From: Lutibacter citreus
Lineage (GTDB): Bacteria > Bacteroidota > Bacteroidia > Flavobacteriales > Flavobacteriaceae
DNA length: 64,000 bases
Direction: 5' to 3'
NCBI RefSeq assembly: GCF_003260195.1
Contig: NZ_QEIH01000001.1
Span: 496,001 to 560,000 of the forward strand
Shown: positions 1-64,000 of the stretch, piece by piece
Numbering within the stretch: the stretch's first letter is position 1
How the letters are laid out: every line of letters begins with the position of its first letter
Notes under the pieces: generated by a model
What the model saw: only the letters and a program-made list of their open reading frames with translations
The model's database searches: none
Told to the model about the DNA's origin: nothing
Translations under genes and position numbers: made by a program

Positions 1-792
1 AATTATAGAAATGCAGCTGTATTTATTACGTTACATGTAATTTTTATTTATGCTTCCTTGGAACCAAATATTTTAGAAGTTATAAAATTTAGGGTATTGG
101 ATACTGTAATTGGTGCAGGTTTAGCATTTACTGCAAATTATTTTTTATGGCCAGCTTGGCAAATTCAAAATATAAATGAATTTTTAATTAAAACAATTTC
201 TGCCAATAAAGTGTTTTTAAAAGAAATAGATACTTTTTATCATAATAAAGGGGAACTGCCTACATCTTATAAGTTAGCAAGAAAAGATTCTTTTCTTAAA
301 GTAGGAGATTTAAATGCAGCATATCAAAGGATGAATCAGGAGCCTAAGTCTAAAAAGAAAGAGCTTGGTGAAATTTATGAATTGGTAACCTTTAGCAATA
401 CTTTTTTATCTTCTCTTTCTGCGTTGGGAATGTTTTTAAGAACCAATAAAACAATGGAAGTTCCAAAGCAATTTGAAACTTATATTAAATATATTTCTAA
501 AAATTTAGATATTTCAGTTCAACTATTAAATAATGAATTTAGTTTTAATAGCCAGGAAAAGATTAAATTAAAAGAAGCCCAAGAATTTTATGACAACTAT
601 TTTGATAACTTATCAAAACAAAGAGATCAAGAAATATTGGAAGGAAAAATGATAACAGAAACAATGAAAATTCAGTTACATGAAATTCAACTTGTTTCTG
701 AGCAATTAAAGTGGTTATTAAATCTTTCAGAAAATATAATAAATGGGATTAAGCAACTAAATTTAACAAAAGAGCATAAATCCCATAAATAA
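1..792 (+). CDS. FUSC-type membrane protein, C-terminal part
   Basis: The reading frame is open from the first base, so this is the C-terminal 263 residues of a larger protein cut by the window edge; the TTG at 58 is not needed as a start. The first 55 residues are hydrophobic (two membrane segments ending near FLWP), followed by a long charged helical cytoplasmic tail. This layout matches the YccS/FUSC family (fusaric acid resistance-like, aluminium-activated malate transporter-like inner-membrane proteins). Substrate unknown. It converges on the minus-strand barrel gene 12 bases downstream. Confidence 0.65.
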   Translation, partial: NYRNAAVFITLHVIFIYASLEPNILEVIKFRVLDTVIGAGLAFTANYFLWPAWQIQNINEFLIKTISANKVFLKEIDTFYHNKGELPTSYKLARKDSFLKVGDLNAAYQRMNQEPKSKKKELGEIYELVTFSNTFLSSLSALGMFLRTNKTMEVPKQFETYIKYISKNLDISVQLLNNEFSFNSQEKIKLKEAQEFYDNYFDNLSKQRDQEILEGKMITETMKIQLHEIQLVSEQLKWLLNLSENIINGIKQLNLTKEHKSHK

Positions 793-804
793 TATTTTTA
801 TCTT

Positions 805-2535
805 TTATAAGTCAAATTTATAAGTTATCCCTGCCAAAATTTGTAAAGATTGCACTTGGTAATTCACAAAAGGTTCATAATTATCAGCAAAAATATTATT
901 AATTTTAGCAAAAGCAGTAAGCCTATCAGAGAACATATATCCTCCATTTAAATTTAAATCTACGTAAGAATTATTTTCAATAATATTTCCTTCAGTATTG
1001 CTTAAACCATATGGAATTATATAATCTTTAGTTTCTCCATTAAAGAATAATTTTGCACCTGCAAACCAATTTTTGTTAAGGTAATTGGCATTAATTGATG
1101 CTTTTATAGATGGTAAATTCCAGGCTTCTAATGCGGTTTCTGTAGTGTAATTTGAATAATTTATAGAACCACCAAAATTAAATTCTTTTGAAACATCAAT
1201 AGCAACCTCTCCAGAAAATCCTAATGTTTTAATGTTGTCGTATATTACGTTAAATGAATTTCCAGCTTCATATCCTTGAGAAACATCTAAGCTTCCATTT
1301 GTTTTTGTTTGATTTTGAATAAACAAAGGTTTATCATTTTCATTTGTATGACTTATTTCAAAATTATAACTAACGTTTGAAGCCAATTTACCTTTAGCAC
1401 CAACAAAAGCTTTGTACTGTTTATCTGTTTGTAAAATATTTAATGTTGGCGATACATATGGATTTTCATTTGAAAAATCTTGATAATTATTTTGAATTAA
1501 ATCACCAGTAGCTCCTGCAACCAAAATAAATACTTCATCAACTACTTTAAGTGAAGCTGTAACATTTGGATAGGCATAAAATTTATTGGTTTTATTATCT
1601 AAATCACTTGAATAATAAATTTTAGCACCTAGATTTACGGTTAAATTTTCACGTAAAACCTCAAAACTTGGGCTAAAACCAAGATTTAAAAAGCTATAAT
1701 CAATTGCATTTGAATTTTGATAGTTTTGCTCAAATTTCCCTTTAATTACATCAACTAAAAATTCACTATTAATAAATTCAGTTGAAATAGGAAATTCTAA
1801 TTTTGGCTTAACTGTAAACCTAAATTCATTACTATCATAATTGTCTGAAAAATTCATTAACTCAGCAGTAGCTCCTTTAAAAAATGAATCTTCAAAACTT
1901 ACATTTCCTCCTACATAAATATTCTTGTAAATTTGTTTTTCATCAATTGAATTAACAACGGTTTCATCAAATTGAACATTAGTTGGTATTCCGTAATAAT
2001 TAAACAATTTACGTTGTACACCTGCATTTATTTGCCAATTGTAGTATTTATCAAATTGCTCATAAAAAGCATCAATTCTAGTATTAGCAAAATTGTCATT
2101 TAATTGTAAATCTTTTATTCCTCCTTCAGAAGAATGATGATTTATGAAAACTCCAAAATCGTTATGTCTAGGATCTCCCGTATGTAAATATGCTTCAAAT
2201 AAAGGGCTGGTATAATTTCCAAAACCCGCAGATATATAATTATCATATAACTGTTCTTTTGGAGCTCTAGTTATACCTTTTGCTTTTCCTTTTGAAGGAG
2301 TAAAGGTTGACGCTACAGGGATACTGAAAATACTATAATTAACTTTTTCTTTTTTAATTTTTGATAATGTATCAATTACAGGATTTGATTTTATTTTAAA
2401 AGCATCTGAAATAGAAGGCGTATATGGTTTTACAACCGATATTTCTTCAGTTCTTAAAGTGTCTATTCTAGTTTCCTGAGAAAAAGAAATAGTTGCTGTT
2501 AATATGAATATTGAACTTATAATTAGCTTACGCAT
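805..2535 (-). CDS. Outer-membrane beta-barrel protein (TonB-dependent receptor-like, no plug)
   Basis: 576 residues with an N-terminal signal peptide (cleavage near FSQ, residue 20) and many alternating short aromatic strands typical of an outer-membrane barrel, ending in a hydrophobic strand (ITYKFDL). Databases usually call such flavobacterial proteins TonB-dependent receptors, but no plug domain or TonB box is evident. It lies 53 bases downstream of the large TPR gene on the same strand, so the two probably form an operon and may act together at the envelope. Ligand unknown. Confidence 0.7.
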   Translation of the reverse strand: MRKLIISSIFILTATISFSQETRIDTLRTEEISVVKPYTPSISDAFKIKSNPVIDTLSKIKKEKVNYSIFSIPVASTFTPSKGKAKGITRAPKEQLYDNYISAGFGNYTSPLFEAYLHTGDPRHNDFGVFINHHSSEGGIKDLQLNDNFANTRIDAFYEQFDKYYNWQINAGVQRKLFNYYGIPTNVQFDETVVNSIDEKQIYKNIYVGGNVSFEDSFFKGATAELMNFSDNYDSNEFRFTVKPKLEFPISTEFINSEFLVDVIKGKFEQNYQNSNAIDYSFLNLGFSPSFEVLRENLTVNLGAKIYYSSDLDNKTNKFYAYPNVTASLKVVDEVFILVAGATGDLIQNNYQDFSNENPYVSPTLNILQTDKQYKAFVGAKGKLASNVSYNFEISHTNENDKPLFIQNQTKTNGSLDVSQGYEAGNSFNVIYDNIKTLGFSGEVAIDVSKEFNFGGSINYSNYTTETALEAWNLPSIKASINANYLNKNWFAGAKLFFNGETKDYIIPYGLSNTEGNIIENNSYVDLNLNGGYMFSDRLTAFAKINNIFADNYEPFVNYQVQSLQILAGITYKFDL

Positions 2536-2588
2536 TGGATAAATTTTTCTGTTTAACTATAAAATGTTTTCTTTTGAATTTGTAAATT

Positions 2589-5500
2589 TTAGTTTTTTAC
2601 AGATTCATTAGTTTTTGCTTCTTCTATTTTTATTTTACTAAGTGCCGCTTTAGCTTCATCAACTACATCATTAAATTGTGAAAAGTTTTTAATAACACTT
2701 TCTAAAATATAAGTAGCCTGGTAGGCATCTTTTAATTCATAATAATTATTTGCCATAATAATTAATCCTTTTGAAGCCCAATATTTATAAGCTGAATATT
2801 CTGAAGCTATTTTTTGAGCTAATTGATTTGAAACTCTGTAACTACCGTCTTTATTTTCAAAATAAGCGTTATAATAAAGAGCTTCAGCTTTTAATTCTCC
2901 AGTAGCAATTGCTTCAACTTCTTTATAAGCTGCTCTAGCTTTATTTTCATTATTTGTTTTTATGGCAGAACGGGCAATTATAATATGAGCATCAGATTTT
3001 ATTCGGGTTTCTAATTTTGAATTTTTTAGTACAGTTTCGGCATATTTAACAGCTTTGTTGTAGTTTTTATTCTCGTAGTATCCTTTCATTAAATTGGATT
3101 GTGCAAAGGTTATGTTTTGAGGTAAATCCGCTTCATTTTCCAACCTTTCTAAAATAGGAATGGCACGTTGCCAATTGTTGTTTTCTAATAAAACTAAAGC
3201 TAACCTAGATAAAGAATTTTCAGTAAATTCATTTTGCGGCTGCCCTGTTACATAAGTGTAATAAGGAATAGATTCGGTACGTTTGTTAACTGAAAATAAT
3301 GATTGCGCTAAATAAAAATTTGCTTGAAGTAAATGTAAACCATTTGGAAATTTTAGAATATATCTTTTTAATCCAGTAATTGATTTATTGTGATTGTTTT
3401 GTAAGTATTGTTTTTCAGCCGATTCATAAGTATCATTATCCAATTCAGCATCGGTTACATTTATAAAATCAACAGTTTTTACCCAACTAGCATATTCGTC
3501 AACTCTTCCTAAATCTACATAAATTTGACGTGCATCTTTAACCGCTTGTCTGGCTTCAGCTGTATTAGGAAATCTGTTAACCACATTTTTATAGCTAGCT
3601 AAAGCTTTCTCATTTTGATCACTGTTATAATAAACTAAACCTTTTTTAAGAAGTGATTTAGATACTAACGGACTCCTTTTAAAATTAATTATAAGTTGAT
3701 CAAAATTTGAAATTGCTTTTTGTGTATTCCCTTTTTTAATATATGAATTACCCAAAACATAAAATGCATCATCTCTATAAGTTGATCTTGCGTATTTATT
3801 TAGAAAAAAGTTTAATTCATCAATTTTCTGATTTTCTTTTCCAGTTAAGCCGTAACTAATAGCTTTTTGAAAATGAGCATAATCTCCGTCAATACCATTT
3901 AAACCAATAGCTTTGTCATAATAATTAATAGCACTTGAGTAATTTCTGTTTGCAAAATATCCATCAGCAATTCTTAAATAACTATCATTTATTCTTATTT
4001 TATCATTGGTGTTTTTATTGATGTATTTTTTAAAATATTCAATTGATTTAGAATATTCTTTTTGTTTAAATAGGGTGTAAGCAAGGTTGTAATTTACCTG
4101 TTCAAATTCAACTGTTTTAGAGGCTTCGGTATTTACAGAAAAACTTTTAAAATCTGATAAGGCATCTGTAAAATTATTTAACCTATAGTTGGATTCTCCT
4201 TTCCAAAATGTTGATTTTGCGGTAAAAGAAGGATCTTGTGGGTTAGAGATGGAGTTTTTAAATTTTTCATTTGCTTGTTCAAATTTTCCTTCATTAAATA
4301 ATTCAACACCTCTGTAAAAGGCAACTTTTTGATATAGTCCTATATCTTTTTTGCTTTTTTTATTTTTTAAGAACTCTAAGGCTCCTTTATAATCTTTAGA
4401 AGTAATATATGCACTAATAATTAAATCGTTTATCTCGTTATTGTGTGTTGAATTAGGGTATAACGTATTATATTCTTGTAAAACCTCAGGGACACTTTTA
4501 TAAGGATTCCCGTTTTCGTAGCTTAATTTCGCATAATTTAACCAAGCGTCTTTTTGAATTTCAGGTTCAAATTTCATATGCGCGGCATTTCTAAATGCAT
4601 TTAAAGCCTCATTTTTCTTATCTAATTTTAAGTAACATTCAGCTAAATGATAATAAGCATTTTGTGATACAGCATTATCACCATTTATTATTTTATTGAA
4701 ATAATTAATAGCATTTTCAAAATCATTTTGTTTGTAATAAGAATAACCTAACAAATAATAATCTGTATTGTTCCATTTTCCTCTCTTCCCTTTATATTTT
4801 TTTAAATGTGGAATAGCCTTGTCATATTTTTGAAGATTAAAATAACTCTCTCCAATTATTTTAGAAATTTCAGAATGTTCTAAACCTCTAGATTTTGCTA
4901 ATAAAGGCTCACTTTTTTCAATAGCAGTTTCAAACTTACCTAGTTTAAAATTCATATCAGCTAAATAGTAGGATACATTTTTTTTGAAGGAAGTATTATT
5001 TTCAACTTCTCCTAAATATTTATCTGCCGTGGTGTAATCATCTTGGTTGTAAGCTATAAAACCATAGTAATACTTGGCTTGAGCTCCATATTCTTGAGAA
5101 TCTAATAATCCTAAAAAATAGTTTTTAGCTTCAGAATAATTTTTATTTACAAATAATGAATATCCATATTTAAAATTATACTCTTCCTCTTTTTTTAAGG
5201 ATAAATTAGTAGTGTTAACTTTTTTATACCATTTTGCGGCATATGAATATTTGCCAATTTTAAAATAATAATCAGCAACATCAATAAAAGCATTATTTCT
5301 TTTAGTACTTGTTGGATATTTATCTACAAAATTTTGCATTAAATTATCCGAATTTCTTTGTCCTAATCTAATAGCACAATTTGCGGCATAATATTCACAA
5401 TTAGCTTTTAATTCTGAAGTGTTCTCAAAATTACTTTTTATATTATTGAACTTATGTTGGGCAGCCACGTAAGCCTTATTTTGATATAATTCAATAGCAT

Positions 5501-5606
5501 GATTATAATCTTTTAAGGGATTTGTGTAAATAGCTGTTTTTTGCGCATACGTTGAACAGGTAATAAAAAATATTATAAATGGTAGTACGAATTTTTTATA
5601 ATTCAT
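2589..5606 (-). CDS. Large tetratricopeptide repeat protein
   Basis: 1005 residues: a signal peptide (about residues 1-21, ending TYAQ) then TPR-like helical repeats along almost the whole length, with many copies of A-x-x-Y/F-Y-x-G/A-x-x-x-Y-x-x-x-x-Y patterns. The protein should be periplasmic or surface-exposed and act as a protein-interaction scaffold, in the manner of YbgF/BamD-type TPR proteins. It is the first gene of a probable operon with the outer-membrane barrel protein at 805-2535. No enzymatic motif is visible. Confidence 0.8.
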   Translation of the reverse strand: MNYKKFVLPFIIFFITCSTYAQKTAIYTNPLKDYNHAIELYQNKAYVAAQHKFNNIKSNFENTSELKANCEYYAANCAIRLGQRNSDNLMQNFVDKYPTSTKRNNAFIDVADYYFKIGKYSYAAKWYKKVNTTNLSLKKEEEYNFKYGYSLFVNKNYSEAKNYFLGLLDSQEYGAQAKYYYGFIAYNQDDYTTADKYLGEVENNTSFKKNVSYYLADMNFKLGKFETAIEKSEPLLAKSRGLEHSEISKIIGESYFNLQKYDKAIPHLKKYKGKRGKWNNTDYYLLGYSYYKQNDFENAINYFNKIINGDNAVSQNAYYHLAECYLKLDKKNEALNAFRNAAHMKFEPEIQKDAWLNYAKLSYENGNPYKSVPEVLQEYNTLYPNSTHNNEINDLIISAYITSKDYKGALEFLKNKKSKKDIGLYQKVAFYRGVELFNEGKFEQANEKFKNSISNPQDPSFTAKSTFWKGESNYRLNNFTDALSDFKSFSVNTEASKTVEFEQVNYNLAYTLFKQKEYSKSIEYFKKYINKNTNDKIRINDSYLRIADGYFANRNYSSAINYYDKAIGLNGIDGDYAHFQKAISYGLTGKENQKIDELNFFLNKYARSTYRDDAFYVLGNSYIKKGNTQKAISNFDQLIINFKRSPLVSKSLLKKGLVYYNSDQNEKALASYKNVVNRFPNTAEARQAVKDARQIYVDLGRVDEYASWVKTVDFINVTDAELDNDTYESAEKQYLQNNHNKSITGLKRYILKFPNGLHLLQANFYLAQSLFSVNKRTESIPYYTYVTGQPQNEFTENSLSRLALVLLENNNWQRAIPILERLENEADLPQNITFAQSNLMKGYYENKNYNKAVKYAETVLKNSKLETRIKSDAHIIIARSAIKTNNENKARAAYKEVEAIATGELKAEALYYNAYFENKDGSYRVSNQLAQKIASEYSAYKYWASKGLIIMANNYYELKDAYQATYILESVIKNFSQFNDVVDEAKAALSKIKIEEAKTNESVKN

Positions 5607-5781
5607 TTTAATAAAAATTGAAGTTTAAAACTATAATCTAATAACGCATTTTTTTTTCGAAATTGCATTTTTTAGTTGTTTTTTTATCAACAGTTGATAG
5701 CAATAGTTGTTCCAATTTTTAATATTTGTCAATAATTTTAATTATAAATGACTATATGTTGAAATTTTATTTTTAAATATT

Positions 5782-5789
5782 TAGTTTTG
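5782..5789 (+). promoter_or_regulatory. Bacteroidota -7 box for the FtsE-like gene
   Basis: TAGTTTTG matches TAnnTTTG, the sigma-ABfr -7 consensus. A TTG at 5759-5761, 20 bases upstream, is a fitting -33 element. The predicted transcript starts about 5795, a short leader before the ATG at 5805. Confidence 0.5.
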
Positions 5790-5804
5790 TTAAAAACCAA
5801 TTAA

Positions 5805-6497
5805 ATGTCTGAAACCATACTTTCTTTACAGAATGCAGAAATATACCAACGCGATAATTTAGTTTTATCGAAAGTGAATCTAAATATTAACCAAGGAGAA
5901 TTTGTTTATTTAATAGGTAAAACGGGAAGTGGTAAGAGTAGTTTAATGAAAACTTTGTATGGAGATTTATCTCTTGAAAAAGGAACAGGAAGTATTGTAG
6001 ATTTTAGTTTAAACATGTTAAAAGAAAAGGAAATTCCTTTTTTAAGAAGAAAATTGGGAATTGTATTTCAAGATTTTAAGTTATTGAATGATAGAAATGT
6101 TTTTGAAAATTTAAAATTTGTTTTAAAAGCAACGGGTTGGAAAGATTCAGAAAAAATGAAGTCAAAAATAATGGAGGTTTTATCTAAAGTAGGTATGGAA
6201 ACTAAAGACTTTAAAATGCCTTTTCAACTTTCTGGAGGAGAACAACAAAGAGTAGCAATAGCACGAGCTTTACTAAATGATCCTGATTTAATTTTAGCAG
6301 ATGAGCCAACCGGAAATTTGGATCCAGCTACTTCTGTTGGTGTTATGAATGTTTTAAAAGAAATTCATCAAACTGGAAAAACAATTTTAATGGCAACACA
6401 TGATTATGCATTAATTTTAAAATTTCCTTATAGAACCTTAAAATGTGAAGGGGGAGAATTGTTTGAAGTTGTACAGCAAAAAAATTCTGGAGTTTAA
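5805..6497 (+). CDS. ftsE: FtsE-like ABC transporter ATPase
   Basis: 230 residues, the normal length for FtsE. Walker A GKTGSGKS is at residues 38-45, the Q-loop sits in VFQDFK, the ABC signature is LSGGEQQR, and Walker B is [13 protein letters not shown] followed by the H-loop in MATHD. In the cell division complex FtsE pairs with FtsX to activate peptidoglycan hydrolysis; ftsX is not adjacent here, which is common in Bacteroidota. The stop codon overlaps the start of the following glycosyltransferase (TAATG), so the two genes are translationally coupled. LolD-like or other small ABC ATPases are alternatives. Confidence 0.75.
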
Positions 6498-7390
6498 TGC
6501 TATCGGTTTTAATACCAATATATAATTATAATGTAGTAAAACTTGTTGAAACGATACATGCTCAATTTGAAGGGCTCTTAGTTGATTTTGAAGTTATTTG
6601 TATTTGTGATGCTTCAAATAGATATATTACTGAAAATAAGTTTGTTAATAGTTTCCTAAATACTAATTTAATAACACTTAGTACAAATATTGGCAGAAGT
6701 AAAATTAGAAATTTGTTGGTTGAAAAATCAAATTTCAATTGGCTACTTTTTTTAGATGCAGATGTTATTCCAAAAGAGGATTTATTCATCTCTAATTATT
6801 TAAACTTTATTAAAAAAAACAATACAAAGGTTTGTTTTGGAGGTATTGAATATAAGGAGGTAGATGAAATTGAAAATAAACCTCTTAGATTGGTTTATGG
6901 GAAAAAAAGAGAAGAAATTTCAGCTGAAAGAAGGAAAAAAAGCCCTTATCAATTTGCTACTGGTACAAATGTTTTGATTCATAAAACAATTTTTAACTCT
7001 ATAAAATTTAATGAAAACATAGTTAAATATGGTTTTGAAGATGTTCTCTTTGTTGAAAATTTAAAACTTAACAGAATTAAAATTGATCATATTAATAATC
7101 CTGTTTTTCATCTTGGTATTGAAAATAATTTAACTTTTTTAAATAAAACCAAAGAAGGGATTGAAAACTTGTTATATTTGAGTAATAATGCAATAATTAA
7201 AGGAGACAATTTAAAGTTATTAAAAAGCTTTAGAATTCTATCTTCTGTAAAACTAAATTGGATAATTAAAGGTTTATTTTACATTTTTAAAAAACCGATA
7301 GAAAGAAATTTATTAAGTAATTTCCCCTCTCTATTTTTGTTCGATTTATATAAATTGGGGTATTTGTGTTCAGTTCCAAAAGCGGAATAA
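6497..7390 (+). CDS. Family 2 glycosyltransferase
   Basis: 297 residues with an N-terminal GT-A fold (LSVLIPIYNY), a DxD motif in LFLDADVIP near residue 90 that would bind metal and nucleotide sugar, and a galactosyltransferase-like middle part (FATGTNVLIHK, then YGFEDVLF). The C-terminal third is basic and hydrophobic, fitting membrane association. It starts within the stop codon of ftsE. The acceptor is unknown, but three envelope-polysaccharide genes follow on the other strand. Confidence 0.8.
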   Translation: MLSVLIPIYNYNVVKLVETIHAQFEGLLVDFEVICICDASNRYITENKFVNSFLNTNLITLSTNIGRSKIRNLLVEKSNFNWLLFLDADVIPKEDLFISNYLNFIKKNNTKVCFGGIEYKEVDEIENKPLRLVYGKKREEISAERRKKSPYQFATGTNVLIHKTIFNSIKFNENIVKYGFEDVLFVENLKLNRIKIDHINNPVFHLGIENNLTFLNKTKEGIENLLYLSNNAIIKGDNLKLLKSFRILSSVKLNWIIKGLFYIFKKPIERNLLSNFPSLFLFDLYKLGYLCSVPKAE

Positions 7391-7393
7391 AAC

Positions 7394-8704
7394 TTAATGT
7401 TTACTAGCCTCTTCAACTAATTTTTCATAAACAATTGTCCAATTTTCCCAATCATTGGTTTCGCTTAATGATGAATTGTGCCATAAGGATACAAATGATC
7501 CATTTACTTTTTTTATAGAATTAATAATTTTATTTATTTTTTTAATTGCCTGCTCGGGCTTTAATTTTTCATAATGATTTAAAGTTCCATCCATTATTTG
7601 AAAAGGAGTAATTAATAAATCTTCTTCCTCATTTTTTAATATGTTAAAAAAGGGAAAGGTTGAACAAATGCCTGCCCGAAATCCAATTTTACTGGCATAA
7701 CCCATTGTATAATCATGGGATATGTTATTTTTTAATAAATTTTCGTAGGTGCTTGGGAAGCTTAACATTAAAAAATGTTGTCTGCTATTAGTTATTTTTT
7801 GATTGGTTATTTTCTCTAATCGTTTTTTTTCAATTCCAATTTTTAATGGATTTTTGTTTGAAGCGTAGGAAGGGTGAATTCCAATCTGGTTTTTATTGTT
7901 TAAGTTAAGAGAGGCTATTAATTGTTGAATTGAATTAGTTTTATGATGCAAGTTTTTGTCGAATTTGGCATAATCTCCTAAATTAATAAAATAGTGATTT
8001 GTAGTATTATATTTTTCTTGAATTTTATTTATGAAATCATAAGAATTGTAAATGTCATGTTTTTTTAGAATAAATTTAAGCCGATTTTTTAATTCACTTT
8101 TATTTAAAGTTAAAACTGATTTTGTAAATCCAGCAAACAACCGAAAAATCCCTTTACCTTTATATGCATATGCAATATCAATATCTATTGAATTTATATA
8201 CTTGTATTTGGTTTGAGGAAAATTATAATCTGGATAAAGATTAGCAATTTCTTTCTTTAAATTTAATGCCCATAGGTTTACAACTGGAAGCTCTAAAAAA
8301 TTATTTTTAAAAGCAAATGAATCTTCAGCTTTAAATCTATAATGATTATCTAAATTTTTGGGAAAATATTCTTCATACCGAGAAACCATAAAAAAGGTAC
8401 TTGCAAAGATGTCAAAACCATAAAGTGAATTATCACATGTTTTAAAGAAATATGGAACATCTTCTATCCATTTAGGTTTAATCTTCTGTTTATTTATATC
8501 AGTTTCAAAAAGAATTTTATGAGGAATAATTGAAATACAATCTTTTAAATTTTTAGAACTGTAATTTACACGAACTTGATTTTTAGAATTGTCAAAAGTT
8601 TCAAGATTAACGATTTTAAATGTAGTTTTTAATACATGATTAAAAACTACATTTAAACTGTAAATCAAACGGTTTGATATGTTTTCGCTATAAATAACAA
8701 TCAT
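7394..8704 (-). CDS. Polysaccharide deacetylase-family protein
   Basis: 436 residues. SIDIDIAYAYKG around residues 170-182 fits the metal-binding first motif of NodB-type deacetylases, GIHPSYASN is the second-motif region, and FRAGICSTFPF and LWHNSSL are further conserved patches of the variant family with a DUF7033-like N-terminal domain. It would trim N- or O-acetyl groups from an envelope polysaccharide. The gene overlaps the upstream GT4 by 4 bases, so they are co-translated. Family placement is good; activity is inferred. Confidence 0.65.
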   Translation of the reverse strand: MIVIYSENISNRLIYSLNVVFNHVLKTTFKIVNLETFDNSKNQVRVNYSSKNLKDCISIIPHKILFETDINKQKIKPKWIEDVPYFFKTCDNSLYGFDIFASTFFMVSRYEEYFPKNLDNHYRFKAEDSFAFKNNFLELPVVNLWALNLKKEIANLYPDYNFPQTKYKYINSIDIDIAYAYKGKGIFRLFAGFTKSVLTLNKSELKNRLKFILKKHDIYNSYDFINKIQEKYNTTNHYFINLGDYAKFDKNLHHKTNSIQQLIASLNLNNKNQIGIHPSYASNKNPLKIGIEKKRLEKITNQKITNSRQHFLMLSFPSTYENLLKNNISHDYTMGYASKIGFRAGICSTFPFFNILKNEEEDLLITPFQIMDGTLNHYEKLKPEQAIKKINKIINSIKKVNGSFVSLWHNSSLSETNDWENWTIVYEKLVEEASKH

Positions 8705-9798
8705 TTTAAATTACGATAAATGTTTTTTAGCTTTTCACTTTCTTTTTCCCAATTTAATTCATTCTTTGGGTATTCAAATTTTTCAATTGAAAAGTAATTG
8801 GTATTTTTAAGTAATATTTTAATTTGACTTGCTAATTTTTCGGGATTTCTATTTTTTACTATTTCACCAACTTTATATTTTAAAACAATGTTTTTCATTT
8901 CTGGTAAATCCGATGTCAAAACAGGAACATTGCTCTGAATGTAATCAAATAATTTGTTTGGTAGGGCAAATCTATAACTTAAACAAATATCTTCTTCTAA
9001 ACTCAATCCTAAATCCGCTAGTCGAGTTAATTTTTTTAATTCAAAAGGATTAATTTTACCAATAAATTTAACCTTATCTGATAGTTTTAAATCTAAGACT
9101 TTCTTTTTTAAAGCGTGTTCAATATCTCCTGACCCAATAATTACAAGAATTGTGTTTTGACAAAAAAGCATTGTGTCAATAATTAGTTCAAGACCTCTAC
9201 CTATGTTTAAAGCACCTTGATAAAGAATTATTTTTTGAATTTCAATTTTAAATGGAAAACTTCCTGTTTTTATGCTATTTATTTTTTTAGGAAAATTTCT
9301 GATAACTGAAAAATCAGCGCCATATTTAAATTTATAATACTTGGCTATTGATTTACATACAGTAATGTTGTTTTTTATGTTGGGTAAAATTAATTTTTCA
9401 ATAGCTAACCAAAAGCTTCTTACAAAAGGTCTATCAATTAATTCAGGTACTTCTGTAAATAGCTCATGGCTATCATAAACTAATTTCTTCTTAAAAAGTT
9501 TACTAATTAAATAGTTTGGTAGTAATGTATCTAAATCATTGCTTAATAAAACATCTTTTTTTAAAAAAAGTAGTTTAAAAAATAAATGAATATTGTATTC
9601 AGCATAAAATAGAAATCCTTTGTTAAAAATTAAATTTAAGCGAATAGTTGTATAAGGTCTTTCAATAGATTGACTATTCTTTAATTTTCTTCCAATTAAT
9701 ACAATGTCATAATCCATCTCTAAGAGAGTGGAGCAAACTTTATGCACTCTTTGGTCGTTTACTAAGTCATTTGTTACAGAAACAATAATTCGTTTCAA
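8701..9798 (-). CDS. Family 4 glycosyltransferase
   Basis: 365 residues with GT-B organisation: an N-terminal Rossmann half with VLLSNDLDTLLPNYL and VYDSHELFTEVPEL, and a C-terminal donor-binding half with LYQGALNIGRGLEL, IGSGDIE, and the LSLEEDICLSYRFALPNKLFDY stretch containing the E-x7-E region. It transfers a sugar to a lipid- or polysaccharide-linked acceptor at the inner membrane. It sits 13 bases after the small 3-TM gene and overlaps the deacetylase-like gene. Confidence 0.8.
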   Translation of the reverse strand: MKRIIVSVTNDLVNDQRVHKVCSTLLEMDYDIVLIGRKLKNSQSIERPYTTIRLNLIFNKGFLFYAEYNIHLFFKLLFLKKDVLLSNDLDTLLPNYLISKLFKKKLVYDSHELFTEVPELIDRPFVRSFWLAIEKLILPNIKNNITVCKSIAKYYKFKYGADFSVIRNFPKKINSIKTGSFPFKIEIQKIILYQGALNIGRGLELIIDTMLFCQNTILVIIGSGDIEHALKKKVLDLKLSDKVKFIGKINPFELKKLTRLADLGLSLEEDICLSYRFALPNKLFDYIQSNVPVLTSDLPEMKNIVLKYKVGEIVKNRNPEKLASQIKILLKNTNYFSIEKFEYPKNELNWEKESEKLKNIYRNLK

Positions 9799-9811
9799 AA
9801 ATGGAATTATT

Positions 9812-10045
9812 TTAAATTAATTTAGATCTATTGTAAAGGTAATATATGTTTGCTAATAAAATAAAAAGATTAGTGATAATAATTGGCCAAGAGGTATTTA
9901 ACATTATTCCATATAAAATAAAAAGTATGGCGCCAATAGAATTTATTATTCTTAAGGTGTATATATTTTTCATTAAAAAAGAAATCATTAGTACTACTGA
10001 GGCTGTATAGCCAACCCACTCTGAATAAGGTATATTTAATAACAT
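9812..10045 (-). CDS. Small 3-TM membrane protein (SemiSWEET/YgjV-like)
   Basis: 77 residues forming three hydrophobic helices (about 9-25, 31-48 and 53-71) with little else. The size and pattern resemble SemiSWEET half-transporters and short YgjV-like proteins, but no diagnostic motif is secure. It is the first gene of the operon with the GT4 and deacetylase-like genes. An intrinsic terminator-like hairpin lies 20 bases upstream of its start, so expression may depend on read-through. Confidence 0.5.
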   Translation of the reverse strand: MLLNIPYSEWVGYTASVVLMISFLMKNIYTLRIINSIGAILFILYGIMLNTSWPIIITNLFILLANIYYLYNRSKLI

Positions 10046-10064
10046 TTAATTAATTTAAAGGTCT

Positions 10065-10142
10065 TTATAAAAAAGAAACCTCACTCAAAGTCTTGAGTGA
10101 GGAAAATTGCTATGAAAAAGATTGATAAACCGTAAGGCTTAC
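10065..10142 (-). ncRNA. Short leader RNA or sRNA ending in a strong terminator
   Basis: On the minus strand a -7 box TATCTTTG (10156-10149) would start a transcript near 10142. It runs for about 75 nt and ends in a perfect 10-bp hairpin (CCTCACTCAA at 10079-10088 with TTGAGTGAGG at 10093-10102) followed by a T-rich run. No minus-strand gene lies upstream whose transcript needs ending, so this is either a free small RNA or an attenuator leader for the operon starting at 10045. Not recognised as a known RNA family. Confidence 0.45.
10079..10102 (-). terminator. Intrinsic terminator hairpin
   Basis: A 10-bp perfect stem with a 4-base loop. The T-run (TTTCTTTTTT) follows only on the minus strand, which sets the direction. 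It ends the small RNA described at 10065-10142. Confidence 0.65.
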
Positions 10143-10400
10143 CAGTTACAAAGATACAACTTATTTGCAAATAAAATATTAAATTTTGTTAAAATTTTAA
10201 TTAATTTTTAAGGGCTCAATAATTGATTTAAAATAGATAATTAAACTTAAGATTAAGGGCTCAAAAATTCATTATAATTATTATTTATTGGATTTGGAAT
10301 GATTGTTTTAAAAAATTGTGTGTAATTTAGTAGGGTAATAAATAGTTGTTAAAAAACTGTTTGTTTTAAATTTAAGAATTGGATATTATACGTTTGTCAA
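10103..10400. other. Intergenic region between divergent genes
   Basis: About 300 bases of AT-rich DNA between the minus-strand operon and the plus-strand gene at 10401. It holds the -7 box of the minus-strand leader (10149-10156) and a TACGTTTG -7 box (10389-10396) only four bases before the ATG at 10401. The phrase AAGGGCTCAA occurs twice (about 10209 and 10256). Nothing else recognised. Confidence 0.4.
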
Positions 10401-11084
10401 ATGAAAAAAATAAGCTGTTTTGTTATTATAATAATTTGTTTATTAAATGTGCCACTAATGGCTCAAACTCAAATTATAAAAGGGAAAGTTACTGCATTTA
10501 AGAAATTTCCACTAAAAGGTGTAAATATTACTGCAAAAAAGTCTAAAGAGAAGGTAATGACAGATTCACTGGGATTGTTTAGTATTTCATGTAAGAAAAA
10601 AGATATGTTAAGAGTAGAGTTAGATGGTTTTGAATATCAGTATGTTAAGCTGGGCAAGCAAGATTCATTAAACTTTAACATGATTTATAGAAATAATGAA
10701 AAGTCTTACCAAAGTGTTTTAGAAAATAATAATTTAGAAAAAAGTATTTTAGATTATTGCGTAGAAAATTTATTAATAGATAACAATAATTTTGAATATA
10801 TGACATCAATATTTGAAGTTATTCAAAGTGTTTGTCCAGGAGCTAGAATTTCAGATGATACAGGAAGCGAGAAGGTGCTCTTAATAACAAGAGGCCCCAA
10901 TTCTTTCTTTGCAGACCCTTATGCACTATTAGTAGTTGATGGGATTGTTGTTGATGAAATTTCTTCAATACAGCCAATTCAAGTTGAAACTATTAAAGTG
11001 TTAATTGGCAATGAAGCAGGCCATTGGGGAGTTAGAGGAGGAAATGGAGCTGTGGAAATCACCCTTAAAAAGGGCAGTTTATAA
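10401..11084 (+). CDS. Secreted carboxypeptidase-regulatory/plug-domain protein
   Basis: 227 residues: a signal peptide (about 1-21, ending MAQ), a CarboxypepD-regulatory-like beta-sandwich (about 25-90, IIKGKVTAFKKFPLKGVNI), and a TonB-receptor plug-like C-terminus (ALLVVDGIVVDEI, then HWGVRGGNGAVEITLKKG) that stops where a barrel would begin. It therefore resembles only the N-terminal part of a SusC-type receptor. Such stand-alone plug proteins are common in Bacteroidota; the partner is unknown. A TACGTTTG -7 box only 4 bases before the ATG suggests a leaderless or nearly leaderless mRNA. Confidence 0.65.
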   Translation: MKKISCFVIIIICLLNVPLMAQTQIIKGKVTAFKKFPLKGVNITAKKSKEKVMTDSLGLFSISCKKKDMLRVELDGFEYQYVKLGKQDSLNFNMIYRNNEKSYQSVLENNNLEKSILDYCVENLLIDNNNFEYMTSIFEVIQSVCPGARISDDTGSEKVLLITRGPNSFFADPYALLVVDGIVVDEISSIQPIQVETIKVLIGNEAGHWGVRGGNGAVEITLKKGSL

Positions 11085-11207
11085 TAAATAATGAAAACGC
11101 AGGGTTTTGAATATTTGTTAATATCTTGTTTAAATTAAAATTATTGAAAATGTAACAAATATAAAATGTCTTCAAAGTAAAAACTTAAAATGTAGATTTT
11201 AAGTTTT

Positions 11208-12161
11208 CTATTTTGAGTCTTCAATTATTTTTTTAATATCTTCACTTAGTATTTTAGTGAATAACTCAGCTCCTTTTTTATTTAAATGTTGTGAATCATA
11301 GAAGTATTCTTTTGAAAGTGAAAGGGGATTATTTGAATAATTAAGAAAGGGAACTTGATATTTTTTAGATATTTTAGTGTAGTATGATATAATCTCATCT
11401 TGGTTTTTTATATATTGGTTGTATTCGTAGTAGTTTGGAGGATAAACAAAAAAGATATTTATTTTACTTTTTTTACACTTTGCAATATAAATCTCAAATA
11501 GTTTCATTGATTCAGGATCCATTTTTATAAATCTACCGTCCTTATAGTTTTTTTTGAATTTATCAAAAGCACTATTCCATTTTAAGTCCTGTTCAAAATA
11601 GCCTTTATATCCAGTGGGTTTTCTTAATTCTAAACCGAAAAAACTGAAAAATCCATCTATAATATCAAAAGGACTTCCATAATATCTAATAAACGGAATA
11701 TAATAATCTAAAACTGAAAATCCTTTATACATTTTGGTTACTTTTTTAACCTCATCCATATTTAAATAAGGAGAGAATTGCATATAACCAATTAATCCGT
11801 CTCTTCTAAATAATTCAAAGTCACCTAATATTTGAAGTACTATTTTTGGCTTTTTATTATATTTTAAATAGAGATCACTTTGTAAGTTTTGAGGGATAAA
11901 TCCTACTCCTTCCATACCAAGATTGTAGGAATTTAGCTCCAAAATAGAATCAAGTAAGTATGGTGATAATTGAAATTTGGCTGCAGAACTACCGTTAATT
12001 ATTAAATCAGAATTTAACTCACTATTGTATATTTTCGTTAAATTATTAAACGTATGAAAATGCGTTTTTCTTAAACCTTTTGTAATAGTATAATCTAATA
12101 AATATAAAATGGTGATTATAATTGAGCAAAATAAAATTATATTTCCAATAAATTTTTTCAT
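11208..12161 (-). CDS. SGNH/DltD-like membrane-anchored protein
   Basis: 317 residues with one N-terminal membrane helix (about 5-25) and a periplasmic SGNH-hydrolase-like domain: LIINGSSAAKFQLSP (block I serine region, about residues 54-68), YPPNYYEYN in the middle, and the C-terminal FYDSQHLNKKGAELF with the Asp-x-x-His pair. It is the last gene of a Dlt-like cluster and lies 13 bases after the MBOAT gene. By analogy with DltD it would receive or hand over an acyl group outside the membrane. The acceptor polymer is not known. Confidence 0.65.
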   Translation of the reverse strand: MKKFIGNIILFCSIIITILYLLDYTITKGLRKTHFHTFNNLTKIYNSELNSDLIINGSSAAKFQLSPYLLDSILELNSYNLGMEGVGFIPQNLQSDLYLKYNKKPKIVLQILGDFELFRRDGLIGYMQFSPYLNMDEVKKVTKMYKGFSVLDYYIPFIRYYGSPFDIIDGFFSFFGLELRKPTGYKGYFEQDLKWNSAFDKFKKNYKDGRFIKMDPESMKLFEIYIAKCKKSKINIFFVYPPNYYEYNQYIKNQDEIISYYTKISKKYQVPFLNYSNNPLSLSKEYFYDSQHLNKKGAELFTKILSEDIKKIIEDSK

Positions 12162-12174
12162 TTAATTTTTTGGT

Positions 12175-13638
12175 TTAAAATTGAACATAAATAAAGACTT
12201 GTTTCCCTCCAGTAAATATTATTGTTGATAATAAAATAATAAAATAGATAACCCAACGACTATATTTATTTTTCATTTTATCTAGTTGGAATAATGGGCA
12301 TTCTGTTTCTTTACCATACCATTCAATCAGCATAAAAATAAATATAAAAATAATTATTATAAAAATTAATGCTAAATCGTGACTTGTGAATTTTGGAGCA
12401 TTAAGAAGGGAGGGAGAAAAAATGTCTAAGAAATAATTCCAAGCCTGAAGAATATTGTCAGCTCTAAAAATTATTAAACTTAATGTCCAAATTGAAAATG
12501 TTCCAATAATTTTAAAAAAATCATTTATCGATGGTAACCCATACTTGTTTACATTTAGTTTATTCTTTTTAAAAATTGTTTCTGTAAGAATCAGAGGAAT
12601 AAAAAGTAAGCCATGAAAAAGACCATAAATAACAAATGTCCAATTTGCTCCATGCCATAGCCCAACTAATATGAAATTAATAATTATAGCCAAAATTAAA
12701 CCCCAATTACCAAAAGATCGAAACTTGAAACTTAATGGCATAAAAATATAATCTGTTAACCAAGATGTTAAAGATATATGCCAATTCCTCCAGAATTCAG
12801 CTATATTCCTCGAAAAATATGGGTAATTAAAGTTTTTAGTAATATGGAAACCAAGAATTTTACCAACACCAATTGCCATATGCGAATATCCAGAAAAGTC
12901 AGTGTATAGTTGAAAGCTATAAAGAATTGCAATAAGGAGTAATTTACTCGCTGATTGGTTTGGGATATCATCCCAAACTCCATTAATAATCGTAGCTAAA
13001 TTATCTGCAATTACTGCTTTTTGAAATAAACCCCACAGAATTTGTCTACAACCATTTACGGTCAAATCATATTTGAATGATCGCTTGCTTAAAAGTTGAG
13101 GAATAAAATTATTTGGTCTATCTATTGGGCCAGACATAATTGTAGGGAAAAAAGCTACATAAGTTGCAAAGACTCCAAAATCTTTAGATGGTTCAATTTG
13201 GCCACTATGAACTTCAATAATATAACTAATTAGTTTAAAAGTAAAAAAACTTATACCAATGGGCATAATAATATTGAAGGTTCCTATATTTGATTTTAAT
13301 CCTAACGTGTTTAAAACGGATGAAAATGAATCAATAAAAAAATTGAAATACTTGAAATAAACTAATAAACCAATTCCTAGCAGTATACCTAGGGTTGCTA
13401 ACCAAGAAGATTTCTTTTCATTTTCTTCAGTTGAATGAATTGCAATACCTAAAGTAAATATTATAACAGTAGCAATTAAGAGTATTGGGATAATTTTCCA
13501 ATTTACATATCCATAAAAGAAATAACTTGAAAGAAGTAATATCCAATTTTGGTACTTGGTATTTTCTTTAAATAAGAAATAATATAAAAAGAATACAATA
13601 ACAAAAAATATTAAAAAACTAAGAGAATTAAATATCAT
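12175..13638 (-). CDS. MBOAT-family O-acyltransferase (DltB-like)
   Basis: 487 residues with around ten membrane segments. The MBOAT signature is clear: WRNWHISLTSWLTDYIFMPL with the conserved histidine, and GLWHGANWTFVIYGLFHGL with the catalytic histidine. MBOAT proteins of this type move acyl groups from a carrier protein or CoA across the membrane onto an exported polymer. Its neighbours (an acyl carrier protein 6 bases upstream and a DltD-like protein downstream) favour a DltB-like role over an alginate O-acetylase (AlgI) role. Confidence 0.85.
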   Translation of the reverse strand: MIFNSLSFLIFFVIVFFLYYFLFKENTKYQNWILLLSSYFFYGYVNWKIIPILLIATVIIFTLGIAIHSTEENEKKSSWLATLGILLGIGLLVYFKYFNFFIDSFSSVLNTLGLKSNIGTFNIIMPIGISFFTFKLISYIIEVHSGQIEPSKDFGVFATYVAFFPTIMSGPIDRPNNFIPQLLSKRSFKYDLTVNGCRQILWGLFQKAVIADNLATIINGVWDDIPNQSASKLLLIAILYSFQLYTDFSGYSHMAIGVGKILGFHITKNFNYPYFSRNIAEFWRNWHISLTSWLTDYIFMPLSFKFRSFGNWGLILAIIINFILVGLWHGANWTFVIYGLFHGLLFIPLILTETIFKKNKLNVNKYGLPSINDFFKIIGTFSIWTLSLIIFRADNILQAWNYFLDIFSPSLLNAPKFTSHDLALIFIIIIFIFIFMLIEWYGKETECPLFQLDKMKNKYSRWVIYFIILLSTIIFTGGKQVFIYVQF

Positions 13639-13644
13639 AGGCTA

Positions 13645-13887
13645 TTATCCAATTTTTAGTACTAAAAGATCAATCATATCTCCAACATTTTTCATTTTAT
13701 TCAAATCTCTTAATTTAAACTTTATATTAAAAGTATTCTCCACTTCTACAATTAGCAACATGTGGGTTAAAGAATCCCAATTATCAACATCGTTTGCAGT
13801 CATTGTCATGTTAATTACTAATTTATCGTCATCAAAAACTTTTCTGAAGATAGCTTCAACTTCTTGTGTTATTTTAGTCTTATTCAT
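13645..13887 (-). CDS. Acyl/peptidyl carrier protein (DltC-like)
   Basis: 80 residues with the carrier motif WDSLTHM; the serine carries 4'-phosphopantetheine. Size and helix pattern fit ACP/DltC. In the cluster it would be loaded by the adenylation enzyme at 14561-16078 and would donate to the MBOAT, 6 bases downstream. The gap to the VOC gene upstream is 257 bases, so it may have its own promoter, although no clear TAnnTTTG box is visible there. Confidence 0.85.
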   Translation of the reverse strand: MNKTKITQEVEAIFRKVFDDDKLVINMTMTANDVDNWDSLTHMLLIVEVENTFNIKFKLRDLNKMKNVGDMIDLLVLKIG

Positions 13888-14144
13888 ATTAATTATTTTA
13901 TGGTTAGTAATATTTTTCTATTATCTATTAATAGCTAAGGTATAGAGTATGTATTAAACTTTATTTTATGAGATTTAATTAATCTTTGTTTTTTTAAAAA
14001 TATATTTAGTTTTAAAATCCTGACCTTAAACTGAATAGACTGAAAATTTATTTTATAGCTCTTTTTTATATTTTAAATTTAAATGCAAGAATAAAAGAAT
14101 GAGTTCCTATTAGTATTATTATATAAATACAATTAACGAGTATC

Positions 14145-14552
14145 TTAAATTTGTTTTTGATATAATTCTATAAATCCACAATTAACAGAATATAGATAGC
14201 AAAATAAACCATTATCCATTGTGTTTGAAATTTTAGGTTCAAATAACAATCTAAACCCGCTATCTTCTAATTCGTCTGCTGCGGCAACAATATCAGTTAC
14301 CTCATAACAAGTGTGATATACTGTTGATCCCATTTTCTTCAGTATTAAGGATATGGCTGAATCTTCATTTAATTCTTCAATTATCTCAATTATTGGATTA
14401 TCTTCTTTTTTTAAGAAACAAATTCGTACATTTTGGGAAGGTTCGATTTTAATGTCAGACGGTGAATAACCCAGCTTCTCATAAAATGTTATGCATTTAT
14501 TAATGCTCTTTGTTGCAATTCCTATATGATGAAATTTATAGTTAATGTTCAT
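14145..14552 (-). CDS. VOC-superfamily (glyoxalase/epimerase-like) protein
   Basis: 135 residues; the opening FHHIGIATKSINKCITFYEKLGY is the classic first beta-alpha unit of methylmalonyl-CoA epimerase-type VOC proteins, with metal-ligand candidates in HHIGIA, VYHTCYEV and GFIELYQ. It starts 8 bases after the adenylation gene, in the same direction, so it belongs to the Dlt-like cluster. The standard dlt operon has no such gene. It may modify or epimerise the activated acyl group; this is inference. Confidence 0.7.
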   Translation of the reverse strand: MNINYKFHHIGIATKSINKCITFYEKLGYSPSDIKIEPSQNVRICFLKKEDNPIIEIIEELNEDSAISLILKKMGSTVYHTCYEVTDIVAAADELEDSGFRLLFEPKISNTMDNGLFCYLYSVNCGFIELYQKQI

Positions 14553-14560
14553 AATACACC

Positions 14561-16078
14561 TTATTTTATTAATGATTTTAGTTCTAGTCTATTAATTTTT
14601 CCACTCGTGTTTAATGGAAATTCCTTCAAAAAATAAAGTTTTGAAGGAATCATGTAGAGTGGTAATTTAGTTGCCAAATAATTTTTGACGTCATCACTAG
14701 ACACTTCGGAACTTTCTATGAACAATGCAAGTTCAGTATTGCCATTTTTATTAGTAAAAGCGATTGCTATAGCATTTACTCCGTTAAGATAATCTCTAAC
14801 TTTATATTCTATTTCTCCAAGCTCTATTCTATATCCTTGTATTTTTACTTGGTGATCAATTCTTCCAAATAATAATATGTCGCCATCTTGATCAAAATAA
14901 CAGGAATCGCCAGTTCTATAAAACCTTAACTCATTATGATTAATTTTCTTTATTATAAATGAATCTTTATTCTTGCTTTCATTCTTCCAATAGCCGGGTG
15001 TAACTTGATTTCCGGCAATACACAATTCTCCTTTAATACCTGGTTTTTTAGTAATAGCACCATCAAAAAGTATAACAGACTCTAAACCTTTCATTGCTTT
15101 ACCAATAGAATACATTCCGTTTAATGATTTATTCTCTATTTTCCTATCTATTTCATAATATGTACAATATATAGTGGCTTCAGTTGGTCCATAAAAATTA
15201 AATAATCGTGCATTAGGCACACATTTTATCCATTCATCAACCAATTCAACAGGGGAAGCTTCAGCTGTAAGAATGTTATATCTCATACTAGGTATTTCAA
15301 TTTCATCAAAATAAGGTTTAAGGTATCTTAACATAGAAGGAGCCATAGCTCCAAACGTAATTTTATGATCATCTAATAGTCCATATACATAGCTAAACTT
15401 AATTTGATTATGCGGTATTGTATATGTACATGCTCCTTTTGTTAGCGGAACTAAGTAAGACTGGACAGAAACATCAAATGTTAAATCAAAAGGTTGTAAA
15501 CATCTATCTTTTTCAGTAATATCAAATCCTATTTCAAAAAATGATTTCATAAAAGCTCCTACATTTTCTCTGGTAATAGACACACCTTTAGGTTTTCCGG
15601 TACTTCCTGATGTAAATAAAATATACGCTAATTCACTATCTTCTATTTTGTTTATTTCTAAATTAAATTTAGTAAATAATAATTCATTTGTGTTTATTTT
15701 TCTAAATTTTTCATATTTATTATCAAATGAAGAATCTAATATTAAACCCACCTCTGCTTGACTAATTATTTCTATATTTCTTTCAATAGGCTGCAGAGGG
15801 TGAAGAGGTACATATGCTAAGCCTTCTAACCAAATTGCAAATATTGAAGCGTAAGTTTCTAAATCGTCATTTACAACTAAACCTATATTTTTAGAAACAA
15901 AACTTTGTTTTTGCAAACTATCTCTAATCTTAGAAGTTGCTTTACCTAATTCTATATATTTAAAGAACTCTTCATTTATACAAAATGCATTTAAATCTTT
16001 ATGAACCTGATTAATGAATGGTTTTAAGATATAGTCATTAAAAATTATTTGCTCCAGTTTTTCTTTGTTTTTTTGCAT
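14561..16078 (-). CDS. Amino-acid/acyl adenylation enzyme (DltA-like)
   Basis: 505 residues, the usual length of stand-alone DltA-type adenylation enzymes. ATP-binding motif LFTSGSTGKPKGVS (about residues 155-168), FNFYGPTEATIYCTYYE, YRTGD, GRIDHQVKIQGYRIELGEIE, and the catalytic lysine region NTSGKINRLEL near the C-terminus are all present. It activates a carboxylic or amino acid as an AMP ester and loads it onto the carrier protein at 13645-13887. The substrate cannot be read from the sequence. First gene of the cluster. Confidence 0.85.
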   Translation of the reverse strand: MQKNKEKLEQIIFNDYILKPFINQVHKDLNAFCINEEFFKYIELGKATSKIRDSLQKQSFVSKNIGLVVNDDLETYASIFAIWLEGLAYVPLHPLQPIERNIEIISQAEVGLILDSSFDNKYEKFRKINTNELLFTKFNLEINKIEDSELAYILFTSGSTGKPKGVSITRENVGAFMKSFFEIGFDITEKDRCLQPFDLTFDVSVQSYLVPLTKGACTYTIPHNQIKFSYVYGLLDDHKITFGAMAPSMLRYLKPYFDEIEIPSMRYNILTAEASPVELVDEWIKCVPNARLFNFYGPTEATIYCTYYEIDRKIENKSLNGMYSIGKAMKGLESVILFDGAITKKPGIKGELCIAGNQVTPGYWKNESKNKDSFIIKKINHNELRFYRTGDSCYFDQDGDILLFGRIDHQVKIQGYRIELGEIEYKVRDYLNGVNAIAIAFTNKNGNTELALFIESSEVSSDDVKNYLATKLPLYMIPSKLYFLKEFPLNTSGKINRLELKSLIK

Positions 16079-16834
16079 ATATCCTGTTTTCTATAAGGTT
16101 TAGCATTTCTTGTTTAGTTTAAAATAGTTCAACTTAAAGGGTTAAGTTATTAAATGTAGGGGTACTTTTTAAAATTGGAGGTTACTTTAATGTATAAGGA
16201 AAGTTGCGATTTTATTAGCTAGGGGTCTCTGAAGGAAATTCAGAAGTTTTAAAAATGCAACAACCTTTAGCTAAACCAAATTTAGTAATTTTTTTTATAT
16301 GTTGTTAGTTTATTTTTTATTCTGTTTGGATATGAAGTCGGTTTATGTGATGTTTATTTAGTTTACCTTGATTAGTCTTAATAATATATATTGCACGACA
16401 ATAAACAGTCCTTATAGAATCTATTGAAAGTGTTATTTTCTGAGTTACACTCTCAGATTCATTAAATATCATATATCGTTAGAATTTGGAATGTGATTTT
16501 TTTTGTTAAAACATCCAAATACGTTGTCTTTAATTTCGATTTAATTTTTTTGAGAAAGAGAATTTTTAAGTTTCAAGACGAGCTTTGTGAAAAAAAATGA
16601 AATCTCCATTTTTAGGCGGGGGAACTTTTTTAAGAAAGAATATGATGTTGAATGTTGTTTTCATTTTCAATTTTTTAGATAATAAAATTATATAAAAAAA
16701 AGCAGTACCCAAAATAAAATAATATAAAATGGGAATTAAAATGGTACTGTAATAATGCTTTTACAAGATGTGGGAGGAGTAGTAAGTTATTGATTTATTA
16801 GGGGGTAGCGATTGTTTGCATTGTGTTGAATTGA
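16079..16834. other. Chromosomal intergenic region left of the island
   Basis: About 750 bases with no credible gene in six frames. If the island were removed this would be the DNA just downstream of ssrA. It contains a terminator-like hairpin on the minus strand (16693-16748), described separately, and several degenerate AT-rich stretches. No relic gene was recognised. Confidence 0.5.
16693..16748 (-). terminator. Probable original ssrA terminator, displaced by the island
   Basis: Minus strand: CAGTACC (16748-16742) pairs with GGTACTG (16708-16702), followed directly by a run of eight T (16700-16693). It sits about 90-135 bases beyond the ssrA 3' end copy at 16835-16852 and in the same orientation as ssrA, so before the island inserted it would have ended the tmRNA transcript. 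The loop is large, so strength is uncertain. Confidence 0.4.
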
Positions 16835-16852
16835 TAATAGTGGAGACGCCGG
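16835..16852. repeat. Left attachment site (copy of the ssrA 3' end)
   Basis: TAATAGTGGAGACGCCGG is identical to 50617-50634, which is the 3' end of the intact tmRNA gene. The match stops on both sides. The integrase starts 160 bases further in. This is the expected duplication made by a tyrosine recombinase that inserts into the 3' end of ssrA. Confidence 0.85.
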
Positions 16853-17011
16853 CTCATATTTAAGTTAATTTTTATTATCCAAATATTGTTCTTATGTTGT
16901 TGTAAAACAAGGTGTTGAGCAATTTTTTTATGCCTTATTATCATTTTTTTTAATAATAAGATATAATAAAATTATCAACCATTTTATCAACGCATAAAAA
17001 TAATTAAAATT

Positions 17012-18247
17012 ATGAGGCACACATTTTATTTGAGAAAACCAAAAGGTGAAAAGGAAACATTAATACTTTTTTCGTGTTATTTTAAAAATGAACAAAAGCA
17101 ATTTGTTTATTCAACAAGAAAAACAATACACCCTATTCACTGGGATTTTGAAAATAATAAACCCAAGAATAAGGGGAAAAATATAGCTATTAATCAAAAA
17201 AAGATTACCAATACATTAAATAAGTTCACCGATGAGTTTGATACATTTGAATCTAGATGTGAATTAAGTAAAACGGAATTTAATAGCGATTTGTTAAAAC
17301 AGTATTTAAATCAAGCCTTTGGTATTGTAACAGCTAAGCAAAGTTCTTTTTTTGATGTTTATGAAAAATTTATGGATGAGAAAATTAAACGAAAAGAATG
17401 GAAAAAAACTACTGTAAAGAGATATTATAATGTAAAAAATATATTGCTTGAATTTGAAAAAGTAAATAAATATAAATTAACTTTTAGTAAAATTAACAAT
17501 TCATTTTACACTGATTTTACTGATTTCTGTTATGAGTATAAAGATCATTATACAAGTACATTTAGCAGAAATGTTGGGTTGTTTAAAACATTTATGTATT
17601 GGGCTTATAAAAAAGAATTTACTTTCAATAATGCCTTTATGGATTTTGTTAAGCCAGCTAAAGATTTAACTCGACAAGAAGTTTTTTCATTGGAAGATGT
17701 TAAATATTTAAATTCTTTTGATTGTAGTTCTGATAGGTTAACCAAGGTTAAGGATATTTTTATTTTTCAATCTTTAACGGGTTTACGAGGTGGTGAATTG
17801 AAGAAAGTAAATAAGCGAGTTGTATTTGATAATTATTTTGTCTTGAAAGAAGAAAAAGATTCTTCAAAACCAGATAGGGAAATTCCTTTAATTGCTATTT
17901 CAAAGGGGATTTTAGTGAAGTATAATTATGAACTTCCAATAATTACAATACAAAAGTGTAATGATTATATAAAAGAAGTTGTTGAAAATGCCGGATTTAT
18001 TCATGAGGTTGAATACACAAGAACTAAAGGTGTTGAGCAAGTAACTTTTATAAAGAAGTTTTATCAACGAATATCTTCGCATACGGCTAGAAGAACATTT
18101 ATTACCATAATGAGAAATAATGGAATTGCTGATAAAACAATAATGAGCATAAGTGGGCATAGAGATATTAAATCTTTTAATATTTATCATCAAGTCAATA
18201 ACACTGCTAGAATTGATGCTGTGGAATCTGTGTTTGGTGGGATGTGA
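17012..18247 (+). CDS. int: Tyrosine recombinase (integrase)
   Basis: 411 residues, typical for Bacteroidota phage-type integrases with an N-terminal arm-binding domain (about 1-100), a SAM-like core-binding domain (about 110-215) and a catalytic domain. The catalytic set is complete: Arg259 in TGLRGGEL, His357 and Arg360 in SHTARRTF, His383 in SGHRD, and the nucleophile Tyr392 in NIYHQV. It lies 160 bases from the left attachment site and reads away from it. It should integrate and, with an excision factor (perhaps 49279-49569), excise the island at ssrA. Confidence 0.93.
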   Translation: MRHTFYLRKPKGEKETLILFSCYFKNEQKQFVYSTRKTIHPIHWDFENNKPKNKGKNIAINQKKITNTLNKFTDEFDTFESRCELSKTEFNSDLLKQYLNQAFGIVTAKQSSFFDVYEKFMDEKIKRKEWKKTTVKRYYNVKNILLEFEKVNKYKLTFSKINNSFYTDFTDFCYEYKDHYTSTFSRNVGLFKTFMYWAYKKEFTFNNAFMDFVKPAKDLTRQEVFSLEDVKYLNSFDCSSDRLTKVKDIFIFQSLTGLRGGELKKVNKRVVFDNYFVLKEEKDSSKPDREIPLIAISKGILVKYNYELPIITIQKCNDYIKEVVENAGFIHEVEYTRTKGVEQVTFIKKFYQRISSHTARRTFITIMRNNGIADKTIMSISGHRDIKSFNIYHQVNNTARIDAVESVFGGM

Positions 18248-18277
18248 AAATTTATAAGAATCTTAAATATTATTAAT

Positions 18278-18331
18278 AATGTAAACTATATTTACCAAAA
18301 AATGCTATATTTGTAATATATAGTTTACATT
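18278..18331. promoter_or_regulatory. Promoter and operator of the hipBA-like operon
   Basis: A perfect 14-bp inverted repeat, AATGTAAACTATAT (18278-18291) and ATATAGTTTACATT (18318-18331), brackets a TATATTTG -7 box (18306-18313). The predicted transcription start (about 18320) lies in the right arm. This is the layout expected for autorepression by the HipB-like protein just downstream. Confidence 0.7.
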
Positions 18332-18341
18332 ATATTTGATT

Positions 18342-18653
18342 ATGGCAAGAAGAAAAGTTATATTATTACCAAAGGTAAAGAGAATTCTATCTGAGTTAGG
18401 TGAGAATATTAAACTCGCAAGACTTAGAAGAAAATTGAGTGCAGCACAAGTGGCTGAACGAGCAAATATGAGCAGACCTACTTTATCAGGTATTGAAAAA
18501 GGTTCTGAAAGTGTTAGTATTGGCTCTTATTTATTGGTACTTCAAGTTTTAGGTTTAGAAAAGGATTTTCTTGATGTTGCTAAGGATGATGTTTTAGGAA
18601 GAAAATTACAAGATGCTAAATTAACAGTAAAAGAGAGGGCTCCTAAAAAATAA
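18342..18653 (+). CDS. hipB: HipB-like XRE-family antitoxin/repressor
   Basis: 103 residues from the ATG at 18342 (a TTG six bases earlier is in frame but unlikely to be used). An XRE helix-turn-helix spans about residues 18-72 (LARLRRKLSAAQVAERANMS, then LSGIEKG). It ends directly against the HipA-like gene (TAA then ATG), so the pair is co-translated. As in HipB it should bind the toxin and repress the operon through the inverted repeat at 18278-18331. Confidence 0.85.
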   Translation: MARRKVILLPKVKRILSELGENIKLARLRRKLSAAQVAERANMSRPTLSGIEKGSESVSIGSYLLVLQVLGLEKDFLDVAKDDVLGRKLQDAKLTVKERAPKK

Positions 18654-19931
18654 ATGATGATTAAAAGAAATACTAAAAGATCAATATTTGTATATGCTGA
18701 TTGGGATGGATTGGAAACACCTCAGTTGATGGGTATACTTTTTGCCGAATTATTAAGAGGGAAAGAAATATTTTCGTTTGAATATGACAAAGAGTGGTTA
18801 AATTCAGATAAAGCTCAATTATTAGATCCTGATTTGCAATTGTATGCTGGATTACATTATTTAAATGATGATATTAAAACTAATTTCGGACTATTTTTAG
18901 ATTCTTCTCCAGATCGTTGGGGAAGAATATTAATGCGTAGGAGAGAAGCTGCAATGGCTAGATTAGAAGAAAGAAAAGAAAGTAGTTTATTTGAAACAGA
19001 TTATTTATTAGGTGTTTATGATGGACACAGGATGGGTGCATTACGATTTAAGTTAGAAATTGATGGACCTTTTTTAAATGATAATAAAAAATTAGCAAGT
19101 CCACCCTGGTCATCTATTAGAGAGCTAGAGCAAATTAGTTTACGATTAGAAGATGAAGATGTTGTAGATGATCCAGGTTATTTGAATTGGTTAAGTATGT
19201 TGGTTGCTCCAGGTTCTTCTTTGGGTGGTGCTAGACCAAAAGCAAGTATAGTAGATAAGAATAATGAATTATGGATTGCGAAATTTCCAAGTAAAAATGA
19301 TGGAGAAAATATTGGAGCATGGGAAATGGTTACTTATGAATTAGCTTTGGAATCGGGTATTGAAATGTCAGAATGTAGAGCTCAAAAATTTAGTAGTAAA
19401 TATCATACATTTTTAACTAAAAGATTTGACCGAACCCAAGAGGGAAAAAGAATTCATTTTGCATCTGCAATGACTTTGTTAGGATATACGGATGGACAAG
19501 ATTATTCGGATGGAGTTAGTTATTTAGAATTGGTAGAATTTATTTCAACTAATGGTGCTAATGTTGAAACGGATCTAAAACAGTTATGGAGAAGAATAGT
19601 ATTTAGTATTTGCGTTTCCAATACAGATGATCATTTAAGGAATCACGGTTTTATTTTAACAAATAATGGTTGGATTCTTTCTCCAGCATATGATATTAAT
19701 CCAGTTGAAACTGGAACGGGATTAAAATTAAATATTTCTGAAAATGACAATGCATTAGATTTAGATTTGGCTCTTGATGTTTCACAATATTTCAGGTTAG
19801 GAAATGACGAAGCCATTAGCATAATAAATGAAGTTAAACACGCCGTTAATAATTGGAGAATTGTAGCTAATAATATAGGGTTATCAAGAACAGATCAAGA
19901 TTTGAAAGCCAGAGCTTTTATGTTTGATTAA
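18654..19931 (+). CDS. hipA: HipA-like serine/threonine kinase toxin
   Basis: 425 residues, the normal HipA length. An N-terminal HipA domain (FGLFLDSSPDRWGR) is followed by the kinase core: a Gly-rich nucleotide loop (SLGGARPKASI, about 200-210), IAKFPS, the catalytic loop NTDDHLRNHGF (about 322-332), and the metal-binding segment AYDINP. HipA toxins phosphorylate aminoacyl-tRNA synthetases and arrest growth. With hipB it may stabilise the island or act in phage defence. It starts immediately after the hipB stop. Confidence 0.88.
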   Translation: MMIKRNTKRSIFVYADWDGLETPQLMGILFAELLRGKEIFSFEYDKEWLNSDKAQLLDPDLQLYAGLHYLNDDIKTNFGLFLDSSPDRWGRILMRRREAAMARLEERKESSLFETDYLLGVYDGHRMGALRFKLEIDGPFLNDNKKLASPPWSSIRELEQISLRLEDEDVVDDPGYLNWLSMLVAPGSSLGGARPKASIVDKNNELWIAKFPSKNDGENIGAWEMVTYELALESGIEMSECRAQKFSSKYHTFLTKRFDRTQEGKRIHFASAMTLLGYTDGQDYSDGVSYLELVEFISTNGANVETDLKQLWRRIVFSICVSNTDDHLRNHGFILTNNGWILSPAYDINPVETGTGLKLNISENDNALDLDLALDVSQYFRLGNDEAISIINEVKHAVNNWRIVANNIGLSRTDQDLKARAFMFD

Positions 19932-20056
19932 ATTGTCTTATAAGTTTTTACTTTTGTAATTGGATAGATATAAAATATATATGTAACATTACTGCTATGA
20001 CACTTTGATTAAAAATTAAATATAGAGCTTTGATAAAATATTTAATAAATTAAATT

Positions 20057-20248
20057 ATGATTATCAAACTTACAAAAAAAACAAAGTCACTTCTTGATGT
20101 AGCCTTAATTTCTGTTGGATTTGAAAAATTAAAAGAACTAGGGATAAATAAAACTGATTTTCAACTATTCGTTATTGAAAATGAATCGAATACTTTTAAC
20201 CAGGAAACAATACAATATTTATTGACAGAATTAAATTTAGTTACATAA
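20057..20248 (+). CDS. Small hypothetical protein
   Basis: 63 residues, not recognised. Basic N-terminus (IIKLTKKTKSLLD), then an amphipathic helical pattern; no membrane segment. It sits alone between the HipA-like gene and Wadjet, same strand. Its ATG and codon use look plausible, but it could be a chance frame. Confidence 0.4.
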   Translation: MIIKLTKKTKSLLDVALISVGFEKLKELGINKTDFQLFVIENESNTFNQETIQYLLTELNLVT

Positions 20249-20661
20249 CTAGTAAATTGGAGTATAAAAATTCTTTAGAAGTGTAACGTTATAAAAGCTC
20301 TTAAATAAATGAAGTGCTTTTCAGGCAAATAAAATTATAATGTATTTATATAGCTGTCCGAAACCCAAATAATGAAACTATTTATTTAAAATCCTTATGA
20401 GTCGATTTTTAAATATAGCACAATTCAAGTTTTGGTAACTACTTAAACAGAAATTAGACCTGAAAAATTTCTGCTAATTAATAAATATTTTTAGAAACCA
20501 AACAAAAACCTCCTTGTTCTATAAAATATAGATTTATATAATTCTATATTTATATAAATTTCACTATTTTTATGCTTTAATAATTGCTAAGAGATATTGC
20601 CCTTTTTCTAAAATGCACCAACAATGTGTGGGCATAATTTCCCAGTTGCTATCCGAAATAT
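20249..20661. other. Wadjet upstream region
   Basis: 413 bases without a gene. The clearest structure is an AT-rich inverted repeat, AGATTTATATA (20530-20540) and TATATAAATTT (20551-20561; one wobble position), about 100 bases before jetA. It could be an operator. No TAnnTTTG box with convincing spacing was found, so the Wadjet promoter is not placed. Confidence 0.35.
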
Positions 20662-22119
20662 ATGATAGAACCAGATGAGATGATTGAAATATTGTCTAAT
20701 TCTCCAAGTGTTGAGCTTTTAAGAATTAGACAAAGAGATTTAACTATTGAATTTTTTATTAGAGAATTCAAGGGGGAAGAAACTATAATTACTTCGGATA
20801 AACTACATGCTGATCTTTCTGACTTCTTAGAATATAAAAACGTTCAGGATGATGAAGAGAGTGACATTAAAGTATTTGATACATTTGAAGAGAAAGCAAA
20901 AAAATATATAAAGAACTGGACTTCAAAAGGATTTCTAACGAATTATAGTGAAAATGATGAAATTTATTTTGAATTAACTTCTCATACTAATAAAACTATC
21001 GACTGGCTTTCAAGCTTAAAAAAGAAAGAATTTGTAGGAGCAGAATCAAAATTCAAAGATATATTTAACCAGTTAAAAGAATTGGTTGAATATACGAATG
21101 AAGATATAGAAAAACGGATTGAAATACTTACGAGTAAAAAACTTGAAATTGAACATCAAATTCAACAATTACAATTTGGAGAAGATGTTAATGTTTTTGA
21201 AGATTATCAAATTATTGAAAAATTCAATAACCTCAATCAATCAGCAAAAGAGCTGTTGTCGGACTTTAAAGAAGTTGAAGACAACTTCAAAAATATTACA
21301 AAAGAAATATACCACAAACATTCCGATAGTAGCTTAACAAAGAGTGATATCCTTGGTTTTACATTTGATGCCCTTGATGAGTTAAAAGATAGTCATCAAG
21401 GAAAAAGTTTTTATGCTTTCTGGAGATTTTTAATGGATAGAGGGCTTCAAGAACAATGGCAAAGCCTAACACTTGAATTATTTGAAACATTGTCTCAAAA
21501 AAGTATTGAGTCCAAAGATTCGTTTCTAAAAGGAATGAAAAATCACCTTTATAATTCTGGTAGAAAAGTAACAAAAGCAAATGATAAGATGGCTCAAAAG
21601 TTGAGTCGAATTATTAAAGATAATCAAATATCGCAAAAGCAAATCACAGATAAATTAATTCAAGAAATTAAGTCATTTTTAAGTGAAATAAGCAAGTTGA
21701 AAATCACTCCTGATCTCTCAATTGAATTAGAAGATGAATTGTATTTGAAAATCCCTTTTGAAAAACGGTTAACTCACGAACAAAAGGAAGATATTGTATA
21801 TAATAGTAAACCAGTTTTAGCTGACAATAATATTTATGAATCAGATCAATTAAATAAAATCTTTGATAAAGATGTTATCGACAAAAAAGAACTTTCTAAT
21901 AGAATCAAAAAAGCATTGGACATAAATTCTCAAACTACTCTTTTTGAAGTAATTGAATCTAATGGAGGAATAGATAAAGGTTTACCTGAGCTTTTTGGAT
22001 ATTTTAATGTAATCAAAGATTTTACTCATAATTTTAATCCCGACAAACAACAAGAAATAGTTTTTGATACTAAAAACTTAAAATCAATTAAAATCCCTGA
22101 AATTATACTTCTTAAATGA
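20662..22119 (+). CDS. jetA: Wadjet JetA (DUF3375, kleisin-like subunit)
   Basis: 485 residues, close to the usual size of DUF3375. N-terminal winged-helix-like part (about 1-110: LRIRQRDLTIEFFIREF), a central coiled coil (about 125-215) and a C-terminal domain. In type I Wadjet, JetA is the MukF-like kleisin joining the JetC motor and JetB. The complex extrudes loops on closed circular DNA and lets JetD cut, which blocks plasmid transformation. The stop overlaps the jetB start by four bases. Confidence 0.85.
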   Translation: MIEPDEMIEILSNSPSVELLRIRQRDLTIEFFIREFKGEETIITSDKLHADLSDFLEYKNVQDDEESDIKVFDTFEEKAKKYIKNWTSKGFLTNYSENDEIYFELTSHTNKTIDWLSSLKKKEFVGAESKFKDIFNQLKELVEYTNEDIEKRIEILTSKKLEIEHQIQQLQFGEDVNVFEDYQIIEKFNNLNQSAKELLSDFKEVEDNFKNITKEIYHKHSDSSLTKSDILGFTFDALDELKDSHQGKSFYAFWRFLMDRGLQEQWQSLTLELFETLSQKSIESKDSFLKGMKNHLYNSGRKVTKANDKMAQKLSRIIKDNQISQKQITDKLIQEIKSFLSEISKLKITPDLSIELEDELYLKIPFEKRLTHEQKEDIVYNSKPVLADNNIYESDQLNKIFDKDVIDKKELSNRIKKALDINSQTTLFEVIESNGGIDKGLPELFGYFNVIKDFTHNFNPDKQQEIVFDTKNLKSIKIPEIILLK

Positions 22120-22700
22120 GTCACTTACAAGATAAAATAAAACCATATTCAAAAGCGATAGTTAAATTGCTAAGAGGAACAGTAGAAAGTAAAGATATTA
22201 CTTGGGCTGAAATATTAAATTACAGAGATGAAATTCAAGACTATATTAATCAAATTGGTTTAGAATTGATTCTTAAAGAAGATGATGGATATGCCTTTGT
22301 GAAACAATTTGAAATAGACAATGATGGAAATACCATAGGATTGGTTTCAAGAAGACAAGTTGGTTTTGAAATGTCAATACTTTTAGTAATACTAAGGCAA
22401 ATTATAGAAGAATTCGAGCAAAATCCAATTGAATTTCAAGGGTTAGAAAAGAATATTTCACATACAGAACTTAGAGATGAAATTGAATTATTTCTACCTG
22501 AAAAATATAATAAAGTTAAATTTTTAAAAGATTTAGATACTTATATTAAACGTGTAATAGAATTAGGTTATTTGAAAGAAATAAAAAATAATGAGGGAGA
22601 GGCAAGGTATAAAATACATAGAATAATTAAAGAAAAGGTGACACTTGATATTTTGAATGAATTTAAAGAAAAATTAAAAAATTATGTACAGTCTATTTAG
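22116..22700 (+). CDS. jetB: Wadjet JetB (DUF4194, MukE-like subunit)
   Basis: 194 residues, the expected length for DUF4194. A double winged-helix protein: N-terminal segment ILNYRDEIQDYINQIGLELIL with the linked YAFV, the conserved VSRRQVGFEMSILLVILRQ patch, and the C-terminal GYLKEI and ARYKIHRI strands. It binds the JetA kleisin as MukE binds MukF. It overlaps jetA by 4 bases and jetC by 17, which argues for tightly coupled translation. Confidence 0.87.
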   Translation: MSHLQDKIKPYSKAIVKLLRGTVESKDITWAEILNYRDEIQDYINQIGLELILKEDDGYAFVKQFEIDNDGNTIGLVSRRQVGFEMSILLVILRQIIEEFEQNPIEFQGLEKNISHTELRDEIELFLPEKYNKVKFLKDLDTYIKRVIELGYLKEIKNNEGEARYKIHRIIKEKVTLDILNEFKEKLKNYVQSI

Positions 22701-25700
22701 TACAAGTTCTGATAAAGCAGGGTTTAGACTTCAATATATGGAAGTTTATAATTGGGGGACTTTTGACAAACAAATTTTCAAAATCAGTCCATTAAGTAAT
22801 AACTCTCTTTTAACTGGAGCTAATGGTTCAGGAAAAACAACATATATTGATGCTCTATTAACATTACTAGTTCCATCTAAAAAAGACCGTTTTTACAATC
22901 AATCATCTGGTGTAGAAAAAAAAGGAGATAGAGATGAAGAAAGTTATGTTCTTGGTCATTATGGTGATATACAGAAAGAAGGTGAGTTAAGTAGTACAAC
23001 TCAAATGTTAAGAAATAAGAAGTCATATTCTGTTATTTTGGCTTGTTTTGCTAATACAGACCAGAAAACTGTGACACTTTTCCAGGTAAGATGGTTTTCA
23101 GGTGGAGTGTTAAAAAGATCATTTGGCATTGCTCATCAATCCCTAAATATTGAAAATGATTTTTTCCCATTTGATTCAAAAGGAAATTGGAAAAAACTAA
23201 TAGATAAAATATATAATTCCAATAGTCTAAAGAAAAAAGTAGAGTTTTTTGAGGGACCAACAAAATATGCCGAAAGAATGGTTATTTTATTTGGTATGAA
23301 ATCATCAAAAGCTCTTAGTTTATTTAATCAAGTTGTTGGAATTAAGGTTTTAGGTGATTTAGATGAATTTATTCGTGTAAATATGCTAGAATGGAGAGAT
23401 GCTGAAAATGAATACATTCAACTTAAAGAGAGCTTTGTTACTTTAATGGATGCAAAAAATAATATTGATAAAGCTAAAGAGCAAATTAAACAACTTGAAC
23501 CTATAAATAATATTGCAAACCAACTTGAAAAAATTGAGGGTAGTATTAAGAATTTAAAAGCTGATAAAGAAATTAGTGTATTTTGGTTTTCAATAAAAGG
23601 GAAAAATATTTGTGAAAAAGAAATTGAAGTAATCAATGCTAAGCTAGTCCTTTGTGATGCTGAAATTGAAAAGCTAAAAGCGAAAGAAATTGATTTGAAA
23701 GAGGAAGAAACTGATTTAAGTGTTCAAATTAAAAGTGATGAAGTTGGCAAACAAATATCAGAATTAAGTAAAGAAATCCTGAGATTTGAAAAACTCAGAG
23801 ATACTAGAAAAAACAAATTAGATAATTACAATTCATTATCACAAAAACTAAGTTTACCAACAAACCCTAATAAAGAAGTTTTCTTACAAACAAGAGAAAC
23901 AACTAAGATTAAAAAGGCTGAGTGTAAACATAAGGAAGATGCGCTTAGGGACGATTTAAGAAAGATAAAGAATCAACAAGATGAAATAGAGTTTAATGTA
24001 AGTAATGGTCTTGAGACGGTAAAAATACTTCAGCAAAACAAAAATAATATTTCAGGACGAGTTGCTCAAATTAGAGAAGAAATTTTATTAGAAATTGGAG
24101 CAACTAAAGAAGAGATACCATTTATTGCAGAATTAATTAATATAAATGATTCTGAAAAAGAATGGGAGTCTTCAATAGAAAAAGTACTTCATAATTTTTC
24201 TTTACAATTAATTGTTCCAGAAAAATACTACCATCAAGTGAATAAATATGTGAATAATATTAATTTAAAAGGGAAGATAAACTATCAATGTTATAGGCAA
24301 CAAGTTTCTCTTTTAACTATGCAGAGCATTAGTTTTGATAAAAAATACTTAATCAATAAGATTAGTTTTAAACCAAATAACTTATATACAGATTGGATTG
24401 AAGAAAAAATAATTCAACAATTTAATTATATATGTGCAGATAATTTGGAAGAGTTTAATGTCCAAGAAAAAGCAATAACTAAGAAAGGACTCGTCAAGTT
24501 TGGAAAAGGAAGACATGAAAAGGATGACCGTAAACATATCATAAGTAAAGAAAATTATATTTTAGGTTGGGATAATAAAGAAAAATTAGAATGGTGGAAA
24601 AAAGAATTAAAACTTTATCAATTAGAGCAAAAAGAAAATTTAGTACAGTTAAGAAAAATAGATAAGTCTATTAATGAGATTGAAGAACTTCAAGATGATT
24701 ATTCTGAATTATTCAAACTATACACTAAGTTTGACGAAATAGATTGGCTCACGTTTGCTAAAGAAATAAAATTAAAACAAGAACAAAGAACAAAGCTTGA
24801 AAAAGCAAATGATAAAGTAAGGGTGCTTCAAGAACAATTGAAAGAAACTAAAGAACTTTTGAGTAAAAACGGAGACTTGATAGATGAAGAAAAGGATACA
24901 AAATCAAAATTGAAAATTTCGCTTGATGATGCTGAAAGTCAATTAGCAAATCATCTAAGTATTTTAAATGTTATTGAAGAAATTAATGCAGACTTGGTTG
25001 AATTTGAATTTGAAAATAAAAATTTATTAAATATTAATTATTCGAATTTTGAAGTTGTTAGGGCTTCATTTCAAACAAATAATTCTTTAAAATTAACCGA
25101 ATTAAACAAAAACAAATCAAATTTAAAAGAGGAAGTAATTCCGAAAATCAGTGCTTTTAAAAACCCTTCTGAATCAATTTCATCTAAATACAAGTCTTGG
25201 CGTTCAGATGTTAGTTCTTTGCCTGAAAAAATTGAATTCATAAGTGAATATCAAGATAAGTACAAAGATCTAATAGAAGAAGGGCTTATTGAATTTGAAA
25301 ATCGTTTTAATAAATATTTAGAAGATACTATTACAGATAAAGTAGGTGGTTTTAATATGTTTTTTCAAAATTGGGGAGATGACATAAAGAAAAATATTGA
25401 TTCGTTAAATGATGCATTGAGGGAAATTGAATTTAAAAATAGTCCAAAAACATATATCCAACTCATTGCTCAATTTAAAACTAGTGATGAGATAAAAGAG
25501 TTTAAAAATCTATTGCATAATGCAATACCAAATTTTAAAGAAATTGATAGTTCAATAGATGGGAAAAAAGTACATTTTGAAAATCATATTGAACCTTTAA
25601 TAAAGAAATTAGAAGATGAAAAATGGCGAAATAAAGCAATGGAAGTTCGCTCATGGTTTGAATACAAAGCTGAAGAATTTTATTTAGAAACAAATCAAAA

Positions 25701-26079
25701 GTTTAAAACATATTCTGGGATGGGGCAATTGTCTGGAGGTGAAAAAGCGCAGCTTACATATACTATTTTAGGTTCTGCAATTGCGTATCAATTTGGATTG
25801 ACAAAAGAAGGATTGCAAACTAATTCTTTCCGTTTTATAGCGATTGACGAAGCATTTAAAGCTCAAGATGAAGACAAAGCTCAATATTTAATGAAATTAT
25901 GTAAACAACTTCATTTACAACTTTTAGTAGTAACACCTAGTGATAATATTCATATCGTTGAGCCTCATATTTCTTTTGTTCATTTTGTTGAAAGAAAAAA
26001 CGACAGAAATTCTTGGTTGTATGATATGCCGATTAAGCAATTTCAAGAAGAGCGAGAAAAATATGTTGTTGGAGTATGA
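22684..26079 (+). CDS. jetC: Wadjet JetC (SMC/MukB-like ATPase)
   Basis: 1131 residues. Walker A GANGSGKT is at residues 45-52; the ABC signature region GQLSGGEKAQL and Walker B FRFIAIDEAFKAQDE lie near the C-terminus. Between them are two long coiled-coil arms (about 240-440 and 640-760) around a hinge region, as in MukB/SMC proteins. JetC is the loop-extruding motor of Wadjet. The head motifs are intact, so it should be active. It overlaps jetB by 17 bases and jetD by 4. Confidence 0.93.
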   Translation: MYSLFSTSSDKAGFRLQYMEVYNWGTFDKQIFKISPLSNNSLLTGANGSGKTTYIDALLTLLVPSKKDRFYNQSSGVEKKGDRDEESYVLGHYGDIQKEGELSSTTQMLRNKKSYSVILACFANTDQKTVTLFQVRWFSGGVLKRSFGIAHQSLNIENDFFPFDSKGNWKKLIDKIYNSNSLKKKVEFFEGPTKYAERMVILFGMKSSKALSLFNQVVGIKVLGDLDEFIRVNMLEWRDAENEYIQLKESFVTLMDAKNNIDKAKEQIKQLEPINNIANQLEKIEGSIKNLKADKEISVFWFSIKGKNICEKEIEVINAKLVLCDAEIEKLKAKEIDLKEEETDLSVQIKSDEVGKQISELSKEILRFEKLRDTRKNKLDNYNSLSQKLSLPTNPNKEVFLQTRETTKIKKAECKHKEDALRDDLRKIKNQQDEIEFNVSNGLETVKILQQNKNNISGRVAQIREEILLEIGATKEEIPFIAELININDSEKEWESSIEKVLHNFSLQLIVPEKYYHQVNKYVNNINLKGKINYQCYRQQVSLLTMQSISFDKKYLINKISFKPNNLYTDWIEEKIIQQFNYICADNLEEFNVQEKAITKKGLVKFGKGRHEKDDRKHIISKENYILGWDNKEKLEWWKKELKLYQLEQKENLVQLRKIDKSINEIEELQDDYSELFKLYTKFDEIDWLTFAKEIKLKQEQRTKLEKANDKVRVLQEQLKETKELLSKNGDLIDEEKDTKSKLKISLDDAESQLANHLSILNVIEEINADLVEFEFENKNLLNINYSNFEVVRASFQTNNSLKLTELNKNKSNLKEEVIPKISAFKNPSESISSKYKSWRSDVSSLPEKIEFISEYQDKYKDLIEEGLIEFENRFNKYLEDTITDKVGGFNMFFQNWGDDIKKNIDSLNDALREIEFKNSPKTYIQLIAQFKTSDEIKEFKNLLHNAIPNFKEIDSSIDGKKVHFENHIEPLIKKLEDEKWRNKAMEVRSWFEYKAEEFYLETNQKFKTYSGMGQLSGGEKAQLTYTILGSAIAYQFGLTKEGLQTNSFRFIAIDEAFKAQDEDKAQYLMKLCKQLHLQLLVVTPSDNIHIVEPHISFVHFVERKNDRNSWLYDMPIKQFQEEREKYVVGV

Positions 26080-27245
26080 TAAGTGCTAAAGAAATAAAAA
26101 TAAAAGCTGAGAGAAAGTATAAAAATTTTCTTCAATCTATAGTTGAAAAAATAGAAATTTTCCCATTGGTTATTTTAGGTGATAAAAAACCAGGTAAGTC
26201 TCTTTCAAATTTTAAAGATGAAATTACTAATCTAATTGCTAGTTCAAAAGAAAAAAAAGGATTTGGATACACGATTACTTATGAAGTAAGAAAAACGAAA
26301 TTGTTAGGCACACAAAGCTTTCCTTCAAGCATTTATTTTGAAACAAAGAATGATTTTATTAAATTTTTAAAAAAAGAAAAGGAAGTAGATCTTTTTATTT
26401 TATTAAGCAAACAAACTATAGAGGAATTTCCAGAATCTAAGCCTTGGATTGAAAAATACCCACTTAAATTAGTTGCTAATATTTCCGTTTGGAATAACAT
26501 TTTAAAAGTATGTAGATTCTTTAAAATTAATCCAAAACCTAATTTATATATTAGAGAATTACCTATTAAAGTTCATACAAAGTTTATTGAAAATAACAAA
26601 GGAATAATTAAGGAGCTATTAGATATAATTATTGCAAATTCAGTAAATCTATTTGAAAATGATTTTGAGAAGAGATTTAGCTTAAAGTATAGCGAATCTC
26701 TTGTTAGATTTAAAATTTTGGATGAATTAATAAGTTCAGAATATTTTTCAGGAATCAGCGATATTTCAATACCTGTAAGTCAATTTAGTACCTTAAAAAT
26801 TCCAGTTAAGCGGGTTATCATTGTTGAAAATAAAATAAACTTATACACTACGCTGACTTTACCAAATCAAGAAAATACAATTGCCATTTTCGGAAAGGGT
26901 TTTCAAGTTTCTAATATAAAAAATATAGAATGGCTAAACGAAGTTGAAATTTTATATTGGGGAGATTTAGATGCTCAAGGTTTTGAGATTTTATCACAAG
27001 TTAGAGGCTATTTTCCTAAAACACAAAGTATTTTGATGGATGAAAATACTTTTGATAAATTCTTTGAAAATGATTTAGGAACTATTTCAAAAGTGTCAAT
27101 TGAGCTTAACTTAACTGAGCCTGAATTAGTAATCTATAACAAATTAAAAGAAAATAACTGGAGATTAGAGCAAGAGAAAATTCCTCTGGATTATGTTAAT
27201 TTAGAATTTAATAAAAAAGAAGCTAACTTCATACAAAAAAAATAA
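26076..27245 (+). CDS. jetD: Wadjet JetD (DUF3322/DUF2220 nuclease)
   Basis: 389 residues, the normal JetD size. An N-terminal DUF3322-like part and a C-terminal DUF2220 domain with a topoisomerase VI A-like Toprim fold: the acidic residue in VIIVENKIN (about Glu251) and the pair in WGDLDAQGFEIL (about Asp297, Asp299). JetD makes the double-strand cut once JetABC has extruded a circular DNA. All four type I Wadjet genes are thus present, full-length and overlapping. Confidence 0.92.
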   Translation: MISAKEIKIKAERKYKNFLQSIVEKIEIFPLVILGDKKPGKSLSNFKDEITNLIASSKEKKGFGYTITYEVRKTKLLGTQSFPSSIYFETKNDFIKFLKKEKEVDLFILLSKQTIEEFPESKPWIEKYPLKLVANISVWNNILKVCRFFKINPKPNLYIRELPIKVHTKFIENNKGIIKELLDIIIANSVNLFENDFEKRFSLKYSESLVRFKILDELISSEYFSGISDISIPVSQFSTLKIPVKRVIIVENKINLYTTLTLPNQENTIAIFGKGFQVSNIKNIEWLNEVEILYWGDLDAQGFEILSQVRGYFPKTQSILMDENTFDKFFENDLGTISKVSIELNLTEPELVIYNKLKENNWRLEQEKIPLDYVNLEFNKKEANFIQKK

Positions 27246-27327
27246 AAGAACGTTGAATCTTAAATCAAATAAAAAATTATATTCTGCAAGTTTTCTTTAT
27301 TCCTTGCTAGGGTTTATTAAATTAATT

Positions 27328-29760
27328 ATGAATTTAAGATTTTTTCTGGTTGTCTTATTTTTAAGTTTTTCGATTAAGATTTATACTCAAAATTTTAGAA
27401 TAATAACTTCTGATATAAATATGAGGAGTGGTCCAGGAATATCCTATAAACCTTTAAAAGTAATTCAAAAAAAAGATACTGTTGAATTGTTAGAAACAAT
27501 AAATTCTAATTGGGTTAAAATTAAGCATAGGGAGCTAGTTGGTTTTACATCAAGCCAATATTTTAAGGAATTTGAAGAAAAAACAGACCTAATTAAGGAT
27601 GATAATAAACAAAATTTAAATGATGATAATTCCTTTTATCAAGTACTGTTGGGGTTTTGTTTTGTTCTTGGAATTATATATTTTGTATCGAAATCTGGAA
27701 AGAAACATAGAGATAGGTATATTGCATCAACTCTCGCTCTTTTCTTAGGAATATTTGGGTTTCAAAAATTCTACTTAGGGCAAAAAAAAGGAGGTATAAT
27801 TTCTTTACTATTTTGTTGGACTCCTTTTCCTTTCTTAATTGGATTAATTGATTTTTTTAAATTAGTGATAATGAAAAAGAAGGATTTTAATAACAAATAC
27901 AACAATACAACTCTTAAAAATGATAGCATAATTAATTATAAAAGTTTCCAAGATGAAAAAGAAGAATTAGAAAAAAATAAAACCATTCATTATAATGTAG
28001 ATAATACAATTATTGATGTTAATTCAGAAATTCTAGATCTAAGTATAGAAAAAGACACGGCTATTGAAGTACCTTATTGGAGCCATACTTATGTTTATTC
28101 TTACAATGAAATAAACAATGCTAATCAACAGCAGAAGAACTTTTACAAGTATTTTAGAAAATTATTTTTAAAGGGAGAATTTGTAAACATTCAAGGATTT
28201 ACAAACTATGCATTCATTTTATATTTTGATTTACTTAATGACTATGAGGACAATAAAGATATTAAACTTCTTGAGGAACGGTTTAAATTTTTAGGAGAAA
28301 TATGTCCTAAAACAAAGAGCTATAGTTTAATGTCTTTAAAGGACTTATTAAAGAATAGAAATGATTCTTATTCAATAACAAAACTTCAAAATTTACAGAA
28401 TTCTAGTTATCAATATGAGTATGGATATTCTGATTATGATCCAGATGAATATAAGTTAGGTAAAAAGTATAAAGATGAACTAGGGCTCAGTAAACAGGAA
28501 GTTGCTTGGTTGAATAAATTTCGGAAGCAATCAAATGGTTTTACTAATATTAAAGGTTGTCTTATTGCTGTAATAAAGCAGTATATTTTTATTTTAAAGG
28601 AATCGAATAAGCATTTAAATGCAAAGGATAGTTCAATTACAAAAGAAGTTAATTATTTTAAAGAGAAAATCACTAAGTTTTATAAAACTAGAAATAACTC
28701 TGAACAAGTTTACTATGATATATCTTATTCTAACCAAAGGATTGAATCTGATACCTATCTCACAATATTTAGGCGAGTAGAAAACTCTGTTCGTAAAAAC
28801 TTTGGACACAAAAAGAGTCTTTCTGAAGATTTCCTGTTCTATGATAATAATATAAATCAAGAAATTGAAAAAAGAATTGGAGATATTATTAAAGAATTAA
28901 TTAAAGAATTTAAAAGTCAAATTGAAGAACCTGACATTTTAACACAGGTTGAATTAAATGGACAGAATGTAAATAGGTGGAAAATAGAATTCGCAGATTT
29001 AAAAAATTCTTTTCAAATAGAAAAAAAGGATATTTTTATTAAAGGAATATCTGATCTTGAGGAAGCTAATAAAAAATGTTCAAATATTGAAAATATTTTT
29101 TATGAGGCATCTAAGTTTATTTCAAAACATGATGATGTTCAAGCTTTAAAATATTATGCAACATATATTTACTATGATTTGAATTCTAAAAAGTTTAATA
29201 ACAAACAACTGATGAATTCAGTTAAAAAATCATTATTTAAAACTGAAGAGCAATTAACTGAATTTACAGTAATAATAGAGGAATTAATTAGAACAAGGAA
29301 TATTGAAAGTGCATTGGAAAGTATTTCAAAAATCTATATTCCTAAAAGAAAGAAAATTCTTCTAAATAAAACTGAAATTAAAGAGGTTGAGCATAAACAT
29401 AGTGGGACTGTTGAATTATTAAATGAGTATCTTAATGAAGACGATGGAGTTGAAAGTAAAGAAAATAAAGAAGTTGAATTAGCATTCATTTCTTCTTCAA
29501 AAAAAAGCTCGATTTTTAAACCTGAGTTACGCATAAATGATATTCAAGAAAAGTTACTTTTAAAAATAGCAAATAACTTGTTTTTAATTCATCAAGATGA
29601 AGTAGATAAATTCGCATTAGAGAATGGGTTATTTAAGAACCAGCTTGTAGATAGTATAAATGAAATATGTGAAGATTATCTTGAAGGGGAAGTATTAATA
29701 GAGGAAGATGAAGAAAATTATATTATTGAAGAATCATATTATAAAGAAATAGTATTATAA
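27328..29760 (+). CDS. sngA: Shango SngA, TerB-domain protein with SH3b and TM2 modules
   Basis: 810 residues from the ATG at 27328; the frame is open from a TTG at 27253, but the later start yields a proper signal peptide (residues 1-21). Then come a bacterial SH3 domain (about 24-82, MRSGPGISYKPLKVI), a membrane helix (about 103-120), a TM2 domain (about 130-186, GIFGFQKFYLGQKKGG), a TerB-N region (about 225-400, starting VPYWSHTYVYSY) and a TerB-C domain at the end. Shango needs TerB, ATPase and helicase genes, and the other two follow directly. The predicted topology puts SH3b outside and TerB inside the membrane. Confidence 0.82.
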   Translation: MNLRFFLVVLFLSFSIKIYTQNFRIITSDINMRSGPGISYKPLKVIQKKDTVELLETINSNWVKIKHRELVGFTSSQYFKEFEEKTDLIKDDNKQNLNDDNSFYQVLLGFCFVLGIIYFVSKSGKKHRDRYIASTLALFLGIFGFQKFYLGQKKGGIISLLFCWTPFPFLIGLIDFFKLVIMKKKDFNNKYNNTTLKNDSIINYKSFQDEKEELEKNKTIHYNVDNTIIDVNSEILDLSIEKDTAIEVPYWSHTYVYSYNEINNANQQQKNFYKYFRKLFLKGEFVNIQGFTNYAFILYFDLLNDYEDNKDIKLLEERFKFLGEICPKTKSYSLMSLKDLLKNRNDSYSITKLQNLQNSSYQYEYGYSDYDPDEYKLGKKYKDELGLSKQEVAWLNKFRKQSNGFTNIKGCLIAVIKQYIFILKESNKHLNAKDSSITKEVNYFKEKITKFYKTRNNSEQVYYDISYSNQRIESDTYLTIFRRVENSVRKNFGHKKSLSEDFLFYDNNINQEIEKRIGDIIKELIKEFKSQIEEPDILTQVELNGQNVNRWKIEFADLKNSFQIEKKDIFIKGISDLEEANKKCSNIENIFYEASKFISKHDDVQALKYYATYIYYDLNSKKFNNKQLMNSVKKSLFKTEEQLTEFTVIIEELIRTRNIESALESISKIYIPKRKKILLNKTEIKEVEHKHSGTVELLNEYLNEDDGVESKENKEVELAFISSSKKSSIFKPELRINDIQEKLLLKIANNLFLIHQDEVDKFALENGLFKNQLVDSINEICEDYLEGEVLIEEDEENYIIEESYYKEIVL

Positions 29761-29772
29761 GTAATAAAAGAT

Positions 29773-31086
29773 ATGGCATTAAAAATTAAATCAAAAGAAG
29801 CAACAGCAATAATAAATTCACTTTCGGGAGGTGTAGTTCCTAGGATTGGAGTTCAGTATATTACAGTTGGTAGGCAGCTAGAAATTGAAGCTTTCACTTC
29901 AGCATTAGATGATGTGAAAAATGGTCATAGCATGGTGAAATTTTGGATTGGAGATTTTGGGTCAGGAAAATCTTTTATGCTTCATTTATTAAATATCGTT
30001 GCAACAAAACAAAAATTTGTTGTAGCCAATGCTGATTTTACACCGGATAACAGACTTTATTCTAATGATGGTAAAGCTGTGGCTCTATATAGTGCAATAA
30101 TGGATAATATAGCAATTCAAACAAAGCCAGAAGGTGGAGCTTTACCTACTTTATTGGATAAATGGATTGAACAAGTTGTTTCTAAAACGGCGCAGCTTAA
30201 CAACATTCCTATTACTAAAATTAGGGATGAATGCTATTTTAATCTTATTCAAGAAAATATTATGCAGACAGTTAATGAAGTCACGGAAACAGGAGGTTTT
30301 GATTTCGGAGTTGTTGTAATAAAATATTATGAAGGTTATATTAAGAATGATGACTATTTAAGAAGAAGTGCCTTAAAATGGTTGAAAGGGGAATATCGGA
30401 CAAAAACAGAAGCTCGTCAAGATTTAGGAGTTCGAGAAATTATAAATGACTTGAATTATTATGATATGCTCAAAAATTTCAGCCGTTTATTCGTAAGTAT
30501 GGGATATAGTGGCTTTATGATTAATCTTGACGAGGCAGTTAATTTATATAAGATTTCTACTTCAGCAACAAGAGCAAAAAATTACGAAAAGATTCTAACC
30601 ATATTCAATGATTGTTTTCAAGGAAAAGTAGCAAACTTGTTTATAAATTTTGCAGGAACTAAAGAGTTTCTTGAAAATGAGAGGAGAGGTTTGTTCAGTT
30701 ATGATGCATTAAAGACAAGATTAGAGTCAAATAAATTTGAAACTGCAAAGCATCGTGATTTTGCTCAGCCAGTTATTAAGCTAGCTCCGTTGGACCATAA
30801 TGAGATATTTGTACTTCTTAAGAAATTAAAGGAAATTTTTGATTTAAATTTTGGAATTGAACTGAATATTTCAGAACATGATATCCAATTGTTTATGGAA
30901 GAAATATTTAATAAACCGGGGGCTGATGAGTTTCTAACTCCTCGTGAGGTTATAAGGGACTTCTTAAATATCTTGAGTATTTTGAGGCAAAACCCTAAGG
31001 CTGATAAATCGAGTTTGATTTTAGATATAGAGATTACGGATGAAAGACCTGATGAAAAAAACCTTGATTCAATTGAAGAATTGTAA
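29773..31086 (+). CDS. sngB: Shango SngB, BrxD-like ATPase (DUF2791)
   Basis: 437 residues. Walker A GDFGSGKS is at residues 60-67 and the Walker B region is GFMINLDEAVNLYK (about 250-263). The family is the ATP-binding protein DUF2791, shared with BREX BrxD and with Shango. It starts 12 bases after sngA, and its stop codon shares a base with the sngC start (TAATG). No BREX genes (PglZ, BrxC, PglX) are near, so the Shango assignment is preferred. Confidence 0.87.
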   Translation: MALKIKSKEATAIINSLSGGVVPRIGVQYITVGRQLEIEAFTSALDDVKNGHSMVKFWIGDFGSGKSFMLHLLNIVATKQKFVVANADFTPDNRLYSNDGKAVALYSAIMDNIAIQTKPEGGALPTLLDKWIEQVVSKTAQLNNIPITKIRDECYFNLIQENIMQTVNEVTETGGFDFGVVVIKYYEGYIKNDDYLRRSALKWLKGEYRTKTEARQDLGVREIINDLNYYDMLKNFSRLFVSMGYSGFMINLDEAVNLYKISTSATRAKNYEKILTIFNDCFQGKVANLFINFAGTKEFLENERRGLFSYDALKTRLESNKFETAKHRDFAQPVIKLAPLDHNEIFVLLKKLKEIFDLNFGIELNISEHDIQLFMEEIFNKPGADEFLTPREVIRDFLNILSILRQNPKADKSSLILDIEITDERPDEKNLDSIEEL

Positions 31087-33218
31087 TGTCATATAAGTTA
31101 TTATCAGAACCAGTTCGAAAATATATACGTGATAAACGTTGGGAATCATTGCGCCCTATTCAGGCTGCTGCAATATCAAAAATATTAACTACGGATAATA
31201 ATTATATTTTAGCATCAAGGACTGCATCTGGAAAAACTGAAGCGGCATTTTTACCTATACTTTCAAAAACAGACTTTAACCAAAAGGGAGTGCAAGTATT
31301 GTACATATCACCCTTGATTGCATTAATTAATGACCAGTTTTTTAGGATTGAAGATTTATGTAAGGATTTAGAAATTAAAGTAACAAAATGGCATGGGGAA
31401 GCCAATAGGTCTTTAAAAACGAACTTAATTAAAAATCCGAATGGAATAGTTTTAATTACACCTGAATCATTGGAGGCCATGTTCGTAAATGCTCCATATA
31501 ATGTTTCTTTGTTATTTGGGAATTTGAAATATATTGTAATCGATGAAATACACTCTTTTTTAGGTGTTGATAGAGGTATTCAATTAATGTCTTTACTTTC
31601 TAGAATTCAACAATTAAATAAGTACAAAATTACAACTATAGGTTTATCTGCTACAATTGGCAATGACAATTATGTTGAAGCTAAAAAAATAACAGGTGAT
31701 GTAACTAATACTAAAGTGTTATTAGATAGAACAAAGAAAGAAACAGATGCAAAGTTTAAATATTTTAAAAATAGTTCTGCTGAGCTTTCTCTAGATTTAT
31801 TAAAAGATTTATATCGTGAAACAAGTGAGAGCAAGGTTCTTGTATTTCCTAATAGTCGTGGAAGAACTGAAGAAATCGCTGTGAAGTTGAGAAAAATTTC
31901 TAATCTTGTTGGAGGTCACAAGAATTATTATTCACACCATTCCTCTGTTGATAAGGAAATTAGGGAAAGTATTGAGTATTTCGCAAAGAATAATGAAAGA
32001 TTTAATTTTTGCATTTCTTGTACTTCTACTTTAGAGCTTGGTATTGATATTGGTACCGTTGATAAAATTGTTCAAATAGACTCTACTCACTCTGTTGCCT
32101 CACTTGTTCAAAGAATGGGCAGAAGTGGACGTAAAGATGGAGAAAAAAGTATAATTAATTTATATGCGACAAATGAATGGAGCCTATTGCAAACATTAGC
32201 CTGTTGGCAATTGTATAAAGAAGAATTTTTAGAACCTATTAAATCAGCTAATAAACCTTACGATATTTTACTTCATCAATTACTTTCAATAGTTAAACAA
32301 TTGTCTGGTTGTAAAAGGATTGATTTAGTAAATCGTTTAAAAATGAATATTGCCTTTGAGATGGTGCCAGAAATTGAATTAAATTCAATTATAGATGAAG
32401 CAATTGTGTTGGATTATCTTGAAGTGATTCAACATGATATAATTTTAGGAATTGAAGGAGAAAACATCGTAAATTCTAGAGAGTTTTATAGTGTGTTTAT
32501 ATCGGAACCAACATTTAAAGTAATGCATTCAGGTAGGAAAATTGGAGACATTCCTTTTTCTCCACAAATTAAAATAGATGAAAATATATTACTTGCAGCA
32601 AAAATATGGAAAATTAGAGATGTTGATTTCAAAGGTTCAAAAATTGAAGTGATATCAGCATTTGATGGTAAAAAACCTATGTTTTTTGGTGGTGGAGGAA
32701 ATATTCATGAAAAAGTAAGAGAACAAATGCTACGTATATTAAAAACGGATGAATCTTATGATGAATTAAACTTAGAAAGTCAATCTATATTAAGAGAATT
32801 AAGGAATGACTTTAGAGGATTCGAAATACAGTATTATAATCATGACCGTCCTGTAGTAATTAAGGAGAATAAAATTATTATTTATTCATTTACTGGAACT
32901 AAAATAAATAAGAGTTTAAGCTTCTTAATAAACTTAACAGGGACAAAAGTATCACTTGATGACCATAGCAGCTGTTTCGAATTGGAAATGAGTTATAATA
33001 GTTTTAAAGGACTAATTACCCTAATTAATGAAGTGTATGAAAAAATAGATTCACATCTTAGTTTAGAACTTGAGAAAAATGAATCTTTATTGGGTTTTTC
33101 TAAATGGGGTTCATATTTACCAATGAAATATAAATGTGAGATTGTAAAAGAGAGATATTTCGATTTTGAATCAGCAATTTCTTTTATTAATAACTTAAAT
33201 CCAATTGTAGTTGATTAG
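31086..33218 (+). CDS. sngC: Shango SngC, DEAD/DEAH-box helicase (Lhr-like)
   Basis: 710 residues with two RecA domains. Motif I SRTASGKT is at residues 44-51, motif II DEIH at 153-156, motif III LSATIG follows near 187, and motif VI is QRMGRSGR near 345. The C-terminal half resembles the Lhr/BrxHI-type helicases. It is the third Shango gene, in the order TerB-ATPase-helicase described for the system, and it probably remodels invading DNA. It converges on the DUF2779 gene, with 95 bases between the stops. Confidence 0.9.
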   Translation: MSYKLLSEPVRKYIRDKRWESLRPIQAAAISKILTTDNNYILASRTASGKTEAAFLPILSKTDFNQKGVQVLYISPLIALINDQFFRIEDLCKDLEIKVTKWHGEANRSLKTNLIKNPNGIVLITPESLEAMFVNAPYNVSLLFGNLKYIVIDEIHSFLGVDRGIQLMSLLSRIQQLNKYKITTIGLSATIGNDNYVEAKKITGDVTNTKVLLDRTKKETDAKFKYFKNSSAELSLDLLKDLYRETSESKVLVFPNSRGRTEEIAVKLRKISNLVGGHKNYYSHHSSVDKEIRESIEYFAKNNERFNFCISCTSTLELGIDIGTVDKIVQIDSTHSVASLVQRMGRSGRKDGEKSIINLYATNEWSLLQTLACWQLYKEEFLEPIKSANKPYDILLHQLLSIVKQLSGCKRIDLVNRLKMNIAFEMVPEIELNSIIDEAIVLDYLEVIQHDIILGIEGENIVNSREFYSVFISEPTFKVMHSGRKIGDIPFSPQIKIDENILLAAKIWKIRDVDFKGSKIEVISAFDGKKPMFFGGGGNIHEKVREQMLRILKTDESYDELNLESQSILRELRNDFRGFEIQYYNHDRPVVIKENKIIIYSFTGTKINKSLSFLINLTGTKVSLDDHSSCFELEMSYNSFKGLITLINEVYEKIDSHLSLELEKNESLLGFSKWGSYLPMKYKCEIVKERYFDFESAISFINNLNPIVVD

Positions 33219-33313
33219 CAAGCGTAAAAATATGCAACTTAATAAATTGTATATTCCGGACTAAACTAGCTCCACAGAGAGCATTTGACACTATCCCATA
33301 AAGGATATAAGTC

Positions 33314-35272
33314 TTAAAAAATTTCCTTAAAATGCTCAAATATCATTACCATTGCTAGTGTGTCTAATTCACAATATTTAAGTAACGCAGAGGATAATTC
33401 ATCTATTTCTGATTGTGTCATATCTGTATATTGTAGTTTGCCATAGGCCGTTAAAGCAGCACCTCCATTGTCTATATCTTCAATTTCAGATAAAGTATTT
33501 TCTAATTGTTCTTCGGACCAACCTTCAAAAACAGATGGTAACATTTTATATGGACTATTTACTATTTCATTTTCAACCTCTAGCCAAATATGATTTTCTG
33601 AAAAGTTTTTACTTGTAATTTTTATATCTTTTATTGGTTTAGAATATTTTTCTTGTAAAAATTTGCTAGAATTTAGTGAAGCTGGTAAAACTTCTTTGAT
33701 AGAATTAGATCCTTTTGTTAATGGATTGTAATAAAAGTTTTTTTCTATTTCCCACAAATCTATCATATCTCGTTCTCCTTTCCATTTTATGGTACTTTCT
33801 TTTTTTGAATGAGAAATATGCTGAATAAAATCTATCAATTCTTGTTTATCAGCTTCATTAGAAGCTAATAATTGAACATAAATTGCATTTAAAATTGTAT
33901 TTTCATGATTAGAATATCTAAGTATTGAACCATTATCATTTTCTAAAGCTTTTTTTAAAGCTCTAATAAACTCAAAATTCGGAAAGAACCCTGCTTTGTT
34001 ATTTATGTATTCATTAGCGTGCTCAATCTTTCCGTCTTTGTGATAGATATGATGTGAGAATTGGAAAGCAACTTGCTCATAAGGTTTCAATCCTTTGCTA
34101 AAAGGCAGAGCAACTGTACTTGTCTCAAAATCTATAAAATGTAAAGGATAGTTCCAGCTTTCTATTTCTTTTTTCAACCCTTCTTTATCTACAAAAAGGG
34201 ACTTATCTTTTTCAATAGCCTTTTCTATTTGTAGAATTTGTCTATTTGATGTTGTTAATTTATTAGCATCTAACTTTAAATCTATTATTTCTTCGGTAAG
34301 TTGATCCTTAAAAAAAAGACCTTGTTCAAATATTTTATTTCCTTTTCTAAAATTATAAATATCAAAAATATTTTCTTTATTAAAATCGGCTTTTGTCCAC
34401 TTGTGTTGCTTTATAAAACATTCTTTGAACCCTGATTTTAAACCATTTTTATCATCTTCAGGAGTACATTTAAATTCGCAAGCTTTACAAGTAGCATAAC
34501 TTGTTGGCCAATTGGCATAATTATCTTTTAAATAATTGTTTTTTAAAAAAGTAATTGATTCTAAAAAGCCTAAATTATCATGATATTTATGTTTATCAGC
34601 TTCTATATCTGCCACTATTTGTGAAATATTTTTTCTTCCTAAAACAGGATTTCCTGTTTCTGCTAAGGTGTTTACTTTTTTTGTTATCCCTGTTCTGTTT
34701 CCTTCTTTGTTACTAATTCTAAATAATTGATTTAACCCATCTATACTAGCTTTTTTAGTTTTATCAGCCATCATTAAATAAGATTGTATATTCCAAGTAG
34801 GAAAACATAGTTGAATGACGTGTTTTTGAAAAGCGATATCGAATAAATAAGGTTTCCAACTAGAAACCATACTACCTCTTTTACCTATAAATAGATAATC
34901 ATCATCTGGTGTGAAAGATTTAGATTTTACTTCAATAAGCTCAATGCTATTTCCTTTTTTCACTAAGACATCTACTCTTATAAATAACCCATCAACAAGA
35001 AAAGCAGGCTCATATATTATTACATTTTCTTGCGTTAATAATGTTTGTGTTTGTTGCCAGAGTTGTTCGTATTCTCCGTCCTTCCCTTCAATAAGTACAC
35101 CGTTAGGATAGTGCATACGTGCTAACTCCTCTACTTGAAAACCACCTTGTGCTAATGCTTGTAAAAAAGGATCTTCTTGCTTTTTATTTGCATATTCTTT
35201 TTTACGAGTATAGTACAATTTATTAGGACACTCAAGTCCTAGTTTAAAGCGCGATTTAGTTAGTAGTTTCAT
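33314..35272 (-). CDS. DUF2779 protein: Cas4-like nuclease plus DEDD-type exonuclease domain
   Basis: 652 residues. The N-terminal third resembles Cas4/PD-(D/E)XK nucleases: FKLGLECPNKLYYTRK at the start, then VDVLVKKGNSIELIEVKSKSF (D...E-x-K, about 85-105), with four cysteines in CKACEFKC and GFKECF that could hold an Fe-S cluster or zinc. The C-terminal DUF2779 domain opens with LHFIDFETSTVALPF (DxE of an RNase H-like/DEDD exonuclease). It is 31 bases downstream of the dCTP deaminase gene, probably one operon. Its part in defence is inferred. Confidence 0.75.
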   Translation of the reverse strand: MKLLTKSRFKLGLECPNKLYYTRKKEYANKKQEDPFLQALAQGGFQVEELARMHYPNGVLIEGKDGEYEQLWQQTQTLLTQENVIIYEPAFLVDGLFIRVDVLVKKGNSIELIEVKSKSFTPDDDYLFIGKRGSMVSSWKPYLFDIAFQKHVIQLCFPTWNIQSYLMMADKTKKASIDGLNQLFRISNKEGNRTGITKKVNTLAETGNPVLGRKNISQIVADIEADKHKYHDNLGFLESITFLKNNYLKDNYANWPTSYATCKACEFKCTPEDDKNGLKSGFKECFIKQHKWTKADFNKENIFDIYNFRKGNKIFEQGLFFKDQLTEEIIDLKLDANKLTTSNRQILQIEKAIEKDKSLFVDKEGLKKEIESWNYPLHFIDFETSTVALPFSKGLKPYEQVAFQFSHHIYHKDGKIEHANEYINNKAGFFPNFEFIRALKKALENDNGSILRYSNHENTILNAIYVQLLASNEADKQELIDFIQHISHSKKESTIKWKGERDMIDLWEIEKNFYYNPLTKGSNSIKEVLPASLNSSKFLQEKYSKPIKDIKITSKNFSENHIWLEVENEIVNSPYKMLPSVFEGWSEEQLENTLSEIEDIDNGGAALTAYGKLQYTDMTQSEIDELSSALLKYCELDTLAMVMIFEHFKEIF

Positions 35273-35303
35273 AGAGGTATAACTTTGTTAATTTAAAAAA
35301 TAA

Positions 35304-37316
35304 TTATTTATTGAGTTCTGGCTCTGATTCTTTTTTAGGTTTAGGTGTTGGTTGAATTCCCGATCTTAAAATAGTTTCATCTTTTATAGTCATAAAAGGT
35401 TCATATAGTTTTTGATAGCCTCTACCAATAACACCTTGAAATTGATATACATTAGGATTAGAACTGCTTTTCATTCCTCCTTGAAGAATGTGTTGTTGAG
35501 ATATTCCAGGATATAAATCAATATAGAAAATGTTTTTTATTCCTAATTGAAAGGCTTTTTTAGAACACAACTCACAAGGAGAAGCTGTTGTAAATAAATT
35601 TCCATTATATAAACCTTGACCACCATTTTTAGCAATTTGTAACATGGCATTTTCTTCTGCGTGTAAAGATCTTGTATGTACCTGGTTATTTACGCCTTCG
35701 TAATTATTGTGAAAAGTTTTAAAACAATAAGCACAGGGTCTTCCTTCTAGGTTTTTATTTAAATTAGTAGAAAACTTAACAAAATCAGATTTTATTTTTT
35801 TATTAAAACTTTCACCATCATCATACGTGTAATCTGTGTTACCTAATTCAAATTGTGTAAAATCTTTTTCTTTATTGTTAATTAGATCTCTTAAATCTCT
35901 ATTTGCACAAGGTGCTTGTCCTTGTGGTACATCATTCCATCCAATGCCCTTAACAGAGAAACTAGAATCGGTTACAACCGCACCAACTTGTCTTGAAATA
36001 CAACCAGAATTTAACTTTGTGGTATGTGCAATTTGCATAATACGTTCAATATAAGTAGGTGTAATTAAACCAGGCTGTTGTATAAGTGCAATAAGCTTTA
36101 ATATTTGTAAAGAATGAGGTTGATAAACATAAAATTCATTTGTTTTTTCTAATTCCTTATCTTTTATTTTATCTGCTGCAGAAGAATATGTTTTTAGTAT
36201 AGTTTTGTTATCTTCTACTCTATTTAAATACATGTGGTAATCTGCTTTTTGAACACAGTTTTCGACATCGAAGCTATCAAAAATCCCTTTTTTAAACTCT
36301 TTAACTTTGTATTCAGTTTCATCTAAATCTGAAATTAGTTTTAAATTTTCTTCTTTATCTGTTTTAAAAGTGAGATTGTCATATTTTTCTTTAATTCTAT
36401 TTTTTCTTTCAGCTTCATTACAGTTTGAGGCAATCATGTAAAAACCAGAATACTTTTCTTTAAAGTACATTAATTCATAAGAATTTTTTAACCTATCAAT
36501 AATTACATGAGCTACTTTATCCTTATTCACACCTAGTGATGCTTTTCTATGAATTTTAATTAGTTGGTTAATTGCATTCGCAATAATATAAATATGATTT
36601 AATCCTAAATTTTCAGAATCTTCTTTTATTACTTCTATTTCTAAAGTCCCAAACCTTCTTAAACAATAAGCACTTACATGCATTAGTTTGTGTCTTAAAA
36701 ATGGACTGTAAGCATCTAGTTGTTTGTAAAATAAATTTGCAAATTGTTTATAGTTTTCATTGAAGAAGAAATTATCTTCTGTTTTATCTAAGAAATCTAA
36801 AAGAGTATCTTTTTCAAAGGTTATGTTTAGTTTAGTTAATGGTTCTTCTAAGGCATCTTTAAAATCTGTTTTTAAAAATGTATCACTTCCTTTTGCAAGA
36901 TCAACTGTTCCTCCAAATCTAGGTGTTATAAACTTATCTTTTTCGGGATAATCATCTTTATAGTTTCCTAATCTACATATCCAACTAGAAATGTTATTTG
37001 CAAATTTTTGTGAATTTTCATCATAATTGTGATGTAACATAAATAAGAGCAAAACATTCCTATAATCTAAAACATCAAATTTCACCCAATTACCTTCGTA
37101 TTTAAAAAAGTCATTTATTCTACGAATTTTACTAGATTCACCATCACTTATATCTTTGTATATTTCTTGAAAATTCGTGAAAAAATCTATCTGTTCTTTA
37201 TCTAACTTTTCTTGACTTAAAAGTTTTGTTATTTCACTTGAACCAGACTGCATTTTTCCTGTTAAACCTAATAAAATGAAATTTTTTCTTAGTTTGTAAA
37301 AATTATTTAAACTCAT
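35304..37316 (-). CDS. dCTP deaminase anti-phage protein (AvcD-like)
   Basis: 670 residues. An N-terminal P-loop (GLTGKMQSGSS, residues 17-27) belongs to a kinase-like domain. The C-terminal deoxycytidylate deaminase domain has SGCISRQVGAVVTD, the zinc/catalytic HAEEN (His552, Glu554) and PCELC (Cys581, Cys584). This two-domain architecture is that of anti-phage dCTP deaminases (AvcD), which drain dCTP when phage shuts off host transcription. In AvcID the deaminase is held by a small RNA, AvcI; none has been identified here, but the 200 bases upstream could be checked. At 670 residues it is on the long side. Confidence 0.88.
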   Translation of the reverse strand: MSLNNFYKLRKNFILLGLTGKMQSGSSEITKLLSQEKLDKEQIDFFTNFQEIYKDISDGESSKIRRINDFFKYEGNWVKFDVLDYRNVLLLFMLHHNYDENSQKFANNISSWICRLGNYKDDYPEKDKFITPRFGGTVDLAKGSDTFLKTDFKDALEEPLTKLNITFEKDTLLDFLDKTEDNFFFNENYKQFANLFYKQLDAYSPFLRHKLMHVSAYCLRRFGTLEIEVIKEDSENLGLNHIYIIANAINQLIKIHRKASLGVNKDKVAHVIIDRLKNSYELMYFKEKYSGFYMIASNCNEAERKNRIKEKYDNLTFKTDKEENLKLISDLDETEYKVKEFKKGIFDSFDVENCVQKADYHMYLNRVEDNKTILKTYSSAADKIKDKELEKTNEFYVYQPHSLQILKLIALIQQPGLITPTYIERIMQIAHTTKLNSGCISRQVGAVVTDSSFSVKGIGWNDVPQGQAPCANRDLRDLINNKEKDFTQFELGNTDYTYDDGESFNKKIKSDFVKFSTNLNKNLEGRPCAYCFKTFHNNYEGVNNQVHTRSLHAEENAMLQIAKNGGQGLYNGNLFTTASPCELCSKKAFQLGIKNIFYIDLYPGISQQHILQGGMKSSSNPNVYQFQGVIGRGYQKLYEPFMTIKDETILRSGIQPTPKPKKESEPELNK

Positions 37317-37473
37317 ATTTTTCTTTAAACGCCTCTTTTAACACCGCTTGTATTAGCATTTGGGCATTGGTTTCACTTTGTTTTATTTCTTCTTCTAATT
37401 AATGTGATAATATATCTTGTATATCTATTGATGTACCACAATTAGGACATATTATTTGGGTTTGTTTTTTACC
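37303..37473 (-). pseudogene. Relic: DUF2130-like N-terminus joined to an HsdS-like C-terminus
   Basis: One minus-strand frame holds two recognisable fragments split by one TAA (37399-37401). The first reads QIICPNCGTSIDIQDILSH, the zinc-ribbon opening of DUF2130 proteins. The second reads EEEIKQSETNAQMLIQAVLK and EAF, the usual C-terminal helix of type I restriction S subunits. No start codon is available. It looks like the junction of two deleted genes, with the end overlapping the deaminase start. The match is from memory of the families, not from a search. Confidence 0.5.
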
Positions 37474-37514
37474 TTAATAATTTCAGTAGTCTAAATTGAT
37501 AAAAATAAAAGGGA

Positions 37515-37766
37515 CTATTTATATTGTTCGGGTATGTATCCAGCCTTTTTTACTAATTGATGTAAAGTAGAGCCATATGATGGTCTACCTTTACTTTTAC
37601 TTATACATTCTTTGTTTAATATTCGTTGAAAAATTTCTATAGGTACGTTGTCATACTTATAACCACTTTCATTTTTGAATTCAACGTATAAATCTTGCCC
37701 TGAATGAGCAATTCTAATTATATTGTCTGAATCGTGTCCAATTTCATTCCATTCTAAATTTTCCAT
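37515..37766 (-). CDS. KTSC-domain protein
   Basis: 83 residues. Core: a short beta hairpin (IIRIAHSGQDLYVEFKNES), then YKYDNVPIEIFQRIL, fits the KTSC domain (about 60 residues, named for a Lys-Thr-Ser-Cys pattern), followed by a C-terminal helix carrying SKSKGRPSYGSTLHQLVKK. KTSC domains are of unknown function, sometimes fused to nucleic-acid enzymes. The gene starts 6 bases after herA on the same strand, so it is most likely transcribed with the SIR2-HerA pair. Confidence 0.65.
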   Translation of the reverse strand: MENLEWNEIGHDSDNIIRIAHSGQDLYVEFKNESGYKYDNVPIEIFQRILNKECISKSKGRPSYGSTLHQLVKKAGYIPEQYK

Positions 37767-37772
37767 ATCATA

Positions 37773-39530
37773 TTATTTTTGTATCCATCTTTCGATAGTA
37801 TTTGTGTAACTAAATTTTTCATTTTTTTCTTTTTTCCAAATTCCAATCTTCTTGTCAAAATCAATATTCTTGACAGATTCCAATAACGGAACTTTTACTT
37901 TCATAGGTATCTTCATTGATTCACCTATCACAAAAGCATCTCCATTTCCAAGAGATGGTAATGACTTAAGAAAGGTTGAAAAATTGTTTGGAGCAAATTT
38001 GATAATTTGAGATTGGTCACTACTATTTGTTAACCTAAGCGCTATGAAAGTGCTAACTTGAGAAATAATCGCATTTGGTATTTCAACTGGTCTTTGCGAA
38101 ATAATCATAGCTCCAATTCCAAACTTTCTCCCTTCTTTCATTATTCTTTCAACAGATTTTTGGGAAAAACTATTTTGAGTATTTGAATTTAGGTATTTAT
38201 GAGCTTCTTCAAAGCAAATTAATAATGGCCTACCTTCATAGGATTTATTGATTTTTAACGAATAATAAATTATATCAAATAATAGATTAGAAATAATTCC
38301 AATTACAACGTCAAGAATGTTGTATGGTATTCCACTTAAATTTAAAACTGTTATTTGTTTTTTATTTTCAATCCAGCTAGAAATTAACTCTTCAATATTT
38401 TTTTCCCCTTTTATGAATTCATCATTGCCAAACATAAATCTAAAATCATCATTACTGATAATATTTAAAATAGAATCTGAAATACCTCTAAAATTAACTT
38501 CATTGGATTTATAAGGAGCAGTTCCAATCACTGTGTAAACTTGAAATTCAGGCTTTTCTAATTTTTCTGCATTTCCTTTTAATTCAGCTCCATGTTCATC
38601 AGTTTTATAAGCATAGTTCTTTGGAACTCTTTCACCAGAAACTGTATATGTTCCATATCCTCTACTATAAAATTCTAACCAAATTTCTTTTATATTAAAT
38701 GGAATAGGAGAATTTATATCAACATCATTAAGACTAATCTTATCTTTCAATTCACCTCCAGAAATAAAATCTTTCTTCATTTGAAGTATTCTATCTCTAA
38801 ATAAATCAGTAGCAGAAGACATTGTATTTATTTGAAAACCAAATAGTTTACATAAGGTCTCAAAATCTAGCATCCAATAAGGGATAATGAACTTATTTTC
38901 CTTACTAAATACAGAAAATTCAGTAGCATCTTTATTCAGGTAATTCATATATTCCCCATGAATATCAATAATAACCGACCTTGAGCTAGGGTATTCCGAA
39001 ACAATATTATTTAGTAAATAAGCTACCGTATTTGATTTCCCACTTCCAGTACTTCCTACAACTAATGAATGTTTAAGTATGAATTCATTTAAATTAACAT
39101 AAACTGGTAGACTATTAGAGAAGTAATTGTCACCAATTTTAATCGGGTACTTAACATCTGATTTAAAGATTATATTAACATCTTCTTCATCAATTATGTA
39201 TGCAAAATCATCTATGCTCGGAGTTATTTTAGCTCCACTTTCAAATTCGCCATGAATAGTTTTATAACCTAACAGAGCTACATTTATTACTTTTTTATTA
39301 ATAATACTATCTCCTGATTGTAAAAACGTTGAAAAAGATTCAACAACACAATAAAGACAGGTTAAGCCGTTAATGATTTTAATAAAACTTCCAACTTGGC
39401 CAATTCTATAAAGATTTCCTTTATGTATAATATTGTAATTATTAAGCTCTTCACTTACTTCAATAATTACTCTCTCAGAATTAACTTCGATTACTTTGCC
39501 AATTTTACCATTTATAAATTCTTTTTCCAT
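37773..39530 (-). CDS. herA: HerA-like ATPase of a SIR2-HerA defence system
   Basis: 585 residues, a typical HerA (DUF87) length. An N-terminal HAS-barrel-like region (about 1-120), Walker A GSTGSGKS at 159-166, VIIDIHGEYMNYL (about 187-199), Walker B LLICFEEAHKYLNS and the arginine-finger region IMKEGRKFGIGAMIISQRP. HerA forms hexameric DNA translocases. With SIR2 (2 bases upstream) it makes the known anti-phage complex in which HerA acts with the NADase/nuclease. All ATPase motifs look intact. Confidence 0.9.
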   Translation of the reverse strand: MEKEFINGKIGKVIEVNSERVIIEVSEELNNYNIIHKGNLYRIGQVGSFIKIINGLTCLYCVVESFSTFLQSGDSIINKKVINVALLGYKTIHGEFESGAKITPSIDDFAYIIDEEDVNIIFKSDVKYPIKIGDNYFSNSLPVYVNLNEFILKHSLVVGSTGSGKSNTVAYLLNNIVSEYPSSRSVIIDIHGEYMNYLNKDATEFSVFSKENKFIIPYWMLDFETLCKLFGFQINTMSSATDLFRDRILQMKKDFISGGELKDKISLNDVDINSPIPFNIKEIWLEFYSRGYGTYTVSGERVPKNYAYKTDEHGAELKGNAEKLEKPEFQVYTVIGTAPYKSNEVNFRGISDSILNIISNDDFRFMFGNDEFIKGEKNIEELISSWIENKKQITVLNLSGIPYNILDVVIGIISNLLFDIIYYSLKINKSYEGRPLLICFEEAHKYLNSNTQNSFSQKSVERIMKEGRKFGIGAMIISQRPVEIPNAIISQVSTFIALRLTNSSDQSQIIKFAPNNFSTFLKSLPSLGNGDAFVIGESMKIPMKVKVPLLESVKNIDFDKKIGIWKKEKNEKFSYTNTIERWIQK

Positions 39531-39532
39531 TA

Positions 39533-40570
39533 TTAAATATTTTCCTCATCAGCCTTCATAGGCTTATTTTGATTAACTAATGAATTTACAACTGTAATAA
39601 AATTATTAAAATCACCAATGTTTGTGCTACTTTTAAATTTAGATTTTGTTTTATTTACAAATTTCTGTTTATCTGAATAAGCCGAAATATTAGGATATTT
39701 ACCAAGTACATCTATACATTTGTTTAGTGTTTTTTCATCATAACAAAATGCAAAAACAGAAAGTCTAGAATTATTGTTCAAGCCATTTATTATAATGTCA
39801 TTTACATGGTCATCAGAAAACGAATAACCCAATATAAGTAATACCTTTTCATTATTTAATAAATACTTCCGAAACCTATCCAAATATGCTATAAAAGGAG
39901 CTTTTCTTGATGATAAATATTTATCCATTGAAGGGTATATTAATAAATCTTCATATTCAGAATTCGTATTATTTTCAATAAATATCTGCTTTGTTTTGGA
40001 TTTTTTAAAATTAAGAGATCCATGTAATTTCCATAATTTCGTCCAACTTTGTTTAACATAAAGTCCTGTGAAATCATCTACAGAATCAGCCATAAAAAAT
40101 GGTTTTACATTCCCTATAAATCCAGAAAAATATGGTAAACTATTCTTCTCTAAAGCATTTTCCACTAGCAAATCATAATTTAAAGTAAACACTTCCTTTT
40201 GATTTTCTCCATTAATGAAGTTAAGCCAAATAACTAAATCAGATAACTTATCAAATGGTGTTTGAATAGATAACTTTTTAAATATAGTTTCCTTAATATC
40301 CTTTTCGATAGTTTCAACCAGGTCTATGGTCAATTCATTTATCTTTTTATCACCAGAAATTAGTGTTTTTAATTGCTGAACTTTGTTTAATATAGTTTCG
40401 ACATTATCTTCATCTTCTAATAACTCATTAAATTTCACATTGTCAATTTTCTTTCTAACATCTTTAGTCAAATCTTCTACATTTGGCAATCCACAGGCTT
40501 TAGATACTCCTGCGCCCATCAATAACCCAACTTGTTTAGGTGTTGCTAATATTTCTAATAAATTTTCCAT
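39533..40570 (-). CDS. SIR2-domain NADase of a SIR2-HerA defence system
   Basis: 345 residues. SIR2 signature: MGAGVSKACGLP (about 18-29, NAD-binding GAGxS), FTLNYDLLVENAL (about 123-135), the catalytic-type histidine in WKLHGSLNF (about 175-183), and LLILGYSFSDDHV (about 243-255). In SIR2-HerA systems this subunit depletes NAD+ and/or cuts DNA on infection. The gene is 9 bases after the RM gene and 2 bases before herA, all on one strand. Confidence 0.9.
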   Translation of the reverse strand: MENLLEILATPKQVGLLMGAGVSKACGLPNVEDLTKDVRKKIDNVKFNELLEDEDNVETILNKVQQLKTLISGDKKINELTIDLVETIEKDIKETIFKKLSIQTPFDKLSDLVIWLNFINGENQKEVFTLNYDLLVENALEKNSLPYFSGFIGNVKPFFMADSVDDFTGLYVKQSWTKLWKLHGSLNFKKSKTKQIFIENNTNSEYEDLLIYPSMDKYLSSRKAPFIAYLDRFRKYLLNNEKVLLILGYSFSDDHVNDIIINGLNNNSRLSVFAFCYDEKTLNKCIDVLGKYPNISAYSDKQKFVNKTKSKFKSSTNIGDFNNFITVVNSLVNQNKPMKADEENI

Positions 40571-40579
40571 AAATGATTT

Positions 40580-43500
40580 TTAACTATTCTCTACAATTTT
40601 AATTTCCTCTACCGTTAACCCATATAATTCATATACCATAGCATCAATTTCTTTATCTGTTTGGTTAATTTGATTTTGTAGTTCTTGTGCTTTTTGTTTG
40701 TTTTCTTCAAATAAATCTAACCACTCAAATTCATCTTTTTTAGTTAGTAATGGTACTTCTTGTTGGTTTGCTTTTAAACGTTCTTTATTGGTCGCTTTAA
40801 TCGCTTTATTTAGTTCTTTAATAAAATCTCCAAAATCTAATTCATCCCAATTTTGTAGTTTTTTAGTTAGTTTTTCTATTTGGAATTGAGATTGAAGGTA
40901 TTTTGTAAACTTACCTGTAATATTTTGAAAATATTTAGTATTAGAAAGCATTAAATTAACCTTCTCAACATATGGTATTTGACCTTCTATGCTTTCAAGT
41001 TTTGGTAATGGAAATGGTTCTAAATATTTTGTTTTAAATCTAAAATAACCACCTCTTAAAACTGCACCTGTCTGTTGTAAATAAAACCAAAAAACAGAAG
41101 AATTTAAAATCGCTAACCAAAATTTATTATCACATTCTACATTTTGATTCTTTTCAAGCGTATAAACTTGAGTATTATGATAATACCCATAAGTATCAAT
41201 AGTTAAATTACCTCCAAAAGATGTTTCTGGAGTTACAATTTTTTCTTGTTCAAAAAGGCTCATTTCTCTTGATCTATGAAGACTATACCAAGCTTTAGGA
41301 TTAGTTTTATATCTAATCTTTTTTTCTATTAGCTCATCTTTAAAAGGAAGCATATAATCATAAGCCAAAGGGTAGTTTTCTTTAAAGTATTCTTCTTCGA
41401 AAGGAATAGTTTTTCCGTTTTTCTCATAATGAGGATATAAACAAAAATAACTATTGTTTAAAGAGGCATACTTTTTCACATCCTCACCTTTTAGTAAAGG
41501 CTTAACCGTTTCCGCTTCAATAGTAATATTCTGTCCTATTTTATCAGAGTAACCAATAAACAAATCTCCTTGAATATGACCTTTCATTAAAAATATATCA
41601 TCTCCAACGGAAACTACACCTTGACTGATGTTTTCAAAAACATCTTTTACAGTCCAAGGTTGTGAATGTAATTTATTAAAAAGTTTTTCTATTGTTTGAT
41701 TCGTTAAATTCCATTTATCCTTTGATAAAGAATCGTAATTCGCAATTTCAAAATCAAAAATATTAAAAATCTCGTTGGGTTTTATTTCTTTAAATTTTAT
41801 TTCTGAATTGTTATGTTTTAAGTTAATAATACAGGTATATGTTGATGCATCAGAAAACACCATTTCTGAACCAAACGTGAGTATAGACTCAACAGATTTA
41901 TTTTGAATAAAAAAATCTCTAATACCTTCACCAAAATCACTAACTAAAAATTTATGAGGAAGTATAAAGGAAACAATACCTTTTTTCTTGATTAAAAAGA
42001 ATGATTTTTCCATAAAAAGCACATAAACATCAAACCTACCTGTTGCTGATTTAAATGTTTTCTCATAAAATTCTGACTCTTTACTAAAATTCTTTCTTAA
42101 CCCTTGAACTCTTAAGTAAGGAGGATTCCCGATGACAACATCAAAACCACCTTTTTCAAATATTTGAGGAAATTCTTGTTCCCAATTAAAGGCTTTATCA
42201 CCAGAAATTGCTTTATTATCAATTAAACTATTGCCACATTTAATAGTGTTACTTAAATCGTTTAATTTACGCTTTGGTTGTGCGGTGCGTAACCATAAAG
42301 AGAGTTTTGCTATTTCAACAGATTCTTCATTTAAATCTACACCGTATATGTTGTTTTCTAATATCGTATTTTCAATATCGCTAAATACCAAACCACCGCC
42401 TAATAGTTTTGCTTTTAGTTCATCAATATAATGGTGCTCTTTTATTAAAAAATTTAAGGCTTGGTTTAAAAATGCTCCAGAACCACAAGCAGGATCACAA
42501 ATAGTTAATTGCAATAACCAGGCTCTATAATCATCTAGTATTTTTAGTAGGTTTTCTAAGGTTTCTCTTTGACGACCTTTTCTACTTTTGTAATATTCTT
42601 CTTCTTTAAAAACTAGAGCTTGTTTTTTCTCTTCACATAATTTGCCAACCGTATTTTCAACTATGTATTTAGTAATGTATTTGGGCGTGTAAAAAACACC
42701 ATCTTTTTTACGTTTACTTGTTTGCTTGTCAAATTCGCCTCCTTCAATTTCAGCATTTACACTTTCAATTTCATTTAAAGAGTTTTCAAAAATGTGTCCT
42801 AAAATATTTACATCTACTTGGCTTTCAAAATCGTACTTAGCCAGTTTACTAGTGTATTTGTATAATAACTCACTATCAATTACTAATTGGTCTAAAATAG
42901 GGTCTGGCTTAAACAAACCTCCATTATAAGCGTATATTTCGGCTCTTTTACCCACTTGCTTTCTTCCAGAATCTAAGTAGTTAAAGTATTGTTTAAATAG
43001 GTTGTAAAGCGGTCTTTCATCCCCAAATTCCATATCCTCTTTCCACTTATCTAAAATTTGAATGGTTGAATTTGGTGGTAATAAATCTCTATCTTCAGCA
43101 AAAAATATAAATAGGAATCGATCTATTAATTTTTGAGATTTTTTAAAGAGTGTCAACTTTACATTTTTCTCAAATTGATGCAATTCTTTTTCTTCAGAAG
43201 TACTCGATTCTGAACTCAATTCAGAAGAACGAATTAGTTTTAAATCCTTTGCATTTTTTTTAACTAAATCTCTAAATAATTCACGCTTAAACATTGAATA
43301 ATCTGAATAGAAACTTTTTGTTATTTTCTCTTCTTCAGTTATTGATTCTTCTTTAATTATTAAAGGTAAATTATTAAATATGTTTTCTTTATTTAAACAT
43401 AAATAGAGTAACTCAAATTCTTGAATTGTGAGTGTAAATAGGTTGAACTCTTCATACTCCGTTGCATCATTAATATAAAATCGTAGTTTTTCGTAATTTG

Positions 43501-43900
43501 AAGTTACTACATATTCACAACCTTTTTGATTTGCTTTGTAATCAAATGCTTGTTTACGAATACTTTCTAAATCTTTAGTTTTTGTACCTTTTAATTCAAT
43601 AACTGCAATTGCTGTTTCTTCTTTTAAAATTGCACCGTCTGCTTTTTGAGCATTGGTTTGATTTTTATATTCTGCAACTAAATTAAAATCTACATTTGGC
43701 TTAATGGTATATCCTAAGATATTTACAAAGAGTTCCGTTAAAAAAATACCTTGATACTCTTCTTCTTTTGACTTTTTAATATTTTCTTGAATACCAGTAT
43801 TGTGAAAGTATTTTACATATTTTTTATATGCTTTTTGGACAATAAGTTCGTCCTGTCTATTCAGGTAATTTTTAAGTACTGAGGTTTGATATAATGCCAT
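40580..43900 (-). CDS. Type IIG restriction-modification enzyme (Eco57I-like)
   Basis: 1106 residues combining an N-terminal nuclease-like part (about 1-150; VAEYKNQTNAQKADGAILK and AIAVIELKGTKTKDL give the D...ExK pattern), an adenine-specific methyltransferase core (motif I DPACGSGAFLNQAL at about 469, motif IV GNPPYLRVQG at about 591) and a TaqI-C-like specificity region near 980-1050 (YFRFKTKYLEPFPLPKL). One protein thus cuts and methylates. The recognition sequence cannot be deduced. It is probably the first gene of the operon leading into SIR2-HerA. Confidence 0.9.
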   Translation of the reverse strand: MALYQTSVLKNYLNRQDELIVQKAYKKYVKYFHNTGIQENIKKSKEEEYQGIFLTELFVNILGYTIKPNVDFNLVAEYKNQTNAQKADGAILKEETAIAVIELKGTKTKDLESIRKQAFDYKANQKGCEYVVTSNYEKLRFYINDATEYEEFNLFTLTIQEFELLYLCLNKENIFNNLPLIIKEESITEEEKITKSFYSDYSMFKRELFRDLVKKNAKDLKLIRSSELSSESSTSEEKELHQFEKNVKLTLFKKSQKLIDRFLFIFFAEDRDLLPPNSTIQILDKWKEDMEFGDERPLYNLFKQYFNYLDSGRKQVGKRAEIYAYNGGLFKPDPILDQLVIDSELLYKYTSKLAKYDFESQVDVNILGHIFENSLNEIESVNAEIEGGEFDKQTSKRKKDGVFYTPKYITKYIVENTVGKLCEEKKQALVFKEEEYYKSRKGRQRETLENLLKILDDYRAWLLQLTICDPACGSGAFLNQALNFLIKEHHYIDELKAKLLGGGLVFSDIENTILENNIYGVDLNEESVEIAKLSLWLRTAQPKRKLNDLSNTIKCGNSLIDNKAISGDKAFNWEQEFPQIFEKGGFDVVIGNPPYLRVQGLRKNFSKESEFYEKTFKSATGRFDVYVLFMEKSFFLIKKKGIVSFILPHKFLVSDFGEGIRDFFIQNKSVESILTFGSEMVFSDASTYTCIINLKHNNSEIKFKEIKPNEIFNIFDFEIANYDSLSKDKWNLTNQTIEKLFNKLHSQPWTVKDVFENISQGVVSVGDDIFLMKGHIQGDLFIGYSDKIGQNITIEAETVKPLLKGEDVKKYASLNNSYFCLYPHYEKNGKTIPFEEEYFKENYPLAYDYMLPFKDELIEKKIRYKTNPKAWYSLHRSREMSLFEQEKIVTPETSFGGNLTIDTYGYYHNTQVYTLEKNQNVECDNKFWLAILNSSVFWFYLQQTGAVLRGGYFRFKTKYLEPFPLPKLESIEGQIPYVEKVNLMLSNTKYFQNITGKFTKYLQSQFQIEKLTKKLQNWDELDFGDFIKELNKAIKATNKERLKANQQEVPLLTKKDEFEWLDLFEENKQKAQELQNQINQTDKEIDAMVYELYGLTVEEIKIVENS

Positions 43901-44051
43901 TAAGTAAATTTCGAATTAGCAATTCTATTTGAAATCAACTGTTTTGCTGATTTATCAAATTTAAGCAATAAATTTACAAAACCTTTTTATATAATTATAG
44001 AAAAATACATTTATATAAGAATATAGGTATTAGTATAATTGAAAAATAAAT

Positions 44052-44594
44052 TTAACTGCAATAATTCTCGATTGTTTCTAGAATGTTTTGTCTTGTATAT
44101 TTAGTTACCATAGACAAATCGAATTCTGAAGCAAAGTTGGCAAGTAGATTTTTCAACTCTTTAATTAAATCATTATCTAATTCTGTAAATTCGGGCTCAT
44201 ATATTTTATGTGCTAACTTTCTTCCAAATTTGAAATCAAAATCGGCATCAGAATGTTCTATGTCAATACCATCATCATCATTATAATCTGAATCTTGGAA
44301 ATATTTCAAGTATAATTTATTTAAGGTCCAAAAATGTAGTGCTGTTGTTTCATCTTTATCTAGATTTTTCACAAAAGGATATATAAAATCATCCATTTCT
44401 TCTTCAACAAACACATCTAACACTCCTTTACAATGATTTACACTTTCTAAATGGTCGGTGATAATTTTATTTTTGCTATCTTTTTTAAATGAAAAATTGA
44501 TTAATAATTTACGTAATACAATTGTTTTAGCATAGCTAACAACAATATTGTTTACTTCTTTTGTAATGTATAATTTATCATTAATTGTAATCAT
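44052..44594 (-). CDS. Hypothetical acidic protein
   Basis: 180 residues from the ATG at 44594 (the frame extends to a TTG at 44654, but ATG fits better). Not recognised. Mostly helical, no membrane segment, with a strongly acidic stretch around residues 103-120 (DSDYNDDDGIDIEHSDADF). It lies 151 bases upstream of the RM gene on the same strand. It might be an RM control or inhibitor protein, but nothing in the sequence shows that. Confidence 0.5.
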   Translation of the reverse strand: MITINDKLYITKEVNNIVVSYAKTIVLRKLLINFSFKKDSKNKIITDHLESVNHCKGVLDVFVEEEMDDFIYPFVKNLDKDETTALHFWTLNKLYLKYFQDSDYNDDDGIDIEHSDADFDFKFGRKLAHKIYEPEFTELDNDLIKELKNLLANFASEFDLSMVTKYTRQNILETIENYCS

Positions 44595-44721
44595 AGCTTT
44601 TTTTAAGGTTAAATATAGGGAGTCTATTACAAATAAGATTATATAATTGTACAATTATATATTTAAGTAATTAAAAAAATATTAGTATTTTTAATTATAA
44701 CTAGTCACCATTGTAGTCACT

Positions 44722-45000
44722 TCATATTTTTTTTAAAAAGGACTCAAATAAGTTTATTGTAGGATTTTCAGAAAGTGCTTCTAATGCAATGTGGCAAGCT
44801 CCTTGTATTATTTTTTTTCTAAAATCCAAATCTTCATATGGAACAAATGCTTCAACTTGTGAAATAAATATAATCACTTTAAAGGCTAGTTTTTCATTAT
44901 TGATAATGTTATTAAAAGTAGATAATTCTATTTCATTAGCCTGATATTGTTCTATTAGTATTTCAATGAGATACTTTGAATGGAAATTTGTTTCGTTCAT
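44722..45000 (-). CDS. Hypothetical small protein
   Basis: 92 residues, not recognised. Helical and mildly acidic, no membrane segment (IEILIEQYQANEIELSTF, then KIIQGACHIALEALSENP). It begins just past the end of the nested structured element (45011-45211) on the same strand, so that element could be its 5' leader if the terminator is read through. Confidence 0.5.
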   Translation of the reverse strand: MNETNFHSKYLIEILIEQYQANEIELSTFNNIINNEKLAFKVIIFISQVEAFVPYEDLDFRKKIIQGACHIALEALSENPTINLFESFLKKI

Positions 45001-45010
45001 AATTTTAGGA

Positions 45011-45198
45011 ATAAAAAAAGCGTGGAACTGTATCTTATCGGTCTTAGTGGTCTCGCCAGAAACCTTTCCTCCAAATAAGAACAGCCCACGCAGAACGTGG
45101 GCGTCTTAACTTTGATATTGGAGGAATTAAAACTGGCGAGTTTCTAGACCAAATCAAAAGCTATACGCTTTATATTTAATATTAAATTTTTCTAATTT
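45011..45198 (-). ncRNA. Candidate structured RNA of nested helices
   Basis: Five to six helices are nested around one axis: AAAGCGT/ACGCTTT (about 45017-45023 with 45165-45171), CTCGCCAG/CTGGCGAG (45052-45059 with 45133-45140), TTCCTCCAA/TTGGAGGAA (45066-45074 with 45118-45126), TAAGA/TCTTA (45076-45080 with 45104-45108) and GCCCACG/CGTGGGC (45084-45090 with 45096-45102, loop CAGAA). A TAAATTTG -7 box (45211-45204) would start a minus-strand transcript near 45198, and the outer helix is followed by a T-run, as in a terminator. It is much richer in G+C than the DNA around it. No known family recognised. Confidence 0.5.
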
Positions 45199-45203
45199 AA
45201 ATT

Positions 45204-45211
45204 CAAATTTA
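45204..45211 (-). promoter_or_regulatory. -7 box of the candidate structured RNA
   Basis: TAAATTTG on the minus strand matches TAnnTTTG and lies about 30 bases before the first helix of the structured element. It sits in very AT-rich DNA, so a chance match is possible. Confidence 0.35.
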
Positions 45212-45236
45212 AGTATTCTTTTTCTTAATTCTATAT

Positions 45237-45467
45237 TTATTGTTTAGTTAAATAAGTTTCAATACTCTTATTTACAATTGACTTAATACTTGCATCTTCT
45301 TCTAACGCTTTTAACTTTAGTTTTTTTAGAAGTTCTTTCTCAATATAAAATGAGAATTGGGTTTCATCAGCAGTTTTTGAGTTTACAGGTGTTACTTTTT
45401 GAATTGTTTTATTACTGTTAGAAGATTTTGCTTTGTTAATGAGTTTATTAAAATCTGTTTTTTCCAT
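45237..45467 (-). CDS. Small ribbon-helix-helix-like partition partner
   Basis: 76 residues: a disordered basic N-terminus and a C-terminal ribbon-helix-helix-like half (FSFYIEKELLKKLKLKALEEDASIKSIVNKSIETYL). It starts 26 bases after parA on the same strand. Small RHH proteins next to ParA act as the centromere-binding partner (ParG/ParB-like) in plasmid partition, which suggests this element replicates or persists as a circle at least part of the time. Confidence 0.6.
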   Translation of the reverse strand: MEKTDFNKLINKAKSSNSNKTIQKVTPVNSKTADETQFSFYIEKELLKKLKLKALEEDASIKSIVNKSIETYLTKQ

Positions 45468-45493
45468 AATTATAGATTTATAGCATTATATTT

Positions 45494-46084
45494 TCATACA
45501 AGTGCTGTTAATACTTCTTTTGTAAGATTATCAAGTTGTCTTTGAGCGTTTTTATTGCTTTTAATCCCTTTTTCTAGTACAGATCGTGTAATAGAAACGA
45601 GATCGCTAATATGTGTATTTGCAATTTTTATATTGTACTCTTCCAGTCCAATTAGTATATCAATCGTTAAAGTAGTATTCACTTTAATCATGTTAAAAAC
45701 TACCATTGCTTGTCCAATTTTACTTTCTGATTTAATCAAATTAATGGTGCTTTCTATAGCTAGTAAATCTAAAAAACCTGCTTTCGTTGGAATTAAAATC
45801 AAATCAGCTAGTTGCATTAATTTTGATAAATGATTTGACAAGTAGGGTGGAGTAACTATAAAAATAAAATCGTACTCTAAATCTTTAATTTTTTCTATTG
45901 TATCCTGGTATGGAATGATATCAAAATCTGTCACTAAATCTTTTAATTGAGACAAACTTCCTTGTACATCCATATCAAGAACAGCTACTTTGGCATTGCT
46001 GCTGATATTTTGAGCTAGTAAAAAAGCTAGTGTTGACTTCCCAACACCACCTTTTTGGTGTGTTATGAGTATAATTTTAGTCAT
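45494..46084 (-). CDS. parA: ParA-family partition ATPase
   Basis: 196 residues, a short ParA without an N-terminal DNA-binding domain. The deviant Walker A THQKGGVGKSTLAFLLAQ (about 8-25), AVLDMDVQGSLSQL (Walker A') and DLILIPTKAGFLDLLA are clear. It uses ATP-driven nucleoid binding to segregate a DNA circle together with its small partner downstream. The gene lies one base beyond the relaxase stop. Confidence 0.9.
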   Translation of the reverse strand: MTKIILITHQKGGVGKSTLAFLLAQNISSNAKVAVLDMDVQGSLSQLKDLVTDFDIIPYQDTIEKIKDLEYDFIFIVTPPYLSNHLSKLMQLADLILIPTKAGFLDLLAIESTINLIKSESKIGQAMVVFNMIKVNTTLTIDILIGLEEYNIKIANTHISDLVSITRSVLEKGIKSNKNAQRQLDNLTKEVLTALV

Positions 46085-46085
46085 A

Positions 46086-46979
46086 TTATAATCTTCTTCG
46101 GTTTTTACGTTTTTTTAGTTTCTTTGGAGCATCTTCAAAATCATTAGAATCTGAATTATTTTCGATTAAATTATTTACAGTATCAAATATTAAATCTGAA
46201 TTAAACTTTTCAGTATTTTGTTCCGTATTCTGAAAAGTATTTTGTTGAGTATTCTGTTCTAGTTGTTGGTTTTGTTGGTGTTCATAACTTAATAATTTTT
46301 CAATTCCTTTTAGTGAAAGCCCCCTGTCAATTTTAGATCCTTTAAAATACACATCTTTGTAAGTGAACCCTATTCCTCTTCCAATTTTAACTTTAATTTC
46401 CTCATTTTTTAAATGAAATATTACATCATCTATAGAATCGGACATTTCAATAGCTTTAAATATCTTTTCTTTTAAAGGTTGAATTCGTTTATCAGAAGAT
46501 TTAAAAACCTCATTATTCTTCACTGTTTCGAAAACTCGTTTAACTTTTCGAAGATTGTATTTTTTTTCAACCTCTCTACAGAAGTCCATATTTTTATAAT
46601 GTGTGTAACTATCAGAAACAGCTTTATTATTTTCTGTAATCCTAGATGCAACTATATGAATATGCTCTTTTTTAGTTCCTTCCTCATGTACATATACTGC
46701 AAATGGGTTATTTTGGAAACCAATTTTAGCAGCATAGTCATTTGAAATATTTAGCCAGTCATCGATTGAAAGCAATTTCCTATCCTCAGGAGCTATCCTA
46801 ACTTTAATATGAAATGTTGGTTTTAAGCATTTATCGTTAGATGCATTATTTTCTAGCATCTGTAAATAGATATCTTTGCTGTTTCCTAGACATTGATTTG
46901 AATAAATAATGTCTCCCCCCCTTTCGCAATACTCTAAAGCATTTTGAGTGTATGAAATAGATTGTAATTTGGTTATCAT
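46086..46979 (-). CDS. mobB: Relaxase/mobilization nuclease (MobB-like)
   Basis: 297 residues. An N-terminal relaxase domain with the opening MITKLQSISYTQNALEYCE, FHIKVRIAPEDR, and the metal-binding H-x-H motif in HEEGTKKEHIHIVASR (about 97-112). The C-terminal part is Gln/Asn-rich (about 235-265) and ends in a basic tail. It would nick the oriT (candidate at 47965-48050) and lead the strand to a recipient. Its start shares bases with the stop of the preceding coiled-coil gene. Confidence 0.85.
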   Translation of the reverse strand: MITKLQSISYTQNALEYCERGGDIIYSNQCLGNSKDIYLQMLENNASNDKCLKPTFHIKVRIAPEDRKLLSIDDWLNISNDYAAKIGFQNNPFAVYVHEEGTKKEHIHIVASRITENNKAVSDSYTHYKNMDFCREVEKKYNLRKVKRVFETVKNNEVFKSSDKRIQPLKEKIFKAIEMSDSIDDVIFHLKNEEIKVKIGRGIGFTYKDVYFKGSKIDRGLSLKGIEKLLSYEHQQNQQLEQNTQQNTFQNTEQNTEKFNSDLIFDTVNNLIENNSDSNDFEDAPKKLKKRKNRRRL

Positions 46980-47581
46980 TATTGTAATTTTTTAAGTTCA
47001 CTTTCTAACTTTTGTTTGCGCATTTCCTTTTTATAAACTTCGTTTAGCTCATTATATTCATTCATTAAAATAGCTTCTTTACTTTTTATTTTCTCAAATA
47101 AATTCTCCAAGTCTTGCGGTAATTCTTTATGGGATTCAAATTTTTTTAAGTAGATGTAGTTATAAAAAGTTTGGTAATTCTCTTTTTCTTGTTTTAATTC
47201 ACTACGATTCAATAAAAATGGAGGGACATATTTTATAGCTGCCCAGGAGATACATATAAATGCTATAACAATAATTACAAATTTGGTATTAAGTGGGGAG
47301 TCTTTACCGAAAATAATACATTCATAATTATTGGTTTCGTTCGTGCCTATGCTTGATTTTAAAGAATTAGTGAGTTCTTGATTATAAGTATCAATTCTTT
47401 TTGAAATATTATTTTGTTGCAATAATAACTTATTGAATTCAATAGGTAGGTTTGTTAAAAAGTCTGATTCAGGTTTTTGAACAGTATCATTTTTTATGTC
47501 AATTTTAGCTGAAACTTCATCAAGTTTATCAACGATATTTTGCATTAAATTGAAAACAGCTTTGGTATTTGAATTTTCCAT
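46979..47581 (-). CDS. Membrane-anchored coiled-coil mobilization accessory protein
   Basis: 200 residues: an N-terminal helical region, one membrane helix (about 108-126, VIIVIAFICISWAAIKYV) and a C-terminal coiled coil rich in Lys and Glu. It sits between MobC and the relaxase, overlapping the relaxase start by one base. Bacteroidota mobilizable elements often carry a membrane protein here that may tether the relaxosome to the coupling protein. Function inferred from position. Confidence 0.55.
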   Translation of the reverse strand: MENSNTKAVFNLMQNIVDKLDEVSAKIDIKNDTVQKPESDFLTNLPIEFNKLLLQQNNISKRIDTYNQELTNSLKSSIGTNETNNYECIIFGKDSPLNTKFVIIVIAFICISWAAIKYVPPFLLNRSELKQEKENYQTFYNYIYLKKFESHKELPQDLENLFEKIKSKEAILMNEYNELNEVYKKEMRKQKLESELKKLQ

Positions 47582-47587
47582 TACAAA

Positions 47588-47932
47588 CTATAGTTTAGAT
47601 TTTATTTCTAAAATGTGGTTATTAATATTTTTTATATCATTTAAAACAGTCTGTTGATCTGCCAACATAAATTTGACTCCAGAATTTAATTTTTTGGATA
47701 TTTGATTCAAGTTAACTCCAATTCTAATCAATTCTGAGATGTAACCTTTTGTATCTAAATCTTGCTTTTTGACATTAAAAATTGGCTTTCCTAATTTTTC
47801 AAGGACTGAATTTCTTATAAAAAACGAAGCTCTTATTTGCAATAATTCACACTGACCATTTAGTAATTCTTTGTCTTCTGTACTTAAATAAAAGACTACT
47901 CTTTTTTTATTTTTTAGGATATTTTTATTCAT
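47588..47932 (-). CDS. mobC: MobC-like relaxosome accessory protein
   Basis: 114 residues with an RHH-like N-terminus (KRVVFYLSTEDKELLNGQ, then SFFIRNSVLEKLG) and the family motif ISELIRIGVNLNQISKKLN (about 64-83) of MobC proteins (PF05713). It binds DNA at oriT and helps the relaxase to melt and nick it. First gene of the mob operon; the candidate oriT lies directly upstream of its start. Confidence 0.85.
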   Translation of the reverse strand: MNKNILKNKKRVVFYLSTEDKELLNGQCELLQIRASFFIRNSVLEKLGKPIFNVKKQDLDTKGYISELIRIGVNLNQISKKLNSGVKFMLADQQTVLNDIKNINNHILEIKSKL

Positions 47933-47964
47933 AAATTTTTAATTTTAAATGGAGTAAAGAGAAT

Positions 47965-48050
47965 ATGAGATATTGCTCTTGCCAGTCGTGGGAAGTGCGC
48001 ACACTACGTGTACAACATCCCGCCTGGCTATTCGCAATTGCATTGCTCAT
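47965..48050. other. Candidate origin of transfer (oriT)
   Basis: Nested inverted repeats just upstream of mobC: ATGAG/CTCAT (47965-47969 with 48046-48050), ATTGC/GCAAT (47972-47976 with 48034-48038), GCCAG/CTGGC (47981-47985 with 48024-48028), GTGGGA/TCCCGC (47988-47993 with 48018-48023, one wobble), around the palindromes GTGCGCAC and TACGTGTA. Position and structure suit an oriT; the nick site is not identified. It is richer in G+C than its surroundings. Confidence 0.5.
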
Positions 48051-48089
48051 AGAAAAGGTTTTTTTGATTAAAAAAATGATTGAATTCTT

Positions 48090-48785
48090 TCATCTACGAC
48101 TTTCTCCATCCAGTTTTAGAATATTAAACATTTCAATAAATCGATCTTCAATCCTTAATCCATATCGTTTTTTAATTTCTTGAAGTGTTAAATTTGAGGT
48201 TATATAAGTTTTGGTACCTTTTGAAATGAATTGAACATAACGTGCTTCTAAAATTCGAATAAAAATATCTTCTTTTCCATATATAAAAATATTACTAGCA
48301 AAAGGTTCTGAACCTAAATCATCTAGCATATAGTTGCCATTTGAATAGTATTTAATGACAAAATCTTTATTTTTTTCTGTATTAAATTTCATCACAACTT
48401 CTGATGTTTCAATTATTGGGAACCACAGGTTTTTCAAGGTGTATTTTTTTGAGATTTGATGTATAATAGAGAGGCTTGATGTTTTTCCGGCACCAGGGTT
48501 TCCGAATATAAATAAACCTTTGTTTAAGTCTCCATTATGAATAGTTTCAAAGGCTTCATCTTTTGAAAAGTATCGGCATAATTGGTTTAAGAAGTTTTTA
48601 TTGTTAGTATCAATAGTGAATATTTTATTTTTGGAGGTATAATATTCTTTTGCTTCAATATTAAAAAGTTGCTTCAATTGATTTGTATCAATATCACTTT
48701 CTGATTTTTGTTTATTTTTTTTCCCTTTTCCTAAAATTAAAGAGTGTTTTTTTAGGATACTATTTATGGAATTTGATTGTTTCAT
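48090..48785 (-). CDS. DnaC-like helicase loader ATPase
   Basis: 231 residues. Walker A FIFGNPGAGKTSSL (about 91-104) and Walker B YMLDDLGSEPF (about 151-161), followed by the sensor region TKTYITSNLTLQEIKKRYG and the Arg-containing RIEDRFIEM. This is the DnaC/IstB-type AAA+ fold that loads the replicative helicase. It follows the replication HTH gene by 10 bases, so together they form a DnaD/DnaC-like replication start module. Confidence 0.8.
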   Translation of the reverse strand: MKQSNSINSILKKHSLILGKGKKNKQKSESDIDTNQLKQLFNIEAKEYYTSKNKIFTIDTNNKNFLNQLCRYFSKDEAFETIHNGDLNKGLFIFGNPGAGKTSSLSIIHQISKKYTLKNLWFPIIETSEVVMKFNTEKNKDFVIKYYSNGNYMLDDLGSEPFASNIFIYGKEDIFIRILEARYVQFISKGTKTYITSNLTLQEIKKRYGLRIEDRFIEMFNILKLDGESRR

Positions 48786-48795
48786 TTTTTATAAT

Positions 48796-49254
48796 TTAAT
48801 TAAGAGGGGCACCTCTTTTGTTTTTTGGCGTGTCTAAATTATTTTCTTCAAAAGAAAAATCAATGGACTTATTAATTGGTATATTATGGTAGACATTTTT
48901 GTCTATGCTGGAAGGATTTTTTTGACTTTCTGGTTTAGACAATTTTGTCAATGCAGCTTCGCCAGTTTGAAAATTTATTTCAAGGTTACTCTTTAAGTAT
49001 CTCTTTCTACCATCAAAATGTGTCTCAGTTATCCATCCCAATTTTTTTAAGTCTGAAATTAATCTTGAAACTTGTCTATCAGAAACACCTAGAAAATTTG
49101 AGATATAATTATTTGAAAAAAAGCAAGGTTTTCCATTCGCTGTAAAACTGTGGATTTCTATAAACAAAACTTTAGTTATCCATTTAGCCTCTGTACTTAA
49201 ATAAATATCTTTAGGTATCCATACCCCAGTAAAAATCCTTTTTGAATTTTCCAT
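48796..49254 (-). CDS. Replication-type helix-turn-helix protein
   Basis: 152 residues. A winged-helix DNA-binding domain over about 15-75 (LFIEIHSFTANGKPCFFSNN, then FLGVSDRQVSRLISDLKKLG and WITETHFDGRKRYL), as in phage O/DnaD-like replication initiators, then a disordered tail that could contact the DnaC-like loader encoded next. It precedes that gene by 10 bases on the same strand. Confidence 0.7.
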   Translation of the reverse strand: MENSKRIFTGVWIPKDIYLSTEAKWITKVLFIEIHSFTANGKPCFFSNNYISNFLGVSDRQVSRLISDLKKLGWITETHFDGRKRYLKSNLEINFQTGEAALTKLSKPESQKNPSSIDKNVYHNIPINKSIDFSFEENNLDTPKNKRGAPLN

Positions 49255-49278
49255 AATAGCTAGTTTTTGATCGAACTA

Positions 49279-49569
49279 TTATGACTTTCTTAGATATTTA
49301 TATGACTTGGGCTTATTGTCCTCAGTAAATAGGTCGGAATGATGGATTAATTTTCGGTTAATTCCATAAGTTTCTATATGAAGAAAACCAGCTTTGTTAT
49401 AATTTTTGATAGTTTGTGAATCTACTTTCAAAATTTTACTAGCCTCAGGGACTGTATAGAATTTTAGTGTGTAATCTTCTTTTGGAGCATCTTTAATTGA
49501 AAGGGCTATTTCTTTTATCTCATCTAATTGTTTGAAAAGATTCTTAAATGGATCTACGTAATAATTCAT
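49279..49569 (-). CDS. Excisionase-like helix-turn-helix protein
   Basis: 96 residues with an HTH_17/MerR-type domain: YTVPEASKILKVDSQTIKNY, then AGFLHIETYGINRKLIHHSDL (about 37-85). Small proteins of this type act as recombination directionality factors (Xis) or as regulators on Bacteroidota mobile elements. It is the only Xis candidate on the island. It lies 24 bases upstream of the replication HTH gene. Confidence 0.65.
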   Translation of the reverse strand: MNYYVDPFKNLFKQLDEIKEIALSIKDAPKEDYTLKFYTVPEASKILKVDSQTIKNYNKAGFLHIETYGINRKLIHHSDLFTEDNKPKSYKYLRKS

Positions 49570-49652
49570 ATTTTATGGTTTTTAATTTATTTCCACAAAT
49601 ATGAGTAACAAAGTATATGAGAATTAATTCGAATTAATTCTTTTTCCCTTTA

Positions 49653-50474
49653 TTATTTGAATTTTTCTAAAAGAGTAATAATTTCTTTATTTTTCTTTAT
49701 TGTAGTATCTTGTAAAAGGTGAAGTATGTATTTTTTATATTTTCTATCTCGTAAAAAAATATCTGGGTTGCGATCTTTTTCAATTTTACCATATTCACTT
49801 TTTAAAGTTCCAGCATCTATATTTTCTAAAGTGGCTATTCTTTCAAAGAATGATTTTTTTGTTATATGGAAGTCGTTAGATCTTTGTTCCTTGTCATAAT
49901 AATGAATAATATAATACTTAAGTGCAATAAAAATATTTTTTGTGAATTGTTTTGGGCCTCTAGTCTGATTTTTAATATTTGATTTTAATTCCGTTTTATT
50001 AAAAAAGTTAATATTTGAGTAATTATATTGAAAAGTATTGAAATAATTAATAATATAATTTTTGTTTGTCGTTTCCTGAGAAATATTTTTTTTTAATGAA
50101 ATTTCATTTTCAGAAGGAATATTTTTATCTTCTTGTTTTTTGAACGAATTATTTTTAAGAGGATTAAGTTTTTTAACATCAAACCACAGGCATAAAATTC
50201 CAAGGAGTATAATAGTACTTAATCCAATAAAATTAAAATACTCATTATTTAAGTTAAATTCTATAATAGATTTTAATGCAACTAAAGGAGATATTAAAAT
50301 TATTGCTGTAAATATAAGTTTTAACCTATCAATATTTGGATCCCATATTATTTTTTGATTGAAAAAATAAGGAACAAATTTACTTGCATATCTTTGTGAA
50401 ACAATCCAGAAATGGATTAAGCTAAAACCGAAACTTACCAGTATAAGTAAAATGTAAATATTGAAGACACTCAT
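49653..50474 (-). CDS. Hypothetical membrane protein at the island's right end
   Basis: 273 residues: three likely membrane helices (about 5-27, 50-68 and 79-97) and a soluble Lys/Asn-rich C-terminal domain (about 100-273) with no motif I recognise. It is the gene nearest the right attachment site, 142 bases away, and reads inwards. Genes at this position often serve excision or maintenance, but nothing here shows a role. Confidence 0.55.
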   Translation of the reverse strand: MSVFNIYILLILVSFGFSLIHFWIVSQRYASKFVPYFFNQKIIWDPNIDRLKLIFTAIILISPLVALKSIIEFNLNNEYFNFIGLSTIILLGILCLWFDVKKLNPLKNNSFKKQEDKNIPSENEISLKKNISQETTNKNYIINYFNTFQYNYSNINFFNKTELKSNIKNQTRGPKQFTKNIFIALKYYIIHYYDKEQRSNDFHITKKSFFERIATLENIDAGTLKSEYGKIEKDRNPDIFLRDRKYKKYILHLLQDTTIKKNKEIITLLEKFK

Positions 50475-50586
50475 CGTTTTATATTAATAATTAGTAATTA
50501 AGTATAAAAATAGTAAATTTGTTTGATACAACAATATAAAATAAGTTTGGATAGATTATCAACGCTACCACGAGCTCAAAATAAAA

Positions 50587-50607
50587 AACCCTTATAGAAT
50601 AAGGGTT
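50587..50607 (-). terminator. tmRNA terminator supplied by the island
   Basis: A 9-bp stem (AACCCTTAT at 50587-50595, ATAAGGGTT at 50599-50607) with a 3-base loop and a T-run on the minus strand. It lies 16 bases beyond the tmRNA 3' end, but on the island side of the attachment site, so the island brings its own terminator for ssrA. Confidence 0.7.
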
Positions 50608-50616
50608 TGTAAGGTG

Positions 50617-50634
50617 TAATAGTGGAGACGCCGG
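50617..50634. repeat. Right attachment site at the ssrA 3' end
   Basis: TAATAGTGGAGACGCCGG, identical to 16835-16852. The last 12 bases are the 3' end of the tmRNA gene (acceptor-stem strand and discriminator), so insertion keeps tmRNA intact. Confidence 0.88.
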
Positions 50635-51013
50635 GAATCGAACCCGGGTCCAAACAAGCAACCAAAGTAGCTTCTACATGCTTAGTTTTCTTTAAATTTT
50701 CGATAAAAGGCTGATCGAAAACAATCTACCTAAAACTTAGTTTCTTTAGTTTCAAAATGCTAGCGAAACAATAGCATTTCTATGTTAACTTTTACGATGC
50801 CCGTAAATTGATCGCCGCTAACCAAGGCTCTCAGTGGGCATTCAGCTTGCACACCTAGTGTGCCGAGGCTCATCCTACTATAATTCGGATTAAGCAGCTA
50901 AAGCGTAGTTATCTTCGCCGTTTAAAAATTTGAAATTGTGATTTACGAGTGCTATTTCATTACTCGACATGCTTCTAGTTTAATTGACCTTGCAGTCAAA
51001 ACCAGTCGTCCCC
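50623..51013 (-). ncRNA. ssrA: Transfer-messenger RNA (tmRNA)
   Basis: 391 nt. The 5' end GGGGACG (51013-51007) pairs with the 3' CGTCTCC (50630-50624) to form the acceptor stem; the T-arm GGGTTCGATTCCCGG precedes it. CCA is not encoded. The tag frame (50919-50890) reads GEDNYALAA then TAA, a flavobacterial-type degradation tag. tmRNA rescues stalled ribosomes with SmpB. It is the insertion target of the island, and its 3' end is rebuilt by the attachment site. Confidence 0.95.
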
Positions 51014-51046
51014 AATAAGTCAAAGATCTTAATCTTTTAAAGAATG

Positions 51047-51054
51047 CAAATGTA
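51047..51054 (-). promoter_or_regulatory. -7 box of ssrA
   Basis: TACATTTG on the minus strand matches TAnnTTTG. The start would lie near 51040, about 27 bases before the mature 5' end, leaving a short precursor to be trimmed by RNase P. Confidence 0.5.
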
Positions 51055-51134
51055 TAAAAAATCCGTTAGATTAATTATTTGTTTCTTCCTTTAATTCATA
51101 ATACCTTAGTACAAATTTTATACCAACTTATATA

Positions 51135-52337
51135 ATGAAAATAGGAATCATTAAAGAACGCAAGAATCCACCCGATAGAAGAGTGGTTTTATCTCCAAAA
51201 GAATGTAGAAGATTGTTGAAAAAATATCCTAATCTTTCTATTAAAGTAGAAAGGTCTGAAGATCGTTTTTTCACCAATGAAGATTATAAAATTGAAGGGA
51301 TTGAAGTTGTTAATGATGTAAGTGATTGCGATGTTTTATTGGGAGTAAAAGAGGTGCCTATTAAATACTTAATTCCAAACAAAAAATACTTTTTCTTTTC
51401 ACATACTATTAAAAAACAAAGTTATAACAGAGGGTTATTGCAAGCTATTTTAGCTAATAATATTGAATTGTATGATCACGAAGTAATAGTAAATGAGAAA
51501 GGACAAAGGTTGGTGGCTTTTGGTAGATATGCTGGTATTGTTGGTGCTTATAACGGTTTTAGAACCTACGGATTAAAATTTAATTTGTTTAAATTACCTA
51601 AAGCAGAAGATTTACACGATCAATTAATGCTTATTCACGAATTGCAAAAAATTAAACTACCGGCAATAAAAGTGCTTTTAACAGGAAAGGGCAGAGTAGG
51701 AAATGGAGCAAAAGAAATGCTGAAAGGTATGGGGATGAAAAAGGTGACAGTACATGACTTTTTAACAAAAACTTTTGACGAAGCTGTTTATGTGCAAATA
51801 GATGTTTTAGATTATAATAAAAGAAAAGATGGACAGGTTAAAAATCAACAAGATTTTTTTAACAACCCAACCGAATATTTAAGTGATTTTATGAGGTTTG
51901 CCAAAGTGGCAGATTTATATATAGCTTGTCATTTTTATGGAGATGGAGCACCGTACCTTTTTACAAGGGAAGATGCAAAATCAGAAGATTTTCATATAAA
52001 AGCTATTGCAGATATTAGTTGTGATATTGATGGTCCAGTAGCTTCAACAATTAGGTCGTCAACCATTGCAGAACCAATGTATGGTTACAATCCTATAAAG
52101 GAAAAAGAAGTAGATTTTAAAAATAAAAAGGCAATTGCAGTAATGGCTGTAGATAATTTACCTTGTGAGTTACCAAAAGATGCTTCAGAAGGTTTTGGAG
52201 AAAGTTTTTCAAAAAATGTAATTCCCGCTTTTTTTAATAATGATGAAAATGGGGTTCTTTTTAGAGCTAGAATGACTCAGGATGAGAAATTAACTGAACG
52301 TTTTAACTATCTACAGGATTTTATTGATGGAGAATAA
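51135..52337 (+). CDS. Saccharopine/alanine dehydrogenase-like oxidoreductase
   Basis: 400 residues. The N-terminal AlaDH/PNT-type domain starts MKIGIIKERKNPPDRRVVLSP with the substrate-binding Lys/Arg pattern; a Rossmann NAD(P)-binding segment is VLLTGKGRVGNGAKEMLKGM (about 180-199). The C-terminal part has ADISCDIDGPVASTIRSSTI, typical of the saccharopine dehydrogenase (NAD+, L-lysine-forming)-like proteins of Bacteroidota. The true substrate may be alanine, lysine or an opine. It overlaps the next small gene by 11 bases. Confidence 0.75.
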   Translation: MKIGIIKERKNPPDRRVVLSPKECRRLLKKYPNLSIKVERSEDRFFTNEDYKIEGIEVVNDVSDCDVLLGVKEVPIKYLIPNKKYFFFSHTIKKQSYNRGLLQAILANNIELYDHEVIVNEKGQRLVAFGRYAGIVGAYNGFRTYGLKFNLFKLPKAEDLHDQLMLIHELQKIKLPAIKVLLTGKGRVGNGAKEMLKGMGMKKVTVHDFLTKTFDEAVYVQIDVLDYNKRKDGQVKNQQDFFNNPTEYLSDFMRFAKVADLYIACHFYGDGAPYLFTREDAKSEDFHIKAIADISCDIDGPVASTIRSSTIAEPMYGYNPIKEKEVDFKNKKAIAVMAVDNLPCELPKDASEGFGESFSKNVIPAFFNNDENGVLFRARMTQDEKLTERFNYLQDFIDGE

Positions 52338-52548
52338 CCAACAACACGAATTGGAAAAATTGGCAAATACCAAAATGCCATATGGAAAGTATAAAGGTAC
52401 CTTTTTAATAGAATTACCAGAGCATTATATTGTATGGTATAACAACAAAGGTTTTCCAAAAGGGAAGTTAGGAGACATGCTTAGGCTGGTTTATGAAATT
52501 CAATTAAATGGCTTAGAAGATTTAGTGAGAAAACTGAGAACTGTTTAA
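52327..52548 (+). CDS. DUF3820-family small protein
   Basis: 73 residues from the ATG at 52327 (a TTG three bases earlier is in frame). The core KMPYGKYKGTFLIELPEHYI and WYNNKGFPKGKLGDML is the DUF3820 pattern (putative quorum-sensing-regulated virulence factor family in some databases). The function is unknown. It overlaps the dehydrogenase end by 11 bases, so they are co-expressed, and its 3' end overlaps the converging DUF2809 gene. Confidence 0.75.
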   Translation: MENNQQHELEKLANTKMPYGKYKGTFLIELPEHYIVWYNNKGFPKGKLGDMLRLVYEIQLNGLEDLVRKLRTV

Positions 52549-52899
52549 TTTTTCAATAATTAAAACAGTTAAAATTCCTAAGCAATAAGCAACTAAGTCT
52601 ATTACACTAAAGGATGTACCTAAAATTATTTTAATAATATTATTTTGAATATTTAAGATACTTATTATATTAATAAGTTGTAGTATTTCAATAAAGAAGG
52701 ATATTATTAGTACAATTAATGCTGTATAAATTGGTTTTAGCTTTAAAAAACTTCTAAAAAAATAAAAGAGCATAATTACACACAGATAATCCCCAAAAAC
52801 ATGTCTAATAAAATGCTGTTTAATATACAGTGCAATTATTACTTCAATAATTAAGAGTAAAATAAAAACAATAAAGTTTTTAGGGATGAATTTTAACAT
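52522..52899 (-). CDS. DUF2809 membrane protein
   Basis: 125 residues with four membrane helices (about 7-25, 33-48, 57-76 and 95-115). The phrase YIKQHFIRHVFGDYLCVIMLFY and the later VIDLVAYCLGI match the DUF2809 family of small inner-membrane proteins. Function unknown. Its 3' end overlaps the converging DUF3820 gene by 27 bases. Confidence 0.75.
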   Translation of the reverse strand: MLKFIPKNFIVFILLLIIEVIIALYIKQHFIRHVFGDYLCVIMLFYFFRSFLKLKPIYTALIVLIISFFIEILQLINIISILNIQNNIIKIILGTSFSVIDLVAYCLGILTVLIIEKLNSSQFSH

Positions 52900-52984
52900 T
52901 TGTAGTTTATAAAGTTTTAAAGCCTATATGAGTTTTTTGTTAAATAACTAATGGAAATACAGTTGTTTACGGAATTATTTAAAA

Positions 52985-53099
52985 CCGTCATTGCGAGTAA
53001 CTTTTGCGACGAAGCAATCTCTTGAACAGAATCTAAAAATTATTTGTAGTTCTAAATTAACAGATTACTTCATTACTCTGCGTTTCATTCGCAATGACG
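52985..53099. repeat. Dispersed palindromic repeat (CGTCATTGCGAG type)
   Basis: Ends CGTCATTGCG (52985-52994) and CGCAATGACG (53090-53099) are exact inverted repeats, with further partial pairing inside (AAGCAATCTCTTGA opposite ACAGATTACTTCATT). Repeats starting CGTCATTGCGAG are known from many bacterial genomes, including Bacteroidota, as non-coding, multi-copy intergenic palindromes. Only one copy is in this window. Confidence 0.7.
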
Positions 53100-53115
53100 T
53101 TTAATTACTTCGCTT

Positions 53116-54477
53116 TTAATTCCAATCTATTTTTCTTGAAGCGTACATTACAATAGATAAAATTGTAAACAAACCAATACTTCCAACAAGTAAAGCGTAA
53201 TTTTCTAGTTGAATAATTACATAAATAAATGTGTAAAGAGCAGTTAGTGAAATAGCTATAAATAATGGGAATTTAAATGTTTTTAGTATAGACTTAGAAT
53301 AAAGGGTAATAAGTGCAATAACTGAAATGCTGGCAATTAAATAAGCATTAAAAAAATTACTGTGTTCAGAAATTGATATTAATAAGGTGTAAAACATTGT
53401 TAATGCTAGCCCAATCATTAAATATTGAAACGGGTGAATTGGAATATTACTAATACTTTGTATTAAGAAAAATATTAAGAAAGTTAAAGCTATTACCAAA
53501 AATCCATATTTAGCTGAACGTTCACTTTTTTGATATTCGTCTACTGGAATCATAAAATTAACTCCAAAAGCGTATTGAGTTAAATTAGGAAGTAATTGAA
53601 AATACTCTTGAGAAAAGGGTCTATTAATATGTAATACTTTCCATTTTGCATCAAACCCATTTTCTGAAATTTTATCTGAATTTAAAGGTAAAAAACTACC
53701 AATAAAGTTTGCGGTTTTCCAGTTTGATTTTACATTTAAATTAGTTTCTTTACCAATGGGAATTATTGTTAATTGCTTACTTCCGCTAACAGTTAAACTA
53801 ATTGAAAATGGAGTGTTTTTATTATTTGTAAATTCTTCTATTTTAAGATATGAAGTTTCAAGTTTATGAAATGATTTGTTTTTGTAATTACCATTTTTTT
53901 GCGCTTCATATTTAGGTACAAAAGAATAGTTGTTTTTATTTAACAGTATTTCTACTTGATTGTTTATTCCTTTTAAGTTTGATGTTTTTATAATTACCGT
54001 CGATTTATTCCATAGTATATCTTTGTCTGTTGCTTCAATTGAACTGAAATCGGGTTTTTTAAATTCACCGTTTAACAGCAAATCACTTTTATAAACGGAT
54101 GTTTTGTAAATGCCCCTTTTTTTAATTTTAGGATTTATTTGACTTGTAATATTTAAATCATTTGGAAAAAAATAGGCGTAATTAATATGTTCTAAAGTTT
54201 CTTTAGTCACTTTCTGGGTATCTCCATTGGTTATTAATTTTTCGGTGTATGTTTTATAGGGAACTTTTAATATTGGACCATAGATAAGTACTTCGCTACC
54301 CCATTTTTTGTTTATTTCATTAACAACTTCTTCTTGTCTGTTAGAGCGTTCAGTAATTAAACTTTTAATATAGGAGAGAGGAATTAATAAGATAAGGATT
54401 AATAATCCTACCATTAGCATTCTAGCTGAGATTGATGTTTTAATCCAGTTTCCAAATTTGTTTTGTGGTTTATTCAT
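53116..54477 (-). CDS. creD: CreD-like inner-membrane protein
   Basis: 453 residues from the ATG at 54477; the frame runs 11 codons further up to an ATG at 54510, but MNKPQNKFGNWIKTSISARM is the usual CreD start. One N-terminal membrane helix, a large periplasmic domain (about 50-310, with NRPFSQEYFQLLP and QYAFGVNFMIPVDEYQK) and five or so C-terminal helices. CreD supports envelope integrity. A palindrome at 54497-54513, just upstream, is shared with the sister gene at 54921-55538. Confidence 0.9.
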   Translation of the reverse strand: MNKPQNKFGNWIKTSISARMLMVGLLILILLIPLSYIKSLITERSNRQEEVVNEINKKWGSEVLIYGPILKVPYKTYTEKLITNGDTQKVTKETLEHINYAYFFPNDLNITSQINPKIKKRGIYKTSVYKSDLLLNGEFKKPDFSSIEATDKDILWNKSTVIIKTSNLKGINNQVEILLNKNNYSFVPKYEAQKNGNYKNKSFHKLETSYLKIEEFTNNKNTPFSISLTVSGSKQLTIIPIGKETNLNVKSNWKTANFIGSFLPLNSDKISENGFDAKWKVLHINRPFSQEYFQLLPNLTQYAFGVNFMIPVDEYQKSERSAKYGFLVIALTFLIFFLIQSISNIPIHPFQYLMIGLALTMFYTLLISISEHSNFFNAYLIASISVIALITLYSKSILKTFKFPLFIAISLTALYTFIYVIIQLENYALLVGSIGLFTILSIVMYASRKIDWN

Positions 54478-54496
54478 TTTATTGTAAATTAAAAGT

Positions 54497-54513
54497 ACTT
54501 TGAAAAACAAAGT
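54497..54513. promoter_or_regulatory. Operator candidate upstream of creD
   Basis: ACTTTG-AAAAA-CAAAGT, a 6-5-6 palindrome preceded by AAAAGT. An equal palindrome with equal spacing and flanks lies at 55548-55564, upstream of the membrane gene. Likely the binding site of the winged-helix protein at 54531-54827. Confidence 0.65.
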
Positions 54514-54530
54514 AAATAGTTAAAAAAATA

Positions 54531-54827
54531 TTATTTGTTATGTATTAATTTTTCTAATGCGGCAATGTGCTTTTTAAATTCTAGTGTTCCGAGTTTAGAT
54601 ATGCTGTATCTAGTATTTGGTTTTTTACCAATAAATTGTTTTTCAATTTTTATAAAATCCACTTTTTCTAGTGCTTTTATATGGCTGGCTAGGTTTCCGT
54701 CTGTTACTCCTAAAATTTCTTTTAATGAATTAAAATCTAGATATTCGTTTACCATAAGAGCGGCCATTATTCCAAGTCTTATTTTATTGTCAAATGCTTT
54801 GTTAATATTTTTAAGAATATCTTTCAT
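54531..54827 (-). CDS. Winged-helix transcriptional regulator
   Basis: 98 residues, essentially one winged helix-turn-helix: IRLGIMAALMVNEYLDFNSL, KEILGVTDGNLASHIKALEK (recognition helix) and the wing KPNTRYSIS. This HTH_34/PadR-like family usually sits beside creD in Bacteroidota and probably represses it, with an unknown signal. The gene lies between the two membrane genes, all on the minus strand, and two matching palindromes stand at their 5' ends. Confidence 0.85.
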   Translation of the reverse strand: MKDILKNINKAFDNKIRLGIMAALMVNEYLDFNSLKEILGVTDGNLASHIKALEKVDFIKIEKQFIGKKPNTRYSISKLGTLEFKKHIAALEKLIHNK

Positions 54828-54920
54828 GTGTCTAATTTTTTACTTTAATAAGTGACACTTGGTGTTTGTTATTAATTATTCTCTTGTATATAAAAATTGG
54901 CCATGTTAATTTCATAAAAT

Positions 54921-55538
54921 TTATTTATCATATTTTGTATACATCATAACTCCATATAATATATGAAAAATTCCAAAACCTAATGCCCAAAAATAAATTC
55001 CAAAACCAATAAATTGAGTTGCAACTAATCCAATGAGAATATTTACAATTCCTAAATAATGTATATTTCCTAAGGTAAACTTACTAGCATTTACACAAGC
55101 TAACCCATAAAACACTAAAGTAAAAGGAGCAATTAAACCTATGAGGTTGTATTGATACATTACAATACATAATAATCCTCCTGTAATAAGCGGAATTAAA
55201 AAGCTTTTTAACAATCTTTTAGAAGATGTATTCCATATTTTTTCATTGTTTGCTTTTGCTTTCTTTTTTGTAAGAAAAAAAGCTGTAGTAACGGATAGTA
55301 TTAAAACTAATAAGGCTACGGCTAATAAAATTAGTTCAAAAAATGAGATTGGTAAGAAAGCAATAGTTCCTTCGCCAGACTGATACGAATTAATTAAGTA
55401 TTTACCAAAAAAAGCACCTACTAAAGCATACACTCCAGCTAAAATTCCAGAGAGTCCACTAAGGGAAACAAACCTTGTAGATTTATTCATTATAGATTTA
55501 ATTTCTGTAAGGTCTTGTAAATAATCTTTTTCACTCAT
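54921..55538 (-). CDS. Multi-pass membrane protein
   Basis: 205 residues with about six membrane helices starting near residues 24, 60, 100, 120, 146 and 170, and a short charged N-terminus (SEKDYLQDLTEIKSIMNKST). Not assigned to a named family; such proteins commonly accompany the winged-helix/CreD pair. It is the first gene of the module, with the palindrome at 55548-55564 just before its start. Confidence 0.7.
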   Translation of the reverse strand: MSEKDYLQDLTEIKSIMNKSTRFVSLSGLSGILAGVYALVGAFFGKYLINSYQSGEGTIAFLPISFFELILLAVALLVLILSVTTAFFLTKKKAKANNEKIWNTSSKRLLKSFLIPLITGGLLCIVMYQYNLIGLIAPFTLVFYGLACVNASKFTLGNIHYLGIVNILIGLVATQFIGFGIYFWALGFGIFHILYGVMMYTKYDK

Positions 55539-55547
55539 GATAAAAGT

Positions 55548-55564
55548 ACTTTGAAATGCAAAGT
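55548..55564. promoter_or_regulatory. Operator candidate upstream of the membrane-module operon
   Basis: ACTTTG-AAATG-CAAAGT, ten bases before the start codon of the minus-strand membrane gene. Same arms, same 5-base spacer and same AAAAGT flank as 54497-54513, which supports a common regulator. Confidence 0.65.
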
Positions 55565-55695
55565 AAGTCTATATTTTCTATTAAAACAACTTTTCAACAT
55601 AAAAATGTTAATTACTAATTTCTTGTCAAGGAGGTTTAGAATTAAATATTATCTAATTTTATTTTTTCAAAAATTGATTCAAATTATTTAATCTC

Positions 55696-58248
55696 ATGAT
55701 GACAGAAGAATTAGTATTTCCTAAAATTTACGAATATAAAGACGTGTTAGAGAGTTGTTTAGCTTACTTTAACGGGGACGAACTTGCAGCTACTACTTGG
55801 ATGAACAAGTATGCTGTTAAAAATAAAAAAGGAGAATACTTAGAGTGTGTGCCTGATCAAATGCATAAAAGAATGGCAGTTGAATTTGGTAGGATGGAAA
55901 AAAAGTATGCAAACAAAGAAAAGAGCACTGAAGGTTTATCTGAATATGGTAAAACACGTGATTTTTTATCTGAAGATGGCATTTATGAGTTATTTAAAGA
56001 CTTTAAATACATCATTCCTCAAGGGAGTGTTATGTCGTCTTTAGGAAATGAAAATGTGATTGCTTCACTATCAAATTGTGTGGTAATTCCACCAGTATTG
56101 GATTCTTATGGAGGGATTTTTCATACAGACCAACAATTAGCACAGTTATTTAAACGTAGATGTGGAGTTGGAGTTGATTTATCTCATTTAAGACCAAGAG
56201 GAGCTCAGGTTTCTAATTCTGCAGGAACTACAACGGGAGCTGTTTCATTTATGGATCGCTTTTCAAATACAACAAGAGAAGTTGCACAAAACGGTAGAAG
56301 AGGAGCATTAATGCTTACAATGGATATTGCGCATCCAGATATAGAAGAGTTTATTACTGTAAAACAAGATTTAACAAAAATTACAGGTGCAAATATTTCA
56401 TTAAGATTATCGGATGAATTTATGCAAGCGGTTGTTAATGATGATGATTATACATTGCGTTGGCCAATTGAAAGTAAAACACCAACGTATACTAAAACTG
56501 TTAAAGCAAAAAAATTATGGGATTCAATAATAAAATGTGCTCATAACACTGCTGAACCTGGTTTAATATTTTGGGATCGTCAACATTATTATTCAACATC
56601 TTCAGTATATCCTGGATTTAAAAATAGCTCAACAAATCCTTGTTCAGAAATTGCAATGCAAGGTGGTGATAGTTGTCGTTTAATAGCTGTAAACCTATAT
56701 AGTTTTGTAGACAATCCTTTTACAGATAAAGCATCTTTTGATTATAAAAAATTCTATAAAGTTGTATATGAATCTCAACGTTTAATGGATGATTTAGTTG
56801 ATTTAGAGCTAGAGGCCGTTGATAAGATTTTTAACAAAATAATGCATGATAAAGAACCTAATGATATTAAACAAGTTGAAATTGATACTTGGAAATTATT
56901 ATATAAAACAGGTAAGAAAGGAAGAAGAACAGGATTAGGATTTACTGCTTTAGCTGATGCAATGGCTGCCTTAGGTAAAAAGTTTGATACTGATGAAGCA
57001 ATTGAGGTTGTTGATGAAATTATGAAAACTAAACTTAGAGGTGAGTTTGATAGTAGTATTGATATGGCAATAACTCGTGGAAAATTCGAGGTGTTTAATA
57101 CTGATATTGAAAAGTATTCTGAGTTTGTCCAAATGATGGAAAAAGATTTTCCAGATGTATATGACAGAATGATGACTTATGGAAGACGAAATATTTCAAT
57201 TAGTACGGTTGCACCAACAGGAAGTTTAAGTATGTTGGCTCAAACTTCTTCAGGAATTGAACCTGTTTTCTTATTATCATATAAAAGAAGAAGAAAGGTA
57301 AATGACGGAGATGAAAATGCTAAGGTTGCTTATGTAGATGATATGGGAGATGCATTTGAGGAATTTGATGTTTATCACGGAAAACTAAAAACTTGGATGG
57401 AAATTACTGGTGAAACAGATATTGAAAAAAGTCCATATAAAGGAGCTACAGCACCTGAAATTGATTGGAGAAAGCGTGTGGAAATGCAAGCATTGGTTCA
57501 AAAATATACAACGCATTCTATTAGCTCAACAATTAATTTAGCTAAAGATGTTGAAGTTGAAAAAGTAGGTGATATTTATATTGAATCGTGGAAACAAGGA
57601 TTGAAAGGAATTACAGTTTATAGAGATGGTTCTAGAAGTGGTATTCTTGTTGCAAATGATGATAAAAAAGAAAAGAAAAAAGGAGATTGTTTTGCTGAAA
57701 CTATTTTCCCTAAAAGACCAAAAACAATTGAAGCAAAAGTAGTTCGTTTTCAAAACGACTATGATAAATGGGTAGCAGTTGTTGGTTTAATAGATAAACG
57801 TCCTTATGAAATTTTTACAGGTAAGTTAGAAGATGCATTTTTATTACCTAGTTGGTTAGAAGGTGGTTGGGTAATTAAAAATAAAGATGATGAAGGTAAA
57901 ACTAGATACGATTTCCAATTTGCAGACAAACAAGGTTACAAAGTAACTTTAGAAGGTTTATCTAGAACTTTTGATAAAGAATACTGGAATTATGCTAAGT
58001 TAATTTCAGGAGTGTTACGTCACGGAATGCCAATTCCTTATGTTGTTGATTTGGTTAACAACCTAAATATGTACGATACTAATATTAATACTTGGAAAAA
58101 TGGTATTGCGCGTACTTTAAAACAATTTGTTATAGATGGTACAGAAGCTGTTGATAAAAAATGTCCTGAATGTGGAGATCCGGAAGGGTTAATTTATGAA
58201 GAAGGATGTTTAAAATGTAAAAGTTGTGGACACTCTAAATGTGGATAG
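55696..58248 (+). CDS. nrdJ: Adenosylcobalamin-dependent ribonucleotide reductase (class II)
   Basis: 850 residues, normal for class II enzymes of this type. Active-site region: SNCVVIPPV (first redox cysteine), STNPCSEIAMQGGDSC (the N-x-C-x-E radical site), GRRNISISTVAPTGSLSMLA (phosphate-binding), and a C-terminal cysteine-rich tail with CPECGDPEGL and CKSCGHSKCG that would shuttle electrons. It makes deoxyribonucleotides using B12 and needs no oxygen. No cobalamin riboswitch is seen upstream. It ends at a clear terminator (58285-58321). Confidence 0.95.
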   Translation: MMTEELVFPKIYEYKDVLESCLAYFNGDELAATTWMNKYAVKNKKGEYLECVPDQMHKRMAVEFGRMEKKYANKEKSTEGLSEYGKTRDFLSEDGIYELFKDFKYIIPQGSVMSSLGNENVIASLSNCVVIPPVLDSYGGIFHTDQQLAQLFKRRCGVGVDLSHLRPRGAQVSNSAGTTTGAVSFMDRFSNTTREVAQNGRRGALMLTMDIAHPDIEEFITVKQDLTKITGANISLRLSDEFMQAVVNDDDYTLRWPIESKTPTYTKTVKAKKLWDSIIKCAHNTAEPGLIFWDRQHYYSTSSVYPGFKNSSTNPCSEIAMQGGDSCRLIAVNLYSFVDNPFTDKASFDYKKFYKVVYESQRLMDDLVDLELEAVDKIFNKIMHDKEPNDIKQVEIDTWKLLYKTGKKGRRTGLGFTALADAMAALGKKFDTDEAIEVVDEIMKTKLRGEFDSSIDMAITRGKFEVFNTDIEKYSEFVQMMEKDFPDVYDRMMTYGRRNISISTVAPTGSLSMLAQTSSGIEPVFLLSYKRRRKVNDGDENAKVAYVDDMGDAFEEFDVYHGKLKTWMEITGETDIEKSPYKGATAPEIDWRKRVEMQALVQKYTTHSISSTINLAKDVEVEKVGDIYIESWKQGLKGITVYRDGSRSGILVANDDKKEKKKGDCFAETIFPKRPKTIEAKVVRFQNDYDKWVAVVGLIDKRPYEIFTGKLEDAFLLPSWLEGGWVIKNKDDEGKTRYDFQFADKQGYKVTLEGLSRTFDKEYWNYAKLISGVLRHGMPIPYVVDLVNNLNMYDTNINTWKNGIARTLKQFVIDGTEAVDKKCPECGDPEGLIYEEGCLKCKSCGHSKCG

Positions 58249-58284
58249 AATATTTAAATAGTTATTTTTAGAATATTAATTATT

Positions 58285-58321
58285 AAAACACCATTAAGAT
58301 TTTATATCTTGTTGGTGTTTT
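58285..58321 (+). terminator. nrdJ terminator
   Basis: AAAACACCA (58285-58293) pairs with TGGTGTTTT (58313-58321), with an inner AAGAT/ATCTT extension, and is followed by T. The next gene starts only four bases later, so its promoter must lie inside or before this hairpin, or it is expressed by read-through. Confidence 0.75.
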
Positions 58322-58324
58322 TTT

Positions 58325-58702
58325 ATGAAGCCAATAGACGAATATTTATATAGCCAAAAGGAACCTTACCAATCAATAATGCTTTATATAAGAAGTATTA
58401 TTAATAGAACACTACCCCAAGTTGAGGAAAAGTTTAGTTATAGAATTCCATTTTTCAATATTAATAAAAAGCCAATGTTGTATTTAAATGTTTTAAAAGG
58501 GACCAGTTTTGTTGATATTGCTTTTGTGCAAGGAATTATATTAGAAGAAAAATATCCTCAGCTTAAAAATTATAATAAAAGAAAGCAGGTTCGCTCACTT
58601 CAAGTAAAATCAATTGAAGATTTTGATGAACAAATGTTTATTCAATTATTAAAAGATGCAGCCCTTTCAATTGAAAATAGTAAAAGAGCTTGGTTTATAT
58701 AA
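58325..58702 (+). CDS. DUF1801-family protein
   Basis: 125 residues. PIDEYLYSQKEPYQSIMLYI, EEKFSYRIPFFNINKKPMLY and SFVDIAFVQG fit DUF1801 (YdhG-like, Fe chaperone/frataxin-like fold), a small protein of unknown function. It begins four bases after the nrdJ terminator hairpin, so the ATG may be reached by a transcript that passes it. Confidence 0.75.
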   Translation: MKPIDEYLYSQKEPYQSIMLYIRSIINRTLPQVEEKFSYRIPFFNINKKPMLYLNVLKGTSFVDIAFVQGIILEEKYPQLKNYNKRKQVRSLQVKSIEDFDEQMFIQLLKDAALSIENSKRAWFI

Positions 58703-58716
58703 TATATGTACCGTAA

Positions 58717-58735
58717 CCCTGAATTTATTTCAGGG
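58717..58735. repeat. Short inverted repeat
   Basis: CCCTGAA-TTTAT-TTCAGGG, a perfect 7-bp stem. No T-run follows on either strand, so it is not a classical terminator; it resembles a short dispersed palindromic repeat, although only one copy was seen here. Confidence 0.5.
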
Positions 58736-58796
58736 TCGCATTAAGTTTAGTTTTATAGGATGAGATGCTAAAACGAGTTTAGCATAACTAAAATGG

Positions 58797-59618
58797 TTAT
58801 TTAAATTTATTAATTGTTTTTCTAATAGCAACTAAATTACTTAATAAACCTTCTAAATATTGTAAATCAAGCATATTTGCGCCATCACTTTTTGCGTTTT
58901 TAGGATCAAAATGAGTTTCTAAAAATAAACCGTCCACACCAACTGCAACACCAGCTCTTGCAATTGTTTCAATCATATCTGGTCTTCCACCAGTAACCCC
59001 ACTAGTTTGATTTGGTTGTTGTAAAGAATGGGTAATATCTAAAATTGTAGGTGCATATTTTTGCATTTCAGGAATTCCTCTAAAATCAACAATCATATCT
59101 TGGTAACCAAACATAGTTCCTCTGTCAGTAATCCAAGCTTTATCGTTTCCAGAATCTTTAACTTTTTGTACAGCATGTTTCATTGCATCTGGACTCATAA
59201 ATTGTCCTTTTTTCAAATTCACCACTTTTCCTGTTTTTGCAGCAGCTACTACTAAATCTGTTTGACGAACTAAAAAAGCTGGAATTTGTAAAACATCTAC
59301 GTATTCAGCCGCCAATGCAGCATCTTCATTTGTATGAATATCGGTAACCGTTGGAACATTAAAAGTCTCAGAAACTTTCCTCAATATTTTAAGCGCTTTT
59401 TCATCTCCAATTCCTGTAAAACTATCAATTCTACTTCTGTTTGCTTTTTTAAAACTTCCTTTAAAAATAAAAGGAATTTCTAACTTGTCTGTCACTTTTA
59501 AAATGTGTTCTGCAATACGTAAAGCCATTTCTTCACCTTCAATAGCACAAGGTCCAGCTAATAAAAAAAAGTTATTACTATTTGTATGTTTTATCTTCGG
59601 AATCAGATTTAAATCCAT
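58797..59618 (-). CDS. kdsA: 3-deoxy-8-phosphooctulonate (KDO-8-P) synthase
   Basis: 273 residues, the expected length. FFLLAGPCAIEGEEMALRIA (PEP-binding), FIFKGSFKKANRSR, GIGDEKALKIL, DIHTNEDAALAAEYVDVLQI, NLKKGQFMSPDAM, and DITHSLQQPN are the family signatures. It joins PEP and arabinose 5-phosphate to make KDO-8-P for the lipopolysaccharide core, a cytosolic step. The gene stands alone, on the opposite strand to its neighbours. Confidence 0.96.
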   Translation of the reverse strand: MDLNLIPKIKHTNSNNFFLLAGPCAIEGEEMALRIAEHILKVTDKLEIPFIFKGSFKKANRSRIDSFTGIGDEKALKILRKVSETFNVPTVTDIHTNEDAALAAEYVDVLQIPAFLVRQTDLVVAAAKTGKVVNLKKGQFMSPDAMKHAVQKVKDSGNDKAWITDRGTMFGYQDMIVDFRGIPEMQKYAPTILDITHSLQQPNQTSGVTGGRPDMIETIARAGVAVGVDGLFLETHFDPKNAKSDGANMLDLQYLEGLLSNLVAIRKTINKFK

Positions 59619-59675
59619 TTTTTTATATTTTTAGGCAAAGGTAACTTATTGAGTTGAATTTTTAAACAAACAATT

Positions 59676-60074
59676 ATGGCTTATAATTAACATTTGGCAG
59701 ATAGAATAAATAGAATTCTAAATGATAAAAAAGTGAATTTTTTCGAAAAGAAAATGTTTGGAGGCTTGTGTTTTATGGTTGAAAATAAAATGTGTGTTGG
59801 TATTATTAAGGATGAATTAATGGCAAGAATTGGAACAGAAAATTATAAAGAAGCACTTTTAAAGGAAGGATGTAGCGAAATGACCTTTACAGGCAGACCA
59901 ATGAAAGGTTATGTTTACTTAAATGCAGATGCATTAGATTTGGATAACGATTTAGAGTATTGGTTGCAATTAGCTTTAAATTTTAATCCATTGGCAAAAG
60001 CAAGTAAAAAAAAGATCAAATTCAAAATCGAAAAAATAAATAATTCATATTTTTACTCAAAATTTTATTTATAA
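59676..60074 (+). CDS. TfoX N-terminal-domain protein with an early in-frame stop
   Basis: The family normally begins MAY-x-E-x-LADRI. Here ATG at 59676 reads MAYN, then TAA (59688-59690) where Glu is expected, then HLADRINRIL. The frame otherwise continues for 126 residues with a good TfoX_N domain (KKMFGGLCFMVENKM, LMARIG, GRPMKGYVYL). It may be made from the TTG at 59694, may be a pseudogene, or the stop may be a sequence error (GAA to TAA, one base). TfoX_N proteins have no settled function outside competence. Confidence 0.75.
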
Positions 60075-60081
60075 AAAGAAG

Positions 60082-60543
60082 ATGTTAAAAAAAATATTAG
60101 GGTTATTATTTGCGTTTGCATTTGTTATTATTAGTTGTACCGTGAAAGAACCACCTGAATTTATAGGGGTTAAAAACATAAAAGTTTTGGAATCCACGAA
60201 AACTTATATAACAATAAAAGGAGATGCCTTGTTTAGGAATCTAAATGATATTGGAGGTAATTTAAAAGCAGATGGAATCAAAGTCTTTGTTAACGGAAAT
60301 GAAATGGCAACAGTAACTTCAGATAGTTTTGATGTGCCTGCAAAAGAAGAATTTACCATTCCTTTAAAAGTTAATATTCCAACAGATAGTATTTTTTCAA
60401 ACAAAAATATTGGAGGTTTAATAGGGAGTCTTTTTAGTAAAAAGATAGAGGTGAATTATAAAGGAAAAATTTTATATAAAGTTTTTGGGTTTTCTCATTC
60501 ATATGATGTAAATGAAACAGAAAAAATTAAAATAAAATTGTAA
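60082..60543 (+). CDS. LEA/WHy-like lipoprotein
   Basis: 153 residues: a lipoprotein signal (about 1-18, ending VIISC, lipid-anchored at Cys19) and one beta-sandwich of LEA14/water-stress (WHy) type, with alternating strands ITIKGDALFRNLNDIGGNL, IKVFVNGNEMATV and EFTIPLKVNIP. It would be anchored in the outer membrane's inner leaflet. It lies 7 bases after the TfoX-like gene and is probably co-transcribed. Confidence 0.65.
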   Translation: MLKKILGLLFAFAFVIISCTVKEPPEFIGVKNIKVLESTKTYITIKGDALFRNLNDIGGNLKADGIKVFVNGNEMATVTSDSFDVPAKEEFTIPLKVNIPTDSIFSNKNIGGLIGSLFSKKIEVNYKGKILYKVFGFSHSYDVNETEKIKIKL

Positions 60544-60772
60544 TATTTGGGTTTTGAATTGTTTTATTTTTCTAAAATTACTCTTCTTTTATTTAAATAA
60601 GTAGTGGTTTTTATGGCTGTTTTAGAAATTATAGCCCAAAATAGTAGCAGTAGTGTTTTTTTTATATTGGTGTTAATGTTTTGATTTATATGTAGTAGGG
60701 TTTGTAATTGCTGGTATGTAAACGTTTTCGTAGATAAGTATATATTAATTTTAAAGGGAGTTTAAGTTACAG

Positions 60773-60780
60773 TACTTTTG
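60773..60780 (+). promoter_or_regulatory. -7 box for the 37-residue peptide gene
   Basis: TACTTTTG fits TAnnTTTG and lies 29 bases before the ATG at 60810. The start would be near 60786. No good -33 TTG was found. Confidence 0.45.
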
Positions 60781-60809
60781 CCGGCTACTAAAATTAAAAA
60801 TATCAAATT

Positions 60810-60923
60810 ATGAAAGTTACTAAAATACTAAAAAATCAAGAAGTAAAGAAAAGGACAACTGTTGTAGGTTTAAGAAATACAAAAAGTTCAACTTGGAATA
60901 CTAAAAGAAGATTTGGGTTATAA
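60810..60923 (+). CDS. Small basic peptide, 37 residues
   Basis: ATG at 60810 to TAA at 60921-60923. Basic (about 13 Lys/Arg of 37) with MKVTKILKNQEVKKRTTVVG at the start and a C-terminal TKRRFGL. It is framed by a -7 box (60773-60780) and an intrinsic terminator 20 bases after the stop, so a single-gene transcript is likely. Too short for automatic gene finders. Not recognised; a toxin-like, ribosome-linked or RNA-binding role would be guesswork. Confidence 0.5.
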   Translation: MKVTKILKNQEVKKRTTVVGLRNTKSSTWNTKRRFGL

Positions 60924-60942
60924 ATATACATCTAAATAGATA

Positions 60943-60976
60943 AAAAAAAGCGATAGGTAAACTTATCGCTTTTTTA
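60943..60976. terminator. Bidirectional intrinsic terminator
   Basis: AGCGATA (60949-60955) pairs with TATCGCT (60964-60970), with a run of A before and of T after, so it can end both the small-peptide transcript (+) and the macroglobulin transcript (-). Confidence 0.75.
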
Positions 60977-61031
60977 TTTTCTTATTAAGACTTTTGTGCT
61001 TGTTTAAAGTGTTAAATAAATCTGATTTATT

Positions 61032-64000
61032 TTATTTGTTTACTTTTAATCTAATTCCTTTGCTGTGGCTGCTAAATTCAGGAGCATACATACTTTGTAT
61101 AGTTGTAATTCCATTACTGAAATTTCCAGCATTGTTTACACGTAAATCGTATTCAAAAACATATACGCCTTTTGGTAAACGTTCCATAAAAAAGTTTGTT
61201 GAAGCATCTTTAGTGCTTTCATAATAACCTAAACCATCTTGCCATTTATAACTAGATAAAACATTTATAGGTTCTAAACCACTAGCTCTCATATCTTTCA
61301 TATGTACAAATTCCATTTCTCTGTCAGCTTTTAATTCAACTCTAACAGTAATTAAATCCCCAACTTTTAAGTTTGAAGTTTCTGTAATTTCAGTTAATTC
61401 TTTGCCTGTATCAGTATTCGATTTTAAGAATAATTTTTTCGACAATTTTAACGGTGTTTCCGCAGAAGTAATTTTATCTAAATCTTCAAAATATTGCCAA
61501 TACAATCCACCCCAAGCAATACCTTCATCTTTTTTAGAAATAGTTACTTGTCCCATTTCTGGAGTAATTTCATTTCCATTCCAAGAAGTTTTATAATAAC
61601 CTGTTCCTGCTTCAACTTTTACGTTTTCTAGTTTTGAAGGTTCTATTTTTTTGTTTCCAACAGTAACATCAACGGTTTCATTTACAGAAAGCCAATCGCT
61701 TCCTTGTAATAATAAAGCATAAACAGCTTCGGTAGTTGCTTTGGTAGTTTTCCATTGTGAAGTTTGCTTATTTTTTAATAACCAAATTTTCAGCTCGTCA
61801 ACAGTGGCAATGTCATTTTCAATTTCAGAAAATACTTCAATTAATAGTGCTTGTGTTTCAATTGGAGCTTTGTACCAATACCAACTTGCAGTGTTTTCTT
61901 TCCAATACATTCCTAATTCTTCAGAAGAAATGCTATTTTCTTTTAAAGATTTTAATATTGCAGAAGCAGTTTTATTATTATCCTTTCTATGTTGAATTAA
62001 AGCAATTAATCCTTTTGAATACAAGTTGTAATCTGTCCAATAAGTTGCAGATTGTTTTGTGTAATAATCAATAGCTTCTTTAACTTTTTCTGAAATTTTT
62101 AAGTCTTTATAAAAACTTCTCATATACAAATAATGCAATTGTGTATTTCCTAAATGGTTTTTAGCTAAAAATTCTTTTTCCGCTTTAATTCCTTTAGAGG
62201 TTGTTTTTGCTTTATCTCTAATTTTTTTACCTTCCTTTAAAAGTTTATTATAGTCGTCTAAAATTTCATCATCTAAAAACTGAACAGCTTTTGAAATCAT
62301 TTTTTCAGTTTCTTTATTTTCGGTAACATTTAAGTGTTTTAAATGTCCGTAGCTAGATGCAATGTGTTGCGTAATATATCGGTTAGGATATTTACTTCCT
62401 TTAAACCAAGGGAAACCACCGTTTGAAAACTGTAATTCTTTCAATTTATTTAAAGCAATTTCTTGCTCGTTTTTCATTTTATTTAAATCGAATAATAAGC
62501 CAATTCTTTTCTTTTGTTCGGTTTCACTTTGTGCATCGCGTAGCCAAGGAGTTTCCTGAATAATTATAGATTTTAATTCCTCATTCTTTTCTAAATTAGA
62601 AACCAAAGCATCGCTTGTTTTCCATAAATTAAATACTTCTTGAATTCGTGGATTTGAATTTGCAATATGACTTGCCAAAGTATTTGCATAATAACGAGAG
62701 AATGTCTGTTCAGCACATTCATACGGATATTCCATTAAATACGGTAAACTTTGAATTGCATACCAAGCCGGATTGGAAGTAATCTCTAACGTTAATTTAT
62801 GATTCTTTAATGTTGTTGATTTATTATTTTTTAATTTATCTAATGAAAATGTTTTGGTCTGATTGCTACGCACCCACATTGGTAACGTTTCTGTAACTAA
62901 CATTCTGTTAGATAAAACAGGTAGCACATTTTGTTCTCCGTCGGAAAATTCACCAGCTTTTGCCACAATTTTATATTGAATTGCTTGCACATTTTCTGGA
63001 ATAGTTAACGTCCAATTTACGTTGGTGTTTCCTTTAGCGTCAACTATAAAATTTTGAGTTGTTGCGTTTTTATCAATTAAATTGTTGATTTCTTTTCCTG
63101 AAATAGCATCGGTTAACACTAATTGAGCAATCCCATTTAAAGTTTTAGCTGATAGATTAGAAATTTTACTTGAAAACTGTAAAACATCGCCTTCACGTAA
63201 AAAACGAGGAGGGTTAGGTAATACCATCAACTCTTTTTGAGTTACTGTTGTTAATGTTTTTGTTGCAGTTGCTAAATCTTTAGTGTGTGCTAATAATTGT
63301 AATTTCCAACGTGTTAACGCTTCTGGCATTGTAAAACTAAAACTTACATTTCCTTTTTCATCTGTTTTTAAATGAGGGAAAAAGAAGGCAGTTTCATTAA
63401 AGTTTTTACGAGCTTTAACTTTAGATAATTCTTTTTCTAATTTTTCTTGGCCACTTTTTGTAGTGATTATAATAACTCCATTAGCGGCACGAGAACCATA
63501 AATTGAAGTTGTAGCAGCATCTTTTAATACTTCAAAAGATGTAACATTATTCATGTCTAAAGATTCTAAAACGTTAGCATCAACAATAACTCCATCAACA
63601 ACCACTAATGGGCTAGAATTACCCTTAATAGATCCCGTACCTCTAATCATTATTTTTTCGTTCATATCGGCTGCTGTAGACTCTATTATTGATTCTTCAA
63701 CCTCCATTTCATCTTCTACAACCATTACAGTTTTGTTCATTTTCATTTCAATTCCTGAAACTCTTCCACTTAAAGAACGCATCATTCTAATATTCCCAAA
63801 GTGTAATCCATACCAATTTAAAGCATCAAATTGTTGAGTGTTATTTTGATAATTATTTCTTGGTAAATTATAGACTCTAAAGTTTGTGTTACCATAAGAA
63901 TTACGACTATTCCAATTATTATATGAGTGATAAGAAGTATGCTGAATTGGATCAAAATTCCAACTATGCGATTTAAATTCATCTAAAGAAGCATCGTACA
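61032..64000 (-). CDS. Alpha-2-macroglobulin family protein with a SusC-type plug segment (N-terminus outside the window)
   Basis: The frame is open to the window edge (the ATG at 63785 is internal), so these 989 residues are the C-terminal part of a large protein. It begins with a YDASLDEF stretch, then a plug-like insert (MIRGTGSIKGNSSPLVVVDG, about 120-190) with SIYGSRAANGVIIITTKSG, then the macroglobulin core. The thioester motif CAEQ (62707-62718, in PYECAEQTFSRYY) is intact, followed by the TED helices and the C-terminal MG domain. Bacterial macroglobulins trap proteases in the periplasm. Confidence 0.88.
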   Translation of the reverse strand, partial: YDASLDEFKSHSWNFDPIQHTSYHSYNNWNSRNSYGNTNFRVYNLPRNNYQNNTQQFDALNWYGLHFGNIRMMRSLSGRVSGIEMKMNKTVMVVEDEMEVEESIIESTAADMNEKIMIRGTGSIKGNSSPLVVVDGVIVDANVLESLDMNNVTSFEVLKDAATTSIYGSRAANGVIIITTKSGQEKLEKELSKVKARKNFNETAFFFPHLKTDEKGNVSFSFTMPEALTRWKLQLLAHTKDLATATKTLTTVTQKELMVLPNPPRFLREGDVLQFSSKISNLSAKTLNGIAQLVLTDAISGKEINNLIDKNATTQNFIVDAKGNTNVNWTLTIPENVQAIQYKIVAKAGEFSDGEQNVLPVLSNRMLVTETLPMWVRSNQTKTFSLDKLKNNKSTTLKNHKLTLEITSNPAWYAIQSLPYLMEYPYECAEQTFSRYYANTLASHIANSNPRIQEVFNLWKTSDALVSNLEKNEELKSIIIQETPWLRDAQSETEQKKRIGLLFDLNKMKNEQEIALNKLKELQFSNGGFPWFKGSKYPNRYITQHIASSYGHLKHLNVTENKETEKMISKAVQFLDDEILDDYNKLLKEGKKIRDKAKTTSKGIKAEKEFLAKNHLGNTQLHYLYMRSFYKDLKISEKVKEAIDYYTKQSATYWTDYNLYSKGLIALIQHRKDNNKTASAILKSLKENSISSEELGMYWKENTASWYWYKAPIETQALLIEVFSEIENDIATVDELKIWLLKNKQTSQWKTTKATTEAVYALLLQGSDWLSVNETVDVTVGNKKIEPSKLENVKVEAGTGYYKTSWNGNEITPEMGQVTISKKDEGIAWGGLYWQYFEDLDKITSAETPLKLSKKLFLKSNTDTGKELTEITETSNLKVGDLITVRVELKADREMEFVHMKDMRASGLEPINVLSSYKWQDGLGYYESTKDASTNFFMERLPKGVYVFEYDLRVNNAGNFSNGITTIQSMYAPEFSSHSKGIRLKVNK

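Follow-up and report, generated by a model that had tools for sequence, protein, structure and literature searches.

Organization and boundaries of the island

The window, i.e. the whole 64-kb stretch of Lutibacter citreus DNA analysed here, contains a 33.8-kb segment enclosed by two exact copies of the 18-mer TAATAGTGGAGACGCCGG (Table 1). The right copy overlaps the 3' end of the tmRNA gene, ssrA, which is called by both ARAGORN and the Rfam model RF00023 (50620-51013, 148.4 bits), and ssrA DNA has a single match in the whole genome. The window holds no third copy of the repeat at up to 3 mismatches, and 100 dinucleotide shuffles yielded 0 matches. The exact borders at ssrA claimed in the preliminary description are thus borne out by the exact pair, the zero shuffle matches and the coverage of the tmRNA 3' end, and its view of a single unit inserted site-specifically is likewise supported. 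The attR copy lies about 160 nt upstream of the integrase start, a spacing also seen in relatives, and the predicted excised circle measures 33,782 bp.

The segment contains 26 ORFs called as genes, all of them open, with the integrase at the far end, the excisionase-like, replication, mobilization and partition genes next to ssrA and the defence cargo between them. Its GC content is not distinct from that of the surroundings, and none of the many short repeat families within it can be read as an internal border. The gene names given earlier to the integrase, HTH-HipA pair, type I JetABCD, SngABC, dCTP deaminase, HerA, SIR2 and type IIG enzyme were all recovered, as were the relaxase, MobC and ParA of the proposed mob/rep/par module, whose replication part consists of an O-like initiator and a DnaC-like loader. 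Three genes previously left unnamed encode the DUF2779, KTSC-domain and excisionase-like proteins.

Table 1. Features of the ssrA-borne element of L. citreus, in window coordinates
Feature	Position	Strand	Evidence
attR, 18-bp copy of ssrA 3' end	16835..16852		exact repeat, 0 expected by shuffles
Tyrosine integrase, tmRNA-targeting subfamily	17012..18247	+	PF00589, PF17293; relatives beside tmRNA
HTH antitoxin, HipB-like	18336..18653	+	HTH_31/HTH_3; T. soleae homolog (64%) following int
HipA-like toxin kinase, putative stability module	18654..19931	+	HipA_C 7.7e-52; 72% homolog adjoining int in T. soleae
Wadjet type I jetABCD	20662..27245	+	PADLOC JetA1 7.6e-194, JetB1 6.2e-60, JetC1 0, JetD1 2e-142
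Shango sngABC	27253..33218	+	PADLOC SngA 4.1e-39, SngB 2.5e-165, SngC 2e-203
DUF2779 protein, predicted Cas4-like + DnaQ-like nuclease	33314..35272	-	PF11074 2.5e-23; conserved residues; PMC3985635 (in part)
dCTP-deaminase-like defence protein, 670 aa	35304..37316	-	PADLOC dCTPase 1e-111; HAE and PCxxC motifs
KTSC-domain small protein	37515..37766	-	PF13619 6.2e-7
HerA ATPase of SIR2-HerA	37773..39530	-	PADLOC HerA 1e-125
SIR2 of SIR2-HerA	39533..40570	-	PADLOC SIR2 8.2e-88
Predicted type IIG restriction-methyltransferase	40580..43900	-	PADLOC IIG 7.2e-289; methylase motif NPPY at 592
200-aa ORF	44052..44654	-	no family match (PADLOC, Pfam, NCBIfam, PHROGs)
92-aa ORF	44722..45000	-	short hits of 27-37 aa to the elements of T. 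holothuriorum and G344; faint similarity to a phrog tail family (0.0042)
ParA partition ATPase	45494..46084	-	PF13614; NF041546 4.4e-27 (under cut-off)
Relaxase (MobA/VirD2 fold; Bacteroid MobB-like)	46086..46979	-	PF03432 1.6e-22; NF041325 3.8e-24
Putative mobilization accessory protein (from position)	46979..47581	-	homologs (29-35%) lying between the MobC and relaxase genes of G425, G436, G437, G067, G336, G405
MobC/NikA-like relaxosome protein	47588..47932	-	PF21983, PF05713
Candidate oriT (inverted repeat preceding mobC)	47978..48030	-	pattern shared with L028, L033; putative function
DnaC-like helicase loader	48090..48785	-	phrog_50 1.5e-16
O-like replication initiator	48796..49254	-	phrog_270 1.7e-13
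HTH_17 excisionase-like protein	49279..49569	-	PF12728 1.3e-5, just below its cut-off; phrog_2907 0.0039
ssrA-end protein	49653..50474	-	26-33% homologs in G423, G321, G433, G439
attL at ssrA 3' end	50617..50634		exact repeat + tmRNA calls
ssrA (tmRNA), host attachment gene	50622..51013	-	ARAGORN, Rfam

The preliminary description proposed comparison with an empty ssrA site in close relatives. At the gene level such a site is evident in 6 of 20 same-genus loci, where the left-flank genes of the window lie downstream of the tmRNA, but the intergenic DNA differs and the comparison does not hold base by base. Within the 2.5-16.2 kb examined, 19 of the 20 loci lack a further exact match to the tmRNA 3' 12-mer; one of these, L018, has a distant integrase (24% identity) beside ssrA, and there a single tmRNA copy is hence no proof of an empty site.

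Integrase, mobilization and maintenance genes

The integrase combines the Phage_integrase and Arm-DNA-bind_5 domains, and with its flanking att repeats represents the site-specific recombinase expected of an integrative mobilizable element (IME); a relaxase of the element's own, likewise expected, is encoded at the ssrA end. The latter matches PF03432 above its cut-off and NF041325 under its cut-off of 400. Against plasmid and phage collections both proteins found distant relatives only, the best among the matches listed being 28% identical for the relaxase and 30% for the integrase. ParA homologs (59-77% identity) and homologs of the HTH_17 excisionase-like protein each occur in nine of nine relatives with the same gene layout (see below). 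The candidate oriT pattern, which was fitted to these sequences, is found upstream of mobC in two of six relatives searched and is absent from the other four.

No type IV secretion, coupling-protein or mating-pair formation gene was recognised when all 26 ORFs were searched with Pfam and part of them with the other libraries, supporting the earlier suggestion that transfer machinery is missing and that the element would depend on a helper. The coupling-protein model PF12696 has no match in the same genome, while control genomes do match it; TIGR03783 also lacks a match there, but this is a model that the control genomes, too, failed to match above its cut-off.

The HTH antitoxin gene directly precedes that of the HipA kinase (gap 0), i.e. 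in the HipBA arrangement. The N-terminal Couple_hipA match of HipA falls below its cut-off, and in PADLOC HipA shows a partial match to a candidate family only (PDC-M03A, 1.4e-8, residues 192-347). From its sequence the pair is better read as a probable toxin-antitoxin or stability module than as one of the defence systems among which it had been counted.

Defence cargo

The Wadjet type I, Shango, SIR2-HerA, dCTP deaminase and type IIG restriction-modification (RM) families represented in the cargo all match PADLOC models. JetA, B, C and D are present together, JetC having the Walker A motif GANGSGKT. The sngABC genes begin 7 nt past jetD and are also complete, with the PADLOC match of SngA spanning only residues 273-833 of 835; this SngA differs from known Shango in bearing N-terminal SH3_3 and TM2 domains (Pfam). 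The idea that Wadjet and Shango form a conserved pair is not supported, as in the stretches covered Shango homologs in L138, L140, L141 and L055 (Persicobacter plasmid) are not accompanied by a jet gene, and JetA lies near a Shango homolog in L139 only. The SIR2 and HerA genes adjoin with a gap of 2 nt, as in the SIR2-HerA arrangement. The dCTP-deaminase-like protein is longer than the known anti-phage dCTP deaminase and scores 296.6 bits against the NCBIfam equivalog NF041025, under the curated cut-off of 400, and it is therefore classified as dCTP-deaminase-like only. An alignment that took in 23 of the 24 possible rows supplied the conserved residues of the DUF2779 protein; its AlphaFold model, built from a single sequence, was discarded (pLDDT 36).

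A family of tmRNA-targeting elements in Flavobacteriaceae

A single-sequence scan of genome contigs with the integrase recovered no relative, whereas a profile scan succeeded, and the loci named here are the best 80 of the 167 integrase relatives so obtained. In 49 of these 80 a tmRNA-end core lies 153-195 nt upstream of the integrase, and 31 lack literal cores. The seven cores were chosen after inspecting relatives, and the control, the same strand alone of the downstream bodies with the tmRNA excluded, contained 1 site. Among the 15 relatives whose integrase is at least 44% identical, 8 have a facing tmRNA on the same contig, at 7-41 kb; among the 18 below 44%, one (G079) does. Near the integrase, sequence corresponding to the end of the host's own tmRNA, or to the DNA immediately 3' of that end, occurs in 10 of 11 cases examined (the exception being G096) and in all six further named relatives. 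Eight genomes were taken from the top of the integrase list, skipping L077; six have the tmRNA on the integrase contig and two (G434 and G438) do not. These sequence patterns point to a tmRNA-targeting family in Flavobacteriaceae marked by this integrase, which is new here.

Nine of the 11 tmRNA-linked relatives with integrase identity of at least 54% share the gene layout, and all nine have RM genes, those in G423, G432, G435 and G104 being assigned by homology to scanned proteins. The other two, L077 (69%) and L090 (57%), have about 6 kb between a broken integrase and the tmRNA, and neither mob or ParA homologs nor matches to a defence query were found in them. Across the 80 loci (best 80 of 167), with at most 10 kb of each element covered, defence homologs occur on the element side in 21 and on the outer side in 1. 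The 30 defence queries were drawn partly from elements among these loci; without the eight loci that match themselves at 100% the counts are 13 of 72 and 1 of 72. Among the ten loci with the tmRNA inside the stretch covered, one (L123) matched a defence query. PADLOC was applied to 30 + 10 chosen large proteins of relatives, i.e. to part of their cargo; G323 and G344, with one protein scanned each, gave no match, and none was scanned from G337. The preliminary description regarded the cargo as notable: in kind it is less exceptional than this suggests, since defence genes are usual in the larger relatives, but the number of systems is higher than recognised in any relative, their cargo having been only partly scanned. 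Recent transfer between genera is not shown, as the integrases of different hosts are not clearly more similar than the AlaDH proteins of those hosts.

Nature of the element

Taken together, these observations make it very likely that the island is an IME of a tmRNA-targeting Flavobacteriaceae family, the larger members of which carry defence genes. The integrase would recombine the element's att site with the 3' end of ssrA, leaving ssrA intact, as the repeat shows, and the HTH_17 protein would direct excision. The O-like/DnaC-like replication module together with ParA may maintain the excised circle, and HipBA and the restriction enzyme would make its loss costly, while the relaxase, MobC and the oriT-like repeat would allow movement by a conjugative helper. 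The middle appears to be exchangeable cargo (Wadjet I, Shango, dCTP-deaminase-like, SIR2-HerA, type IIG and the DUF2779 nuclease-like protein) that, to judge from the families involved, would shield the host, and through it the element, from phages and plasmids.

That the island is a decayed, immobile remnant in which defence genes were simply retained is unlikely. The two models for a helper coupling protein found none in the genome (with the caveat on TIGR03783 given above), and the integrases of the relatives L077, L090 and G212 are broken; however, all 26 ORFs here are open and the two att sites match exactly. It is still less probable that unrelated insertions piled up stepwise at a preferred ssrA site, with the repeats bracketing a composite. 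This would accord with the opposed transcription blocks meeting near 33.3 kb, with arrays of 2-3 att copies upstream of the integrase in six relatives and with tandem insertions at ssrA in a same-genus genome (G004), but the window has just the two repeat copies at up to 3 mismatches, and the two-ended backbone with its att pair recurs in nine linked relatives. The presence of a relaxase, MobC and an oriT-like repeat, along with the lack of any recognised terminase, capsid or packaging gene (Pfam on 26 ORFs, PHROGs on 10), makes a PICI-like phage satellite that hijacks capsids instead of conjugating highly improbable, even though the initiator and loader look like replication proteins of phages, the 92-aa ORF weakly matches a tail family (0.0042) and tmRNA also serves as a satellite site according to part of PMC10121019.

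Beyond the preferred reading as an IME, a more far-reaching proposal is possible but doubtful: the elements would be an undescribed, ssrA-fixed IME family serving as a chassis for shuttling defence, whose intact two-ended members always carry RM genes, while Wadjet, Shango, type III-D Cas, Hhe, GmrSD and reverse transcriptases would be swapped between ParA and the integrase. The circle would be shielded from its own Wadjet by a licensing mechanism, and DUF2779 would be an unrecognised defence nuclease. The two linked relatives without recognised cargo (L077 and L090) lower our confidence in this proposal.

Comparison with known systems and implications

Insertion at tmRNA, the IME type and the carriage of defence genes have each been described before. 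The relevant part of PMC10121019 describes an E. coli tmRNA hotspot (#9) used by prophages, satellites, IMEs and transposons, whose elements are alike in site, integrase-bounded island, defence cargo and helper dependence; the element here differs in its flavobacterial integrase, mob and ParA backbone and in having several systems per unit. As excerpted from the review PMC5704250, the Bacteroides IMEs NBU1 and Tn4555 share the tyrosine integrase, MobP-type relaxase and helper need, but the element here has an ssrA target, O/DnaC-like replication, ParA and defence cargo. The same excerpts include IMEs with a replisome organizer and DnaC, and IMEs or ICEs with partition, toxin-antitoxin or RM genes, i.e. 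the same kinds of maintenance module, from which the combination, host group and cargo load differ here; the review's text contains neither 'tmRNA' nor 'Flavobacter'. Genomic islands of marine bacteria, Flavobacteria included, carry RM genes, chiefly type I (PMC3478194, in part); RM-bearing islands in marine Bacteroidetes are thus a shared feature, whereas a tmRNA-site IME family was not found described in that part of the report.

The element offers a concrete, bounded vehicle by which whole defence sets could move between flavobacteria, and its DUF2779 nuclease-like gene is a candidate for an unlisted defence component. The att rule (a core of the tmRNA end situated about 150-195 nt ahead of the integrase) could lead to further elements and their cargo. 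According to the portion of PMC10586767 concerned, Wadjet cuts circular DNA of less than about 50-100 kb; the 33.8-kb circle falls inside this range, so that self-avoidance of Wadjet becomes a testable question. The same portion records that Wadjet is sometimes plasmid-encoded, and evasion is therefore not unheard of.

Borders and gene content of the element

The exact 18-bp direct repeat of the ssrA 3' end, which the preliminary description placed at both borders of the island, read here as an integrative mobilizable element (IME), was recovered in a search of the window, part of a 5.1 Mb genome in 35 contigs. The 18-mer occurs exactly at two sites, attR and attL, with no third site in the window at three or fewer mismatches and no match in 100 shuffles. 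The right copy comprises the 3' end of the single tmRNA detected by ARAGORN and Rfam and a few bases past the gene. The distance from copy to copy is 33,782 bp, and a circle of this size is therefore expected.

Inward from attR, the plus strand encodes the integrase, an HTH protein with HipA, jetABCD (Wadjet type I) and sngABC (Shango). The minus-strand genes comprise those for the DUF2779 protein, a dCTP-deaminase-like protein, KTSC, HerA, SIR2, a type IIG enzyme and two uncharacterized proteins, and then ParA, the relaxase, an uncharacterized protein, MobC, a DnaC-like loader, an O-like initiator, the excisionase-like HTH_17 protein and, at attL, a further uncharacterized protein. Consecutive jet and sng genes either overlap or are spaced by 7-12 nt, and for this reason they probably form a single transcript. 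In SngA, SH3_3 and TM2 domains precede TerB_C; a Persicobacter megaplasmid carries a homolog (50% over 92% of its length) with an SngB that is 89% identical. The scans recognised neither a T4SS nor a packaging gene among the element's genes, in agreement with the earlier view that it lacks transfer machinery.

Coordinates of features in and around the element
Feature	Position	Strand
Left-flank gene	10401-11084	
Extra 5.7-kb segment	11208-16834	
attR (integrase end)	16835-16852	
jetABCD	20662-27245	+
sngABC	27253-33218	+
sngA	27253-29760	+
DUF2779 gene	33314-35272	-
Candidate oriT (inverted repeat)	47978-48030	
HTH_17 gene	49279-49569	-
attL (ssrA end)	50617-50634	
tmRNA	50620/50622-51013	-

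The integrase family and its tmRNA target

A search of 397 family genomes at 1e-60 yielded 33 relatives of the integrase besides itself. Among the 15 with at least 44% identity, eight share a contig with a facing tmRNA, and in the other seven the two lie on different contigs (four of these integrases, in genomes G382, G212, G163 and G248, being at most 10.5 kb from a contig end). Of the 18 relatives below 44%, that of G079 is linked to tmRNA; six are on the tmRNA contig at a distance above 0.4 Mb (G431, G207, G190 and G114, all one-contig genomes, G241 and G264), and the remainder are on other contigs. A match to the host tmRNA 3' end, or to sequence just past it, lies beside the integrase in 10 of the 11 cases examined, the exception being G096. 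For G423 and G104 the longest match is past the gene end; hence the att core of G423 rests on the one seen in L084, the named record of that genome, and that of G104 is less certain.

In the best 80 of 167 integrase relatives from a profile search of named genomes, a tmRNA-end core is found 153-195 nt upstream of the integrase at 49 loci; the genera represented include Tenacibaculum, Polaribacter, Flavobacterium, Aquimarina, Zobellia, Maribacter and Winogradskyella. At five loci with no literal core (L072, L100, L103, L111, L125), the stretch examined nevertheless contains a tmRNA. At the level of sequence, integration at ssrA is demonstrated by the repeats and by the agreement of the att copies with their own hosts' tmRNA. 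Six loci (L065, L088, L074, L080, L098, L128) carry two or three tmRNA-end cores about 120-170 nt apart upstream of the integrase, which resemble scars of repeated insertion or excision.

Empty and occupied ssrA sites in the genus

The AlaDH gene adjoining ssrA is present in 36 of 38 genus genomes, and we compared the ssrA loci of 20 of the 35 others that bear it. Within the stretches examined, a second exact tmRNA 3' 12-mer was seen at one of these (G004); L018 has a distant integrase (24%) beside ssrA. The expectation that an empty site would join the left flank directly to ssrA held in part: the window's left-flank genes are downstream of ssrA at six of the 20 loci (L003, L005, L008, L009, L013, L020), and at L013 only 0.7 kb separates the tmRNA from the homolog of the left-flank gene, without the extra 5.7 kb that the window has between this gene and attR. 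This segment contains an AMP-binding gene lacking a match at 1e-60 in the 37 other genus genomes, and is possibly a separate lineage-specific insertion. G004 (L016, L035) has tandem insertions at ssrA, with a gene for an 83% homolog of the HTH_17 protein after the second att; the insertion represents a sister element or a remnant occupying this site.

Shared backbone and variable cargo

The window element's layout, in which the ssrA end bears HTH_17 together with the genes for replication, mobilisation and ParA and the opposite end bears the integrase, recurs in nine linked relatives: G425, G423, G321, G432 (T. holothuriorum), G433 (T. soleae), G435 (Aquimarina), G436 (Gelidibacter pelagius), G437 (F. 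frigidarium) and G439 (a Maribacter MAG). Replication is modular: homologs of a scanned Toprim/CHC2 primase-like protein are found in eight of the nine, those of a DUF5906 protein in five, and a homolog of the window's DnaC-like protein in G435. Relaxases of the window type (60-68%) occur in G425, G436 and G437 and more distant ones (25-29%) in G423, G321, G435 and G439; in both Tenacibaculum elements a DUF5712 protein occupies the slot. The cargo includes type I RM (G425, G321, G432, G433, G435, G436, G437), type IIG enzymes (G423, G439), PifA-like, PDC-M62A, Drt2, Hhe/PDC-S37, GmrSD, type III-D Cas proteins, a ThsB-like TIR domain and a reverse transcriptase. A second layout, with an HTH gene near the integrase, is seen in G104, G358, G337, G323, G344 and G079, three of the six having RM as far as scanned.

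Of the 80 named loci, 21 carry defence homologs on the element side and one on the outer side, using 30 queries partly drawn from elements among these loci (8 self-matches) and covering at most 10 kb per element; minus the eight self-matching loci, the counts are 13/72 and 1/72. Two linked relatives of at least 54%, L077 (Polaribacter, 69%) and L090 (Salegentibacter, 57%), span only about 6 kb from integrase to tmRNA. Their integrases are split between frames or interrupted, and they have HipA-like genes (28-29%), no mob or ParA homolog and no defence query match; we interpret them as remnants. Only one of ten named loci with the tmRNA inside the examined stretch (L123) matched a defence query. 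Defence cargo is thus usual in the larger, intact elements, the short ones falling outside this claim.

An E. coli tmRNA hotspot carrying IMEs and defence genes (PMC10121019) and IMEs with O/DnaC, partition, TA or RM genes (PMC5704250) are already known. A title-level search of the open literature, subscription papers and preprints lying outside it, found no description of a tmRNA-targeting defence IME family of flavobacteria. The element is therefore of a known kind, and its family seems undescribed.

Predicted mobilisation and the Wadjet system

Judging from gene families, the element would be capable of excision, replication, partition, addiction and mobilisation. Of six relatives searched, L028 and L033 share the pattern of the candidate oriT, likewise upstream of mobC, and the other four lack it. 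The window's own genome gave no coupling-protein match, whereas 5 of 12 other element-bearing genomes searched have a PF12696 match; any helper would therefore have to come from outside. Wadjet is reported to cleave circles below ~50-100 kb, with escape above ~100 kb (PMC10586767), and the excised circle is inside this sensitive range. The same source notes that Wadjet is sometimes encoded on circular plasmids, and evasion therefore does occur in some cases. Within the stretches examined, no match to the window's Jet proteins came from any of the nine relatives with the window layout.

The DUF2779 nuclease-like gene

Among the other 394 family genomes, 24 encode a DUF2779 protein. In an alignment of 23 of 24 possible rows, the conserved residues C15, D101, E114, K116, C262, C265 and C285 (Cas4-like set) and D381, E383, D505, Y633 and D637 (DnaQ-like set) fit, in our own reading of the motifs, the Cas4-like plus DnaQ-like nuclease predicted for the family (PMC3985635). 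With a limited query set, another defence homolog was found in the same stretch at 7 of 20 DUF2779 loci and none at 13. The seven are L178, with dCTP deaminase and type I RM; L179, with Hhe; L195, with Wadjet; L188-L190, each with a reverse transcriptase; and L193, with a weak HsdM match. DUF2779 is a candidate defence gene; in the open literature searched it is mentioned in the text of six papers, and in the title or abstract of none. The reverse-transcriptase genes of L188, L189 and L190 are 41-43% identical to that of the Maribacter MAG element. The window's genome has a second DUF2779 copy, 60% identical, at G000:C2:156485-158443 (L184).
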